Source: Erinaceus europaeus
Lineage: Eukaryota > Chordata > Mammalia > Eulipotyphla > Erinaceidae
NCBI RefSeq assembly: GCF_950295315.1
Contig: NW_026647338.1
Coordinates: forward strand, 1-64,000
Direction: 5' to 3'
Length of the DNA: 64,000 nucleotides
Numbering within the stretch: position 1 is the first letter of the stretch; the number at the start of each line of letters is the position of its first letter. The translations under genes were made by a program, and so were the position numbers. Positions 1 through 64,000 of this stretch are shown one piece after another. Under the pieces are notes generated by a model that was not told the origin of the DNA, made no database searches, and was given only the letters and a program-made list of their open reading frames with translations.

Positions 1-278
1 AGTAGGCAGCCAAACGTGACTGGACAGGCTCAAGCCCCTGAATTCTGAGGGGTGCCCCAGCTTCCCCCATTGGCAGTGTTTGGATCATAGTGAGGCATGG
101 CGTTGATTCGGAACTCAGGAGAGTGAGACATGAGAGTCCCTTTGCATATGCATTCTTGCTTAGCCACAATCTGGGCTAGCTGGCTTGCCCTGACCAGATA
201 GGTTCTCTGTACATAAGTTGCAGGAGAGGCTGGCTCCCTTGCCACCCATGCTCTGAGACTACTTCAGGTGATCTCTGA
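1..278. repeat. Unit left flank with degenerate SINE-like piece
   Basis: No gene is seen here. About 100-165 contains, in order, a SINE-like string CATGAGAGTCCCTTTGCATA followed by a CATTCTTGCT-like tail. From memory this resembles the 5' part of hedgehog SINEs read in antisense. TTTGCATATGCA within it also resembles an octamer palindrome. The same stretch follows every unit start. Confidence in the SINE origin is low to moderate because the segment is short and degenerate. Confidence 0.4.
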
Positions 279-331
279 GCACACACAGACACACACAAAC
301 AGACACACACACACACACACACACACACACA
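279..331. repeat. (CA)n microsatellite
   Basis: CA repeat with CAGA and CAAA interruptions at its left end. The uninterrupted part varies from about 10 repeats in unit 9 to 14 in unit 1 and about 28 in unit 7. It is the most length-variable site of the unit and makes copies distinguishable. Confidence 0.95.
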
Positions 332-356
332 TTACTGTCAGGTTGGTAGTAGAGCC

Positions 357-3338
357 TATGGTGAAGGCTGGGGCTGTCTGGGGTCTGTGGGCATGAGAGC
401 TGCTGCCTTACAATCTCTACAAGCCAGGTTTGAACCTGTCATCAATGAACACAGTGTAGGAGGTTTTTGAATTCTGGTCTCTTTCCAACTCATCTATTTC
501 TCTTCTCGCCTTCTCTATCTCTAACTCTCACATGCTCTCACACACTCTGTCTTCACTCATTAATATTTTACTTAGATTCTTATTTTACTGACAGGCCCAG
601 ATAGACAAAGAGAGTTACCAGAGCACTGCTGAGCTCTGGCTTGTTGTGTCGGCGATTTCACCTAGGCTACTGGAGCCTCAGTTTGTAAGTCTTTCTGACA
701 CAAGCCATATTCTGTCTCCTCATTTCCATGCCAGTATCACTCAGAGTTTATAATAAAGATATACATACATGTATATATATACATATAGATTTATATATCT
801 GTCATTTTTAGAATGTTCGACCTATGTATTTGACCTTCTTTCAGAATTACCACATTTATAACAGCCTAGTTTTTCTGAAATAATTGGCCATATAGTTGGA
901 GCAGGATTCAATACAATTATAAATAATAGAACCTTCCAGTAGCATTTCTAATCGTGTTTCTATTAGCATCCTTATTGTAATTATCATGGCCCAGATCTTC
1001 CCTCCTTTTTCTAGTGTAAGCTTCAATACGTATGTGTTTGTTTTCTTTCTCCGGAAATCTTAATGTCCCTGGACCCTGAAGTGTTAGGGAATTTTTGAAG
1101 CAGCCCTCTGTTTCTCAGCAGATGGTTTCTATGTTTCTGCTGTCATCAGGTCTTCTTGTGGTTTTTGTCTTTATTTATTTTTATTGTTTCAAGTCCTCCT
1201 AGATCATCCCCATTTATTTGCATATTTATTTATTTAGTCAGGTATCACATGTGGCATCATTTCTTCTGCTTGAGAGATTTTCTCTTATAACTGAAGGGAA
1301 CTTTTGATGCACAATACATTTCCTGGGGCAAATACTACACACATATGGTGAAGGCTTGGGTTGTCTGGGGTCTGTGGGCATTAGAGCTGCTGCGTGACAA
1401 TCTCTACAACCCAGGTTTGAACCTGTCATGAATGAACACAGCCTAGGGGGTTTTTGACTTCTGGTCTATTTCCAACTCTTCTATTTCTCTTCTCGCCATC
1501 TCTGTCTCTGACTCTCACAGGCTCTCTCTCACTCTGTCTGAACTCAGGAATATTTTACTTATATCCTTATTTTATTGACAGGCCCAGATATACAAAGAGA
1601 GTGGCCAGAGCACTGCTGAGCTCTGGCTGGTTTTGTTTGTGATTTCACCTAGGCTACTGGAGCCTCTGATTGGTAAGTCTCTCTGACTTAAGCCATATTC
1701 TGTCTCCTCATATCCATGGCAGTATCTCTCAGACTTTATAATAAAGATATACATCCATATACATATATAAATATACATATATATCTCTGTCATTTTTAGA
1801 ATTGTCAACCTATGTAATTGATCTTAATCAGAATTCACACATTTACAACAGGTTCCTTTTTCCCTACTAATTGGCCACATAGTTGGAGCAGGATTCAATA
1901 CAATTATAAATAATAGAACCTTCCAGTAGCATTTCTAATAGCATTTCTATCAGCATCCTTATTTTAATTATCATAGTACAGAACTTGCCTCCTTTCTCTA
2001 GTGTAAGCTTCAATACATATGAGTTTCTTTTCATTCTCCCGAAATCTTAATTTCCCTGGACTCTGAAGGGTCTCGGAGCTTTTGAAGCAGCCCTTGATTC
2101 TCAGCAGATGGTTTCTATGTTTCTGCTGTCATCAGGTCTTCTTGTGCTTTTTGTTTTTATTTTTCATTTGTTTCAAATCCTCCTAGATAACCCCCATTTA
2201 TTTGCATATTTATTTATTTATTTATTTATTTGGTTCTATATTACATGAGGGGTCCATTCTTCTGCTTGATAGATTTTTCTCTTATAATTGAAGGGAAGTT
2301 TACACTCACAATACATATCCTGTCGTAAATACTACACACATATGGTGAAGGCTGGGGTTGTCTCGGGTCTGTGGACAGGAGACTGATGCCTTACAATCTC
2401 GACAACCCAGGTTTGAACCTGTTATGTATGAACACAGAGTGGGAGCTTTTGGACTTCTGGTCTCTTTCCAACTCTTCTATTTCTCTTCTTGCCTTCTCTG
2501 TCTCTGACTCTCACAGGCTCTCACTCACTCTGTCTGCACTCATTAATATTTTACTTTTATAATATTTGACTGACAGGCCCAGATATACAAAGCGAGTCAC
2601 CAGGGCCCGGCTGAGCTCTGGATTGTTTTGTTGGCGATTTCACCTAGGTTTCTGGAGCCTCAGCTTTGTAAGTCTCTCTGGCACAAGCCATACTCTGTCT
2701 CCTCATAGCCATGCCAGTATCCTTCATAGTTGATAATAAAGATACACATACATATATGTACATATACATACATACATATATATATATATATCAGACATTT
2801 TTAGAATTGATGACCTTTTTATTTGATCTGAATGCAGAATTACCGCATTTATAATAGCCTCCTTATTCAGAAATAATTGGTCACATAGTTGGAGCAGGAT
2901 TCACTACAATTATAAATTATAAACTTTCCAGGAGCATTTCCAATAGCCTTTCTATCAGTATCCTTATTGTAATTATCATAGCACAGAACTTGCCTCCATT
3001 TTCTAGTGTAAGCTTCAAATCGTATGCGTTTCTTTTCATTCTCGGAATTCGTAATTTGCCTGGACCCTGTGTGTCAGGGAATTTTTGAAGCAGCCCTCTA
3101 TTTCTCAGCAGACGTTTTCTATATTTCTGCTGTCATCAGGTCTTCCTGTGGTGTTTGTTTTTATTTTTTATTTTTTTCAAATCCTCTTAGATCATTCCCA
3201 TTTATTTGCATATTTATTTATTTATTTATTTCGTCCGATATCACATGAGGGGTCATTTCTTCTGCCTGATAGATTTTCTCTTATAATTGAAGGGAACTTT
3301 TGACACACAATACATTTCCTTTTGCAGATACTACACAC
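357..3338 (+). repeat. Unit 1 subrepeat array A-B-C (3 x ~1 kb)
   Basis: Three direct copies start at TATGGTGAAGGCT at 357 (A), 1344 (B) and 2341 (C); C ends near GATACTACACAC at 3338. Each copy has the same internal order. First comes a SINE-like sense segment with a B-box-like GGTTTGAACC (427, 1414, 2410), then a pyrimidine-rich stretch. Next is an antisense SINE-like segment with AGAGCACTGCTGAGCTCTGG (degraded in C), followed by AATAAAGATA (752, 1740, 2735) and a TA/CATA microsatellite. An AT-rich body follows, with an ATTTGCAT octamer (1216, 2200, 3204) and TTTA repeats. The copies are diverged from each other but each is conserved between units, so this triplication predates the spread of the 7.8 kb unit. 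Confidence 0.93.
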
Positions 3339-3572
3339 TACTACAACTGCTACTGCACTGTTTTTGACAGTGACATCCAATGCACAATGGATTAGTATTG
3401 CATGGCTCTAGAGAATGTTCACTATTTAACCTACAATGTTTTTAACCTCACAAATATTTATTCTGTTCTTTCTTGGGGGATGAATGGTTTACAGTCAACA
3501 GTTCCATATAATATTGGGCACCGGGGGGGTAATTTTTCCCACTACCCCTGTATTTCTGTACATCCTTTGTAA
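3339..3572. other. AT-rich spacer without recognisable feature
   Basis: Moderately AT-rich unique sequence between subrepeat C and the antisense SINE. A G-run of 6-7 bases (near 3524-3531) varies in length between units. No open frame, RNA or regulatory signal is supported. Confidence 0.6.
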
Positions 3573-3765
3573 CTTTCTTATTGAGGAGAAGCAAACAGTC
3601 ATAAATTGAGAGAGCAGGGCCCAAGCAGGAAGAGAGACAGAGAGACATCTGCAGCTCTGATTTGTCACTAGCCCAGCTTTTCCCTAGCTGGGTAAGTGTG
3701 ACCAGGGGCTCAAAACAGGGTCCTGGGATTCCACATAGTTCCCTGGCAGCTCCACCAGCTGTTCC
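3573..3765 (-). mobile_element. Antisense SINE, hedgehog-type (degenerate)
   Basis: On the + strand the order is a TTATTGAGG-like tail, AAATTGAGAGAG, GAAGAGAGACAGAGAGACA, CTGCAGCTCTG, TTCCC-AGCTGGG, GACCAGGGGCTC, GGGTCCTGGG. From memory this is the reverse complement of the tRNA-derived SINE abundant in Erinaceus, whose sense strand has a GAGCCCC(T/G)GGTC block then a TCTCTCTGTCTC-rich body. It is inserted antisense to the proposed promoter. The same copy occurs at about 11394-11586, 18233-18425, 26044-26236, 33846-34038, 41652-41844, 49470-49662 and 57270-57462, so the insertion predates array amplification. RepeatMasker with a eulipotyphlan library would settle the family. Confidence 0.6.
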
Positions 3766-3951
3766 TCCAACCCATGCTCCCTTCGTTGTCCATGTAACTA
3801 TCGATCTGCTCTAGGCATTTCTCACCTTCATATGCCAGAAACTTAACACTTCTCCCTTCCACCCATGAAACTTTGACCTTTCGCTAGGGTGCAAAACAGC
3901 AACTCCAATCCAAGTTATTTTCGGGACAAGTGTGTACGTCTCTGTGGGAAG
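3766..3951. other. Spacer without recognisable feature
   Basis: Mixed-composition sequence between the SINE and the (GT)n tract. Scattered single-base variants exist between units. Nothing functional is seen. Confidence 0.5.
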
Positions 3952-3973
3952 GTGTGTGTGTGTGTGTGTGTGT
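3952..3973. repeat. (GT)n microsatellite upstream of the CTCF-like pair
   Basis: Eleven GT repeats in unit 1 and 24 in unit 2 (11773-11820). Units 5 and 8 share a TTTGTG interruption, an informative lineage marker. Confidence 0.95.
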
Positions 3974-4229
3974 AAGTGTGCATAAGTGTGTTTCAGTTAA
4001 GATTACCGCTGTTGTTTCTTTATTCCTGACACAGGGACTTAGGAACTGGGTTGTGTTATGACAAAGGAAGTTTCCACTGCACAAGTGGTTTTTCAAGTAT
4101 GAATTGGCACATTGGATTGTGGACTCTGTTGTGCATTCTCCCAGGTGGTCCTCAGATGGGTTCTTTCCTTTGCTATTCCCATGCTGTGTGTAATTTTCTG
4201 GGTAGACTCAAAGAGGAGTGGCATGGGGA
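3974..4229. other. Spacer preceding the CTCF-like module
   Basis: Unique sequence, highly conserved between units, with no recognised coding or RNA feature. It leads directly into the first copy of the duplicated CTCF-like module. Confidence 0.5.
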
Positions 4230-4253
4230 GCTCAGCTGCATTCTGCTGTATGT

Positions 4254-4268
4254 CCACAAGGTGGCGGC
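4254..4268 (+). promoter_or_regulatory. CTCF-like site 1
   Basis: CCACAAGGTGGCGGC fits the CTCF core CCASYAGRKGGCRS at all positions except the fifth (A for Y). It is preceded 24 bp upstream by GCTCAGCTGCATTCTGCTG, which contains TGCATTC, a plausible partial match to the upstream CTCF submotif. The same 39 bp layout recurs 247 bp downstream. The motif is unchanged in all eight units and always on the + strand, pointing toward the CCAAT array. Motif match is seen; binding is inferred. Confidence 0.65.
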
Positions 4269-4391
4269 AAAGACCATAGTTGAGTGTAGTGATTCTGTGG
4301 AATGAGGAGAACTCTAGGAATTGTGGCCCGTGGACAGCAGGGTTGAAATTGACGTAGAGTGCCCTAGACATCTGTTCTTTCCTGTGGGGTG

Positions 4392-4403
4392 GGGGGATCC
4401 CCC
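4392..4403. promoter_or_regulatory. GGGGGATCCCCC palindrome (kappaB-like)
   Basis: Perfect 12-bp palindrome between the two CTCF-like sites. GGGGATCCCC fits the NF-kappaB consensus GGGRNNYYCC, of the form preferred by p50/p52 dimers. It is present in all eight complete units, although the G/T-rich stretch before it has lost one G in units 5 and 8. A chance palindrome is possible. Confidence 0.3.
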
Positions 4404-4500
4404 ATTTGGCTTTGCAAGTGGAAGGGGTTTCTCTCTTTGCCTGGGATGACTCTACTGGGAGCTTGTGAATCCCTGTGCTCAGCTGCATTCTGCTGGGTGT

Positions 4501-4515
4501 CCACAAGAGGGCAGC
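4501..4515 (+). promoter_or_regulatory. CTCF-like site 2
   Basis: CCACAAGAGGGCAGC is a strong CTCF core with a single mismatch at the fifth position. The flank GCTCAGCTGCATTCTGCTG begins at 4477, at the same distance (24 bp) as in site 1, so the two sites arose by local duplication. It lies 216 bp before the first GC box of the CCAAT array and is followed by CACCAGGGCGGG. It is conserved base for base in every complete unit. Confidence 0.72.
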
Positions 4516-4716
4516 ACCAGGGCGGGACTAAGGCTCCATGGGGCAAGTGCCCTGAGGCACTGGGCTAGGAGAGTGGCGACAGTGTTTCTGGGTGTGCCCC
4601 AAGAGCATGGCCAGCCTAGCGCAGGCAGGCAGTGTCCTAAGGACGGGCCCAGACAGGAGCTGTGGGGGTCGTGTTTGCAGAAACAGGGCCTTCAGAGGAT
4701 GGCAGAAAGTCCCCGG
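4516..4716. other. GC-rich lead-in to the CCAAT array
   Basis: Rising GC and CpG content with no CCAAT box and no recognisable gene. It sits between CTCF-like site 2 and the first GC box and may form part of the same CpG island. Confidence 0.45.
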
Positions 4717-5428
4717 GGGCGGGCCTCAGAGCCCGTGCCCAATGAGCCTGAGGGGAGGGCCCAGTGGGTATTCATAGAGACAGCTGGCCAATCAGAGAGG
4801 AGGAACGTCACCCTCAGGGGCGTGAAGCAAGAGCTGGCCAATGAGAACAGAGGAGGAGTTGCGTGGGCGGGCCTCAGAGAGCAGCCCACCAATGAGAGCC
4901 TGGGTGCTGGCTCTGGGTGGGCGTACCCCTGGAGGTCAGCCAATCAGGGTCCAGCGGAAGTGCCTGGGGGGCGGGCCCTCGGGAGGCTGTCCAATGAGCG
5001 CCTGGGGCGGGCCTCGTGGGCGGAGCCCAGGAGGCTGGCCAATCATGGGGCAAGGGCGGTGACCTTCCTGGGCGTGCCTTAGGAAGTGGCCTATCAGAGG
5101 GCGTCCCTCAGACAGCAGCCCGCCAATGGGAGCCAAGAGAAGGCTGGCTGGGGGCGTCTCCCTGGGACACCAGGCCAATCAGAGTCGAGCAGAAGTGGCT
5201 GGTGGGCGGGCCTTCCGGAGGCTGCCCAATCAGCGTGCTGCAGGGCCGTGTGGGCGGTGCTCAAGGCCGCTGGCCAATCACTGACTAGGGGCGCGGACCC
5301 TCCTGGGCGTGTCCAAGCACACTGGCCAATGAGATTGCTGGTGGGGTTCTGGGCGTGGCCTAGGCCTCTGGCCTATCAGAGCCTGGCTGGCGCCCTGTGG
5401 GCGGGCCTTCTGAAGGAATCCCGCCAAT
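4717..5428 (+). promoter_or_regulatory. Unit 1 CCAAT/GC-box minisatellite (NF-Y-type array)
   Basis: Thirteen intact CCAAT boxes, all on the + strand, start at 4739, 4788, 4838, 4889, 4940, 4991, 5039, 5123, 5175, 5226, 5274, 5326 and 5424. Two decayed ones read CCTAT at 5090 and 5372. Spacing is 46-52 bp except one 33 bp step, so this is a ~51 bp minisatellite. Every intact box continues as CCAAT(C/G)(A/G), the extended NF-Y consensus. Between boxes lie six GGGCGGGCC GC boxes (first at 4717, last near 5399), which fit SP/KLF factors, and several GGGCGTG elements. The region is CpG-rich and ends 16 bp before CCTTAAAAGG. NF-Y is a trimeric histone-fold activator; binding here is inferred from motifs. 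A long open frame crosses it only because stop codons are rare in GC-rich DNA. Confidence 0.8.
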
Positions 5429-5444
5429 GGGAGCTCAGAGCTGG

Positions 5445-5454
5445 CCTTAAAAGG
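5445..5454 (+). promoter_or_regulatory. CCTTAAAAGG: TATA-like box and perfect CArG box
   Basis: TTAAAA (5447-5452) stands at the end of the CCAAT/GC array, 16 bp after the last CCAAT box, where a core promoter TATA element would be expected. The full ten bases match the CArG consensus CC(A/T)6GG bound by serum response factor. If it acts as a TATA box, transcription would start near 5475-5485 on the + strand. It is identical in all eight units: 5445, 13292, 20123, 27930, 35733, 43534, 51352 and 59157. Promoter activity is an inference. Confidence 0.55.
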
Positions 5455-5566
5455 CTGGGCGTGCTTCCAGGAAATGCGAAGCAGGGTTCAGCCCAGGGCC
5501 CTGCCTTGCAGAAGCTGTCCAGTGCGCATGTGTATAACTCCGTTTGTTCCTGTGCCTCTGTGGATT
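5455..5566 (+). other. Predicted start region of a non-coding transcript
   Basis: This sequence follows the TATA-like element. No initiator is certain. Unit 8 carries three or more private changes here (near 59188-59210), while the other units are nearly invariant. A weak donor-like CAG/GTGATT lies at 5637 and a strong acceptor-like TTTCTTCTTTTCAG ends at 5734. Confidence 0.3.
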
Positions 5567-5613
5567 TGTGTGTGTGTGTGTGTGTGTGTCTGAGGGAGGG
5601 AGAGAGAGAGAGA
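5567..5613. repeat. (TG)n-(GA)n compound microsatellite
   Basis: A TG run followed by a short GA run just downstream of the predicted start site. The TG length differs between units and is longest in unit 6 (about 43657-43696). If the region is transcribed, the tract would lie in the first exon. Confidence 0.95.
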
Positions 5614-5734
5614 ACAACAGAATCACTGTGGCACAGGTGATTTTGTGCAAAACACTTGGCACATTCTGATTTACAGCTCAATATTGACACCAGGGCAGCT
5701 CTCCTTGGCCCTTGGTCACTTTTCTTCTTTTCAG

Positions 5735-6035
5735 ATGTAAAGACACTGAAGAGGGAGAGGTTTTTGCCCTGAGGCTTGCACTGGGAACTAGCAGCTGCCC
5801 TGTTTGTGTTGCCAGACTAGGAAACCTGTGGTGCCTGTCCATGTGGAGAGTCTCCTGGATGAGTTCCTTCTCGAGACTTTTTCGCTCGGTCCCGTTGGAG
5901 CTGCATATAGTTAATGATTTGGAGATTTTATTCCTTTGGACAATTCTTTTCCTGATGCAAAGTTTCTCTCCAGGTTTTAGCAATCAATTGTGTGAATGTC
6001 ACATCGAATCCATTGTAGAAAATGACTACATCAGT
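5735..6035 (+). other. Conserved unique stretch after an acceptor-like site
   Basis: It begins immediately after TTTCTTCTTTTCAG, a pyrimidine tract plus CAG that is conserved in all eight units. No protein family is recognisable in any frame. Could be exonic sequence of a non-coding transcript; this is inference only. Confidence 0.25.
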
Positions 6036-6036
6036 G

Positions 6037-6101
<65 letters not shown>

Positions 6102-6108
6102 GTATGTA
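6036..6108. repeat. (TC)n-(TA)n compound microsatellite
   Basis: A TC tract with a TTTC interruption passes into a TA tract. Units 3 to 7 carry an added TATC interruption in the TC part. The TA part shrinks from about 12 repeats in unit 1 to about 5 in units 4, 6 and 7. Confidence 0.95.
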
Positions 6109-6135
6109 ACATGTAGAGGTCTGAAAATATTTTTT

Positions 6136-6270
6136 AGCTAGAGACCTGCACAGCTCTGGATTAGGGTAGCAATGTGGATACACCTGGCCCTTCTGAGCCA
6201 CAGTCATGAGAGACATCTCACAGAGCCATATCGTATATCACTCTACAAATCTCTCTCAGCACAAACTACC
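6136..6270 (-). mobile_element. Antisense SINE-like remnant
   Basis: GAGACCTGCACAGCTCTGGA, GAGCCACAGTCATGAGAGAC and CCATATCGTATATCACTCTAC occur in the order of the 5' half of a hedgehog SINE in antisense (CAGCTCTGG, GAGCCTCAGGCATGAGAGTC, then a CATTATGCTATCT-like end, from memory). It is degenerate and shared by all units. A 129-codon open frame starts inside it. Confidence 0.45.
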
Positions 6271-6589
6271 ACTGCCAAATCATCTACTTCCCTCTTGCTC
6301 TTTTTGTCCACCGAGTCTTATCCCAAAACTGTAAATCAAAGAAGAAATAGACATAGTGCAGTTCCCTGCACACAGGACAGGCTGAGGCTGGACCAGGGAG
6401 ATGCAATACGCCAGCCTGCATCTTGGCTGGAGCATCACTATGACTACTTCGAATTTGGAGAGGCGAGGGCAGTTTTGCAGAGTGGGCTGCCGGCCAAGGG
6501 TTGCTTCTCAGAGTGGCTAAGACCTAGATGTTCTAAGTGTTACCTTTCCTCACAAACCTAAAATAGCAATGCCACTTGTAAGAAGTATG

Positions 6590-6715
6590 CATGGGCATGG
6601 AGGGTTTGTCTTCAGTGCTCTGGCACTGATCAACACAGGGCCAGAATTTCAGTCCTTGTCTGTCTCTGTCATTCTGTCTCTCTGACTGTCTCTACGTGCC
6701 TTCTTCACTGGGCCC
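6590..6715 (+). mobile_element. Sense SINE-like remnant
   Basis: GTGCTCTGGCACTGATCAAC is followed by CAGGGCCAGAATTTCAGTCC and a TCTGTCTCTGTC-rich stretch, resembling a sense-orientation SINE body. Identity is uncertain because the element is short and old. Confidence 0.35.
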
Positions 6716-7412
6716 TTACTGGAAGTCAGTGCATGCATCGTGAACTCAGCCTTCCTGGTGTTGAAATTTTCCTTTCTTTGCCCTTTGGATTATTTAGTCT
6801 CCTGCACATGGTGTAGTACAGAGGGGAACTGCGGAGACAGCGTTGCTGCTGCAGGTTCCAGGCATATGTCCATCTCCAGCTGAAGCTGTCCAGGCCCTCT
6901 GTGCTTGACTGCCATTCTCCAGGGCCCTGAGGCTGACACTCAGCCTCAATGCAGCCCTCCTCACCTTCCTGCACAGCATCCTTGTCCTTATTCCATGAGA
7001 GCCCCGGTCAAGGGAAGTGAAACTCGATCCCCCTGGCACACACACTGTGCTTTCCCTCTATTAAGCCAAATGGAAAGGATCTGTGGTACTGATGGCCACA
7101 CCAGTGTCCAGATTTTTCCATGCAAAACGGAAGCTTCCAGTGTTCAGAAAGAGGGTGTTTTGATGGCTGTGAAATGTCTTTTCCAAGTGCCTCATGGTGT
7201 TTCAAATCCCTTTGAAACCTGAAGTTCTTTCTTGTATCTAGGGGATATTTTCACCACTGGCCAGAAGGGCCGCCCAACTAGGAGCACAGCTATCCAGGGG
7301 TCAGGAGGTCTTCCAGCCTGCTAGCTCCTGGAGGGATTCCTGAGTATGTCCTCAGGGCCCAAGTGTAAAAGGTGTTTCCAATTGCCTTGATTAGCAGCAG
7401 CCAGGCCCTCAG
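6716..7412. other. Conserved unique tail without recognised gene
   Basis: About 700 bp of unique sequence in the second half of the unit. Unit-specific substitutions are scattered without codon periodicity. An acceptor-like TTCTTTCTTGTATCTAG ends at 7241. No homology to a known protein or RNA family is apparent to me. Confidence 0.4.
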
Positions 7413-7493
7413 GTGAGGGGCGGGGCTGTGATCTTGACTGGAAGCCCCTAATTTGGCCAATGGAGGCATCCATCTTTTTTTGTCTGTCCATAG
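7413..7493 (+). other. 81-nt intron-like segment with GC box and CCAAT
   Basis: A near-consensus donor CAG/GTGAGG starts the segment. A pyrimidine tract (CTTTTTTTGTCTGTCC) and ATAG acceptor end it, and CCTAAT about 43 nt before the acceptor fits a branch point. The same 81-nt length is kept in all eight units: 15264-15344, 22082-22162, 29899-29979, 37692-37772, 45507-45587, 53323-53403 and 61120-61200. Inside lie a GC box GGGGCGGGGC (7417-7426, mutated in unit 8) and a CCAAT (7457-7461). These could alternatively mark a second small promoter. Splicing is not shown. Confidence 0.35.
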
Positions 7494-7797
7494 CAAGGGC
7501 CCGGGGAGTTTGTGCTTCCTGCAAGCAGAGCGACATTGTATGGGACACTCATGCAAGTCTACTTCTGGGAATCTCTCTGAGTGTGATATGTGGACACCAG
7601 GACACCATGATCAGGGATGTGAGGCCACAGGAGCAATTGCCTTAGCCGGACCCAAAGGGTAGGTGTAAGGGGCCGGGTTCATCCACTATTGTTTGGTTCA
7701 ACACACTTCCCATCTAAGTGGAAACACAGCCCTTTCTGGGTACTTTCTGGGCTTGTAATCTGCTGCCCTGAGCAGTGGACTGAGAGCCTGGAGGCTG
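7494..7797. other. Unit end without recognised gene
   Basis: Unique sequence running into the next unit. A donor-like AGG/GTAGGTG sits at 7659. Two nearby haplotypes (ACACCATGATC versus AAGCATGAGC near 7608) separate outer from inner units. Nothing else is seen. Confidence 0.45.
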
Positions 7798-8159
7798 AGT
7801 AGGCAGCCAAACGTGACTGGACAGGCTCAAGCCCCTGAATTCTGAGGGGTGCCCCAGCTTCCCCCATTGGCAGTGTTTGGATCATAGTGAGGCATGGCAT
7901 TGATTCGGAACTCAGGAGAGTGAGACATGAGAGTCCCTTTGCATATGCATTCTTGCTTAGCCACAATCTGGGCTAGCTGGCTTGCCCTGACCAGATAGGT
8001 TCTCTGTACATAAGTTGCAGGAGAGGCTTGCTCCTTTGCCACCCATGCTCTGAGACTACTACAGGTGATCTCTGAGCACACACAGACACACACAAACAGA
8101 CAGACAGATAGACACACACACACACACACACACATTACTGTCAGGTTGGTAGTAGAGCC

Positions 8160-10570
8160 TATGGTGAAGGCTGGGGCTGTCTGGGGTCTGTGGGCATGAG
8201 AGCTGCTGCCTTACAATCTCTACAAGCCAGGTTTGAACCTGTCATCAATGAACACAGTGTAGGAGGTTTTTGAATTCTGGTCTCTTTCCAACTCATCTCT
8301 TTCTCTTCTCGCCTTCTCTATCTCTAACTCTCACATGCTCTCACACACTCTGTCTTCACTCATTAATATTTTACTTAGATTCTTATTTTACTGACAGGCC
8401 CAGATAGACAAAGAGAGTTACCAGAGCACTGCTGAGCTCTGGCTTGTTGTGTCGGCGATTTCACCTAGGCTACTGGAGCCTCAGTTTGTAAGTCTTTCTG
8501 ACACAAGCCATATTCTGTCTCCTCATTTCCATGCCAGTATCACTCAGAGTTTATAATAAAGATATACATACATGTATATATATACATATAGATTTATATA
8601 TCTGTCATTTTTAGAATGTTCGACCTATGTATTTGACCTTCTTTCAGAATTACCACATTTATAACAGCCTAGTTTTTCTGAAATAATTGGCCATATAGTT
8701 GGAGCAGGATTCAATACAATTATAAATAATAGAACCTTCCAGTAGCATTTCTAATCGTGTTTCTATTAGCATCCTTATTGTAATTATCATGGCCCAGATC
8801 TTCCCTCCTTTTTCTAGTGTAAGCTTCAATACGTATGTGTTTGTTTTCTTTCTCCGGAAATCTTAATGTCCCTGGACCCTGAAGTGTTAGGGAATTTTTG
8901 AAGCAGCCCTCTGTTTCTCAGTAGATGGTTTCTATGTTTCTGCTGTCATCAGGTCTTCTTGTGGTTTTTGTCTTTATTTATTTTTATTGTTTCAAGTCCT
9001 CCTAGATCATCCCCATTTATTTGCATATTTATTTATTTAGTCAGGTATCACATGTGGCATCATTTCTTCTGCTTGAGAGATTTTCTCTTATAACTGAAGG
9101 GAACTTTTGATGCACAATACATTTCCTGGGGCAAATACTACACACATATGGTGAAGGCTTGGGTTGTCTGGGGTCTGTGGGCATTAGAGCTGCTGCGTGA
9201 CAATCTCTACAACCCAGGTTTGAACCTGTCATGAATGAACACAGCCTAGGGGGTTTTTGACTTCTGGTCTATTTCCAACTCTTCTATTTCTCTTCTCGCC
9301 ATCTCTGTCTCTGACTCTCACAGGCTCTCTCTCACTCTGTCTGAACTCAGGAATATTTTACTTATATCCTTATTTTATTGACAGGCCCAGATATACAAAG
9401 AGAGTGGCCAGAGCACTGCTGAGCTCTGGCTGGTTTTGTTTGTGATTTCACCTAGGCTACTGGAGCCTCTGATTGGTAAGTCTCTCTGACTTAAGCCATA
9501 TTCTGTCTCCTCATATCCATGGCAGTATCTCTCAGACTTTATAATAAAGATATACATCCATATACATATATAAATATACATATATATCTCTGTCATTTTT
9601 AGAATTGTCAACCTATGTAATTGATCTTAATCAGAATTCACACATTTACAACAGGTTCCTTTTTCCCTACTAATTGGCCACATAGTTGGAGCAGGATTCA
9701 ATACAATTATAAATAATAGAACCTTCCAGTAGCATTTCTAATAGCATTTCTATCAGCATCCTTATTTTAATTATCATAGTACAGAACTTGCCTCCTTTCT
9801 CTAGTGTAAGCTTCAATACATATGAGTTTCTTTTCATTCTCCCGAAATCTTAATTTCCCTGGACTCTGAAGGGTCTCGGAGCTTTTGAAGCAGCCCTTGA
9901 TTCTCAGCAGATGGTTTCTATGTTTCTGCTGTCATCAGGTCTTCTTGTGCTTTTTGTTTTTATTTTTCATTTGTTTCAAATCCTCCTAGATAACCCCCAT
10001 TTATTTGCATATTTATTTATTTATTTATTTATTTATTTGGTTCTATATTACATGAGGTGTCCATTCTTCTGCTTGATAGATTTTTCTCTTATTATTGAAG
10101 GGAAGTTTACACTCACAATACATATCCTGTCGTAAATACTACACACATATGGTGAAGGCTGGGGTTGTCTGGGGTCTGTGGACAGGAGACTGCTGCCCTA
10201 CAATCTCGACAACCCAGGTTTGAACCTGTCATGTATGAACACAGAGTGGGAGCTTTTGGACTTCTGGTCTCTTTCCAACTCTTCTATTTCTCTTCTTGCC
10301 TTCTCTGTCTCTGACTCTCACAGGCTCTCACTCACTCTGTCTGCACTCATTAATATTTTACTTATATATTATTTGACTGACAGGCCCAGATATACAAAGC
10401 GAGTCACCAGGGCCCAGCTGAGCTCTGGATTGTTTTGTTGGCGATTTCACCTAGGTTTCTGGAGCCTCAGATTTGTAAGTCTCTCTGGCACAAGCCATAC
10501 TCTGTCTCCTCATAGCCATGCCAGTATCCCTCATAGTTGATAATAAAGATACACATACATATATGTACAT

Positions 10571-10614
<44 letters not shown>

Positions 10615-11161
10615 CATTTTTAGAATTGTTGACCTTTTTATTTGATCTGAATGCAGAATTACCGCATTTATAAAAGCCTCCTTATTCATAAATAATTGGT
10701 CACATAGTTGGAGCAGGATTCACTACAATTATAAATTATAAACTTTCCAGGAGCATTTCCAATAGCCTTTCTATCAGTATCCTTATTGTAATTATCATAG
10801 CACAGAACTTGCCTCCATTTTCTAGTGTAAGCTTCAAATCGTATGCGTTTCTTTTCATTCTCGGAATTCGTAATTTGCCTGGACCCTGTGTGTCAGGGAA
10901 TTTTTGAAGCAGCCCTCTATTTCTCAGCAGACGTTTTCTATATTTCTGCTGTCATCAGGTCTTCCTGTGGTGTTTGTTTTTATTTTTTATTTTTTTCAAA
11001 TCCTCTTAGATTATTCCCATTTATTTGCATATTTATTTATTTATTTATTTATTTCGTCCGATATCACATGAGGGGTCATTTCTTCTGCCTGATAGATTTT
11101 CTCTTATAATTGAAGGGAACTTTTGACACACAATACATTTCCTTTTGCAGATACTACACAC
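8160..11161 (+). repeat. Unit 2 subrepeat array A-B-C
   Basis: Copies start at 8160 (A), 9147 (B) and 10148 (C). The (TTTA)n tract of B and the (AT)n tract of C are longer than in unit 1. Confidence 0.93.
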
Positions 11162-11770
11162 TACTACAACTGCTACTGCACTGTTTTTGACAGTGACATC
11201 CAATGCACAATGGATTAGTATTGCATGGCTCTAGAGAATGTTCGCTATTTAACCTACAATGTTTTTAACCTCACAAATATTTATTCTGTTCTTTCTTGGG
11301 GGATGAATGGTTTACAGTCAACAGTTCCATGTAATAGTGGGCACGGGGGGTAATTTTTCCCACTACCCCTGTATTTCTGTACATCCTTTGTAACTTTCTT
11401 ATTGAGGAGAAGCAAACAGTCATAAATTGAGAGAGCAGGGCCCAAGCAGGAAGAGAGACAGAGAGACATCTGCAGCTCTGATTTGTCACTAGCCCAGCTT
11501 TTCCCTAGCTGGGTAAGTGTGACCAGGGGCTCAAAACAGGGTCCTGGGATTCCACATACTTCCCTGGCAGCTCCACCAGCTGTCCCTCCAACCCATGCTC
11601 CCTTCGTTGTCCATGTAACTATGGATCTGCTCTAGGCATTTCTCACCTTCATATGCCAGAAACTTAACACTTCTCCCTTCCACCCATGAAACTTTGACCT
11701 TTTGCTAGGGTGCGAAACAGCAACTCCAATCCAAGTTATTTTCGGGAGAAGTGTGTACGTATCTGTGGGA

Positions 11771-11822
<52 letters not shown>

Positions 11823-12100
11823 GTGTGCATAAGTGTGTTTCAGTTAAGATTACCGCTGTTGTTTCTTTATTCCTGACACAGGGACTTAGGAACTGGGTTG
11901 TGTTATGACAAAGGAAGTTTCCACTGCACAAGTGGTTTTTCAAGTATGAATTGGCACATTGGATTGTGGATTCTGTTGTGCATTCTCCCAGGTGGTCCTC
12001 AGATGGGTTCTTTCCTTTGCTATTCCCATGCTGTGTGTAATTTTCTGGGTAGACTCAAAGAGGAGTGGCATGGGGAGCTCAGCTGCATTCTGCTGTATGT

Positions 12101-12362
12101 CCACAAGGTGGCGGCAAAGACCATAGTTGAGTGTAGTGATTCTGTGGAATGAGGAGAACTCTAGGAATTGTGGCCCGTGGACAGCAGGGTTGAAATTGAC
12201 GTAGAGTGCCCTAGACATCTGTTCTTTCCTGTGGGGTGGGGGGATCCCCCATTTGGCTTTGCAAGTGGAAGGGGTTTCTCTCTTTGCCTGGGATGACTCT
12301 ACTGGGAGCTTGTGAATCCCTGTGCTCAGCTGCATTCTGCTGGGTGTCCACAAGAGGGCAGC
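12101..12362 (+). promoter_or_regulatory. Unit 2 CTCF-like pair
   Basis: Motifs at 12101-12115 and 12348-12362, 247 bp apart, identical to unit 1. Confidence 0.68.
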
Positions 12363-12563
12363 ACCAGGGCGGGACTAAGGCTCCATGGGGCAAGTGCCCT
12401 GAGGCACTGGGCTAGGAGAGTGGCGACAGTGTTTCTGGGTGTGCCCCAAGAGCATGGCCAGCCTAGCGCAGGCAGGCAGTGTCCTAAAGACGGGCCCAGA
12501 CAGGAGCTGTGGGGGTCGTGTTTGCAGAAACAGGGCCTTCAGAGGATGGCAGAAAGTCCCCGG

Positions 12564-13301
12564 GGGCGGGCCTCAGAGCCCGTGCCCAATGAGCCTGAGG
12601 GGAGGGCCCAGTGGGTATTCATAGAGACAGCTGGCCAATCAGAGAGGAGGAACGTCACCCTCAGGGGCGTGAAGCAAGAGCTGGCCAATGAGAACAGAGG
12701 AGGAGTTGCGTGGGCGGGCCTCAGAGAGCAGCCCACCAATGAGAGCCTGGGTGCTGGCTCTGGGTGGGCGTACCCCTGGAGGTCAGCCAATCAGGGTCCA
12801 GCGGAAGTGCCTGGGGGGCGGGCCCTCGGGAGGCTGTCCAATGAGCGCCTGGGGCGGGCCTCGTGGGCGGAGCCCAGGAGGCTGGCCAATCATGGGGCAA
12901 GGGCGGTGACCTTCCTGGGCATGCCTTAGGAACTGGCCTATCAGAGGGCGCCCCTCAGACAGCAGCCCGCCAATGGGAGCCAAGAGAAGGCTGGCTGGGG
13001 GCGTGTCCCTGGGACACCAGGCCAATCAGAGGCGAGCGGAAGTGGCTGGTGGGCGGGCCTTCTGGAGGCTGCCCAATCAGCGTGCTGCAGGGCCGTGTGG
13101 GCGGTGCTCAATGCCGCTGGCCAATCACTGACTAGGTGCGCGGACCCTCCTGGGCGTGTCCAAGCACACTGGCCAATGAGATTGCTGGTGGGGTTCTGGG
13201 CGTGGCCTAGGCCTCTGGCCTATCAGAGCCTGGCTGGCGCCCTGTGGGCGGGCCTTCTGAAGGAATCCCGCCAATGGGAGCTCAGAGCTGGCCTTAAAAG
13301 G
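12564..13301 (+). promoter_or_regulatory. Unit 2 CCAAT/GC array and CArG/TATA-like box
   Basis: All 13 CCAAT boxes are intact (first at 12586). Several GC elements differ by single bases, for example GGGCATGCC near 12918. The CArG/TATA-like element is at 13292-13301. Confidence 0.78.
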
Positions 13302-13411
13302 CTGGGCGTGCTTCCAGGAAATGCGAAGCAGGGTTCAGCCCAGGGCCCTGCCTTGCAGAAGCTGTCCAGTGCGCATGTGTATAACTCCGTTTGTGCCTGT
13401 GCCTCTGTGGA

Positions 13412-13445
<34 letters not shown>

Positions 13446-13891
13446 TGAGGGAGGGAGAGAGAGAGAGAACAACAGAATCACTGTGGCACAGGTGATTTTG
13501 TGCAAAACACTTGGCACATTCTGATTTACAGCTCAATATTGACACCAGGGCAGCTCTCCTTGGCCCTTGGTCACTTTTCTTCTTTTCAGATGTAAAGACA
13601 CTGAAGAGGGAGAGGTTTTTGCCCTGAGGCTTGCACTGGGAACTAGCAGCTGCCCTGTTTGTGTTGCCAGACTAGGAAACCTGTGGTGCCTGTCCATGTG
13701 GAGAGTCTCCTGGATGAGTTCCTTCTCGAGCCTTTTTCGCTCGGTCCCGTTGGAGCTGCATATAGCTAATGATTTGGAGATTTTATTCCTTTGGACAATT
13801 CTTTTCCTGATGCAAAGTTTCTCTCCAGGTTTTAGCAATCAATTGTGTGAATGTCACATCGAATCCATTGTAGAAAATGACTACATCAGTG

Positions 13892-13952
<61 letters not shown>

Positions 13953-15961
13953 GTATTTAACATGTAGAGGTCTGAAAATATTTTTTAGCTAGAGACCTGC
14001 ACAGCTCTGGATTAGGGTAGCAATGTGGATACACCTGGCCCTTCTGAGCCACAGTCATGAGAGACATCTCACAGAGCCATATCGTATATCACTCTACAAA
14101 TCTCTCTCAGCACAAACTACCACTGCCAAATCATCTACTTCCCTCTTGCTCTTTTTGTCCACCGAGTCTTATCCCAAAACTGTAAATCAAAGAAGAAATA
14201 GACATAGTGCAGTTCCCTGCACACAGGACAGGCTGAGGCTGGACCAGGGAGATGCAATACGCCAGCCTGCATCTTGGCTGGAGCATCACTATGACTACTT
14301 CGAATTTGGAGAGGCGAGGGCAGTTTGGGAGAGTGGGCTGCCGGCCAAGGGTTGCTTCTCAGAGTGGCTAAGACCTAGATGTTCTAAGTGTTACCTTTCC
14401 TCACAAACCTAAAATAGCAATGCCACTTGTAAGAAGTATGCATGGGCATGGAGGGTTTGTCTTCAGTGCTCTGGCACTGATCAACACAGGGCCAGAATTT
14501 CAGTCCTTGTCTGTCTCTGTCATTCTGTCTCTCTGACTGTCTCTACGTGCCTTCTTCACTGGGCCCTTACTGGAAGTCAGTGCATGCATCGTGAACTCAG
14601 CCTTCCTGGTGTTGAAATTTTCCTTTCTTTGCCCTTTGGATTATTTAGTCTCCTGCACATGGTGTAGTACAGAGGGGAACTGCGGAGACAGCGTTGCTGC
14701 TGCAGGTTCCAGGCATATGTCCATCTCCAGCTGCAGCTGTCCAGGCCCTCTGTGCTTGACTGCCATTCTCCAGGGCCCTGAGGCTGACACTCAGCCTCAA
14801 TGCAGCCCTCCTCACCTTCCTGCACAGCATCCTTGTCCTTATTCCATGAGAGCCCCGGTCAAGGGAAGTGAAACTCGATCCCCCTGGCACACACACTGTG
14901 CTTTCCCTCTATTAAGCCAAATGGAAAGGATCTGTGGTACTGATGGCCACACCAGTGTCCAGATTTTTCCATGCAAAACGGAAGCTTCCAGTGTTCAGAA
15001 AGAGGGTGTTTTGATGGCTGTGAAATGTCTTTTCCAAGTGCCTCATGGTGTTTCAAATCCCTTTGAAACCTGAAGTTCTTTCTTGTATCTAGGGGATATT
15101 TTCACCACTGGCCAGAAGGGCCGCCCAACTAGGAGCACAGCTATCCAGGGGTCAGGAGGTCTTCCAGCCTGCTAGCTCCTGGAGGGATTCCTGAGTATGT
15201 CCTCAGGGCCCAAGTGTAAAAGGTGTTTCCAATTGCCTTGATTAGCAGCAGCCAGGCCCTCAGGTGAGGGGCGGGGCTGTGATCTTGACTGGAAGCCCAT
15301 AATTTGGCCAATGGAGGCATCCATCTTTTTTTGTCTGTCCATAGCAAGGGCCCGGGGAGTTTGTGCTTCCTGCAAGCAGAGCGACATTGTATGGGACACT
15401 CATGCAAGCCTACTTCTGGGAATCTCTCTGAGTGTGATGTGTGGACACCAGGACACCATGATCAGGGATGTGAGGCCACAGGAGCAATTGCCTTAGCCGG
15501 ACCCAAAGGGTAGGTGTAAGGGGCCGGGTTCATCCACTATTGTTTGGTTCAACACACTTCCCATCTAAGTGGAAACACAGCCCTTTCTGGGTACTTTCTG
15601 GGCTTGTAATCTGCTGCCCTGAGCAGTGGACTGAGAGCCTGGAGGCTGAGTAGGCAGCCAAACGTGACTGGACAGGCTCAAGCCCCTGAATTCTGAGGGG
15701 TGCCCCAGCTTCCCCCATTGGCAGTGTTTGGATCATAGTGAGGCATGGCATTGATTCGGAACTCAGGAGAGTGAGACATGAGAGTCCCTTTGCATATGCA
15801 TTCTTGCTTAGCCACAATCTGGGCTAGCTGGCTTGCCCTGACCAGATAGGTTCTCTGTACATAAGTTGCAGGAGAGGCTGGCTCCCTTGCCACCCATGCT
15901 CTGAGACTACTACAGGTGATCTCTGAGCACACACAGACACACACAAACAGACAGACAGACA

Positions 15962-15994
<33 letters not shown>

Positions 15995-16018
15995 TACTGT
16001 CAGGTTGGTAGTAGAGCC

Positions 16019-17999
16019 TATGGTGAAGGCTGGGGCTGTCTGGGGTCTGTGGGCATGAGAGCTGCTGCCTTACAATCTCTACAAGCCAGGTTTGAACCTG
16101 TCATCAATGAACACAGTGTAGGAGGTTTTTGAATTCTGGTCTCTTTCCAACTCATCTATTTCTCTTCTCGCCTTCTCTATCTCTAACTCTCACACACTCT
16201 GTCTTCACTCATTAATATTTTACTTAGATTCTTATTTTACTGACAGGCCCAGATAGACAAAGAGAGTTACCAGAGCACTGCTGAGCTCTGGCTTGTTGTG
16301 TTGGCGATTTCACCTAGGCTACTGGAGCCTCAGTTTGTAAGTCTTTCTGACACAAGCCATATTCTGTCTCCTCATTTCCATGCCAGTATCACTAAGAGTT
16401 TATAATAAAGATATACATACATGTATATATATATACATATAGATTTATATATCTGTCTTTTTTAGAATGTTCGTCCTATGCATTTGACCTTCTTTCAGAA
16501 TTACCACATTTATAACAGCCTAGTTTTTCTGAAATAATTGGCCATATAGTTGGAGCAGGATTCAATACAATTATAAATAATAGAACCTTCCAGTAGCATT
16601 TCTAATCGTGTTTCTATTAGCATCCTTATTGTAATTATCATGGCCCAGATCTTCCCTCCTTTTTCTAGTGTAAGCTTCAATACATATGTGTTTGTTTTCT
16701 TTCTCCGGAAATCTTAATGTCCCTGGACCCTGAAGTGTTAGGGAGTTTTTGAAGCAGCCCTCTGTTTCTCAGCAGATGGTTTCTATGTTTCTGCTGTCAT
16801 CAGGTCTTCTTGTGCTTTTTGTTTTTATTTTTCATTTGTTTCAAATCCTCCTAGATAACCCCCATTTACTTGCATATTTATTTATTTATTTATTTGGTTC
16901 TATATTACATGAGGGGTCCATTCTTCTGCTTGATAGATTTTTCTCTTATAATTGAAGGGAAGTTTACACTCACAATACATATCCTGTCGTAAATACTACA
17001 CACATATGGTGAAGGCTGGGGTTGTCTGGGGTCTGTGGACAGGTGACTGCTGCCTTACAATCTCGACAACCCAGGTTTGAACCTGTCATGTATGAACACA
17101 GAGTGGGAGCTTTTGGACTTCTGGTCTCTTTCCAACTCTTCTATTTCTCTTCTTGCCTTCTCTGTCTCTGACTCTCACAGGCTCTCACTCACTCTGTCTG
17201 CACTCATTAATATTTTACTTTTATATTATTTGACTGACAGGCCCAGATATACAAAGCGAGTCACCTGGGCCCGGCTGAGCTCTGGATTGTTTTGTTGGCG
17301 ATTTCACCTAGGTTTCTGGAGCCTCAGCTTTGTAAGTCTCTCTGGCACAAGCCATACTCTGTCTCCTCATAGCCATGTCAGTATCCCTCATAGTTGATAA
17401 TAAAGATACACATACATATATGTACATATATATATATATATATATATTTCAGACATTTTTAGAATTGTTGACCTTTTTATTTGATCTGAATGCAGAATCA
17501 CCGCATTTATAATAGCCTCCTTATTCATACATAATTGGTCACATAGTTGGAGCAGGATTCACTACAATTATAAATTATAAACTTTCCAGGAGCATTTCCA
17601 ATAGCCTTTCTATCAGTATCCTTATTGTAATTATCATAGCACAGAACTTGCCTCCATTTTCTAGTGTAAGCTTCAAATCGTATGCGTTTCTTTTCATTCT
17701 GAGAATTCGTAATTTGCCTGACCCTGTGTGTCAGGGAATTTTTGAAGCAGCCCTCTATTTCTCAGCAGACGTTTTCTATATTTCTGCTGTCATCAGGTCT
17801 TCCTGTGGTGTTTGTTTTTATTTTTTATTTTTTTCAAATCCTCTTAGATCATTCCCATTTATTTGCATATTTATTTATTTATTTATTTATTTCGTCCGAT
17901 ATCACATGAGGGGTCATTTCTTCTGCCTGATAGATTTTCTCTTATAATTGAAGGGAACTTTTGACACACAATACATTTCCTTTTGCAGATACTACACAC
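16019..17999 (+). repeat. Unit 3 subrepeat array, A/B hybrid plus C
   Basis: Only two copies are present: an A/B hybrid from 16019 and C from 17005. The crossover lies in the 30-40 bp stretch shared by A and B around TCTGCTGTCATCAGG (about 16790-16804). The result is one in-phase subrepeat deletion, explaining the short unit. Confidence 0.93.
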
Positions 18000-18609
18000 T
18001 ACTACAACTGCTACTGCACTGTTTTTGACAGTGACATCCAATGCACAATGGATTAGTATTGCATGGCGCTAGAGAATGTTCACTATTTAACCTACAATGT
18101 TTTTAACCTCACAAATATTTATTCTGTTCTTTCTTGGGGGATGAATTGTTTACAGTCAACAGTTCCATATAATAGTGGGCACGGGGGGGTAATTTTTCCC
18201 ACTACCCCTGTATTTCTGTACATCCTTTGTAACTTTTTTATTGAGGAGAAGCAAACAGTCATAAATTGAGAGAGAAGGGCCCAAGCAGGAAGAGAGACAG
18301 AGAGACATCTGCAGCTCTGATTTGTCACTAGCCCAGCTTTTCCCTAGCTGGGTAAGTGTGACCAGGGGCTCAAAACAGGGTCCTGGGATTCCACATAGTT
18401 CCCTGTCAGCTCCACCAGCTGTTCCTACAACCCATGCTCCCTTCGTTGTCCATGTAACTATCGATCTGCTCTAGGCATTTCTCACCTTCATATGCCAGAA
18501 ACTTAACACTTCTCCCTTCCACCCATGAAACTTTGACCTTTTGCTAGGGTGCAAAACAGCAACACCAATTCAAGTTATTTTCGGGACAAGTGTGTACGTC
18601 TCTGTGGAA

Positions 18610-18653
<44 letters not shown>

Positions 18654-18931
18654 GTGTGCATAAGTGTGTTTCAGTTAAGATTACCGCTGTTGTTTCTTTA
18701 TTCCTGACACAGGGACTTAGGAACTGGGTTGTGTTATGACAAAGGAAGTTTCCACTGCACAAGTGGTTTTTCAAGTATGAATTGGCACATTGGATTGTGG
18801 ACTCTGTTGTGCATTCTCCCAGGTGGTCCTCAGATGGGTTCTTTCCTTTGCTATTCCCATGCTGTGTGTAATTTTCTGGGTAGACTCAAAGAGGAGTGGC
18901 ATGGGGAGCTCAGCTGCATTCTGCTGTATGT

Positions 18932-19193
18932 CCACAAGGTGGCGGCAAAGACCATAGTTGAGTGTAGTGATTCTGTGGAATGAGGAGAACTCTAGGAATT
19001 GTGGCCCGTGGACAGCAGGGTTGAAATTGACGTAGAGTGCCCTAGACATCTGTTCTTTCCTGTGGGGTGGGGGGATCCCCCATTTTGCTTTGCAAGTGGA
19101 AGGGGTTTCTCTCTTTGCCTGGGATGACTCTACTGGGAGCTTGTGAATCCCTGTGCTCAGCTGCATTCTGCTGGGTGTCCACAAGAGGGCAGC
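18932..19193 (+). promoter_or_regulatory. Unit 3 CTCF-like pair
   Basis: Motifs at 18932-18946 and 19179-19193. Retained although this unit lost a subrepeat upstream. Confidence 0.68.
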
Positions 19194-19394
19194 ACCAGGG
19201 CGGGACTAAGGCTCCATGGGGCAAGTGCCCTGAGGCACTGGGCTAGGAGAGTGGCGACAGTGTTTCTGGGTGTGCCCCAAGAGCATGGCCAGCCTAGCGC
19301 AGGCAGGCAGTGTCCTAAGGACGGGCCCAGACAGGAGCTGTGGGGGTCGTGTTTGCAGAAACAGGGCCTTCAGAGGATGGCAGAAAGTCCCCGG

Positions 19395-20132
19395 GGGCGG
19401 GCCTCAGAGCCCGTGCCCAATGAGCCTGAGGGGAGGGCCCAGTGGGTATTCATAGAGACAGCTGGCCAATCAGAGAGGAGGAACGTCACCCTCAGGGGCG
19501 TGAAGCAAGAGCTGGCCAATGAGAACAGAGGAGGAGTTGCGTGGGCGGGCCTCAGAGAGCAGCCCACCAATGAGAGCCTGGGTGCTGGCTCTGGGTGGGC
19601 GTACCCCTGGAGGTCAGCCAATCAGGGTCCACCGGAAGTGCCTGGGGGGCGGGCCCTCGGGAGGCTGTCCAATGAGCGCCTGGGGCGGGCCTCGTGGGCG
19701 GAGCCCAGGAGGCTGGCTAATCATGGGGCAAGGGCGGTGACCTTCCTGGGCGTGCCTTAGGAACTGGCCTATCAGAGGGCGCCCCTCAGACAGCAGCCCG
19801 CCAATGGGAGCCAAGAGAAGGCTGGCTGGGGGCGTGTCCCTGGGACACCAGGCCAATCAGAGTCGAGCGGAAGTGGCTGGTGGGCGGGCCTTCCGGAGGC
19901 TGCCCAATCAGCGTGCTGCAGGGCCGTGTGGGCGGTGCTCAAGGCCGCTGGCCAATCACTGACTAGGGGCCCGGACCCTCCTGGGCGTGTCCAAGCACAC
20001 TGGCCAATGAGATTGCTGGTGGGGTTCTGGGCGTGGCCTAGGCCTCTGGCCTATCAGAGCCTGGCTGGCGCCCTGTGGGCGGGCCTTCTGAAGGAATCCC
20101 GCCAATGGGAGCTCAGAGCTGGCCTTAAAAGG
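19395..20132 (+). promoter_or_regulatory. Unit 3 CCAAT/GC array and CArG/TATA-like box
   Basis: Twelve intact CCAAT boxes. The seventh is changed to CTAAT near 19717, a change shared with unit 5. The CArG/TATA-like element is at 20123-20132. Confidence 0.78.
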
Positions 20133-20242
20133 CTGGGCGTGCTTCCAGGAAATGCGAAGCAGGGTTCAGCCCAGGGCCCTGCCTTGCAGAAGCTGTCCAG
20201 TGTGCATGTGTATAACTCCGTTTGTGCCTGTGCCTCTGTGGA

Positions 20243-20276
<34 letters not shown>

Positions 20277-22770
20277 TGAGGGAGGGAGAGAGAGAGAGAA
20301 CAACAGAATCACTGTGGCACAGGTGATTTTGTGCAAAACACTTGGCACATTCTGATTTACAGCTCAATATTGACACCAGGGCAGCTCTCCTTGGCCCTTG
20401 GTCACTTTTCTTCTTTTCAGATGTAAAGACACTGAAGAGGGAGAGGTTTTTGCCCTGAGGCTTGCACTGGGAACTAGCAGCTGCCCTGTTTGTGTTGCCA
20501 GACTAGGAAACCTGTGGTGCCTGTCCATGTGGAGAGTCTCCTGGATGAGTTCCTTCTCGAGCCTTTTTCGCTCGGTCCCGTTGGAGCTGCATATAGCTAA
20601 TGATTTGGAGATTTTATTCCTTTGGACAATTGTTTTCCTGATGCAAAGTTTCTCTCCAGGTTTTAGCAACCAATTGTGTGAATGTCACATCGAATCCATT
20701 GTAGAAAATGACTACATCAGTGTCTCTCTCTCTCTTTCTCTCTCTCTATCTCTCTCTCTATATATATATATGTATGTAACATGTAGAGGTCTGAAAATAT
20801 TTTTTAGCTAGAGACCTGCACAGCTCTGGATTAGGGTAGCAATGTGGATACACCTGGCCCTTCTGAGCCACAGTCATGAGAGACATCTCACAGAGCCATA
20901 TCGTATATCACTCTACAAATCTCTCTCAGCACAAACTACCACTGCCAAATCATCTACTTCCCTCTTGCTCCTTTTGTCCACCGAGTCTTATCCCAAAACT
21001 GTAAATCAAAGAAGAAATAGACATAGTGCAGTTCCCTGCACACAGGACAGGCTGAGGCTGGACCAGGGAGATGCAATACGCCAGCCTGCATCTTGGCTGG
21101 AGGATCACTATGCTTACTTCGAATTTGGAGAGGCGAGGGCAGTTTTGGAGAGTGGGCTGCCGGCCAAGGGTTGCTTCTCAGAGTGGCTAAGACCTAGATG
21201 TTCTAAGTGTTACCTTTCCTCACAAACATAAAATAGCAATGCCACTTGTAAGAAGTATGCATGGGCATGGAGGGTTTGTCTTCAGTGCTCTGGCACTGAT
21301 CAACACAGGGCCAGAATTTCAGTCCTTGTCTGTCTCTGTCATTCTGTCTCTCTGACTGTCTCTACGTGCCTTCTTCACTGGGCCCTTACTGGAAGTCAGT
21401 GCATGCATCGTGAACTCAGCCTTCCTGGTGTTGAAATTTTCCTTTCTTTGCCCTTTGGATTATTTAGTCTCCTGCACATGGTGTAGTACAGAGGGGAACT
21501 GCGGAGACAGCGTTGCTGCTGCAGGTTCCAGGCATATGTCCATCTCCAGCTGCAGCTGTCCAGGCCCTCTGTGCTTGACTGCCATTCTCCAGGGCCCTGA
21601 GGCTGACACTCAGCCTCAATGCAGCCCTCCTCACCTTCCTGCACAGCATCCTTGTCCTTATTCCATGAGAGCCCCGGTCAAGGGAAGTGAAACTCGATCC
21701 CCCTGGCACACACACTGTGCTTTCCCTCTATTAAGCCAAATGGAAAGGATCTGTGGTACTGATGGCCACACCAGTGTCCAGATTTCCCATGCAAAACGGA
21801 AGCTTCCAGTGTTCAGAAAGAGGGTGTTTTGATGACTGTGAAATGTCTTTTCTAAGTGCCTCATGGTGTTTCAAATCCCTTTGAAACCTGAAGTTCTTTC
21901 TTGTATCTAGGGAATATTTTCACCACTGGCCAGAAGGGCCGCCCAACTAGGAGCACAGCTATCCAGGGGTCAGGAGGTCTTCCAGCCTGCTAGCTCCTGG
22001 AGGGATTCCTGAGTATGTCCTCAGGGCCCAAGTGTAAAAGGTGTTTCCAATTGCCTTGATTAGCAGCAGCCAGGCCCTCAGGTGAGGGGCGGGGCTGTGA
22101 TCTTGACTGGAAGCCCCTAATTTGGCCAATGGAGGCATCCATCTTTTTTTGTCTGTCCATAGCAAGGGCCCGGGGAGTTTGTGCTTCCTGCAAACAGAGC
22201 GACATTGTATGGGACACTCATGCAAGCCTACTTCTGGGAATCTCTCTGAGTGTGATGTGTGGACACCAGGAAGCATGAGCAGGGATGTGAGGCCACAGGA
22301 GCAATTGCCTTAGCCGGACCCAAAGGGTAGGTGTAAGGGGCCGGGTTCATCCACTATTGTTTGGTTCAACACACTTCCCATCTATGTGGAAACACAGCCC
22401 TTTCTGGGTACTTTCTGGGCTTGTAATCTGCTGCCCTGAGCAGTGGACTGAGAGCCTGGAGGCTGAGTAGGCAGCCAAACGTGACTGGACAGGCTCAAGC
22501 CCCTGAATTCTGAGGGGTGCCCCAGCTTCCCCCATTGGCAGTGTTTGGATCATAGTGAGGCATGGCATTGATTCGGAACTCAGGAGAGTGAGACATGAGA
22601 GTCCCTTTGCATATGCATTCTTGCTTAGCCACAATCTGGGCTAGCTGGCTTGCCCTGACCAGATAGGTTCTCTGTACATAAGTTGCAGGAGAGGCTGGCT
22701 CCCTTGCCACCCATGCTCTGAGACTACTACAGGTGATCTCTGAGCACACACAGACACACACAAACAGACA

Positions 22771-22803
<33 letters not shown>

Positions 22804-22827
22804 TACTGTCAGGTTGGTAGTAGAGCC

Positions 22828-25810
22828 TATGGTGAAGGCTGGGGCTGTCTGGGGTCTGTGGGCATGAGAGCTGCTGCCTTACAATCTCTACAAGCCAGGT
22901 TTGAACCTGTCATCAATGAACACAGTGTAGGAGGTTTTTGAATTCTGGTCTCTTTCCAACTCATCTATTTCTCTTCTCGCCTTCTCTATCTCTAACTCTC
23001 ACATGCTCTCACACACTCTGTCTTCACTCATTAATATTTTACTTAGATTCTTATTTTACTGACAGGCCCAGATAGACAAAGAGAGTTACCAGAGCACTGC
23101 TGAGCTCTGGCTTGTTGTGTTGGCGATTTCACCTAGGCTACTGGAGCCTCAGTTTGTAAGTCTTTCTGACACAAGCCATATTCTGTCTCCTCATTTCCAT
23201 GCCAGTATCACTCAGAGTTTATAATAAAGATATACATACATGTATATATGTACATATAGATTTATATATCTGTCATTTTTAGAATGTTCGACCTATGTAT
23301 TTGACCTTCTTTCAGAATTACCACATTTATAACAGCCTAGTTTTTCTGAAATAATTGGCCATATAGTTGGAGCAGGATTCAATACAATTATAAATAATAG
23401 AACCTTCCAGTAGCATTTCTAATCGTGTTTCTATTAGCATCCTTATTGTAATTATCATGGCCCAGATCTTCCCTCCTTTTTCTAGTGTAAGCTTCAATAC
23501 GTATGTGTTTGTTTTCTTTCTCCGGAAATCTTAATGTCCCTGGACCCTGAAGTGTTAGGGAATTTTTGAAGCAGCCCTCTGTTTCTCAGCAGATGGTTTC
23601 TATGTTTCTGCTGTCATCAGGTCTTCTTGTGGTTTTTGTCTTTATTTATTTTTATTGTTTCAAGTCCTCCTAGATCATCCCCATTTATTTGCATATTTAT
23701 TTATTTAGTCAGGTATCACATGTGGCATCATTTCTTCTGCTTGAGAGATTTTCTCTTATAACTGAAGGGAACTTTTGATGCACAATACATTTCCTGGGGC
23801 AAATACTACACACATATGGTGAAGGCTTGGGTTGTCTGGGGTCTGTGGGCATTAGAGCTGCTGCGTGACAATCTCTACAACCCAGGTTTGAACCTGTCAT
23901 GAATGAACACAGCCTAGGGGGTTTTTGACTTCTGGTCTATTTCCAACTCTTCTATTTCTCTTCTCGCCATCTCTGTCTCTGACTCTCACAGGCTCTCTCT
24001 CACTCTGTCTGAACTCAGGAATATTTTACTTATATCCTTATTTTATTGACAGGCCCAGATATACAAAGAGAGTGGCCAGAGCACTGCTGAGCTCTGGCTG
24101 GTTTTTGTTTGTGATTTCACCTAGGCTACTGGAGCCTCTGATTGGTAAGTCTCTCTGACTTAAGCCATATTCTGTCTCCTCATATCCATGGCAGTATCTC
24201 TCAGACTTTATAATAAAGATATACATCCATATACATATATAAATATACATATATATCTCTGTCATTTTTAGAATTGTCAACCTATGTAATTGATCTTAAT
24301 CAGAATTCACACATTTACAACAGGTTCCTTTTTCCCTACTAATTGGCCACATAGTTGGAGCAGGATTCAATACAATTATAAATAATAGAACCTTCCAGTA
24401 GCATTTCTAATAGCATTTCTATCAGCATCCTTATTTTAATTATCATAGTACAGAACTTGCCTCCTTTCTCTAGTGTAAGCTTCAATACATATGAGTTTCT
24501 TTTCATTCTCCCGAAATCTTAATTTCCCTGGACTCTGAAGGGTCTCGGAACTTTTGAAGCAGCCCTTGATTCTCAGCAGATGGTTTCTATGTTTCTGCTG
24601 TCATCAGGTCTTCTTGTGCTTTTTGTTTTTATTTTTCATTTGTTTCAAATCCTCCTAGATAACCCCCATTTACTTGCATATTTATTTATTTATTTATTTA
24701 TTTGGTTCTATATTACATGAGGGGTCCATTCTTCTGCTTGATAGATTTTTCTCTTATAATTGAAGGGAAGTTTACACTCACAATACATATCCTGTCGTAA
24801 ATACTACACACATATGGTGAAGGCTGGGGTTGTCTGGGGTCTGTGGACAGGAGACTGATGCCTTACAATCTCGACAACCCAGGTTTGAACCTGTCATGTA
24901 TGAACACAGAGTGGGAGCTTTTGGACTTCTGGTCTCTTTCCAACTCTTCTATTTCTCTTCTTGCCTTCTCTGTCTCTGACTCTCACAGGCTCTCACTCAC
25001 TCTGTCTGCACTCATTAATATTTTACTTTTATATTATTTGACTGACAGGCCCAGATATACAAAGCGAGTCACCAGGCCCCGGCTGAGCTCTGGATTGTGT
25101 TGTTGGCGATTTCACCTAGGTTTCTGGAGCCTCAGCTTTGTAAGTCTCTCGGGCACAAGCCATACTCTGTCTCCTCATAGCCATGCCAGTATCCCTCATA
25201 GTTGATAATAAAGATACACATACATATATGTACATATACATATATATATATATATATATATATCAGACATTTTTAGAATTGTTGACCTTTTTATTTGATC
25301 TGAATGCAGAATTACCGCATTTATAATAGCCTCCTTATTCATAAATAATTGGTCACATAGTTGGAGCAGGATTCACTACAATTATAAATTATAAACTTTC
25401 CAGGAGCATTTCCAATAGCCTTTCTATCAGTATCCTTATTGTAATTATCATAGCACAGAACTTGCCTCCATTTTCTAGTGTAAGCTTCAAATCGTATGCG
25501 TTTCTTTTCATTCTGAGAATTCGTAATTTGCCTGGACCCTGTGTGTCAGGGAATTTTTGAAGCAGCCCTCTATTTCTCAGCAGACGTTTTCTATATTTCT
25601 GCTGTCATCAGGTCTTCCTGTGGTGTTTGTTTTTATTTTTTATTTTTTTCAAATCCTCTTAGATCATTCCCATTTATTTGCATATTTATTTATTTATTTA
25701 TTTCGTCCGATATCACATGAGGGGTCATTTCTTCTGCCTGAGAGATTTTCTCTTATAATTGAAGGGAACTTTTGACACACAATACATTTCCTTTTGCAGA
25801 TACTACACAC
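22828..25810 (+). repeat. Unit 4 subrepeat array A-B-C
   Basis: Copies start at 22828, 23815 and 24813. In B the octamer reads ACTTGCAT rather than ATTTGCAT, a change shared with units 5-9 and with the hybrid copy of unit 3. Confidence 0.92.
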
Positions 25811-26420
25811 TACTACAACTGCTACTGCACTGTTTTTGACAGTGACATCCAATGCACAATGGATTAGTATTGCATGGCTCTAGAGAATGTTCACTATTTA
25901 ACCTACAATGTTTTTAACCTCACAAATATTTATTCTGTTCTTTCTTGGGGGATGAATGGTTTACAGTCAACAGTTCCATATAATAGTGGGCACGGGGGGG
26001 TAATTTTTCCCACTACCCCTGTATTTCTGTACATCCTTTGTAACTTTCTTATTGAGGAGAAGCAAACAGTCATAAATTGAGAGAGCAGGGCCCAAGCAGG
26101 AAGAGAGACAGAGAGACATCTGCAGCTCTGATTTGTCACTAGCCCAACTTTTCCCTAGCTGGGTAAGTGTGACCAGGGGCTCAAAACAGGGTCCTGGGAT
26201 TCCACATAGTTCCCTGGCAGCTCCACCAGCTGTTCCTCCAACCCATGCTCCCTTCGTTGTCCATGTAACTGTCGATCTGCTCTAGGCATTTCTCACCTTC
26301 ATATGCCAGAAACTTAACACTTCTCCCTTCCACCCATGAAACTTTGACCTTTTGCTAGGGTGCAAAACAGCAACTCCAATTCAAGTTATTTTCGGGACAA
26401 GTGTGTACGTCTCTGTGGGA

Positions 26421-26460
<40 letters not shown>

Positions 26461-26738
26461 GTGTGCATAAGTGTGTTTCAGTTAAGATTACCGCTGTTGT
26501 TTCTTTATTCCTGACACAGGGACTTAGGAACTGGGTTGTGTTATGACAAAGGAAGTTTCCACTGCACAAGTGGTTTTTCAAGTATGAATTGGCACATTGG
26601 ATTGTGGACTCTGTTGTGCATTCTCCCAGGTGGTCCTCAGATGGGTTCTTTCCTTTGCTATTCCCATGCTGTGTGTAATTTTCTGGGTAGACTCAAAGAG
26701 GAGTGGCATGGGGAGCTCAGCTGCATTCTGCTGTATGT

Positions 26739-27000
26739 CCACAAGGTGGCGGCAAAGACCATAGTTGAGTGTAGTGATTCTGTGGAATGAGGAGAACTCT
26801 AGGAATTGTGGCCCGTGGACAGCAGGGTTGAAATTGACGTAGAGTGCCCTAGACATCTGTTCTTTCCTGTGGGGTGGGGGGATCCCCCATTTGGCTTTGC
26901 AAGTGGAAGGGGTTTCTCTCTTTGCCTGGGATGACTCTACTGGGAGCTTGTGAATCCCTGTGCTCAGCTGCATTCTGCTGGGTGTCCACAAGAGGGCAGC
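26739..27000 (+). promoter_or_regulatory. Unit 4 CTCF-like pair
   Basis: Motifs at 26739-26753 and 26986-27000, unchanged. Confidence 0.68.
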
Positions 27001-27201
27001 ACCAGGGCGGGACTAAGGCTCCATGGGGCAAGTGCCCTGAGGCACTGGGCTAGGAGAGTGGCGACAGTGTTTCTGGGTGTGCCCCAAGAGCATGGCCAGC
27101 CTAGCGCAGGCAGGCAGTGTCCTAAGGACGGGCCCAGACAGGAGCTGTGGGGGTCGTGTTTGCAGAAACAGGGCCTTCAGAGGATGGCAGAAAGTCCCCG
27201 G

Positions 27202-27939
27202 GGGCGGGCCTCAGAGCCCGTGCCCAATGAGCCTGAGGGGAGGGCCCAGTGGGTATTCATAGAGACAGCTGGCCTATCAGAGAGGAGGAACGTCACCCTC
27301 AGGGGCGTGAAGCAAGAACTGGCCAATGAGAACAGAGGAGGAGTTGCGTGGGCGGGCCTCAGAGAGCAGCCCACCAATGAGAGCCTGGGTGCTGGCTCTG
27401 GGTGGGCTTACCCCTGGAGGTCAGCCAATCAGGGTCCAGCGGAAGTGCCTGGGGGGCGGGCCCTCGGGAGGCTGTCCAATGAGCGCCTGGGGCGGGCCTC
27501 GTGGGCGGAGCCCAGGAGGCTGGCCAATCATGGGGCAAGGGCGGTGACCTTCCTGGGCGTGCCTTAGGAACTGGCTTATCAGAGGGCGCCCCTCAGACAG
27601 CAGCCCGCCAATGGGAGCCAAGAGAAGGCTGGCTGGGGGCGTGTCCCTGGGACACCAGGCCAATCAGAGTCGAGCGGAAGTGGCTGGTGGGCGGGCCTTC
27701 CGGAGGCTGCCCAATCAGCGTGCTGCAGGGCCGTGTGGGCGGTGCTCAAGGCCGCTGGCCAATCACTGACTAGGGGCCCAGACCCTCCTGGGCGTGTCCA
27801 AGCACACTGGCCAATGAGATTGCTGGTGGGGTTCTGGGCGTGGCCTAGGCCTCTGGCCTATCAGAGCCTGGCTGGCGCCCTGTGGGCGGGCCTTCTGAAG
27901 GAATCCCGCCAATGGGAGCTCAGAGCTGGCCTTAAAAGG
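27202..27939 (+). promoter_or_regulatory. Unit 4 CCAAT/GC array and CArG/TATA-like box
   Basis: Twelve intact CCAAT boxes. The second reads CCTAT near 27273, the same state as the two decayed modules of every unit. GTGGGCTTACC replaces GTGGGCGTACC near 27401-27411, removing one CpG. The CArG/TATA-like element is at 27930-27939. Confidence 0.78.
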
Positions 27940-28049
27940 CTGGGCGTGCTTCCAGGAAATGCGAAGCAGGGTTCAGCCCAGGGCCCTGCCTTGCAGAAGC
28001 TGTCCAGTGTGCATGTGTATAACTCCATTTGTGCCTGTGCCTCTGTGGA

Positions 28050-28089
<40 letters not shown>

Positions 28090-30591
28090 TGAGGGAGGGA
28101 GAGAGAGAGAGAACAACAGAATCACTGTGGCACAGGTGATTTTGTGCAAAACACTTGGCACATTCTGATTTACAGCTCAATATTGACACCAGGGCAGCTC
28201 TCCTTGGCCCTTGGTCACTTTTCTTCTTTTCAGATGTAAAGACACTGAAGAAGGAGAGGTTTTTGCCCTGAGACTTGCACTGGGAACTAGCAGCTGCCCT
28301 GTTTGTGTTGCCAGACTAGGAAACCTGTGGTGCCTGTCCATGTGGAGAGTCTCCTGGATGAGTTCCTTCTCGAGCCTTTTTCGCTCGGTCCCGTTGGAGC
28401 TGCATATAGCTAATGATTTGGAGATTTTATTCCTTTGGACAATTCTTTTCCTGATGCAAAGTTTCTCGCCAGGTTTTAGCAACCAATTGTGTGAATGTCA
28501 CATCGAATCCATTGTAGAAAATGACTACATCAGTGTCTCTCTCTCTCTTTCTCTCTCTCTCTCTATCTCTCTCTCTCTATATATATATGTATGTAACATG
28601 TAGAGGTCTGAAAATATTTTTTAGCTAGAGACCTGCACAGCTCTGGATTAGGGTAGCAATGTGGATACACCTGGCCCTTCTGAGCCACAGTCATGAGAGA
28701 CATCGCACAGAGCCATATCGTATATCACTCTACAAATCTCTCTCAGCACAAACTACCACTGCCAAATCATCTACTTCCCTCTTGCTCTTTTTGTCCACCG
28801 AGTCTTATCCCAAAACTGTAAATCAAAGAAGAAATAGACATAGTGCAGTTCCCTGCACACAGGACAGGCTGAGGCTGGACCAGGGAGATGCAATACGCCA
28901 GCCTGCATCTTGGCTGGAGCATCACTATGCTTACTTCGAATTTGGAGAGGCGAGGGCAGTTTTGGAGAGTGGGCTGCCGGCCAAGGGTTGCTTCTCAGAG
29001 TGGCTAAGACCTAGATGTTCTAAGTGTTACCTTTCCTCACAAACATAAAATAGCAATGCCACTTGTAAGAAGTATGCATGGGCATGGAGGGTTTGTCTTC
29101 AGTGCTCTGGCACTGATCAACACAGGGCCAGAATTTCAGTCCTTGTCTGTCTCTGTCATTCTGTCTCTCTGACTGTCTCTACGTGCCTTCTTCACTGGGC
29201 CCTTACTGGAAGTCAGTGCATGCATCGTGAACTCAGCCTTCCTGGTGTTGAAATTTTCCTTTCTTTGCCCTTTGGATTATTTAGTCTCCTGCACATGGTG
29301 TAGTACAGAGGGGAACTGCGGAGACAGCGTTGCTGCTGCAGGTTCCAGGCATATGTCCATCTCCAGCTGCAGCTGTCCAGGCCCTCTGTGCTTGACTGCC
29401 ATTCTCCAGGGCCCTGAGGCTGACACTCAGCCTCAATGCAGCCCTCCTCACCTTCCTGCACAGCATCCTTGTCCTTATTCCATGAGAGCCCCGGTCAAGG
29501 GAAGTGAAACTCGATCCCCCTGGCACACACACTGTGCTTTCCCTCTATTAAGCCAAATGGAAAGGATCTGTGGTACTGATGGCCACACCAGTGTCCAGAT
29601 TTCCCATGCAAAACGGAAGCTTCCAGTGTTCAGAAAGAGGGTGTTTTGATGACTGTGAAATGTCTTTTCTAAGTGCCTCATGGTGTTTCAAATCCCTTTG
29701 AAACCTGAAGTTCTTTCTTGTATCTAGGGAATATTTTCACCACTGGCCAGAAGGGCAGCCCAACTAGGAGCACAGCTATCCAGGGGTCAGGAGGTCTTCC
29801 AGCCTGCTAGCTCCTGGAGGGATTCCTGAGTATGTCCTCAGGGCCCAAGTGTAAAAGGTGTTTCCAATTGCCTTGATTAGCAGCAGCCAGGCCCTCAGGT
29901 GAGGGGCGGGGCTGTGATCTTGACTGGAAGCCCCTAATTTGGCCAATGGAGGCATCCATCTTTTTTTGTCTGTCCATAGCAAGGGCCCGGGGAGTTTGTG
30001 CTTCCTGCAAACAGAGCGACATTGTATGGGACACTCATGCAAGCCTACTTCTGGGAATCTCTCTGAGTGTGATGTGTGGACACCAGGAAGCATGAGCAGG
30101 GATGTGAGGCCACAGGAGCAATTGCCTTAGCCGGACCCAAAGGGTAGGTGTAAGGTGCCGGGTTCATCCACTATTGTTTGGTTCAACACACTTCCCATCT
30201 ATGTGGAAACACAGCCCTTTCTGGGTACTTTCTGGGCTTGTAATCTGCTGCCCTGAGCAGTGGACTGAGAGCCTGGAGGCTGAGTAGGCAGCCAAACGTG
30301 ACTGGACAGGCTCAAGCCCCTGAATTCTGAGGGGTGCCCCAGCTTCCCCCATTGGCAGTGTTTGGATCATAGTGAGGCATGGCATTGATTCGGAACTCAG
30401 GAGAGTGAGACATGAGAGTCCCTTTGCATATGCATTCTTGCTTAGCCACAATCTGGGCTAGCTGGCTTGCCCTGACCAGATAGGTTCTCTGTACATAAGT
30501 TGCAGGAGAGGCTGGCTCCCTTGCCACCCATGCTCTGAGACTACTACAGGTGATCTCTGAGCACACACAGACACACACAAACAGACAGACA

Positions 30592-30632
<41 letters not shown>

Positions 30633-30656
30633 TACTGTCAGGTTGGTAGTAGAGCC

Positions 30657-33612
30657 TATGGTGAAGGCTGGGGCTGTCTGGGGTCTGTGGGCATGAGAGC
30701 TGCTGCCTTACAATCTCTACAAGCCAGGTTTGAACCTGTCATCAATGAACACAGTGTAGGAGGTTTTTGAATTCTGGTCTCTTTCCAACTCATCTATTTC
30801 TCTTCTCGCCTTCTCTATCTCTAACTCTCACACACTCTGTCTTCACTCATTAATATTTTACTTAGATTCTTATTTTACTGACAGGCCCAGATAGACAAAG
30901 AGAGTTACCAGAGCACTGCTGAGCTCTGGCTTGTTGTGTTGGCGATTTCACCTAGGCTACTGGAGCCTCAGTTTGTAAGTCTTTCTGACACAAGCCATAT
31001 TCTGTCTCCTCATTTCCATGCCAGTATCACTCAGAGTTTATAATAAAGATATACATACATGTATATATGTACATATAGATTTATATATCTGTCATTTTTA
31101 GAATGTTCGACCTATGTATTTGACCTTCTTTCAGAATTACCACATTTATAACAGCCTAGTTTTTCTGAAATAATTGGCCATATAGTTGGAGCAGGATTCA
31201 ATACAATTATAAATAATAGAACCTTCCAGTAGCATTTCTAATCGTGTTTCTATTAGCATCCTTATTGTAATTATCATGGCCCAGATCTTCCCTCCTTTTT
31301 CTAGTGTAAGCTTCAATACGTATGTGTTTGTTTTCTTTCTCCGGAAATCTTAATGTCCCTGGACACTGAAGTGTTAGGGAATTTTTGAAGCAGCCCTCTG
31401 TTTCTCAGCAGATGGTTTCTATGTTTCTGCTGTCATCAGGTCTTCTTGTGGTTTTTGTCTTTATTTATTTTTATTGTTTCAAGTCCTCCTAGATCATCCC
31501 CATTTATTTGCATATTTATTTATTTAGTCAGGTATCACATGTGGCATCATTTCTTCTGCTTGAGAGATTTTCTCTTATAACTGAAGGGAACTTTTGATGC
31601 ACAATACATTTCCTGGGGCAAATACTACACACATATGGTGAAGGCTTGGGTTGTCTGGGGTCTGTGGGCATTAGAGCTGCTGCGTGACAATCTCTACAAC
31701 CCAGGTTTGAACCTGTCATGAATGAACACAGCCTAGGGGGTTTTTGACTTCTGGTCTATTTCCAACTCTTCTATTTCTCTTCTCGCCATCTCTGTCTCTG
31801 ACTCTCACAGGCTCTCTCTCACTCTGTCTGAACTCAGGAATATTTTACTTATATCCTTATTTTATTGACAGGCCCAGATATACAAAGAGAGTGGCCAGAG
31901 CACTGCTGAGCTCTGGCTGGTTTTGTTTGTGATTTCACCTAGGCTACTGGAGCCTCTGATTGGTAAGTCTCTCTGACTTAAGCCATATTCTGTCTCCTCA
32001 TATCCATGGCAGTATCTCTCAGACTTTATAATAAAGATATACATCCATATACATATATATCTCTGTCATTTTTAGAATTGTCAACCTATGTAATTGATCT
32101 TAATCAGAATTCACACATTTACAACAGGTTCCTTTTTCCCTACTAATTGGCCACATAGTTGGAGCAGGATTCAATACAATTATAAATAATAGAACCTTCC
32201 AGTAGCATTTCTAATAGCATTTCTATCAGCATCCTTATTTTAATTATCATAGTACAGAACTTGCCTCCTTTCTCTAGTGTAAGCTTCAATACATATGAGT
32301 TTCTTTTCATTCTCCCGAAATCTTAATTTCCCTGGACTCTGAAGGGTCTCGGAACTTTTGAAGCAGCCCTTGATTCTCAGCAGATGGTTTCTATGTTTCT
32401 GCTGTCATCAGGTCTTCTTGTGCTTTTTGTTTTTATTTTTCATTTGTTTCAAATCCTCCTAGATAACCCCCATTTACTTGCATATTTATTTATTTATTTA
32501 TTTATTTATTTGGTTCTATATTACATGAGGGGTCCATTCTTCTGCTTGATAGATTTTTCTCTTATAATTGAAGGGAAGTTTACACTCACAATACATATCC
32601 TGTCGTAAATACTACACACATATGGTGAAGGCTGGGGTTGTCTGGGGTCTGTGGACAGGAGACTGATGCCTTACAATCTCGACAACCCAGGTTTGAACCT
32701 GTCATGTATGAACACAGAGTGGGAGCTTTTGGACTTCTGGTCTCTTTCCAACTCTTCTATTTCTCTTCTTGCCTTCTCTGTCTCTGACTCTCACAGGCTC
32801 TCACTCACTCTGTCTGCACTCATTAATATTTTACTTTTATATTATTTGACTGACAGGCCCAGATATACAAAGCGAGTCACCAGGCCCCGGCTGAGCTCTG
32901 GATTGTGTTGTTGGCGATTTCACCTAGGTTTCTGGAACCTCAGCTTTGTAAGTCTCTCTGGCACAAGCCATACTCTGTCTCCTCATAGCCATGCCAGTAT
33001 CCCTCATAGTTGATAATAAAGATACACATACATATATGTACATATACATATATATATATATATATCAGACATTTTTAGAATTGTTGACCTTTTTATTTGA
33101 TCTGAATGCAGAATCACCGCATTTATAATAGCCTCCTTATTCATAAATAATTGGTCACATAGTTGGAGCAGGATTCACTACAATTATAAATTATAAACTT
33201 TCCAGGAGCATTTCCAATAGCCTTTCTATCAGTATCCTTATTGTAATTATCATAGCACAGAACTTGCCTCCATTTTCTAGTGTAAGCTTCAAATCGTATG
33301 CGTTTCTTTTCATTCTGAGAATTCGTAATTTGCCTGGACCCTGTGTGTCAGGGAATTTTTGAAGCAGCCCTCTATTTCTCAGCAGACGTTTTCTATATTT
33401 CTGCTGTCATCAGGTCTTCCTGTGGTGTTTGTTTTTATTTTTTATTTTTTTCAAATCCTCTTAGATCATTCCCATTTATTTGCATATTTACTTATTTATT
33501 TATTTCGTCCGATATCACATGAGGGGTCATTTCTTCTGCCTGAGAGATTTTCTCTTATAATTGAAGGGAACTTTTGACACACAATACATTTCCTTTTGCA
33601 GATACTACACAC
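30657..33612 (+). repeat. Unit 5 subrepeat array A-B-C
   Basis: Copies start at 30657, 31634 and 32621. B has lost a short TATAAATATACA block in its microsatellite (near 32053), as in units 7 and 8. C carries TTTACTTATT near 33490, shared only with unit 8. Confidence 0.92.
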
Positions 33613-34542
33613 TACTACAACTGCTACTGCACTGTTTTTGACAGTGACATCCAATGCACAATGGATTAGTATTGCATGGCTCTAGAGAATGTTCACTATT
33701 TAACCTACAATGTTTTTAACCTCACAAATATTTATTCTGTTCTTTCTTGGGGGATGAATGGTTTACAGTCAACAGTTCCATATAATAGTGGGCACGGGGG
33801 GGTAATTTTTCCCACTACCCCTGTATTTCTGTACATCCTTTGTAACTTTCTTATTGAGGAGAAGCAAACAGTCATAAATTGAGAGAGCAGGGCCCAAGCA
33901 GGAAGAGAGACAGAGAGACATCTGCAGCTCTGATTTGTCACTAGCCCAGCTTTTCCCTAGCTGGGTAAGTGTGACCAGGGGCTCAAAACAGGGTCCTGGG
34001 ATTCCACATAGTTCCCTGGCAGCTCCACCAGCTGTTCCTCCAACCCATGCTCCCTTCGTTGTCCATGTAACTGTCGATCTGCTCTAGGCATTTCTCACCT
34101 TCATATGCCAGAAACTTAACACTTCTCCCTTCCACCCATGAAACTTTGACCTTTTGCTAGGGTGCAAAACAGCAACTCCAATCCAAGTTATTTTCGGGAC
34201 AAGTGTGTACGTCTCTGTGGGAAGGTGTGTGTGTGTGTGTGTGTGTGTGTTTGTGTGTGTGTAAGTGTGCATAAGTGTGTTTCAGTTAAGATTACCGCTG
34301 TTGTTTCTTTATTCCTGACACAGGGACTTAGGAACTGGGTTGTGTTATGACAAAGGAAGTTTCCACTGCACAAGTGGTTTTTCAAGTATGAATTGGCACA
34401 TTGGATTGTGGACTCTGTTGTGCATTCTCCCAGGTGGTCTTCAGATGGGTTCTTTCCTTTGCTATTCCCATGCTGTGTGTAATTTTCTGGGTAGACTCAA
34501 AGAGGAGTGGCATGGGGAGCTCAGCTGCATTCTGCTGTATGT

Positions 34543-34803
34543 CCACAAGGTGGCGGCAAAGACCATAGTTGAGTGTAGTGATTCTGTGGAATGAGGAGAA
34601 CTCTAGGAATTGTGGCCCGTGGACAGCAGGGTTGAAATTGACGTAGAGTGCCCTAGACATCTGTTCTTTCCTGTGGGTGGGGGGATCCCCCATTTGGCTT
34701 TGCAAGTGGAAGGGGTTTCTCTCTTTGCCTGGGATGACTCTACTGGGAGCTTGTGAATCCCTGTGCTCAGCTGCATTCTGCTGGGTGTCCACAAGAGGGC
34801 AGC
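34543..34803 (+). promoter_or_regulatory. Unit 5 CTCF-like pair
   Basis: Motifs at 34543-34557 and 34789-34803, spaced 246 bp because of a one-G deletion between them. Confidence 0.68.
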
Positions 34804-35004
34804 ACCAGGGCGGGACTAAGGCTCCATGGGGCAAGTGCCCTGAGGCACTGGGCTAGGAGAGTGGCCACAGTGTTTCTGGGTGTGCCCCAAGAGCATGGCC
34901 AGCCTAGCGCAGGCAGGCAGTGTCCTAAGGACGGGCCCAGACAGGAGCTGTGGGGGTCGTGTTTGCAGAAACAGGGCCTTCAGAGGATGGCAGAAAGTCC
35001 CCGG

Positions 35005-35742
35005 GGGCGGGCCTCAGAGCCCGTGCCCAATGAGCCTGAGGGGAGGGCCCAGTGGATATTCATAGAGACAGCTGGCCAATCAGAGAGGAGGAACGTCACC
35101 CTCAGGGGCGTGAAGCAAGAGCTGGCCAATGAGAACAGAGGAGGAGTTGCGTGGGCGGGCCTCAGAGAGCAGCCCACCAATGAGAGCCTGGGTGCTGGCT
35201 CTGGGTGGGCGTACCCCTGGAGGTCAGCCAATCAGGGTCCACCGGAAGTGCCTGGGGGGCGGGCCCTCGGGAGGCTGTCCAATGAGCGCCTGGGGCGGGC
35301 CTCGTGGGCGGAGCCCAGGAGGCTGGCTAATCATGGGGCAAGGGCGGTGACCTTCCTGGGCGTGCCTTAGGAACTGGCCTATCAGAGGGCGCCCCTCAGA
35401 CAGCAGCCCGCCAATGGGAGCCAAGAGAAGGCTGGCTGGGGGCGTGTCCCTGGGACACCAGGCCAATCAGAGTCGAGCGGAAGTGGCTGGTGGGCGGGCC
35501 TTCCGGAGGCTGCCCAATCAGCGTGCTGCAGGGCCGTGTGGGCGGTGCTCAAGGCCGCTGGCCAATCACTGACTAGGGGCCCGGACCCTCCTGGGCGTGT
35601 CCAAGCACACTGGCCAATGAGATTGCTGGTGGGGTTCTGGGCGTGGCCTAGGCCTCTGGCCTATCAGAGCCTGGCTGGCGCCCTGTGGGCGGGCCTTCTG
35701 AAGGAATCCCGCCAATGGGAGCTCAGAGCTGGCCTTAAAAGG
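35005..35742 (+). promoter_or_regulatory. Unit 5 CCAAT/GC array and CArG/TATA-like box (recombinant)
   Basis: Left end of unit 8 type (AGTGGATATT near 35055), right part of unit 3 type (CCACCGGAAG from about 35239; CTAAT near 35327). Twelve intact CCAAT boxes. The CArG/TATA-like element is at 35733-35742. Confidence 0.78.
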
Positions 35743-35852
35743 CTGGGCGTGCTTCCAGGAAATGCGAAGCAGGGTTCAGCCCAGGGCCCTGCCTTGCAGA
35801 AGCTGTCCAGTGTGCATGTGTATAACTCCGTTTGTGCCTGTGCCTCTGTGGA

Positions 35853-35886
<34 letters not shown>

Positions 35887-38380
35887 TGAGGGAGGGAGAG
35901 AGAGAGAGAACAACAGAATCACTGTGGCACAGGTGATTTTGTGCAAAACACTTGGCACATTCTGATTTACAGCTCAATATTGACACCAGGGCAGCTCTCC
36001 TTGGCCCTTGGTCACTTTTCTTCTTTTCAGATGTAAAGACACTGAAGAGGGAGAGGTTTTTGCCCTGAGGCTTGCACTGGGAACTAGCAGCTGCCCTGTT
36101 TGTGTTGCCAGACTAGGAAACCTGTGGTGCCTGTCCATGTGGAGAGTCTCCTGGATGAGTTCCTTCTCGAGCCTTTTTCGCTCGGTCCCGTTGGAGCTGC
36201 ATATAGCTAATGATTTGGAGATTTTATTCCTTTGGACAATTGTTTTCCTGATGCAAAGTTTCTCTCCAGGTTTTAGCAACCAATTGTGTGAATGTCACAT
36301 CGAATCCATTGTAGAAAATGACTACATCAGTGTCTCTCTCTCTCTTTCTCTCTCTCTATCTCTCTCTCTATATATATATATGTATGTAACATGTAGAGGT
36401 CTGAAAATATTTTTTAGCTAGAGACCTGCACAGCTCTGGATTAGGGTAGCAATGTGGATACACCTGGCCCTTCTGAGCCACAGTCATGAGAGACATCTCA
36501 CAGAGCCATATCGTATATCACTCTACAAATCTCTCTCAGCACAAACTACCACTGCCAAATCATCTACTTCCCTCTTGCTCCTTTTGTCCACCGAGTCTTA
36601 TCCCAAAACTGTAAATCAAAGAAGAAATAGACATAGTGCAGTTCCCTGCACACAGGACAGGCTGAGGCTGGACCAGGGAGATGCAATACGCCAGCCTGCA
36701 TCTTGGCTGGAGGATCACTATGCTTACTTCGAATTTGGAGAGGCGAGGGCAGTTTTGGAGAGTGGGCTGCCGGCCAAGGGTTGCTTCTCAGAGTGGCTAA
36801 GACCTAGATGTTCTAAGTGTTACCTTTCCTCACAAACATAAAATAGCAATGCCACTTGTAAGAAGTATGCATGGGCATGGAGGGTTTGTCTTCAGTGCTC
36901 TGGCACTGATCAACACAGGGCCAGAATTTCAGTCCTTGTCTGTCTCTGTCATTCTGTCTCTCTGACTGTCTCTACGTGCCTTCTTCACTGGGCCCTTACT
37001 GGAAGTCAGTGCATGCATCGTGAACTCAGCCTTCCTGGTGTTGAAATTTTCCTTTCTTTGCCCTTTGGATTATTTAGTCTCCTGCACATGGTGTAGTACA
37101 GAGGGGAACTGCGGAGACAGCGTTGCTGCTGCAGGTTCCAGGCATATGTCCATCTCCAGCTGCAGCTGTCCAGGCCCTCTGTGCTTGACTGCCATTCTCC
37201 AGGGCCCTGAGGCTGACACTCAGCCTCAATGCAGCCCTCCTCACCTTCCTGCACAGCATCCTTGTCCTTATTCCATGAGAGCCCCGGTCAAGGGAAGTGA
37301 AACTCGATCCCCCTGGCACACACACTGTGCTTTCCCTCTATTAAGCCAAATGGAAAGGATCTGTGGTACTGATGGCCACACCAGTGTCCAGATTTCCCAT
37401 GCAAAACGGAAGCTTCCAGTGTTCAGAAAGAGGGTGTTTTGATGACTGTGAAATGTCTTTTCTAAGTGCCTCATGGTGTTTCAAATCCCTTTGAAACCTG
37501 AAGTTCTTTCTTGTATCTAGGGAATATTTTCACCACTGGCCAGAAGGGCCGCCCAACTAGGAGCACAGCTATCCAGGGGTCAGGAGGTCTTCCAGCCTGC
37601 TAGCTCCTGGAGGGATTCCTGAGTATGTCCTCAGGGCCCAAGTGTAAAAGGTGTTTCCAATTGCCTTGATTAGCAGCAGCCAGGCCCTCAGGTGAGGGGC
37701 GGGGCTGTGATCTTGACTGGAAGCCCCTAATTTGGCCAATGGAGGCATCCATCTTTTTTTGTCTGTCCATAGCAAGGGCCCGGGGAGTTTGTGCTTCCTG
37801 CAAACAGAGCGACATTGTATGGGACACTCATGCAAGCCTACTTCTGGGAATCTCTCTGAGTGTGATGTGTGGACACCAGGAAGCATGAGCAGGGATGTGA
37901 GGCCACAGGAGCAATTGCCTTAGCCGGACCCAAAGGGTAGGTGTAAGGGGCCGGGTTCATCCACTATTGTTTGGTTCAACACACTTCCCATCTATGTGGA
38001 AACACAGCCCTTTCTGGGTACTTTCTGGGCTTGTAATCTGCTGCCCTGAGCAGTGGACTGAGAGCCTGGAGGCTGAGTAGGCAGCCAAACGTGACTGGAC
38101 AGGCTCAAGCCCCTGAATTCTGAGGGGTGCCCCAGCTTCCCCCATTGGCAGTGTTTGGATCATAGTGAGGCATGGCATTGATTCGGAACTCAGGAGAGTG
38201 AGACATGAGAGTCCCTTTGCATATGCATTCTTGCTTAGCCACAATCTGGGCTAGCTGGCTTGCCCTGACCAGATAGGTTCTCTGTACATAAGTTGCAGGA
38301 GAGGCTGGCTCCCTTGCCACCCATGCTCTGAGACTACTACAGGTGATCTCTGAGCACACACAGACACACACAAACAGACA

Positions 38381-38413
<33 letters not shown>

Positions 38414-38437
38414 TACTGTCAGGTTGGTAGTAGAGCC

Positions 38438-41418
38438 TATGGTGAAGGCTGGGGCTGTCTGGGGTCTGTGGGCATGAGAGCTGCTGCCTTACAATCTCTA
38501 CAAGCCAGGTTTGAACCTGTCATCAATGAACACAGTGTAGGAGGTTTTTGAATTCTGGTCTCTTTCCAACTCATCTATTTCTCTTCTCGCCTTCTCTATC
38601 TCTAACTCTCACATGCTCTCACACACTCTGTCTTCACTCATTAATATTTTACTTAGATTCTTATTTTACTGACAGGCCCAGATAGACAAAGAGAGTTACC
38701 AGAGCACTGCTGAGCTCTGGCTTGTTGTGTTGGCGATTTCACCTAGGCTACTGGAGCCTCAGTTTGTAAGTCTTTCTGACACAAGCCATATTCTGTCTCC
38801 TCATTTCCATGCCAGTATCACTCAGAGTTTATAATAAAGATATACATACATGTATATATGTACATATAGATTTATATATCTGTCATTTTTAGAATGTTCG
38901 ACCTATGTATTTGACCTTCTTTCAGAATTACCACATTTATAACAGCCTAGTTTTTCTGAAATAATTGGCCATATAGTTGGAGCAGGATTCAATACAATTA
39001 TAAATAATAGAACCTTCCAGTAGCATTTCTAATCGTGTTTCTATTAGCATCCTTATTGTAATTATCATGGCCCAGATCTTCCCTCCTTTTTCTAGTGTAA
39101 GCTTCAATACGTATGTGTTTGTTTTCTTTCTCCGGAAATCTTAATGTCCCTGGACCCTGAAGTGTTAGGGAATTTTTGAAGCAGCCCTCTGTTTCTCAGC
39201 AGATGGTTTCTATGTTTCTGCTGTCATCAGGTCTTCTTGTTGTTTTTGTCTTTATTTATTTTTATTGTTTCAAGTCCTCCGAGATCATCCCCATTTATTT
39301 GCATATTTATTTATTTAGTCAGGTATCACATGTGGCATCATTTCTTCTGCTTGAGAGATTTTCTCTTATAACTGAAGGGAACTTTTGATGCACAATACAT
39401 TTCCTGGGGCAAATACTACACACATATGGTGAAGGCTTGGGTTGTCTGGGGTCTGTGGGCATTAGAGCTGCTGCGTGACAATCTCTACAACCCAGGTTTG
39501 AACCTGTCATGAATGAACACAGCCTAGGGGGTTTTTGACTTCTGGTCTATTTCCAACTCTTCTATTTCTCTTCTCGCCATCTCTGTCTCTGACTCTCACA
39601 GGCTCTCTCTCACTCTGTCTGAACTCAGGAATATTTTACTTATATCCTTATTTTATTGACAGGCCCAGATATACAAAGAGAGTGGCCAGAGCACTGCTGA
39701 GCTCTGGCTGGTTTTTGTTTGTGATTTCACCTAGGCTACTGGAGCCTCTGATTGGTAAGTCTCTCTGACTTAAGCCATATTCTGTCTCCTCATATCCATG
39801 GCAGTATCTCTCAGACTTTATAATAAAGATATACATCCATATACATATATAAATATACATATATATCTCTGTCATTTTTAGAATTGTCAACCTATGTAAT
39901 TGATCTTAATCAGAATTCACACATTTACAACAGGTTCCTTTTTCCCTACTAATTGGCCACATAGTTGGAGCAGGATTCAATACAATTATAAATAATAGAA
40001 CCTTCCAGTAGCATTTCTAATAGCATTTCTATCAGCATCCTTATTTTAATTATCATAGTACAGAACTTGCCTCCTTTCTCTAGTGTAAGCTTCAATACAT
40101 ATGAGTTTCTTTTCATTCTCCCGAAATCTTAATTTCCCTGGACTCTGAAGGGTCTCGGAACTTTTGAAGCAGCCCTTGATTCTCAGCAGATGGTTTCTAT
40201 GTTTCTGCTGTCATCAGGTCTTCTTGTGCTTTTTGTTTTTATTTTTCATTTGTTTCAAATCCTCCTAGATAACCCCCATTTACTTGCATATTTATTTATT
40301 TATTTATTTATTTGGTTCTATATTACATGAGGGGTCCATTCTTCTGCTTGATAGATTTTTCTCTTATAATTGAAGGGAAGTTTACACTCACAATACATAT
40401 CCTGTCGTAAATACTACACACATATGGTGAAGGCTGGGGTTGTCTGGGGTCTGTGGACAGGAGACTGATGCCTTACAATCTCGACAACCCAGGTTTGAAC
40501 CTGTCATGTATGAACACAGAGTGGGAGCTTTTGGACTTCTGGTCTCTTTCCAACTCTTCTATTTCTCTTCTTGCCTTCTCTGTCTCTGACTCTCACAGGC
40601 TCTCACTCACTCTGTCTGCACTCATTAATATTTTACTTTTATATTATTTGACTGACAGGCCCAGATATACAAAGCGAGTCACCAGGCCCCGGCTGAGCTC
40701 TGGATTGTGTTGTTGGCGATTTCACCTAGGTTTCTGGAGCCTCAGCTTTGTAAGTCTCTCTGGCACAAGCCATACTCTGTCTCCTCATAGCCATGCCAGT
40801 ATCCCTCATAGTTGATAATAAAGATACACATACATATATGTACATATACATATATATATATATATATATATCAGACATTTTTAGAATTGTTGACCTTTTT
40901 ATTTGATCTGAATGCAGAATTACCGCATTTATAATAGCCTCCTTATTCATAAATAATTGGTCACATAGTTGGAGCAGGATTCACTACAATTATAAATTAT
41001 AAACTTTCCAGGAGCATTTCCAATAGCCTTTCTATCAGTATCCTTATTGTAATTATCATAGCACAGAACTTGCCTCCATTTTCTAGTGTAAGCTTCAAAT
41101 CGTATGCGTTTCTTTTCATTCTGAGAATTCGTAATTTGCCTGGACCCTGTGTGTCAGGGAATTTTTGAAGCAGCCCTCTATTTCTCAGCAGACGTTTTCT
41201 ATATTTCTGCTGTCATCAGGTCTTCCTGTGGTGTTTGTTTTTATTTTTTATTTTTTTCAAATCCTCTTAGATCATTCCCATTTATTTGCATATTTATTTA
41301 TTTATTTATTTCGTCCGATATCACATGAGGGGTCATTTCTTCTGCCTGAGAGATTTTCTCTTATAATTGAAGGGAACTTTTGACACACAATACATTTCCT
41401 TTTGCAGATACTACACAC
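38438..41418 (+). repeat. Unit 6 subrepeat array A-B-C
   Basis: Copies start at 38438, 39425 and 40423, each exactly 15,610 bp after its unit 4 counterpart. Confidence 0.92.
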
Positions 41419-42028
41419 TACTACAACTGCTACTGCACTGTTTTTGACAGTGACATCCAATGCACAATGGATTAGTATTGCATGGCTCTAGAGAATGTTC
41501 ACTATTTAACCTACAATGTTTTTAACCTCACAAATATTTATTCTGTTCTTTCTTGGGGGATGAATGGTTTACAGTCAACAGTTCCATATAATAGTGGGCA
41601 CGGGGGGGTAATTTTTCCCACTACCCCTGTATTTCTGTACATCCTTTGTAACTTTCTTATTGAGGAGAAGCAAACAGTCATAAATTGAGAGAGCAGGGCC
41701 CAAGCAGGAAGAGAGACAGAGAGACATCTGCAGCTCTGATTTGTCACTAGCCCAACTTTTCCCTAGCTGGGTAAGTGTGACCAGGGGCTCAAAACAGGGT
41801 CCTGGGATTCCACATAGTTCCCTGGCAGCTCCACCAGCTGTTCCTCCAACCCATGCTCCCTTCGTTGTCCATGTAACTGTCGATCTGCTCTAGGCATTTC
41901 TCACCTTCATATGCCAGAAACTTAACACTTCTCCCTTCCACCCATGAAACTTTGACCTTTTGCTAGGGTGCAAAACAGCAACTCCAATTCAAGTTATTTT
42001 CGGGACAAGTGTGTACGTCTCTGTGGGA

Positions 42029-42064
<36 letters not shown>

Positions 42065-42342
42065 GTGTGCATAAGTGTGTTTCAGTTAAGATTACCGCTG
42101 TTGTTTCTTTATTCCTGACACAGGGACTTAGGAACTGGGTTGTGTTATGACAAAGGAAGTTTCCACTGCACAAGTGGTTTTTCAAGTATGAATTGGCACA
42201 TTGGATTGTGGACTCTGTTGTGCATTCTCCCAGGTGGTCCTCAGATGGGTTCTTTCCTTTGCTATTCCCATGCTGTGTGTAATTTTCTGGGTAGACTCAA
42301 AGAGGAGTGGCATGGGGAGCTCAGCTGCATTCTGCTGTATGT

Positions 42343-42604
42343 CCACAAGGTGGCGGCAAAGACCATAGTTGAGTGTAGTGATTCTGTGGAATGAGGAGAA
42401 CTCTAGGAATTGTGGCCCGTGGACAGCAGGGTTGAAATTGACGTAGAGTGCCCTAGACATCTGTTCTTTCCTGTGGGGTGGGGGGATCCCCCATTTGGCT
42501 TTGCAAGTGGAAGGGGTTTCTCTCTTTGCCTGGGATGACTCTACTGGGAGCTTGTGAATCCCTGTGCTCAGCTGCATTCTGCTGGGTGTCCACAAGAGGG
42601 CAGC
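42343..42604 (+). promoter_or_regulatory. Unit 6 CTCF-like pair
   Basis: Motifs at 42343-42357 and 42590-42604, unchanged. Confidence 0.68.
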
Positions 42605-42805
42605 ACCAGGGCGGGACTAAGGCTCCATGGGGCAAGTGCCCTGAGGCACTGGGCTAGGAGAGTGGCGACAGTGTTTCTGGGTGTGCCCCAAGAACATGGC
42701 CAGCCTAGCGCAGGCAGGCAGTGTCCTAAGGACGGGCCCAGACAGGAGCTGTGGGGGTCGTGTTTGCAGAAACAGGGCCTTCAGAGGATGGCAGAAAGTC
42801 CCCGG

Positions 42806-43543
42806 GGGCGGGCCTCAGAGCCCGTGCCCAATGAGCCTGAGGGGAGGGCCCAGTGGGTATTCATAGAGACAGCTGGCCTATCAGAGAGGAGGAACGTCAC
42901 CCTCAGGGGCGTGAAGCAAGAACTGGCCAATGAGAACAGAGGAGGAGTTGCGTGGGCGGGCCTCAGAGAGCAGCCCACCAATGAGAGCCTGGGTGCTGGC
43001 TCTGGGTGGGCTTACCCCTGGAGGTCAGCCAATCAGGGTCCAGCGGAAGTGCCTGGGGGGCGGGCCCTCGGGAGGCTGTCCAATGAGCGCCTGGGGCGGG
43101 CCTCGTGGGCGGAGCCCAGGAGGCTGGCCAATCATGGGGCAAGGGCGGTGACCTTCCTGGGCGTGCCTTAGGAACTGGCTTATCAGAGGGCGCCCCTCAG
43201 ACAGCAGCCCGCCAATGGGAGCCAAGAGAAGGCTGGCTGGGGGCGTGTCCCTGGGACACCAGGCCAATCAGAGTCGAGCGGAAGTGGCTGGTGGGCGGGC
43301 CTTCCGGAGGCTGCCCAATCAGCGTGCTGCAGGGCCGTGTGGGCGGTGCTCAAGGCCGCTGGCCAATCACTGACTAGGGGCCCGGACCCTCCTGGGCGTG
43401 TCCAAGCACACTGGCCAATGAGATTGCTGGTGGGGTTCTGGGCGTGGCCTAGGCCTCTGGCCTATCAGAGCCTGGCTGGCGCCCTGTGGGCGGGCCTTCT
43501 GAAGGAATCCCGCCAATGGGAGCTCAGAGCTGGCCTTAAAAGG
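42806..43543 (+). promoter_or_regulatory. Unit 6 CCAAT/GC array and CArG/TATA-like box
   Basis: Same state as unit 4: second CCAAT lost, twelve intact. The CArG/TATA-like element is at 43534-43543. Confidence 0.78.
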
Positions 43544-43653
43544 CTGGGCGTGCTTCCAGGAAATGCGAAGCAGGGTTCAGCCCAGGGCCCTGCCTTGCAG
43601 AAGCTGTCCAGTGTGCATGTGTATAACTCCATTTGTGCCTGTGCCTCTGTGGA

Positions 43654-43697
<44 letters not shown>

Positions 43698-46199
43698 TGA
43701 GGGAGGGAGAGAGAGAGAGAACAACAGAATCACTGTGGCACAGGTGATTTTGTGCAAAACACTTGGCACATTCTGATTTACAGCTCAATATTGACACCAG
43801 GGCAGCTCTCCTTGGCCCTTGGTCACTTTTCTTCTTTTCAGATGTAAAGACACTGAAGAAGGAGAGGTTTTTGCCCTGAGACTTGCACTGGGAACTAGCA
43901 GCTGCCCTGTTTGTGTTGCCAGACTAGGAAACCTGTGGTGCCTGTCCATGTGGAGAGTCTCCTGGATGAGTTCCTTCTCGAGCCTTTTTCGCTCGGTCCC
44001 GTTGGAGCTGCATATAGCTAATGATTTGGAGATTTTATTCCTTTGGACAATTCTTTTCCTGATGCAAAGTTTCTCGCCAGGTTTTAGCAACCAATTGTGT
44101 GAATGTCACATCGAATCCATTGTAGAAAATGACTACATCAGTGTCTCTCTCTCTCTTTCTCTCTCTCTCTCTATCTCTCTCTCTCTATATATATATGTAT
44201 GTAACATGTAGAGGTCTGAAAATATTTTTTAGCTAGAGACCTGCACAGCTCTGGATTAGGGTAGCAATGTGGATACACCTGGCCCTTCTGAGCCACAGTC
44301 ATGAGAGACATCGCACAGAGCCATATCGTATATCACTCTACAAATCTCTCTCAGCACAAACTACCACTGCCAAATCATCTACTTCCCTCTTGCTCTTTTT
44401 GTCCACCGAGTCTTATCCCAAAACTGTAAATCAAAGAAGAAATAGACATAGTGCAGTTCCCTGCACACAGGACAGGCTGAGGCTGGACCAGGGAGATGCA
44501 ATACGCCAGCCTGCATCTTGGCTGGAGCATCACTATGCTTACTTCGAATTTGGAGAGGCGAGGGCAGTTTTGGAGAGTGGGCTGCCGGCCAAGGGTTGCT
44601 TCTCAGAGTGGCTAAGACCTAGATGTTCTAAGTGTTACCTTTCCTCACAAACATAAAATAGCAATGCCACTTGTAAGAAGTATGCATGGGCATGGAGGGT
44701 TTGTCTTCAGTGCTCTGGCACTGATCAACACAGGGCCAGAATTTCAGTCCTTGTCTGTCTCTGTCATTCTGTCTCTCTGACTGTCTCTACGTGCCTTCTT
44801 CACTGGGCCCTTACTGGAAGTCAGTGCATGCATCGTGAACTCAGCCTTCCTGGTGTTGAAATTTTCCTTTCTTTGCCCTTTGGATTATTTAGTCTCCTGC
44901 ACATGGTGTAGTACAGAGGGGAACTGCGGAGACAGCGTTGCTGCTGCAGGTTCCAGGCATATGTCCATCTCCAGCTGCAGCTGTCCAGGCCCTCTGTGCT
45001 TGACTGCCATTCTCCAGGGCCCTGAGGCTGACACTCAGCCTCAATGCAGCCCTCCTCACCTTCCTGCACAGCATCCTTGTCCTTATTCCATGAGAGCCCC
45101 GGTCAAGGGAAGTGAAACTCGATCCCCCTGGCACACACACTGTGCTTTCCCTCTATTAAGCCAAATGGAAAGGATCTGTGGTACTGATGGCCACACCAGT
45201 GTCCAGATTTCCCATGCAAAACGGAAGCTTCCAGTGTTCAGAAAGAGGGTGTTTTGATGACTGTGAAATGTCTTTTCTAAGTGCCTCATGGTGTTTCAAA
45301 TCCCTTTGAAACCTGAAGTTCTTTCTTGTATCTAGGGAATATTTTCACCACTGGCCAGAAGGGCAGCCCAACTAGGAGCACAGCTATCCAGGGGTCAGGA
45401 GGTCTTCCAGCCTGCTAGCTCCTGGAGGGATTCCTGAGTATGTCCTCAGGGCCCAAGTGTAAAAGGTGTTTCCAATTGCCTTGATTAGCAGCAGCCAGGC
45501 CCTCAGGTGAGGGGCGGGGCTGTGATCTTGACTGGAAGCCCCTAATTTGGCCAATGGAGGCATCCATCTTTTTTTGTCTGTCCATAGCAAGGGCCCGGGG
45601 AGTTTGTGCTTCCTGCAAACAGAGCGACATTGTATGGGACACTCATGCAAGCCTACTTCTGGGAATCTCTCTGAGTGTGATGTGTGGACACCAGGAAGCA
45701 TGAGCAGGGATGTGAGGCCACAGGAGCAATTGCCTTAGCCGGACCCAAAGGGTAGGTGTAAGGGGCCGGGTTCATCCACTATTGTTTGGTTCAACACACT
45801 TCCCATCTATGTGGAAACACAGCCCTTTCTGGGTACTTTCTGGGCTTGTAATCTGCTGCCCTGAGCAGTGGACTGAGAGCCTGGAGGCTGAGTAGGCAGC
45901 CAAACGTGACTGGACAGGCTCAAGCCCCTGAATTCTGAGGGGTGCCCCAGCTTCCCCCATTGGCAGTGTTTGGATCATAGTGAGGCATGGCATTGATTCG
46001 GAACTCAGGAGAGTGAGACATGAGAGTCCCTTTGCATATGCATTCTTGCTTAGCCACAATCTGGGCTAGCTGGCTTGCCCTGACCAGATAGGTTCTCTGT
46101 ACATAAGTTGCAGGAGAGGCTGGCTCCCTTGCCACCCATGCTCTGAGACTACTACAGGTGATCTCTGAGCACACACAGACACACACAAACAGACAGACA

Positions 46200-46256
<57 letters not shown>

Positions 46257-46280
46257 TACTGTCAGGTTGGTAGTAGAGCC

Positions 46281-49236
46281 TATGGTGAAGGCTGGGGCTG
46301 TCTGGGGTCTGTGGGCATGAGAGCTGCTGCCTTACAATCTCTACAAGCCAGGTTTGAACCTGTCATCAATGAACACAGTGTAGGAGGTTTTTGAATTCTG
46401 GTCTCTTTCCAACTCATCTATTTCTCTTCTCGCCTTCTCTATCTCTAACTCTCACACACTCTGTCTTCACTCATTAATATTTTACTTAGATTCTTATTTT
46501 ACTGACAGGCCCAGATAGACAAAGAGAGTTACCAGAGCACTGCTGAGCTCTGGCTTGTTGTGTTGGCGATTTCACCTAGGCTACTGGAGCCTCAGTTTGT
46601 AAGTCTTTCTGACACAAGCCATATTCTGTCTCCTCATTTCCATGCCAGTATCACTCAGACTTTATAATAAAGATATACATACATGTATATATGTACATAT
46701 AGATTTATATATCTGTCATTTTTAGAATGTTCGACCTATGTATTTGACCTTCTTTCAGAATTACCACATTTATAACAGCCTAGTTTTTCTGAAATAATTG
46801 GCCATATAGTTGGAGCAGGATTCAATACAATTATAAATAATAGAACCTTCCAGTAGCATTTCTAATCGTGTTTCTATTAGCATCCTTATTGTAATTATCA
46901 TGGCCCAGATCTTCCCTCCTTTTTCTAGTGTAAGCTTCAATACGTATGTGTTTGTTTTCTTTCTCCGGAAATCTTAATGTCCCTGGACACTGAAGTGTTA
47001 GGGAATTTTTGAAGCAGCCCTCTGTTTCTCAGCAGATGGTTTCTATGTTTCTGCTGTCATCAGGTCTTCTTGTGGTTTTTGTCTTTATTTATTTTTATTG
47101 TTTCAAGTCCTCCTAGATCATCCCCATTTATTTGCATATTTATTTATTTAGTCAGGTATCACATGTGGCATCATTTCTTCTGCTTGAGAGATTTTCTCTT
47201 ATAACTGAAGGGAACTTTTGATGCACAATACATTTCCTGGGGCAAATACTACACACATATGGTGAAGGCTTGGGTTGTCTGGGGTCTGTGGGCATTAGAG
47301 CTGCTGCGTGACAATCTCTACAACCCAGGTTTGAACCTGTCATGAATGAACACAGCCTAGGGGGTTTTTGACTTCTGGTCTATTTCCAACTCTTCTATTT
47401 CTCTTCTCGCCATCTCTGTCTCTGACTCTCACAGGCTCTCTCTCACTCTGTCTGAACTCAGGAATATTTTACTTATATCCTTATTTTATTGACAGGCCCA
47501 GATATACAAAGAGAGTGGCCAGAGCACTGCTGAGCTCTGGCTGGTTTTGTTTGTGATTTCACCTAGGCTACTGGAGCCTCTGATTGGTAAGTCTCTCTGA
47601 CTTAAGCCATATTCTGTCTCCTCATATCCATGGCAGTATCTCTCAGACTTTATAATAAAGATATACATCCATATACATATATATCTCTGTCATTTTTAGA
47701 ATTGTCAACCTATGTAATTGATCTTAATCAGAATTCACACATTTACAACAGGTTCCTTTTTCCCTACTAATTGGCCACATAGTTGGAGCAGGATTCAATA
47801 CAATTATAAATAATAGAACCTTCCAGTAGCATTTCTAATAGCATTTCTATCAGCATCCTTATTTTAATTATCATAGTACAGAACTTGCCTCCTTTCTCTA
47901 GTGTAAGCTTCAATACATATGAGTTTCTTTTCATTCTCCCGAAATCTTAATTTCCCTGGACTCTGAAGGGTCTCGGAACTTTTGAAGCAGCCCTTGATTC
48001 TCAGCAGATGGTTTCTATGTTTCTGCTGTCATCAGGTCTTCTTGTGCTTTTTGTTTTTATTTTTCATTTGTTTCAAATCCTCCTAGATAACCCCCATTTA
48101 CTTGCATATTTATTTATTTATTTATTTATTTGGTTCTATATTACATGAGGGGTCCATTCTTCTGCTTGATAGATTTTTCTCTTATAATTGAAGGGAAGTT
48201 TACACTCACAATACATATCCTGTCGTAAATACTACACACATATGGTGAAGGCTGGGGTTGTCTGGGGTCTGTGGACAGGAGACTGATGCCTTACAATCTC
48301 GACAACCCAGGTTTGAACCTGTCATGTATGAACACAGAGTGGGAGCTTTTGGACTTCTGGTCTCTTTCCAACTCTTCTATTTCTCTTCTTGCCTTCTCTG
48401 TCTCTGACTCTCACAGGCTCTCACTCACTCTGTCTGCACTCATTAATATTTTACTTTTATATTATTTGACTGACAGGCCCAGATATACAAAGCGAGTCAC
48501 CAGGCCCCGGCTGAGCTCTGGATTGTGTTGTTGGCGATTTCACCTAGGTTTCTGGAGCCTCAGCTTTGTAAGTCTCTCGGGCACAAGCCATACTCTGTCT
48601 CCTCATAGCCATGCCAGTATCCCTCATAGTTGATAATAAAGATACACATACATATATGTACATATACATATATATATATATATATATATCAGACATTTTT
48701 AGAATTGTTGACCTTTTTATTTGATCTGAATGCAGAATTACCGCATTTATAATAGCCTCCTTATTCATAAATAATTGGTCACATAGTTGGAGCAGGATTC
48801 ACTACAATTATAAATTATAAACTTTCCAGGAGCATTTCCAATAGCCTTTCTATCAGTATCCTTATTGTAATTATCATAGCACAGAACTTGCCTCCATTTT
48901 CTAGTGTAAGCTTCAAATCGTATGCGTTTCTTTTCATTCTGAGAATTCGTAATTTGCCTGGACCCTGTGTGTCAGGGAATTTTTGAAGCAGCCCTCTATT
49001 TCTCAGCAGACGTTTTCTATATTTCTGCTGTCATCAGGTCTTCCTGTGGTGTTTGTTTTTATTTTTTATTTTTTTCAAATCCTCTTAGATCATTCCCATT
49101 TATTTGCATATTTATTTATTTATTTATTTCGTCCGATATCACATGAGGGGTCATTTCTTCTGCCTGAGAGATTTTCTCTTATAATTGAAGGGAACTTTTG
49201 ACACACAATACATTTCCTTTTGCAGATACTACACAC
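46281..49236 (+). repeat. Unit 7 subrepeat array A-B-C
   Basis: Copies start at 46281, 47258 and 48241. CTCTCGGGCAC near 48577 in C is shared with unit 4 (near 25147), not with the adjacent unit 6. Confidence 0.92.
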
Positions 49237-49846
49237 TACTACAACTGCTACTGCACTGTTTTTGACAGTGACATCCAATGCACAATGGATTAGTATTGCA
49301 TGGCTCTAGAGAATGTTCACTATTTAACCTACAATGTTTTTAACCTCACAAATATTTATTCTGTTCTTTCTTGGGGGATGAATGGTTTACAGTCAACAGT
49401 TCCATATAATAGTGGGCACGGGGGGGTAATTTTTCCCACTACCCCTGTATTTCTGTACATCCTTTGTAACTTTCTTATTGAGGAGAAGCAAACAGTCATA
49501 AATTGAGAGAGCAGGGCCCAAGCAGGAAGAGAGACAGAGAGACATCTGCAGCTCTGATTTGTCACTAGCCCAACTTTTCCCTAGCTGGGTAAGTGTGACC
49601 AGGGGCTCAAAACAGGGTCCTGGGATTCCACATAGTTCCCTGGCAGCTCCACCAGCTGTTCCTCCAACCCATGCTCCCTTCGTTGTCCATGTAACTGTCG
49701 ATCTGCTCTAGGCATTTCTCACCTTCATATGCCAGAAACTTAACACTTCTCCCTTCCACCCATGAAACTTTGACCTTTTGCTAGGGTGCAAAACAGCAAC
49801 TCCAATTCAAGTTATTTTCGGGACAAGTGTGTACGTCTCTGTGGGA

Positions 49847-49882
<36 letters not shown>

Positions 49883-50160
49883 GTGTGCATAAGTGTGTTT
49901 CAGTTAAGATTACCGCTGTTGTTTCTTTATTCCTGACACAGGGACTTAGGAACTGGGTTGTGTTATGACAAAGGAAGTTTCCACTGCACAAGTGGTTTTT
50001 CAAGTATGAATTGGCACATTGGATTGTGGACTCTGTTGTGCATTCTCCCAGGTGGTCCTCAGATGGGTTCTTTCCTTTGCTATTCCCATGCTGTGTGTAA
50101 TTTTCTGGGTAGACTCAAAGAGGAGTGGCATGGGGAGCTCAGCTGCATTCTGCTGTATGT

Positions 50161-50422
50161 CCACAAGGTGGCGGCAAAGACCATAGTTGAGTGTAGTGAT
50201 TCTGTGGAATGAGGAGAACTCTAGGAATTGTGGCCCGTGGACAGCAGGGTTGAAATTGACGTAGAGTGCCCTAGACATCTGTTCTTTCCTGTGGGGTGGG
50301 GGGATCCCCCATTTGGCTTTGCAAGTGGAAGGGGTTTCTCTCTTTGCCTGGGATGACTCTACTGGGAGCTTGTGAATCCCTGTGCTCAGCTGCATTCTGC
50401 TGGGTGTCCACAAGAGGGCAGC
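50161..50422 (+). promoter_or_regulatory. Unit 7 CTCF-like pair
   Basis: Motifs at 50161-50175 and 50408-50422, unchanged. Confidence 0.68.
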
Positions 50423-50623
50423 ACCAGGGCGGGACTAAGGCTCCATGGGGCAAGTGCCCTGAGGCACTGGGCTAGGAGAGTGGCGACAGTGTTTCTGGGT
50501 GTGCCCCAAGAGCATGGCCAGCCTAGCGCAGGCAGGCAGTGTCCTAAGGACGGGCCCAGACAGGAGCTGTGGGGGTCGTGTTTGCAGAAACAGGGCCTTC
50601 AGAGGATGGCAGAAAGTCCCCGG

Positions 50624-51361
50624 GGGCGGGCCTCAGAGCCCGTGCCCAATGAGCCTGAGGGGAGGGCCCAGTGGGTATTCATAGAGACAGCTGGCCTATC
50701 AGAGAGGAGGAACGTCACCCTCAGGGGCGTGAAGCAAGAACTGGCCAATGAGAACAGAGGAGGAGTTGCGTGGGCGGGCCTCAGAGAGCAGCCCACCAAT
50801 GAGAGCCTGGGTGCTGGCTCTGGGTGGGCTTACCCCTGGAGGTCAGCCAATCAGGGTCCAGCGGAAGTGCCTGGGGGGCGGGCCCTCGGGAGGCTGTCCA
50901 ATGAGCGCCTGGGGCGGGCCTCGTGGGCGGAGCCCAGGAGGCTGGCCAATCATGGGGCAAGGGCGGTGACCTTCCTGGGCGTGCCTTAGGAACTGGCTTA
51001 TCAGAGGGCGCCCCTCAGACAGCAGCCCGCCAATGGGAGCCAAGAGAAGGCTGGCTGGGGGCGTGTCCCTGGGACACCAGGCCAATCAGAGTCGAGCGGA
51101 AGTGGCTGGTGGGCGGGCCTTCCGGAGGCTGCCCAATCAGCGTGCTGCAGGGCCGTGTGGGCGGTGCTCAAGGCCGCTGGCCAATCACTGACTAGGGGCC
51201 CGGACCCTCCTGGGCGTGTCCAAGCACACTGGCCAATGAGATTGCTGGTGGGGTTCTGGGCGTGGCCTAGGCCTCTGGCCTATCAGAGCCTGGCTGGCGC
51301 CCTGTGGGCGGGCCTTCTGAAGGAATCCCGCCAATGGGAGCTCAGAGCTGGCCTTAAAAGG
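50624..51361 (+). promoter_or_regulatory. Unit 7 CCAAT/GC array and CArG/TATA-like box
   Basis: Same state as units 4 and 6, with twelve intact CCAAT boxes. The CArG/TATA-like element is at 51352-51361. Confidence 0.78.
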
Positions 51362-51471
51362 CTGGGCGTGCTTCCAGGAAATGCGAAGCAGGGTTCAGCC
51401 CAGGGCCCTGCCTTGCAGAAGCTGTCCAGTGTGCATGTGTATAACTCCATTTGTGCCTGTGCCTCTGTGGA

Positions 51472-51513
<42 letters not shown>

Positions 51514-54015
51514 TGAGGGAGGGAGAGAGAGAGAGAACAACAGAATCACTGTGGCACAGGTGATTTTGTGCAAAACACTTGGCACATTCTGATTTACAGC
51601 TCAATATTGACACCAGGGCAGCTCTCCTTGGCCCTTGGTCACTTTTCTTCTTTTCAGATGTAAAGACACTGAAGAAGGAGAGGTTTTTGCCCTGAGACTT
51701 GCACTGGGAACTAGCAGCTGCCCTGTTTGTGTTGCCAGACTAGGAAACCTGTGGTGCCTGTCCATGTGGAGAGTCTCCTGGATGAGTTCCTTCTCGAGCC
51801 TTTTTCGCTCGGTCCCGTTGGAGCTGCATATAGCTAATGATTTGGAGATTTTATTCCTTTGGACAATTCTTTTCCTGATGCAAAGTTTCTCGCCAGGTTT
51901 TAGCAACCAATTGTGTGAATGTCACATCGAATCCATTGTAGAAAATGACTACATCAGTGTCTCTCTCTCTCTTTCTCTCTCTCTCTCTATCTCTCTCTCT
52001 CTATATATATATGTATGTAACATGTAGAGGTCTGAAAATATTTTTTAGCTAGAGACCTGCACAGCTCTGGATTAGGGTAGCAATGTGGATACACCTGGCC
52101 CTTCTGAGCCACAGTCATGAGAGACATCGCACAGAGCCATATCGTATATCACTCTACAAATCTCTCTCAGCACAAACTACCACTGCCAAATCATCTACTT
52201 CCCTCTTGCTCTTTTTGTCCACCGAGTCTTATCCCAAAACTGTAAATCAAAGAAGAAATAGACATAGTGCAGTTCCCTGCACACAGGACAGGCTGAGGCT
52301 GGACCAGGGAGATGCAATACGCCAGCCTGCATCTTGGCTGGAGCATCACTATGCTTACTTCGAATTTGGAGAGGCGAGGGCAGTTTTGGAGAGTGGGCTG
52401 CCGGCCAAGGGTTGCTTCTCAGAGTGGCTAAGACCTAGATGTTCTAAGTGTTACCTTTCCTCACAAACATAAAATAGCAATGCCACTTGTAAGAAGTATG
52501 CATGGGCATGGAGGGTTTGTCTTCAGTGCTCTGGCACTGATCAACACAGGGCCAGAATTTCAGTCCTTGTCTGTCTCTGTCATTCTGTCTCTCTGACTGT
52601 CTCTACGTGCCTTCTTCACTGGGCCCTTACTGGAAGTCAGTGCATGCATCGTGAACTCAGCCTTCCTGGTGTTGAAATTTTCCTTTCTTTGCCCTTTGGA
52701 TTATTTAGTCTCCTGCACATGGTGTAGTACAGAGGGGAACTGCGGAGACAGCGTTGCTGCTGCAGGTTCCAGGCATATGTCCATCTCCAGCTGCAGCTGT
52801 CCAGGCCCTCTGTGCTTGACTGCCATTCTCCAGGGCCCTGAGGCTGACACTCAGCCTCAATGCAGCCCTCCTCACCTTCCTGCACAGCATCCTTGTCCTT
52901 ATTCCATGAGAGCCCCGGTCAAGGGAAGTGAAACTCGATCCCCCTGGCACACACACTGTGCTTTCCCTCTATTAAGCCAAATGGAAAGGATCTGTGGTAC
53001 TGATGGCCACACCAGTGTCCAGATTTCCCATGCAAAACGGAAGCTTCCAGTGTTCAGAAAGAGGGTGTTTTGATGACTGTGAAATGTCTTTTCTAAGTGC
53101 CTCATGGTGTTTCAAATCCCTTTGAAACCTGAAGTTCTTTCTTGTATCTAGGGAATATTTTCACCACTGGCCAGAAGGGCAGCCCAACTAGGAGCACAGC
53201 TATCCAGGGGTCAGGAGGTCTTCCAGCCTGCTAGCTCCTGGAGGGATTCCTGAGTATGTCCTCAGGGCCCAAGTGTAAAAGGTGTTTCCAATTGCCTTGA
53301 TTAGCAGCAGCCAGGCCCTCAGGTGAGGGGCGGGGCTGTGATCTTGACTGGAAGCCCCTAATTTGGCCAATGGAGGCATCCATCTTTTTTTGTCTGTCCA
53401 TAGCAAGGGCCCGGGGAGTTTGTGCTTCCTGCAAACAGAGCGACATTGTATGGGACACTCATGCAAGCCTACTTCTGGGAATCTCTCTGAGTGTGATGTG
53501 TGGACACCAGGAAGCATGAGCAGGGATGTGAGGCCACAGGAGCAATTGCCTTAGCCGGACCCAAAGGGTAGGTGTAAGGGGCCGGGTTCATCCACTATTG
53601 TTTGGTTCAACACACTTCCCATCTATGTGGAAACACAGCCCTTTCTGGGTACTTTCTGGGCTTGTAATCTGCTGCCCTGAGCAGTGGACTGAGAGCCTGG
53701 AGGCTGAGTAGGCAGCCAAACGTGACTGGACAGGCTCAAGCCCCTGAATTCTGAGGGGTGCCCCAGCTTCCCCCATTGGCAGTGTTTGGATCATAGTGAG
53801 GCATGGCATTGATTCGGAACTCAGGAGAGTGAGACATGAGAGTCCCTTTGCATATGCATTCTTGCTTAGCCACAATCTGGGCTAGCTGGCTTGCCCTGAC
53901 CAGATAGGTTCTCTGTACATAAGTTGCAGGAGAGGCTGGCTCCCTTGCCACCCATGCTCTGAGACTACTACAGGTGATCTCTGAGCACACACAGACACAC
54001 ACAAACAGACAGACA

Positions 54016-54054
<39 letters not shown>

Positions 54055-54078
54055 TACTGTCAGGTTGGTAGTAGAGCC

Positions 54079-57036
54079 TATGGTGAAGGCTGGGGCTGTC
54101 TGGGGTCTGTGGGCATGAGAGCTGCTGCCTTACAATCTCTACAAGCCAGGTTTGAACCTGTCATCAATGAACACAGTGTAGGAGGTTTTTGAATTCTGGT
54201 CTCTTTCCAACTCATCTATTTCTCTTCTCGCCTTCTCTATCTCTAACTCTCACACACTCTGTCTTCACTCATTAATATTTTACTTAGATTCTTATTTTAC
54301 TGACAGGCCCAGATAGACAAAGAGAGTTACCAGAGCACTGCTGAGCTCTGGCTTGTTGTGTTGGCGATTTCACCTAGGCTACTGGAGCCTCAGTTTGTAA
54401 GTCTTTCTGACACAAGCCATATTCTGTCTCCTCATTTCCATGCCAGTATCACTCAGACTTTATAATAAAGATATACATACATGTATATATGTACATATAG
54501 ATTTATATATCTGTCATTTTTAGAATGTTCGACCTATGTATTTGACCTTCTTTCAGAATTACCACATTTATAACAGCCTAGTTTTTCTGAAATAATTGGC
54601 CATATAGTTGGAGCAGGATTCAATACAATTATAAATAATAGAACCTTCCAGTAGCATTTCTAATCGTGTTTCTATTAGCATCCTTATTGTAATTATCATG
54701 GCCCAGATCTTCCCTCCTTTTTCTAGTGTAAGCTTCAATACGTATGTGTTTGTTTTCTTTCTCCGGAAATCTTAATGTCCCTGGACACTGAAGTGTTAGG
54801 GAATTTTTGAAGCAGCCCTCTGTTTCTCAGCAGATGGTTTCTATGTTTCTGCTGTCATCAGGTCTTCTTGTGGTTTTTGTCTTTATTTATTTTTATTGTT
54901 TCAAGTCCTCCTAGATCATCCCCATTTATTTGCATATTTATTTATTTAGTCAGGTATCACATGTGGCATCATTTCTTCTGCTTGAGAGATTTTCTCTTAT
55001 AACTGAAGGGAACTTTTGATGCACAATACATTTCCTGGGGCAAATACTACACACATATGGTGAAGGCTTGGGTTGTCTGGGGTCTGTGGGCATTAGAGCT
55101 GCTGCGTGACAATCTCTACAACCCAGGTTTGAACCTGTCATGAATGAACACAGCCTAGGGGGTTTTTGACTTCTGGTCTATTTCCAACTCTTCTATTTCT
55201 CTTCTCGCCATCTCTGTCTCTGACTCTCACAGGCTCTCTCTCACTCTGTCTGAACTCAGGAATATTTTACTTATATCCTTATTTTATTGACAGGCCCAGA
55301 TATACAAAGAGAGTGGCCAGAGCACTGCTGAGCTCTGGCTGGTTTTGTTTGTGATTTCACCTAGGCTACTGGAGCCTCTGATTGGTAAGTCTCTCTGACT
55401 TAAGCCATATTCTGTCTCCTCATATCCATGGCAGTATCTCTCAGACTTTATAATAAAGATATACATCCATATACATATATATCTCTGTCATTTTTAGAAT
55501 TGTCAACCTATGTAATTGATCTTAATCAGAATTCACACATTTACAACAGGTTCCTTTTTCCCTACTAATTGGCCACATAGTTGGAGCAGGATTCAATACA
55601 ATTATAAATAATAGAACCTTCCAGTAGCATTTCTAATAGCATTTCTATCAGCATCCTTATTTTAATTATCATAGTACAGAACTTGCCTCCTTTCTCTAGT
55701 GTAAGCTTCAATACATATGAGTTTCTTTTCATTCTCCCGAAATCTTAATTTCCCTGGACTCTGAAGGGTCTCGGAACTTTTGAAGCAGCCCTTGATTCTC
55801 AGCAGATGGTTTCTATGTTTCTGCTGTCATCAGGTCTTCTTGTGCTTTTTGTTTTTATTTTTCATTTGTTTCAAATCCTCCTAGATAACCCCCATTTACT
55901 TGCATATTTATTTATTTATTTATTTATTTATTTGGTTCTATATTACATGAGGGGTCCATTCTTCTGCTTGATAGATTTTTCTCTTATAATTGAAGGGAAG
56001 TTTACACTCACAATACATATCCTGTCGTAAATACTACACACATATGGTGAAGGCTGGGGTTGTCTGGGGTCTGTGGACAGGAGACTGATGCCTTACAATC
56101 TCGACAACCCAGGTTTGAACCTGTCATGTATGAACACAGAGTGGGAGCTTTTGGACTTCTGGTCTCTTTCCAACTCTTCTATTTCTCTTCTTGCCTTCTC
56201 TGTCTCTGACTCTCACAGGCTCTCACTCACTCTGTCTGCACTCATTAATATTTTACTTTTATATTATTTGACTGACAGGCCCAGATATACAAAGCGAGTC
56301 ACCAGGCCCCGGCTGAGCTCTGGATTGTGTTGTTGGCGATTTCACCTAGGTTTCTGGAACCTCAGCTTTGTAAGTCTCTCTGGCACAAGCCATACTCTGT
56401 CTCCTCATAGCCATGCCAGTATCCCTCATAGTTGATAATAAAGATACACATACATATATGTACATATACATATATATATATATATATATCAGACATTTTT
56501 AGAATTGTTGACCTTTTTATTTGATCTGAATGCAGAATCACCGCATTTATAATAGCCTCCTTATTCATAAATAATTGGTCACATAGTTGGAGCAGGATTC
56601 ACTACAATTATAAATTATAAACTTTCCAGGAGCATTTCCAATAGCCTTTCTATCAGTATCCTTATTGTAATTATCATAGCACAGAACTTGCCTCCATTTT
56701 CTAGTGTAAGCTTCAAATCGTATGCGTTTCTTTTCATTCTGAGAATTCGTAATTTGCCTGGACCCTGTGTGTCAGGGAATTTTTGAAGCAGCCCTCTATT
56801 TCTCAGCAGACGTTTTCTATATTTCTGCTGTCATCAGGTCTTCCTGTGGTGTTTGTTTTTATTTTTTATTTTTTTCAAATCCTCTTAGATCATTCCCATT
56901 TATTTGCATATTTACTTATTTATTTATTTCGTCCGATATCACATGAGGGGTCATTTCTTCTGCCTGAGAGATTTTCTCTTATAATTGAAGGGAACTTTTG
57001 ACACACAATACATTTCCTTTTGCAGATACTACACAC
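54079..57036 (+). repeat. Unit 8 subrepeat array A-B-C
   Basis: Copies start at 54079, 55056 and 56043. The TTTCTGGAACC change near 56350 is shared with unit 5. Confidence 0.92.
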
Positions 57037-57966
57037 TACTACAACTGCTACTGCACTGTTTTTGACAGTGACATCCAATGCACAATGGATTAGTATTGCA
57101 TGGCTCTAGAGAATGTTCACTATTTAACCTACAATGTTTTTAACCTCACAAATATTTATTCTGTTCTTTCTTGGGGGATGAATGGTTTACAGTCAACAGT
57201 TCCATATAATAGTGGGCACGGGGGGGTAATTTTTCCCACTACCCCTGTATTTCTGTACATCCTTTGTAACTTTCTTATTGAGGAGAAGCAAACAGTCATA
57301 AATTGAGAGAGCAGGGCCCAAGCAGGAAGAGAGACAGAGAGACATCTGCAGCTCTGATTTGTCACTAGCCCAGCTTTTCCCTAGCTGGGTAAGTGTGACC
57401 AGGGGCTCAAAACAGGGTCCTGGGATTCCACATAGTTCCCTGGCAGCTCCACCAGCTGTTCCTCCAACCCATGCTCCCTTCGTTGTCCATGTAACTGTCG
57501 ATCTGCTCTAGACATTTCTCACCTTCATATGCCAGAAACTTAACACTTCTCCCTTCCACCCATGAAACTTTGACCTTTTGCTAGGGTGCAAAACAGCAAC
57601 TCCAATCCAAGTTATTTTCGGGACAAGTGTGTACGTCTCTGTGGGAAGGTGTGTGTGTGTGTGTGTGTGTGTGTTTGTGTGTGTGTAAGTGTGCATAAGT
57701 GTGTTTCAGTTAAGATTACCGCTGTTGTTTCTTTATTCCTGACACAGGGACTTAGGAACTGGGTTGTGTTATGACAAAGGAAGTTTCCACTGCACAAGTG
57801 GTTTTTCAAGTATGAATTGGCACATTGGATTGTGGACTCTGTTGTGCATTCTCCCAGGTGGTCTTCAGATGGGTTCTTTCCTTTGCTATTCCCATGCTGT
57901 GTGTAATTTTCTGGGTAGACTCAAAGAGGAGTGGCATGGGGAGCTCAGCTGCATTCTGCTGTATGT

Positions 57967-58227
57967 CCACAAGGTGGCGGCAAAGACCATAGTTGAGTGT
58001 AGTGATTCTGTGGAATGAGGAGAACTCTAGGAATTGTGGCCCGTGGACAGCAGGGTTGAAATTGACGTAGAGTGCCCTAGACATCTGTTCTTTCCTGTGG
58101 GTGGGGGGATCCCCCATTTGGCTTTGCAAGTGGAAGGGGTTTCTCTCTTTGCCTGGGATGACTCTACTGGGAGCTTGTGAATCCCTGTGCTCAGCTGCAT
58201 TCTGCTGGGTGTCCACAAGAGGGCAGC
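57967..58227 (+). promoter_or_regulatory. Unit 8 CTCF-like pair
   Basis: Motifs at 57967-57981 and 58213-58227, with the 246 bp spacing shared with unit 5. Confidence 0.68.
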
Positions 58228-58428
58228 ACCAGGGCGGGACTAAGGCTCCATGGGGCAAGTGCCCTGAGGCACTGGGCTAGGAGAGTGGCCACAGTGTTTC
58301 TGGGTGTGCCCCAAGAGCATGGCCAGCCTAGCGCAGGCAGGCAGTGTCCTAAGGACGGGCCCAGACAGGAGCTGTGGGGGTCGTGTTTGCAGAAACAGGG
58401 CCTTCAGAGGATGGCAGAAAGTCCCCGG

Positions 58429-59166
58429 GGGCGGGCCTCAGAGCCCGTGCCCAATGAGCCTGAGGGGAGGGCCCAGTGGATATTCATAGAGACAGCTGGC
58501 CAATCAGAGAGGAGGAACGTCACCCTCAGGGGCGTGAAGCAAGACCTGGCCAATGAGAACAGAGGAGGAGTTGCGTGGGCGGGCCTCAGAGAGCAGCCCA
58601 CCAATGAGAGCCTGGGTGCTGGCTCTGGGTGGGCGTACCCCTGGAGGTCAGCCAATCAGGGTCCAGCGGAAGTGCCTGGGGGGCGGGCCCTCGGGAGGCT
58701 GTCCAATGAGCGCCTGGGGCGGGCCTCGTGGGCGGAGCCCAGGAGGCTGGCCAATCATGGGGCAAGGGCGGTGACCTTCCTGGGCGTGCCTTAGGAACTG
58801 GCCTATCAGAGGGCGCCCCTCAGACAGCAGCCCGCCAATGGGAGCCAAGAGAAGGCTGGCTGGGGGCGTGTCCCTGGGACACCAGGCCAATCAGAGTCGA
58901 GCGGAAGTGGCTGGTGGGCGGGCCTTCCGGAGGCTGCCCAATCAGCGTGCTGCAGGGCCGTGTGGGCGGTGCTCAAGGCCGCTGGCCAATCACTGACTAG
59001 GGGCCCGGACCCTCCTGGGCGTGTCCAAGCACACTGGCCAATGAGATTGCTGGTGGGGTTCTGGGCGTGGCCTAGGCCTCTGGCCTATCAGAGCCTGGCT
59101 GGGGCCCTGTGGGCGGGTCTTCTGAAGGAATCCCGCCAATGGGAGCTCAGAGCTGGCCTTAAAAGG
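58429..59166 (+). promoter_or_regulatory. Unit 8 CCAAT/GC array and CArG/TATA-like box
   Basis: All 13 CCAAT boxes are intact. The last GC box has decayed to GGGCGGGTC near 59111. The CArG/TATA-like element is at 59157-59166. Confidence 0.78.
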
Positions 59167-59276
59167 CTGGGCGTGCTTCCAGGAAATGCGATGCAGTGTT
59201 CAGCCCAAGCCCCTGCCTTGCAGAAGCTGTCCAGTGTGCATGTGTATAACTCCGTTTGTGCCTGTGCCTCTGTGGA

Positions 59277-59310
<34 letters not shown>

Positions 59311-59756
59311 TGAGGGAGGTAGAGAGAGAGAGAACAACAGAATCACTGTGGCACAGGTGATTTTGTGCAAAACACTTGGCACATTCTGATTTACAGCTCA
59401 ATATTGACACCAGGGCAGCTCTCCTTGGCCCTTGGTCACTTTTCTTCTTTTCAGATGTAAAGACACTGAAGAGGGAGAGGTTTTTGCCCTGAGACTTGCA
59501 CTGGGAACTAGCAGCTGCCCTGTTTGTGTTGCCAGACTAGGAAACCTGTGGTGCCTGTCCATGTGGAGAGTCTCCTGGATGAGTTCCTTCTCGAGCCTTT
59601 TTCGCTCGGTCCCGTTGGAGCTGCATATAGCTAATGATTTGGAGATTTTATTCCTTTGGACAATTCTTTTCCTGATGCAAAGTTTCTCTCCAGGTTTTAG
59701 CAACCAATTGTGTGAATGTCACATCGAATCCATTGTAGAAAATGACTACATCAGTG

Positions 59757-59813
<57 letters not shown>

Positions 59814-61504
59814 GTAACATGTAGAGGTCTGAAAATATTTTTTAGCTAGAGACCTGCACAGCTCTGGTTTAGGGTAGCAATGTGGATACACCTGGCCCTT
59901 CTGAGCCACAGTCATGAGAGACATCTCACAGAGCCATATCGTATATCACTCTACAAATCTCTCTCAGCACAAACTACCACTGCCAAATCATCTACTTCCC
60001 TCTTGCTCTTTTTGTCCACCGAGTCTTATCCCAAAACTGTAAATCAAAGAAGAAATAGACATAGTGCAGTTCCCTGCACACAGGACAGGCTGAGGCTGGA
60101 CCAGGGAGATGCAATACGCCAGCCTGCATCTTTGCTGGAGCATCACTATGACTACTTCGAATTTGGAGAGGCGAGGGCAGTTTGGGAGAGTGGGCTGCCG
60201 GCCAAGGGTTGCTTCTCAGAGTGGCTAAGACCTAGATGTTATAAGTGTTACCTTTCCTCACAAACATAAAATAGCAATGCCACTTGTAAGAAGTATGCAT
60301 GGGCATGGAAGGTTTGTCTTCAGTGCTCTGGCACTGGTCAACACAGGGCCAGAATTTCAGTCCTTGTCTGTCTCTGTCATTCTGTCTCTCTGACTGTCTC
60401 TACGTGCCTTCTTCACTGGGCCCTTACTGGAAGTCAGTGCATGCATCGTGAACTCAGCCTTCCTGGTGTTGAAATTTTCCTTTCTTTGCCCTTTGGATTA
60501 TTTAGTCTCCTGCACATGGTGTAGTACAGAGGGGAACTGCGGAGACAGCGTTGCTGCTGCAGGTTCCAGGCATATGTCCATCTCCAGCTGAAGCTGTCCA
60601 GGCCCTCTGTGCTTGACTGCCATTCTCCAGGGCCCTGAGACTGACACTCAGCCTCAATGCAACCCTCCTCACCTTCCTGCACAGCATCCTTGTCCTTATT
60701 CCATGAGAGCCCCGGTCAAGGGAAGTGAAACTCGATCCCCCTGGCACACACACTGTGCTTTCCCTCTATTCAGCCAAATGGAAAGGATCTGTGGTACTGA
60801 TGGCCACACCAGTGTCCAGATTTCCCATGCAAAACGGAAGCTTCCAGTGTTCAGAAAGAGGGTGTTTTGATGGCTGTGAAATGTCTTTTCCAAGTGCCTC
60901 ATGGTGTTTCAAATCCCTTTGAAACCTGAAGTTCTTTCTTGTATCTAGGGAATATTTTCACCACTGGCCAGAAGGGCCGCCCAACTAGGAGCACAGCTAT
61001 CCAGGGGTCAGGAGGTCTTCCAGCCTGCTAGCTCCTGGAGGGATTCCTGAGTATGTCCTCAGGGCCCAAGTGTAAAAGGTGTTTCCAATTGCCTTGATTA
61101 TCAGCAGCCAGGCCCTCAGGTGAGGGGCAGGACTGTGATCTTGACTGGAAGCCCCTAATTTGGCCAATGGAGGCATCCATCTTTCTTTGTCTGTCCATAG
61201 CAAGGGCCCGGGGAGTTTGTGCTTCCTGCAAGCAGAGCGACATTGTATGGGACACTCATGCAAGCCTACTTCTGGGAATCTCTCTGAGGGTGATGTGTGG
61301 ACACCAGGACACCATGATCAGGGATGTGAAGCCACAGGAGGAATTGCCTTAGCCGGACCCAAAGGGTAGGTGTAAGGGGCCGGGTTCATCCACTATTGTT
61401 TGGTTCAACACACTTCCCATCTAAGTGGAAACACAGCCTTTTCTGGGTACTTTCTGGGCTTGTAATCTGCTGCCCTGAGCAGTGGACTGAGAGCCTGGAG
61501 GCTG

Positions 61505-64000
61505 AGTAGGCAGCCAAACGTGACTGGACAGGCTCAAGCCCCTGAATTCTGAGGGGTGCCCCAGCTTCCCCCATTGGCAGTGTTTGGATCATAGTGAGGC
61601 ATGGCATTGATTCGGAACTCAGGAGAGTGAGACATGAGAGTCCCTTTGCATATGCATTCTTGCTTAGCCACAATCTGGGCTAGCTGGCTTGCCCTGACCA
61701 GATAGGTTCTCTGTACATAAGTTGCAGGAGAGGCTGGCTCCCTTGCCACCCATGCTCTGAGACTACTACAGGTGATCTCTGAGCACACACAGACACACAC
61801 AAACAGACAGACACACACACACACACACACATTACTGTCAGGTTGGTAGTAGAGCCTATGGTGAAGGCTGGGGCTGTCTGGGGTCTGTGGGCATGAGAGC
61901 TGCTGCCTTACAATCTCTACAAGCCAGGTTTGAACCTGTCATCAATGAACACAGTGTAGGAGGTTTTTGAATTCTGGTCTCTTTCCAACTCATCTATTTC
62001 TCTTCTCGCCTTCTCTATCTCTAACTCTCACATGCTCTCACACACTCTGTCTTCACTCATTAATATTTTACTTAGATTCTTATTTTACTGACAGGCCCAG
62101 ATAGACAAAGAGAGTTACCAGAGCACTGCTGAGCTCTGGCTTGTTGTGTTGGCGATTTCACCTAGGCTACTGGAGCCTCAGTTTGTAAGTCTTTCTGACA
62201 CAAGCCATATTCTGTCTCCTCATTTCCATGCCAGTATCACTCAGAGTTTATAATAAAGATATACATACATGTATATATGTACATATAGATTTATATATCT
62301 GTCATTTTTAGAATGTTCGACCTATGTATTTGACCTTCTTTCAGAATTACCACATTTATAACAGCCTAGTTTTTCTGAAATAATTGGCCATATAGTTGGA
62401 GCAGGATTCAATACAATTATAAATAATAGAACCTTCCAGTAGCATTTCTAATCGTGTTTCTATTAGCATCCTTATTGTAATTATCATGGCCCAGATCTTC
62501 CCTCCTTTTTCTAGTGTAAGCTTCAATACGTATGTGTTTGTTTTCTTTCTCCGGAAATCTTAATGTCCCTGGACCCTGAAGTGTTAGGGAATTTTTGAAG
62601 CAGCCCTCTGTTTCTCAGCAGATGGTTTCTATGTTTCTGCTGTCATCAGGTCTTCTTGTGGTTTTTGTCTTTATTTATTTTTATTGTTTCAAGTATTCCT
62701 AGATCATTCCCATTTATTTGCATATTTATTTATTTAGTCAGGTATCACATGTGGCATCATTTCTTCTCCTTGAGAGATTTTGTCTTATAAATGAAGGGAA
62801 CTTTTGATGCACAATACATTTCCTGGGGCAAATACTACACACATATGGTGAAGGCTTGGGTTGTCTGGGGTCTGTGGGCATTAGAGCTGCTGCGTGACAA
62901 TCTCTACAACCCAGGTTTGAACCTGTCATGAATGAACACAGCCTAGGGGGTTTTTGACTTCTGTTCTATTTCCAACTCTTCTATTTCTCTTCTTGCCATC
63001 TCTGTCTCTGACTCTCACAGGCTCTCTCTCACTCTGTCTGAACTCAGGAATATTTTACTTATATCCTTATTTTATTGACAGGCCCAGATATACAAAGAGA
63101 GTGGCCAGAGCACTGCTGAGCTCTGGCTGGTTTTGTTTGTGATTTCACCTAGGCTACTGGAGCCTCTGATTGGTAAGTCTCTCTGACTTAAGCCATATTC
63201 TGTCTCCTCATATCCATGGCAGTATCTCTCAGACTTTATAATAAAGATATACATCCATATACATATATAAATATACATATATATCTCTGTCATTTTTAGA
63301 ATTGTCAACCTATGTAATTGATCTTAATCAGAATTCACACATTTACAACAGGTTCCTTTTTCCCTACTAATTGGCCACATAGTTGGAGCAGGATTCAATA
63401 CAATTATAAATAATAGAACCTTCCAGTAGCATTTCTAATAGCATTTCTATCAGCATCCTTATTTTAATTATCATAGTACAGAACTTGCCTCCTTTCTCTA
63501 GTGTAAGCTTCAATACATATGAGTTTCTTTTCATTCTCCCGAAATCTTAATTTCCCTGGACTCTGAAGGGTCTCGGAACTTTTGAAGCAGCCCTTGATTC
63601 TCAGCAGATGGTTTCTATGTTTCTGCTGTCATCAGGTCTTCTTGTGCTTTTTGTTTTTATTTTTCATTTGTTTCAAATCCTCCTAGATAACCCCCATTTA
63701 CTTGCATATTTATTTATTTATTTATTTATTTGGTTCTATATTACATGAGGGGTCCATTCTTCTGCTTGATAGATTTTTCTCTTATAATTGAAGGGAAGTT
63801 TACACTCACAATACATATCCTGTCATAAATACTACACACATATGGTGAAGGCTGGGGTTGTCCTGGGTCTGTGGACAGGAGACTGCTGCCCTACAATCTC
63901 GACAACCCAGGTTTGAACCTGTCATGTATGAACACAGAGTGGGAGCTTTTGGACTTCTGGTCTCTTTCCAACTCTTCTATTTCTCTTCTTGCCTTCTCTG
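61505..64000 (+). repeat. Macrosatellite unit 9 (partial, 2496 bp, cut by window end)
   Basis: Only the left flank, the (CA)n tract (shortest here, about 10 repeats), subrepeats A and B and the first 160 bp of C are present. A cluster of private substitutions lies between about 62694 and 63000: AAGTATTCCTAG, CTTCTCCTTGAG, TTTGTCTTATAAATG and TTCTGTTCTATTTCC. The array continues past the window edge. Its CTCF and CCAAT core would lie outside. Confidence 0.93.
61857..64000 (+). repeat. Unit 9 subrepeats A, B and start of C
   Basis: Copies start at 61857, 62844 and 63841; the last is cut by the window end. B carries several private substitutions, as noted for the unit. Confidence 0.9.

Follow-up and report, generated by a model that had tools for sequence, protein, structure and literature searches.

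The question raised by this locus is whether a hedgehog tandem array, in which CTCF-type motifs stand beside CCAAT boxes in unit after unit, is a boundary element of the kind represented by DXZ4. DXZ4 is described as a CTCF macrosatellite that forms a boundary, and deletion of DXZ4 and FIRRE is described as having a limited effect on X inactivation (PMC6985041). Few CTCF macrosatellites have been described so far, and the present array, once placed and assayed, would also show whether they arise in little-studied lineages. Among the matches listed, the open-access PMC literature contained neither a hedgehog CTCF macrosatellite nor an NF-Y/CTCF macrosatellite.

Organization of the array

The window (the whole stretch of DNA analysed, 64,000 nucleotides) is a head-to-tail macrosatellite. 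Seven of its complete units measure 7.79-7.85 kb and the other is 6.82 kb long, with a partial ninth at the end; the window holds repeat only, and the neighbouring genes fall outside it. Unit starts were set at the anchor GAGTAGGCAGCC, with unit 1 measured from the window edge, and the units are as follows.

1..7796, + strand, repeat unit 1 (7796 bp)
7797..15647, + strand, repeat unit 2 (7851 bp)
15648..22464, + strand, repeat unit 3, short (6817 bp; two, not three, ~987-bp subrepeats, the first of them mosaic)
22465..30281, + strand, repeat unit 4 (7817 bp; 99.92-99.95% identity to units 6 and 7)
22829..25800 (end approximate), + strand, three tandem AT-rich ~987-bp subrepeats of unit 4, 86-88% identical
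30282..38074, + strand, repeat unit 5 (7793 bp)
38075..45889, + strand, repeat unit 6 (7815 bp)
45890..53705, + strand, repeat unit 7 (7816 bp)
53706..61503, + strand, repeat unit 8 (7798 bp; unit 1/2-type alleles predominate in the final ~1.3 kb)
61504..64000, + strand, repeat unit 9, ended by the window edge

The unit length of 7.8 kb given in the original prediction holds for seven of the eight units but not for unit 3, which is only 6.82 kb because one ~987-bp subrepeat is missing. The order predicted for each unit, a CTCF pair, a CCAAT array and then CCTTAAAAGG, all on the + strand, was borne out in all eight cores. Pairwise identity among units is 98.8-99.95%, so that the eight copies do not count as eight observations, and evidence from within the unit is stronger than recurrence from copy to copy.

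CTCF-type site pair

Each of the eight cores carries site A (TGTCCACAAGGTGGC) and site B (TGTCCACAAGAGGGC) on the + strand, in agreement with the 16 CTCF-like motifs originally predicted. The limits of the 40-bp blocks were defined in unit 4 and carried over to unit 1; the unit 1 sites were located by motif and matrix, and those of unit 4 by matrix and A/B block comparison.

4230..4269, + strand, CTCF site A, unit 1, 40-bp block
4477..4516, + strand, CTCF site B, unit 1, 40-bp block
12077..12116, + strand, CTCF site A, unit 2
12324..12363, + strand, CTCF site B, unit 2
18908..18947, + strand, CTCF site A, unit 3
19155..19194, + strand, CTCF site B, unit 3
26715..26754, + strand, CTCF site A, unit 4
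26962..27001, + strand, CTCF site B, unit 4
34519..34558, + strand, CTCF site A, unit 5
34765..34804, + strand, CTCF site B, unit 5
42319..42358, + strand, CTCF site A, unit 6
42566..42605, + strand, CTCF site B, unit 6
50137..50176, + strand, CTCF site A, unit 7
50384..50423, + strand, CTCF site B, unit 7
57943..57982, + strand, CTCF site A, unit 8
58189..58228, + strand, CTCF site B, unit 8

With the JASPAR matrix MA0139.1, whose maximum is 26.0, site A scored 20.8 and site B 20.15, while top scores in dinucleotide-shuffled units averaged 11.3 and one of 500 shuffles attained either site's value. Comparison with shuffled sequence, which had been proposed as a check, thus placed the CTCF motifs, and likewise the clustering of CCAAT described below, far above shuffles.

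Sites A and B share a 40-bp block with 35 of 40 positions identical, and the flanks are at chance level (4/22 and 3/22 identical; of 300 shuffles, 116 and 138 attained the gapped flank scores). Such sharp bounds fit a CTCF footprint that may have been retained after an old duplication; alternatively, the block could be a small, recent-looking insertion and not a conserved footprint. The site B block of unit 4 contains zero CpG within its 40 bp. An exact-pattern search of viral and prokaryote contigs with the CTCF block gave 0 matches, as expected of mammalian DNA. A word with one mismatch to the YY1 motif overlaps site A in all eight units; its single mismatch falls in the ATGG core, which reads GTGG, and a YY1 partner at site A was rejected.

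CCAAT and GC-box array

Downstream of each pair lies an array of CCAAT boxes, all on one strand, whose counts in units 1 to 8 (13, 13, 12, 12, 12, 12, 12 and 13; 99 in all) match the predicted 12-13 per unit and about 100 overall.

4739..5454, + strand, CCAAT/GC-box array, unit 1, 15 monomers, 13 CCAAT, ending in CCTTAAAAGG at 5445-5454
12586..13301, + strand, CCAAT/GC-box array with CCTTAAAAGG, unit 2, 13 CCAAT
19417..20132, + strand, CCAAT/GC-box array with CCTTAAAAGG, unit 3, 12 CCAAT
27224..27939, + strand, CCAAT/GC-box array with CCTTAAAAGG, unit 4, 12 CCAAT
35027..35742, + strand, CCAAT/GC-box array with CCTTAAAAGG, unit 5, 12 CCAAT
42828..43543, + strand, CCAAT/GC-box array with CCTTAAAAGG, unit 6, 12 CCAAT
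50646..51361, + strand, CCAAT/GC-box array with CCTTAAAAGG, unit 7, 12 CCAAT
58451..59166, + strand, CCAAT/GC-box array with CCTTAAAAGG, unit 8, 13 CCAAT

The 790-bp unit 1 array has 13 CCAAT on its + strand and 0 on its - strand, against a mean of 1.0 and a maximum of 5 for both strands summed in 1000 shuffles. The GC boxes said to lie amid the CCAAT boxes were also found, GGGCG occurring 18 times on the + strand and once on the - strand (shuffles, 2.7 on the + strand, maximum 7, n=300). The unit 1 array resolves into 15 successive ~50-bp monomers, 13 with CCAAT and two with CCTATCAG, and the steps between CCAAT boxes are 46-52 bp except for one of 33. The bodies of the 13 full-length monomers are 59.2% identical in gapped alignment (50.6% when shuffled) and the CCAAT pentamer 94.4%, a contrast that is partly built in because the monomers were phased on CCAAT itself, and against which only the unbroken spacing speaks. 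When CCAAT and GC boxes were both masked, autocorrelation at ~51 bp was no longer prominent (z of 2.0 at 52 bp, the same as at 98 and 127 bp). A CCAAT-type box stands in all 15 monomers of unit 1 despite their drifted bodies, a point in favour of the promoter reading proposed below.

Such an array could have entered a tandem repeat by capture of an LTR U3 region from an endogenous retrovirus, as with ERV9/LTR12. LTR12 is described as having 5-17 tandem ~41-nt CCAAT repeats that are bound by NF-Y and drive LTR12 (PMC11853044), and the likeness lies in evenly spaced CCAAT boxes in short tandem repeats beside a weak TATA. The period here, however, is ~50 bp; the partner motifs of LTR12 (GATA-2 and MZF1, searched as GTGGGGA exact and TCTGTATCTAGCT with up to 2 mismatches) gave 0 matches in 64 kb, GC boxes being present instead; six frames of unit 4 contained no retroviral Pfam domain; and the LTR12 account, in its description of these repeats, mentions no CTCF pair (PMC11853044). 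We therefore regard an LTR origin as very unlikely, and membership of LTR12 was rejected on the period and the lack of partner-motif matches.

Putative promoter end and CpG content

The motif CCTTAAAAGG is a weak TATA variant and, just as well, a perfect CArG (SRF) match; a further CArG-type match is present in seven of the eight units. That it closes the array in all eight units stood up, but for these reasons calling it a core promoter element is no more than conjecture. The weakness of the TATA variant counts against a promoter model. From CCTTAAAAGG to the first + strand AATAAA the distance is 3.10-3.13 kb in units 1-7 (for example 5445 to 8555 and 13292 to 16404), the first AATAAA downstream of unit 8 being outside the listed positions. 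Each ~987-bp subrepeat of unit 4 contains one SINE-like block and one + strand AATAAA, and these words, derived from one ancestral subrepeat, may be chance occurrences.

The array had also been called CpG-rich. It is GC-rich (66% in unit 1), but its CpG observed/expected ratio is 0.42, and none of 6380 200-bp windows or 6350 500-bp windows across the whole stretch passed the CpG-island criterion (GC of at least 0.5 with a ratio of at least 0.6). A CpG-island promoter array was accordingly rejected. The depleted CpG suggests germline methylation in the past, possibly meaning silence.

Coding and RNA content

A six-frame Pfam comparison of unit 4 gave no domain at E<=0.1, and no Rfam family reached its gathering score. 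Five sub-threshold Rfam matches in unit 4 (E 0.07-0.33) are far below gathering, three of them within an AT microsatellite, and the window has 0 tRNA genes; an snRNA, tRNA or rRNA array was rejected. When 10 of the 25 listed ORFs were compared with Pfam, one match below cut-off was obtained (DUF6085, E 0.065).

An ampliconic protein-coding family with one gene per unit, like D4Z4/DUX4 or USP17, is highly improbable. A 205-codon ORF is present in units 3 and 4, and predicted protein P0001 matches it at 98% across 81% of its length; but the ORF runs through the CCAAT array, ahead of the putative start, and P0001, an unnamed protein without a domain from a single 1100-base contig, is therefore most simply another repeat copy called as a gene. 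This unnamed ORF was the only match of one protein search, and another protein search returned nothing. With no Pfam domain above cut-off among the 10 ORFs compared or the six unit 4 frames, a coding macrosatellite was rejected.

Comparison with known CTCF macrosatellites

The layout is that of DXZ4: tandem multi-kb units (eight here, of 6.82-7.85 kb), a CTCF motif per unit (two predicted sites in 8/8), and a non-coding unit with a putative promoter. DXZ4 units are given as 3 kb in human, 3.8-5.7 kb in mouse, ~4.6 kb in cat and ~8 kb in horse. The array differs from DXZ4 in its CCAAT boxes and in having no CpG-island character (0/6380 200-bp windows), a character found in primate and cat DXZ4, whereas mouse DXZ4 is not GC-rich. 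The conserved 34-bp DXZ4 signature, which was derived from 25 mammals and takes in 13 bp past the CTCF core, was used as printed in PMC8662614. Its best match in unit 2 had 15 mismatches (mean 14.7, range 12-16, in 200 shuffles), and a degenerate form had 6 (7.2, range 4-9, in shuffles). The likeness to DXZ4 thus holds for the layout and fails for the signature and the CpG islands; because the signature match in unit 2 is no better than in shuffles, membership is not supported, and DXZ4 by signature was rejected.

It is nevertheless conceivable, though unlikely, that the array is this lineage's own DXZ4 (or ICCE), lying on the X between PLS3 and AGTR2 and diverged in its CTCF signature. The ICCE locus lies in NBDY. 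Such an identity would suit the multi-kb unit size, the CTCF sites of every unit, their common direction and the putative promoter inside the unit, and horse and donkey DXZ4 is described as having ~8-kb monomers with three CTCF sites each (PMC10656420). The words 'hedgehog' and 'shrew' are absent from the text defining the signature, and the lineage may therefore be unsampled there. Against it stand the 15 mismatches in unit 2, the limit in the felid study being given as 13 (PMC8662614), and a window without a CpG island.

FIRRE and ICCE, X-linked repeats with CTCF sites in tandem, are described with paired CTCF-YY1 sites (PMC6985041); here, site A overlaps only the one-mismatch YY1-like word. 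D4Z4 is likewise a tandem unit with CTCF, described as a 3.3-kb repeat with a CTCF-dependent insulator (PMC2639723), but six frames of unit 4 gave no DUX4-type double homeodomain, nor any other Pfam domain. The human 1q23.3 tRNA macrosatellite has a unit of similar size, 7.3 kb, described as binding CTCF (PMC4041453), the sites here being predicted; it differs in carrying tRNA genes in each unit.

Proposed working of the array

A CTCF pair and promoter boxes in each repeated unit make the array resemble a DXZ4-type switch-and-boundary element, and, even though the signature is missing, it may function as DXZ4 does. We give a little short of an even chance to the reading that this is a non-coding macrosatellite in which each unit is a CTCF-anchored NF-Y/GC-box promoter for a non-coding RNA and the array as a whole a one-sided cohesin stop. 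From its motifs, their spacing and orientation, and the similarity within units, we infer CTCF and NF-Y binding, transcription and boundary function. Every unit would be a complete RNA polymerase II promoter module in itself, preceded by a co-oriented CTCF pair. Nucleosomes would be kept off ~0.7 kb by NF-Y on the ~50-bp CCAAT array and by Sp/KLF on the GC boxes, and a + strand transcript of ~3.1 kb would start near CCTTAAAAGG and end at the first + strand AATAAA in the following unit's subrepeats. The orientation of CTCF sites sets the direction in which cohesin is stopped; the at least 16 same-facing sites would jointly halt cohesin coming from the promoter side and so create, as at DXZ4, a strong boundary or loop anchor that acts on one side. 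Given a CpG-poor core and a site B free of CpG, DNA methylation should govern occupancy less than it does at DXZ4.

At protocadherins, promoter choice is proposed to follow cohesin stopping at co-oriented CTCF pairs. By extension, and quite improbably in our estimate, this may be a lineage-specific CTCF/NF-Y macrosatellite that dense, methylation-tolerant NF-Y arrays keep open, with CTCF occupancy constitutive and not governed by methylation, a single lncRNA family for which the units serve as alternative promoters, and promoter choice along the array set by cohesin stopping. If true, the work of a DXZ4-type super-boundary would be done by another route, without CpG islands. An array whose CTCF pairs come without the DXZ4 signature or CpG islands would serve as a natural experiment on which components are required: CTCF density, promoter activity or methylation control.

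Variation between units

Variable columns numbered 0/90 in the CTCF blocks, 2/126 in the CCAAT 9-mers, 18/655 in the rest of the array and 159/7817 in the unit; these differences are not clear, and across the eight units there is no significant support for between-unit constraint on CTCF or CCAAT columns, which was dropped as an argument. One CCAAT box is gone (CCTAT) in units 4, 6 and 7, and a different one in units 3 and 5. Both observations suit a passive macrosatellite: unequal crossing-over would have multiplied an old promoter together with its CTCF sites, the copies would have been homogenised, and they would now be methylated and for the most part silent, their motifs simply inherited. 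The high identity of units, the resemblance of unit 3 to an unequal-exchange product, the mosaic look of unit 8 and the lack of a CpG island across the window point the same way, and yet we hold this passive origin to be somewhat unlikely: CCAAT, present in 13 of the 15 drifted monomers, and the 40-bp CTCF block with its sharp bounds argue for constraint, at least before amplification. Comparison within the unit thus fits constraint on the predicted CTCF and CCAAT sites.

Organization of the tandem array

A head-to-tail tandem repeat was found to fill the 64-kb window from edge to edge, and no array end was seen. Measured from a fixed anchor, the first eight units are 7796, 7851, 6817, 7817, 7793, 7815, 7816 and 7798 bp long, and the ninth is cut by the window end. 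Units are 98.8–99.95% identical over aligned bases, and units 4, 6 and 7 are almost alike (99.92–99.95%). The short unit 3 (15648–22464) contains two ~987-bp AT-rich subrepeats, versus three elsewhere. Its first subrepeat is 96.4% identical to subrepeat 1 of unit 4 and 90.5% to subrepeat 2, which are themselves 87.5% identical; judging by these identities, unit 3 looks to have lost one ~987-bp subrepeat through unequal exchange involving the first two. Unit 8 has a mosaic make-up: of the sites with one base in units 1 and 2 and another in units 3–7, it agrees with units 1 and 2 at none of the 6 that precede unit-4 position 28900 and at 6 of the 8 that follow it. The patterns of units 3 and 8 indicate that the array exchanges sequence, and a motif present in eight copies therefore does not amount to eight independent observations.

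Most units contain (GT)n, (TG)n, (TC)n and (CA)n microsatellites of varying length (e.g. 11773–11820, 13414–13444 and 46170–46255), and several unit-to-unit offset shifts coincide with such runs. Degenerate SINE copies were located at 26038–26240 and in the subrepeats from 22829. Unit 4 was matched by two SINE consensus stretches of putative hedgehog (Erinaceidae) type, one at E 3e-17 and the other, which recurs in each of the three subrepeats, at 6e-17; the best match to the reversed unit had E 2e-7 and was due to purine repeats. On this evidence, the main pointer to the host, the DNA of the window probably comes from a hedgehog.

CTCF sites

The main sites in unit 4, and the weaker sites in three units, are:
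26715–26754, + strand, CTCF-type site A
26962–27001, + strand, CTCF-type site B
27224–27939, CCAAT/GC-box array
27405–27423, − strand, weaker CTCF-like site (unit 4)
43009–43027, − strand, weaker CTCF-like site (unit 6)
50827–50845, − strand, weaker CTCF-like site (unit 7)

The two + strand CTCF-like motifs per unit of the original prediction were recovered in 8 of 8 units, as was, on the same strand, CCTTAAAAGG, the word ending the CCAAT array; sites A and B are spaced 246–247 bp apart. Scored with a CTCF matrix after JASPAR MA0139.1 (maximum 26.0), A reached 20.8 and B 20.15; the best score of a shuffled unit averaged 11.3 (sd 2.4), and either site's value was reached in 1 of 500 shuffles. 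The next-best score within the window, 13.6, came from the − strand inside the CCAAT array of units 4, 6 and 7, where one base difference separates it from the 8.9 of the other five.

Sites A and B share a 40-bp block, 35/40 identical, made up of the 19-bp core and 21 bp upstream; three differences fall within the core, and both sites still score above 20. Directly outside the block identity falls to 4/22 and 3/22, and gapped alignments of the 100-bp flanks were no better than shuffles (score reached by 116 and 138 of 300). Two origins would fit the block: insertion of a small duplicate, or an ancient duplication that has since lost everything but the CTCF footprint. Site A contains one CpG, and the 40-bp block of site B none.

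The CCAAT/GC-box array

The array had been described as CpG-rich. GC content of the core is indeed high (66%), but CpG is depleted, with an observed/expected value of 0.42 in the unit 1 array and 0.24 in the whole of unit 2, and 0 of 6380 200-bp and 0 of 6350 500-bp windows passed a CpG island test (GC of at least 0.5, observed/expected of at least 0.6), which rules out a CpG island. In the unit 1 array, CCAAT occurs 13 times on the + strand and never on the − strand (shuffled mean 1.0 over both strands, maximum 5, 1000 shuffles), and GGGCG 18 times on + and once on − (shuffled mean 2.7 on +, maximum 7, 300 shuffles). The eight arrays together hold 99 CCAAT boxes. The motif counts proposed earlier (the CTCF-like sites and about 100 same-strand CCAAT boxes) were thus right, and both CTCF matrix scores and CCAAT counts exceed those of shuffled sequence.

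In unit 1 the CCAAT boxes recur without interruption through 15 monomers, at steps of 46–52 bp and one of 33 bp; 13 monomers carry CCAAT and 2 carry the variant CCTATCAG. Gapped alignment of 13 monomer bodies, omitting the 33-bp one, gave a mean identity of 59.2% (shuffled bodies, 50.6%); identity of the CCAAT pentamer is 94.4%, a contrast to be read with caution since the monomers were phased on CCAAT itself. Autocorrelation peaks at 51–52 bp; with CCAAT masked a weak peak remains (52 bp, z 2.6), and additional masking of GC boxes leaves it indistinct (z 2.0, similar to the values at 98 and 127 bp). Drift, CCAAT identity and periodicity together suggest an old minisatellite whose monomers have diverged with CCAAT retained and the GC box retained less strictly. 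The array (27224–27939 and equivalents) also has a second-order period of ~235–252 bp, about five monomers, which resembles the 247 bp between CTCF sites A and B.

Gene content and proposed transcription unit

A Pfam search of ten of the 25 listed ORFs of at least 90 codons in units 3–4 yielded a single match that did not reach its cut-off; a search of all six reading frames of unit 4, with stops written as X, had no match. No Rfam family reached its gathering score and no tRNA genes were found. For a 205-codon ORF that spans the CCAAT array, a search of 5.8 billion predicted proteins (683 candidates) left one relative, an unnamed protein of 166 aa on a 1100-base contig. Compared with any one of the eight units it shows 1–3 differences in 165 residues, with residue 122 always among them, and it is therefore most simply taken as a further copy of this repeat.

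Each unit has the same order of parts: two co-oriented CTCF sites, the NF-Y/GC-box array, a word of TATA-like or CArG type, a gene-free stretch of ~3 kb, and the subrepeats. Every ~987-bp subrepeat has one + strand AATAAA, and in units 1–7 the first such word after CCTTAAAAGG lies 3.10–3.13 kb away. These parts read best as a putative transcription unit with a CTCF anchor upstream, where we infer function from motif throughout. CCAAT arrays of this kind are described in LTR12 as binding NF-Y and driving transcription (PMC11853044), and tandem CTCF arrays at DXZ4 as forming large one-sided boundaries (PMC6985041). LTR12 partner motifs are absent here.

Comparison with DXZ4

DXZ4 is the nearest known system in layout; its horse monomers are given as ~8 kb with three CTCF sites each (PMC10656420). 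Having no CpG island, the present array differs from primate and cat DXZ4 but not from mouse DXZ4, which is reported as not GC-rich (PMC3491370). A 34-bp DXZ4 signature was derived from 25 mammals in an account that does not name hedgehog (PMC3491370). Its best match in unit 2 has 15 mismatches (200 shuffles, 14.7, range 12–16) and that of the degenerate form 6 (shuffles, 7.2, range 4–9). As the signature is absent from unit 2 by this comparison, we did not assign the array to DXZ4. From its sequence we would place the array among the CTCF macrosatellites, probably as a new form.

Variation between units

Evidence within units fits constraint on the CTCF and CCAAT sites. Variation between units gives no clear support for it: the motifs show no clear deficit of variable columns (CTCF 0/90, CCAAT 2/126, other array 18/655, overall 159/7817). 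From 161 variable columns, excluding those near gaps, of low complexity or not biallelic, 137 clean differences were obtained, 63 transitions and 74 transversions (ratio 0.85); a looser filter gave 68 and 81 of 149. The usual ratio in mammals is about 2; possible contributors to the low value are sequence error, the scarcity of CpG and an unusual mutation process.
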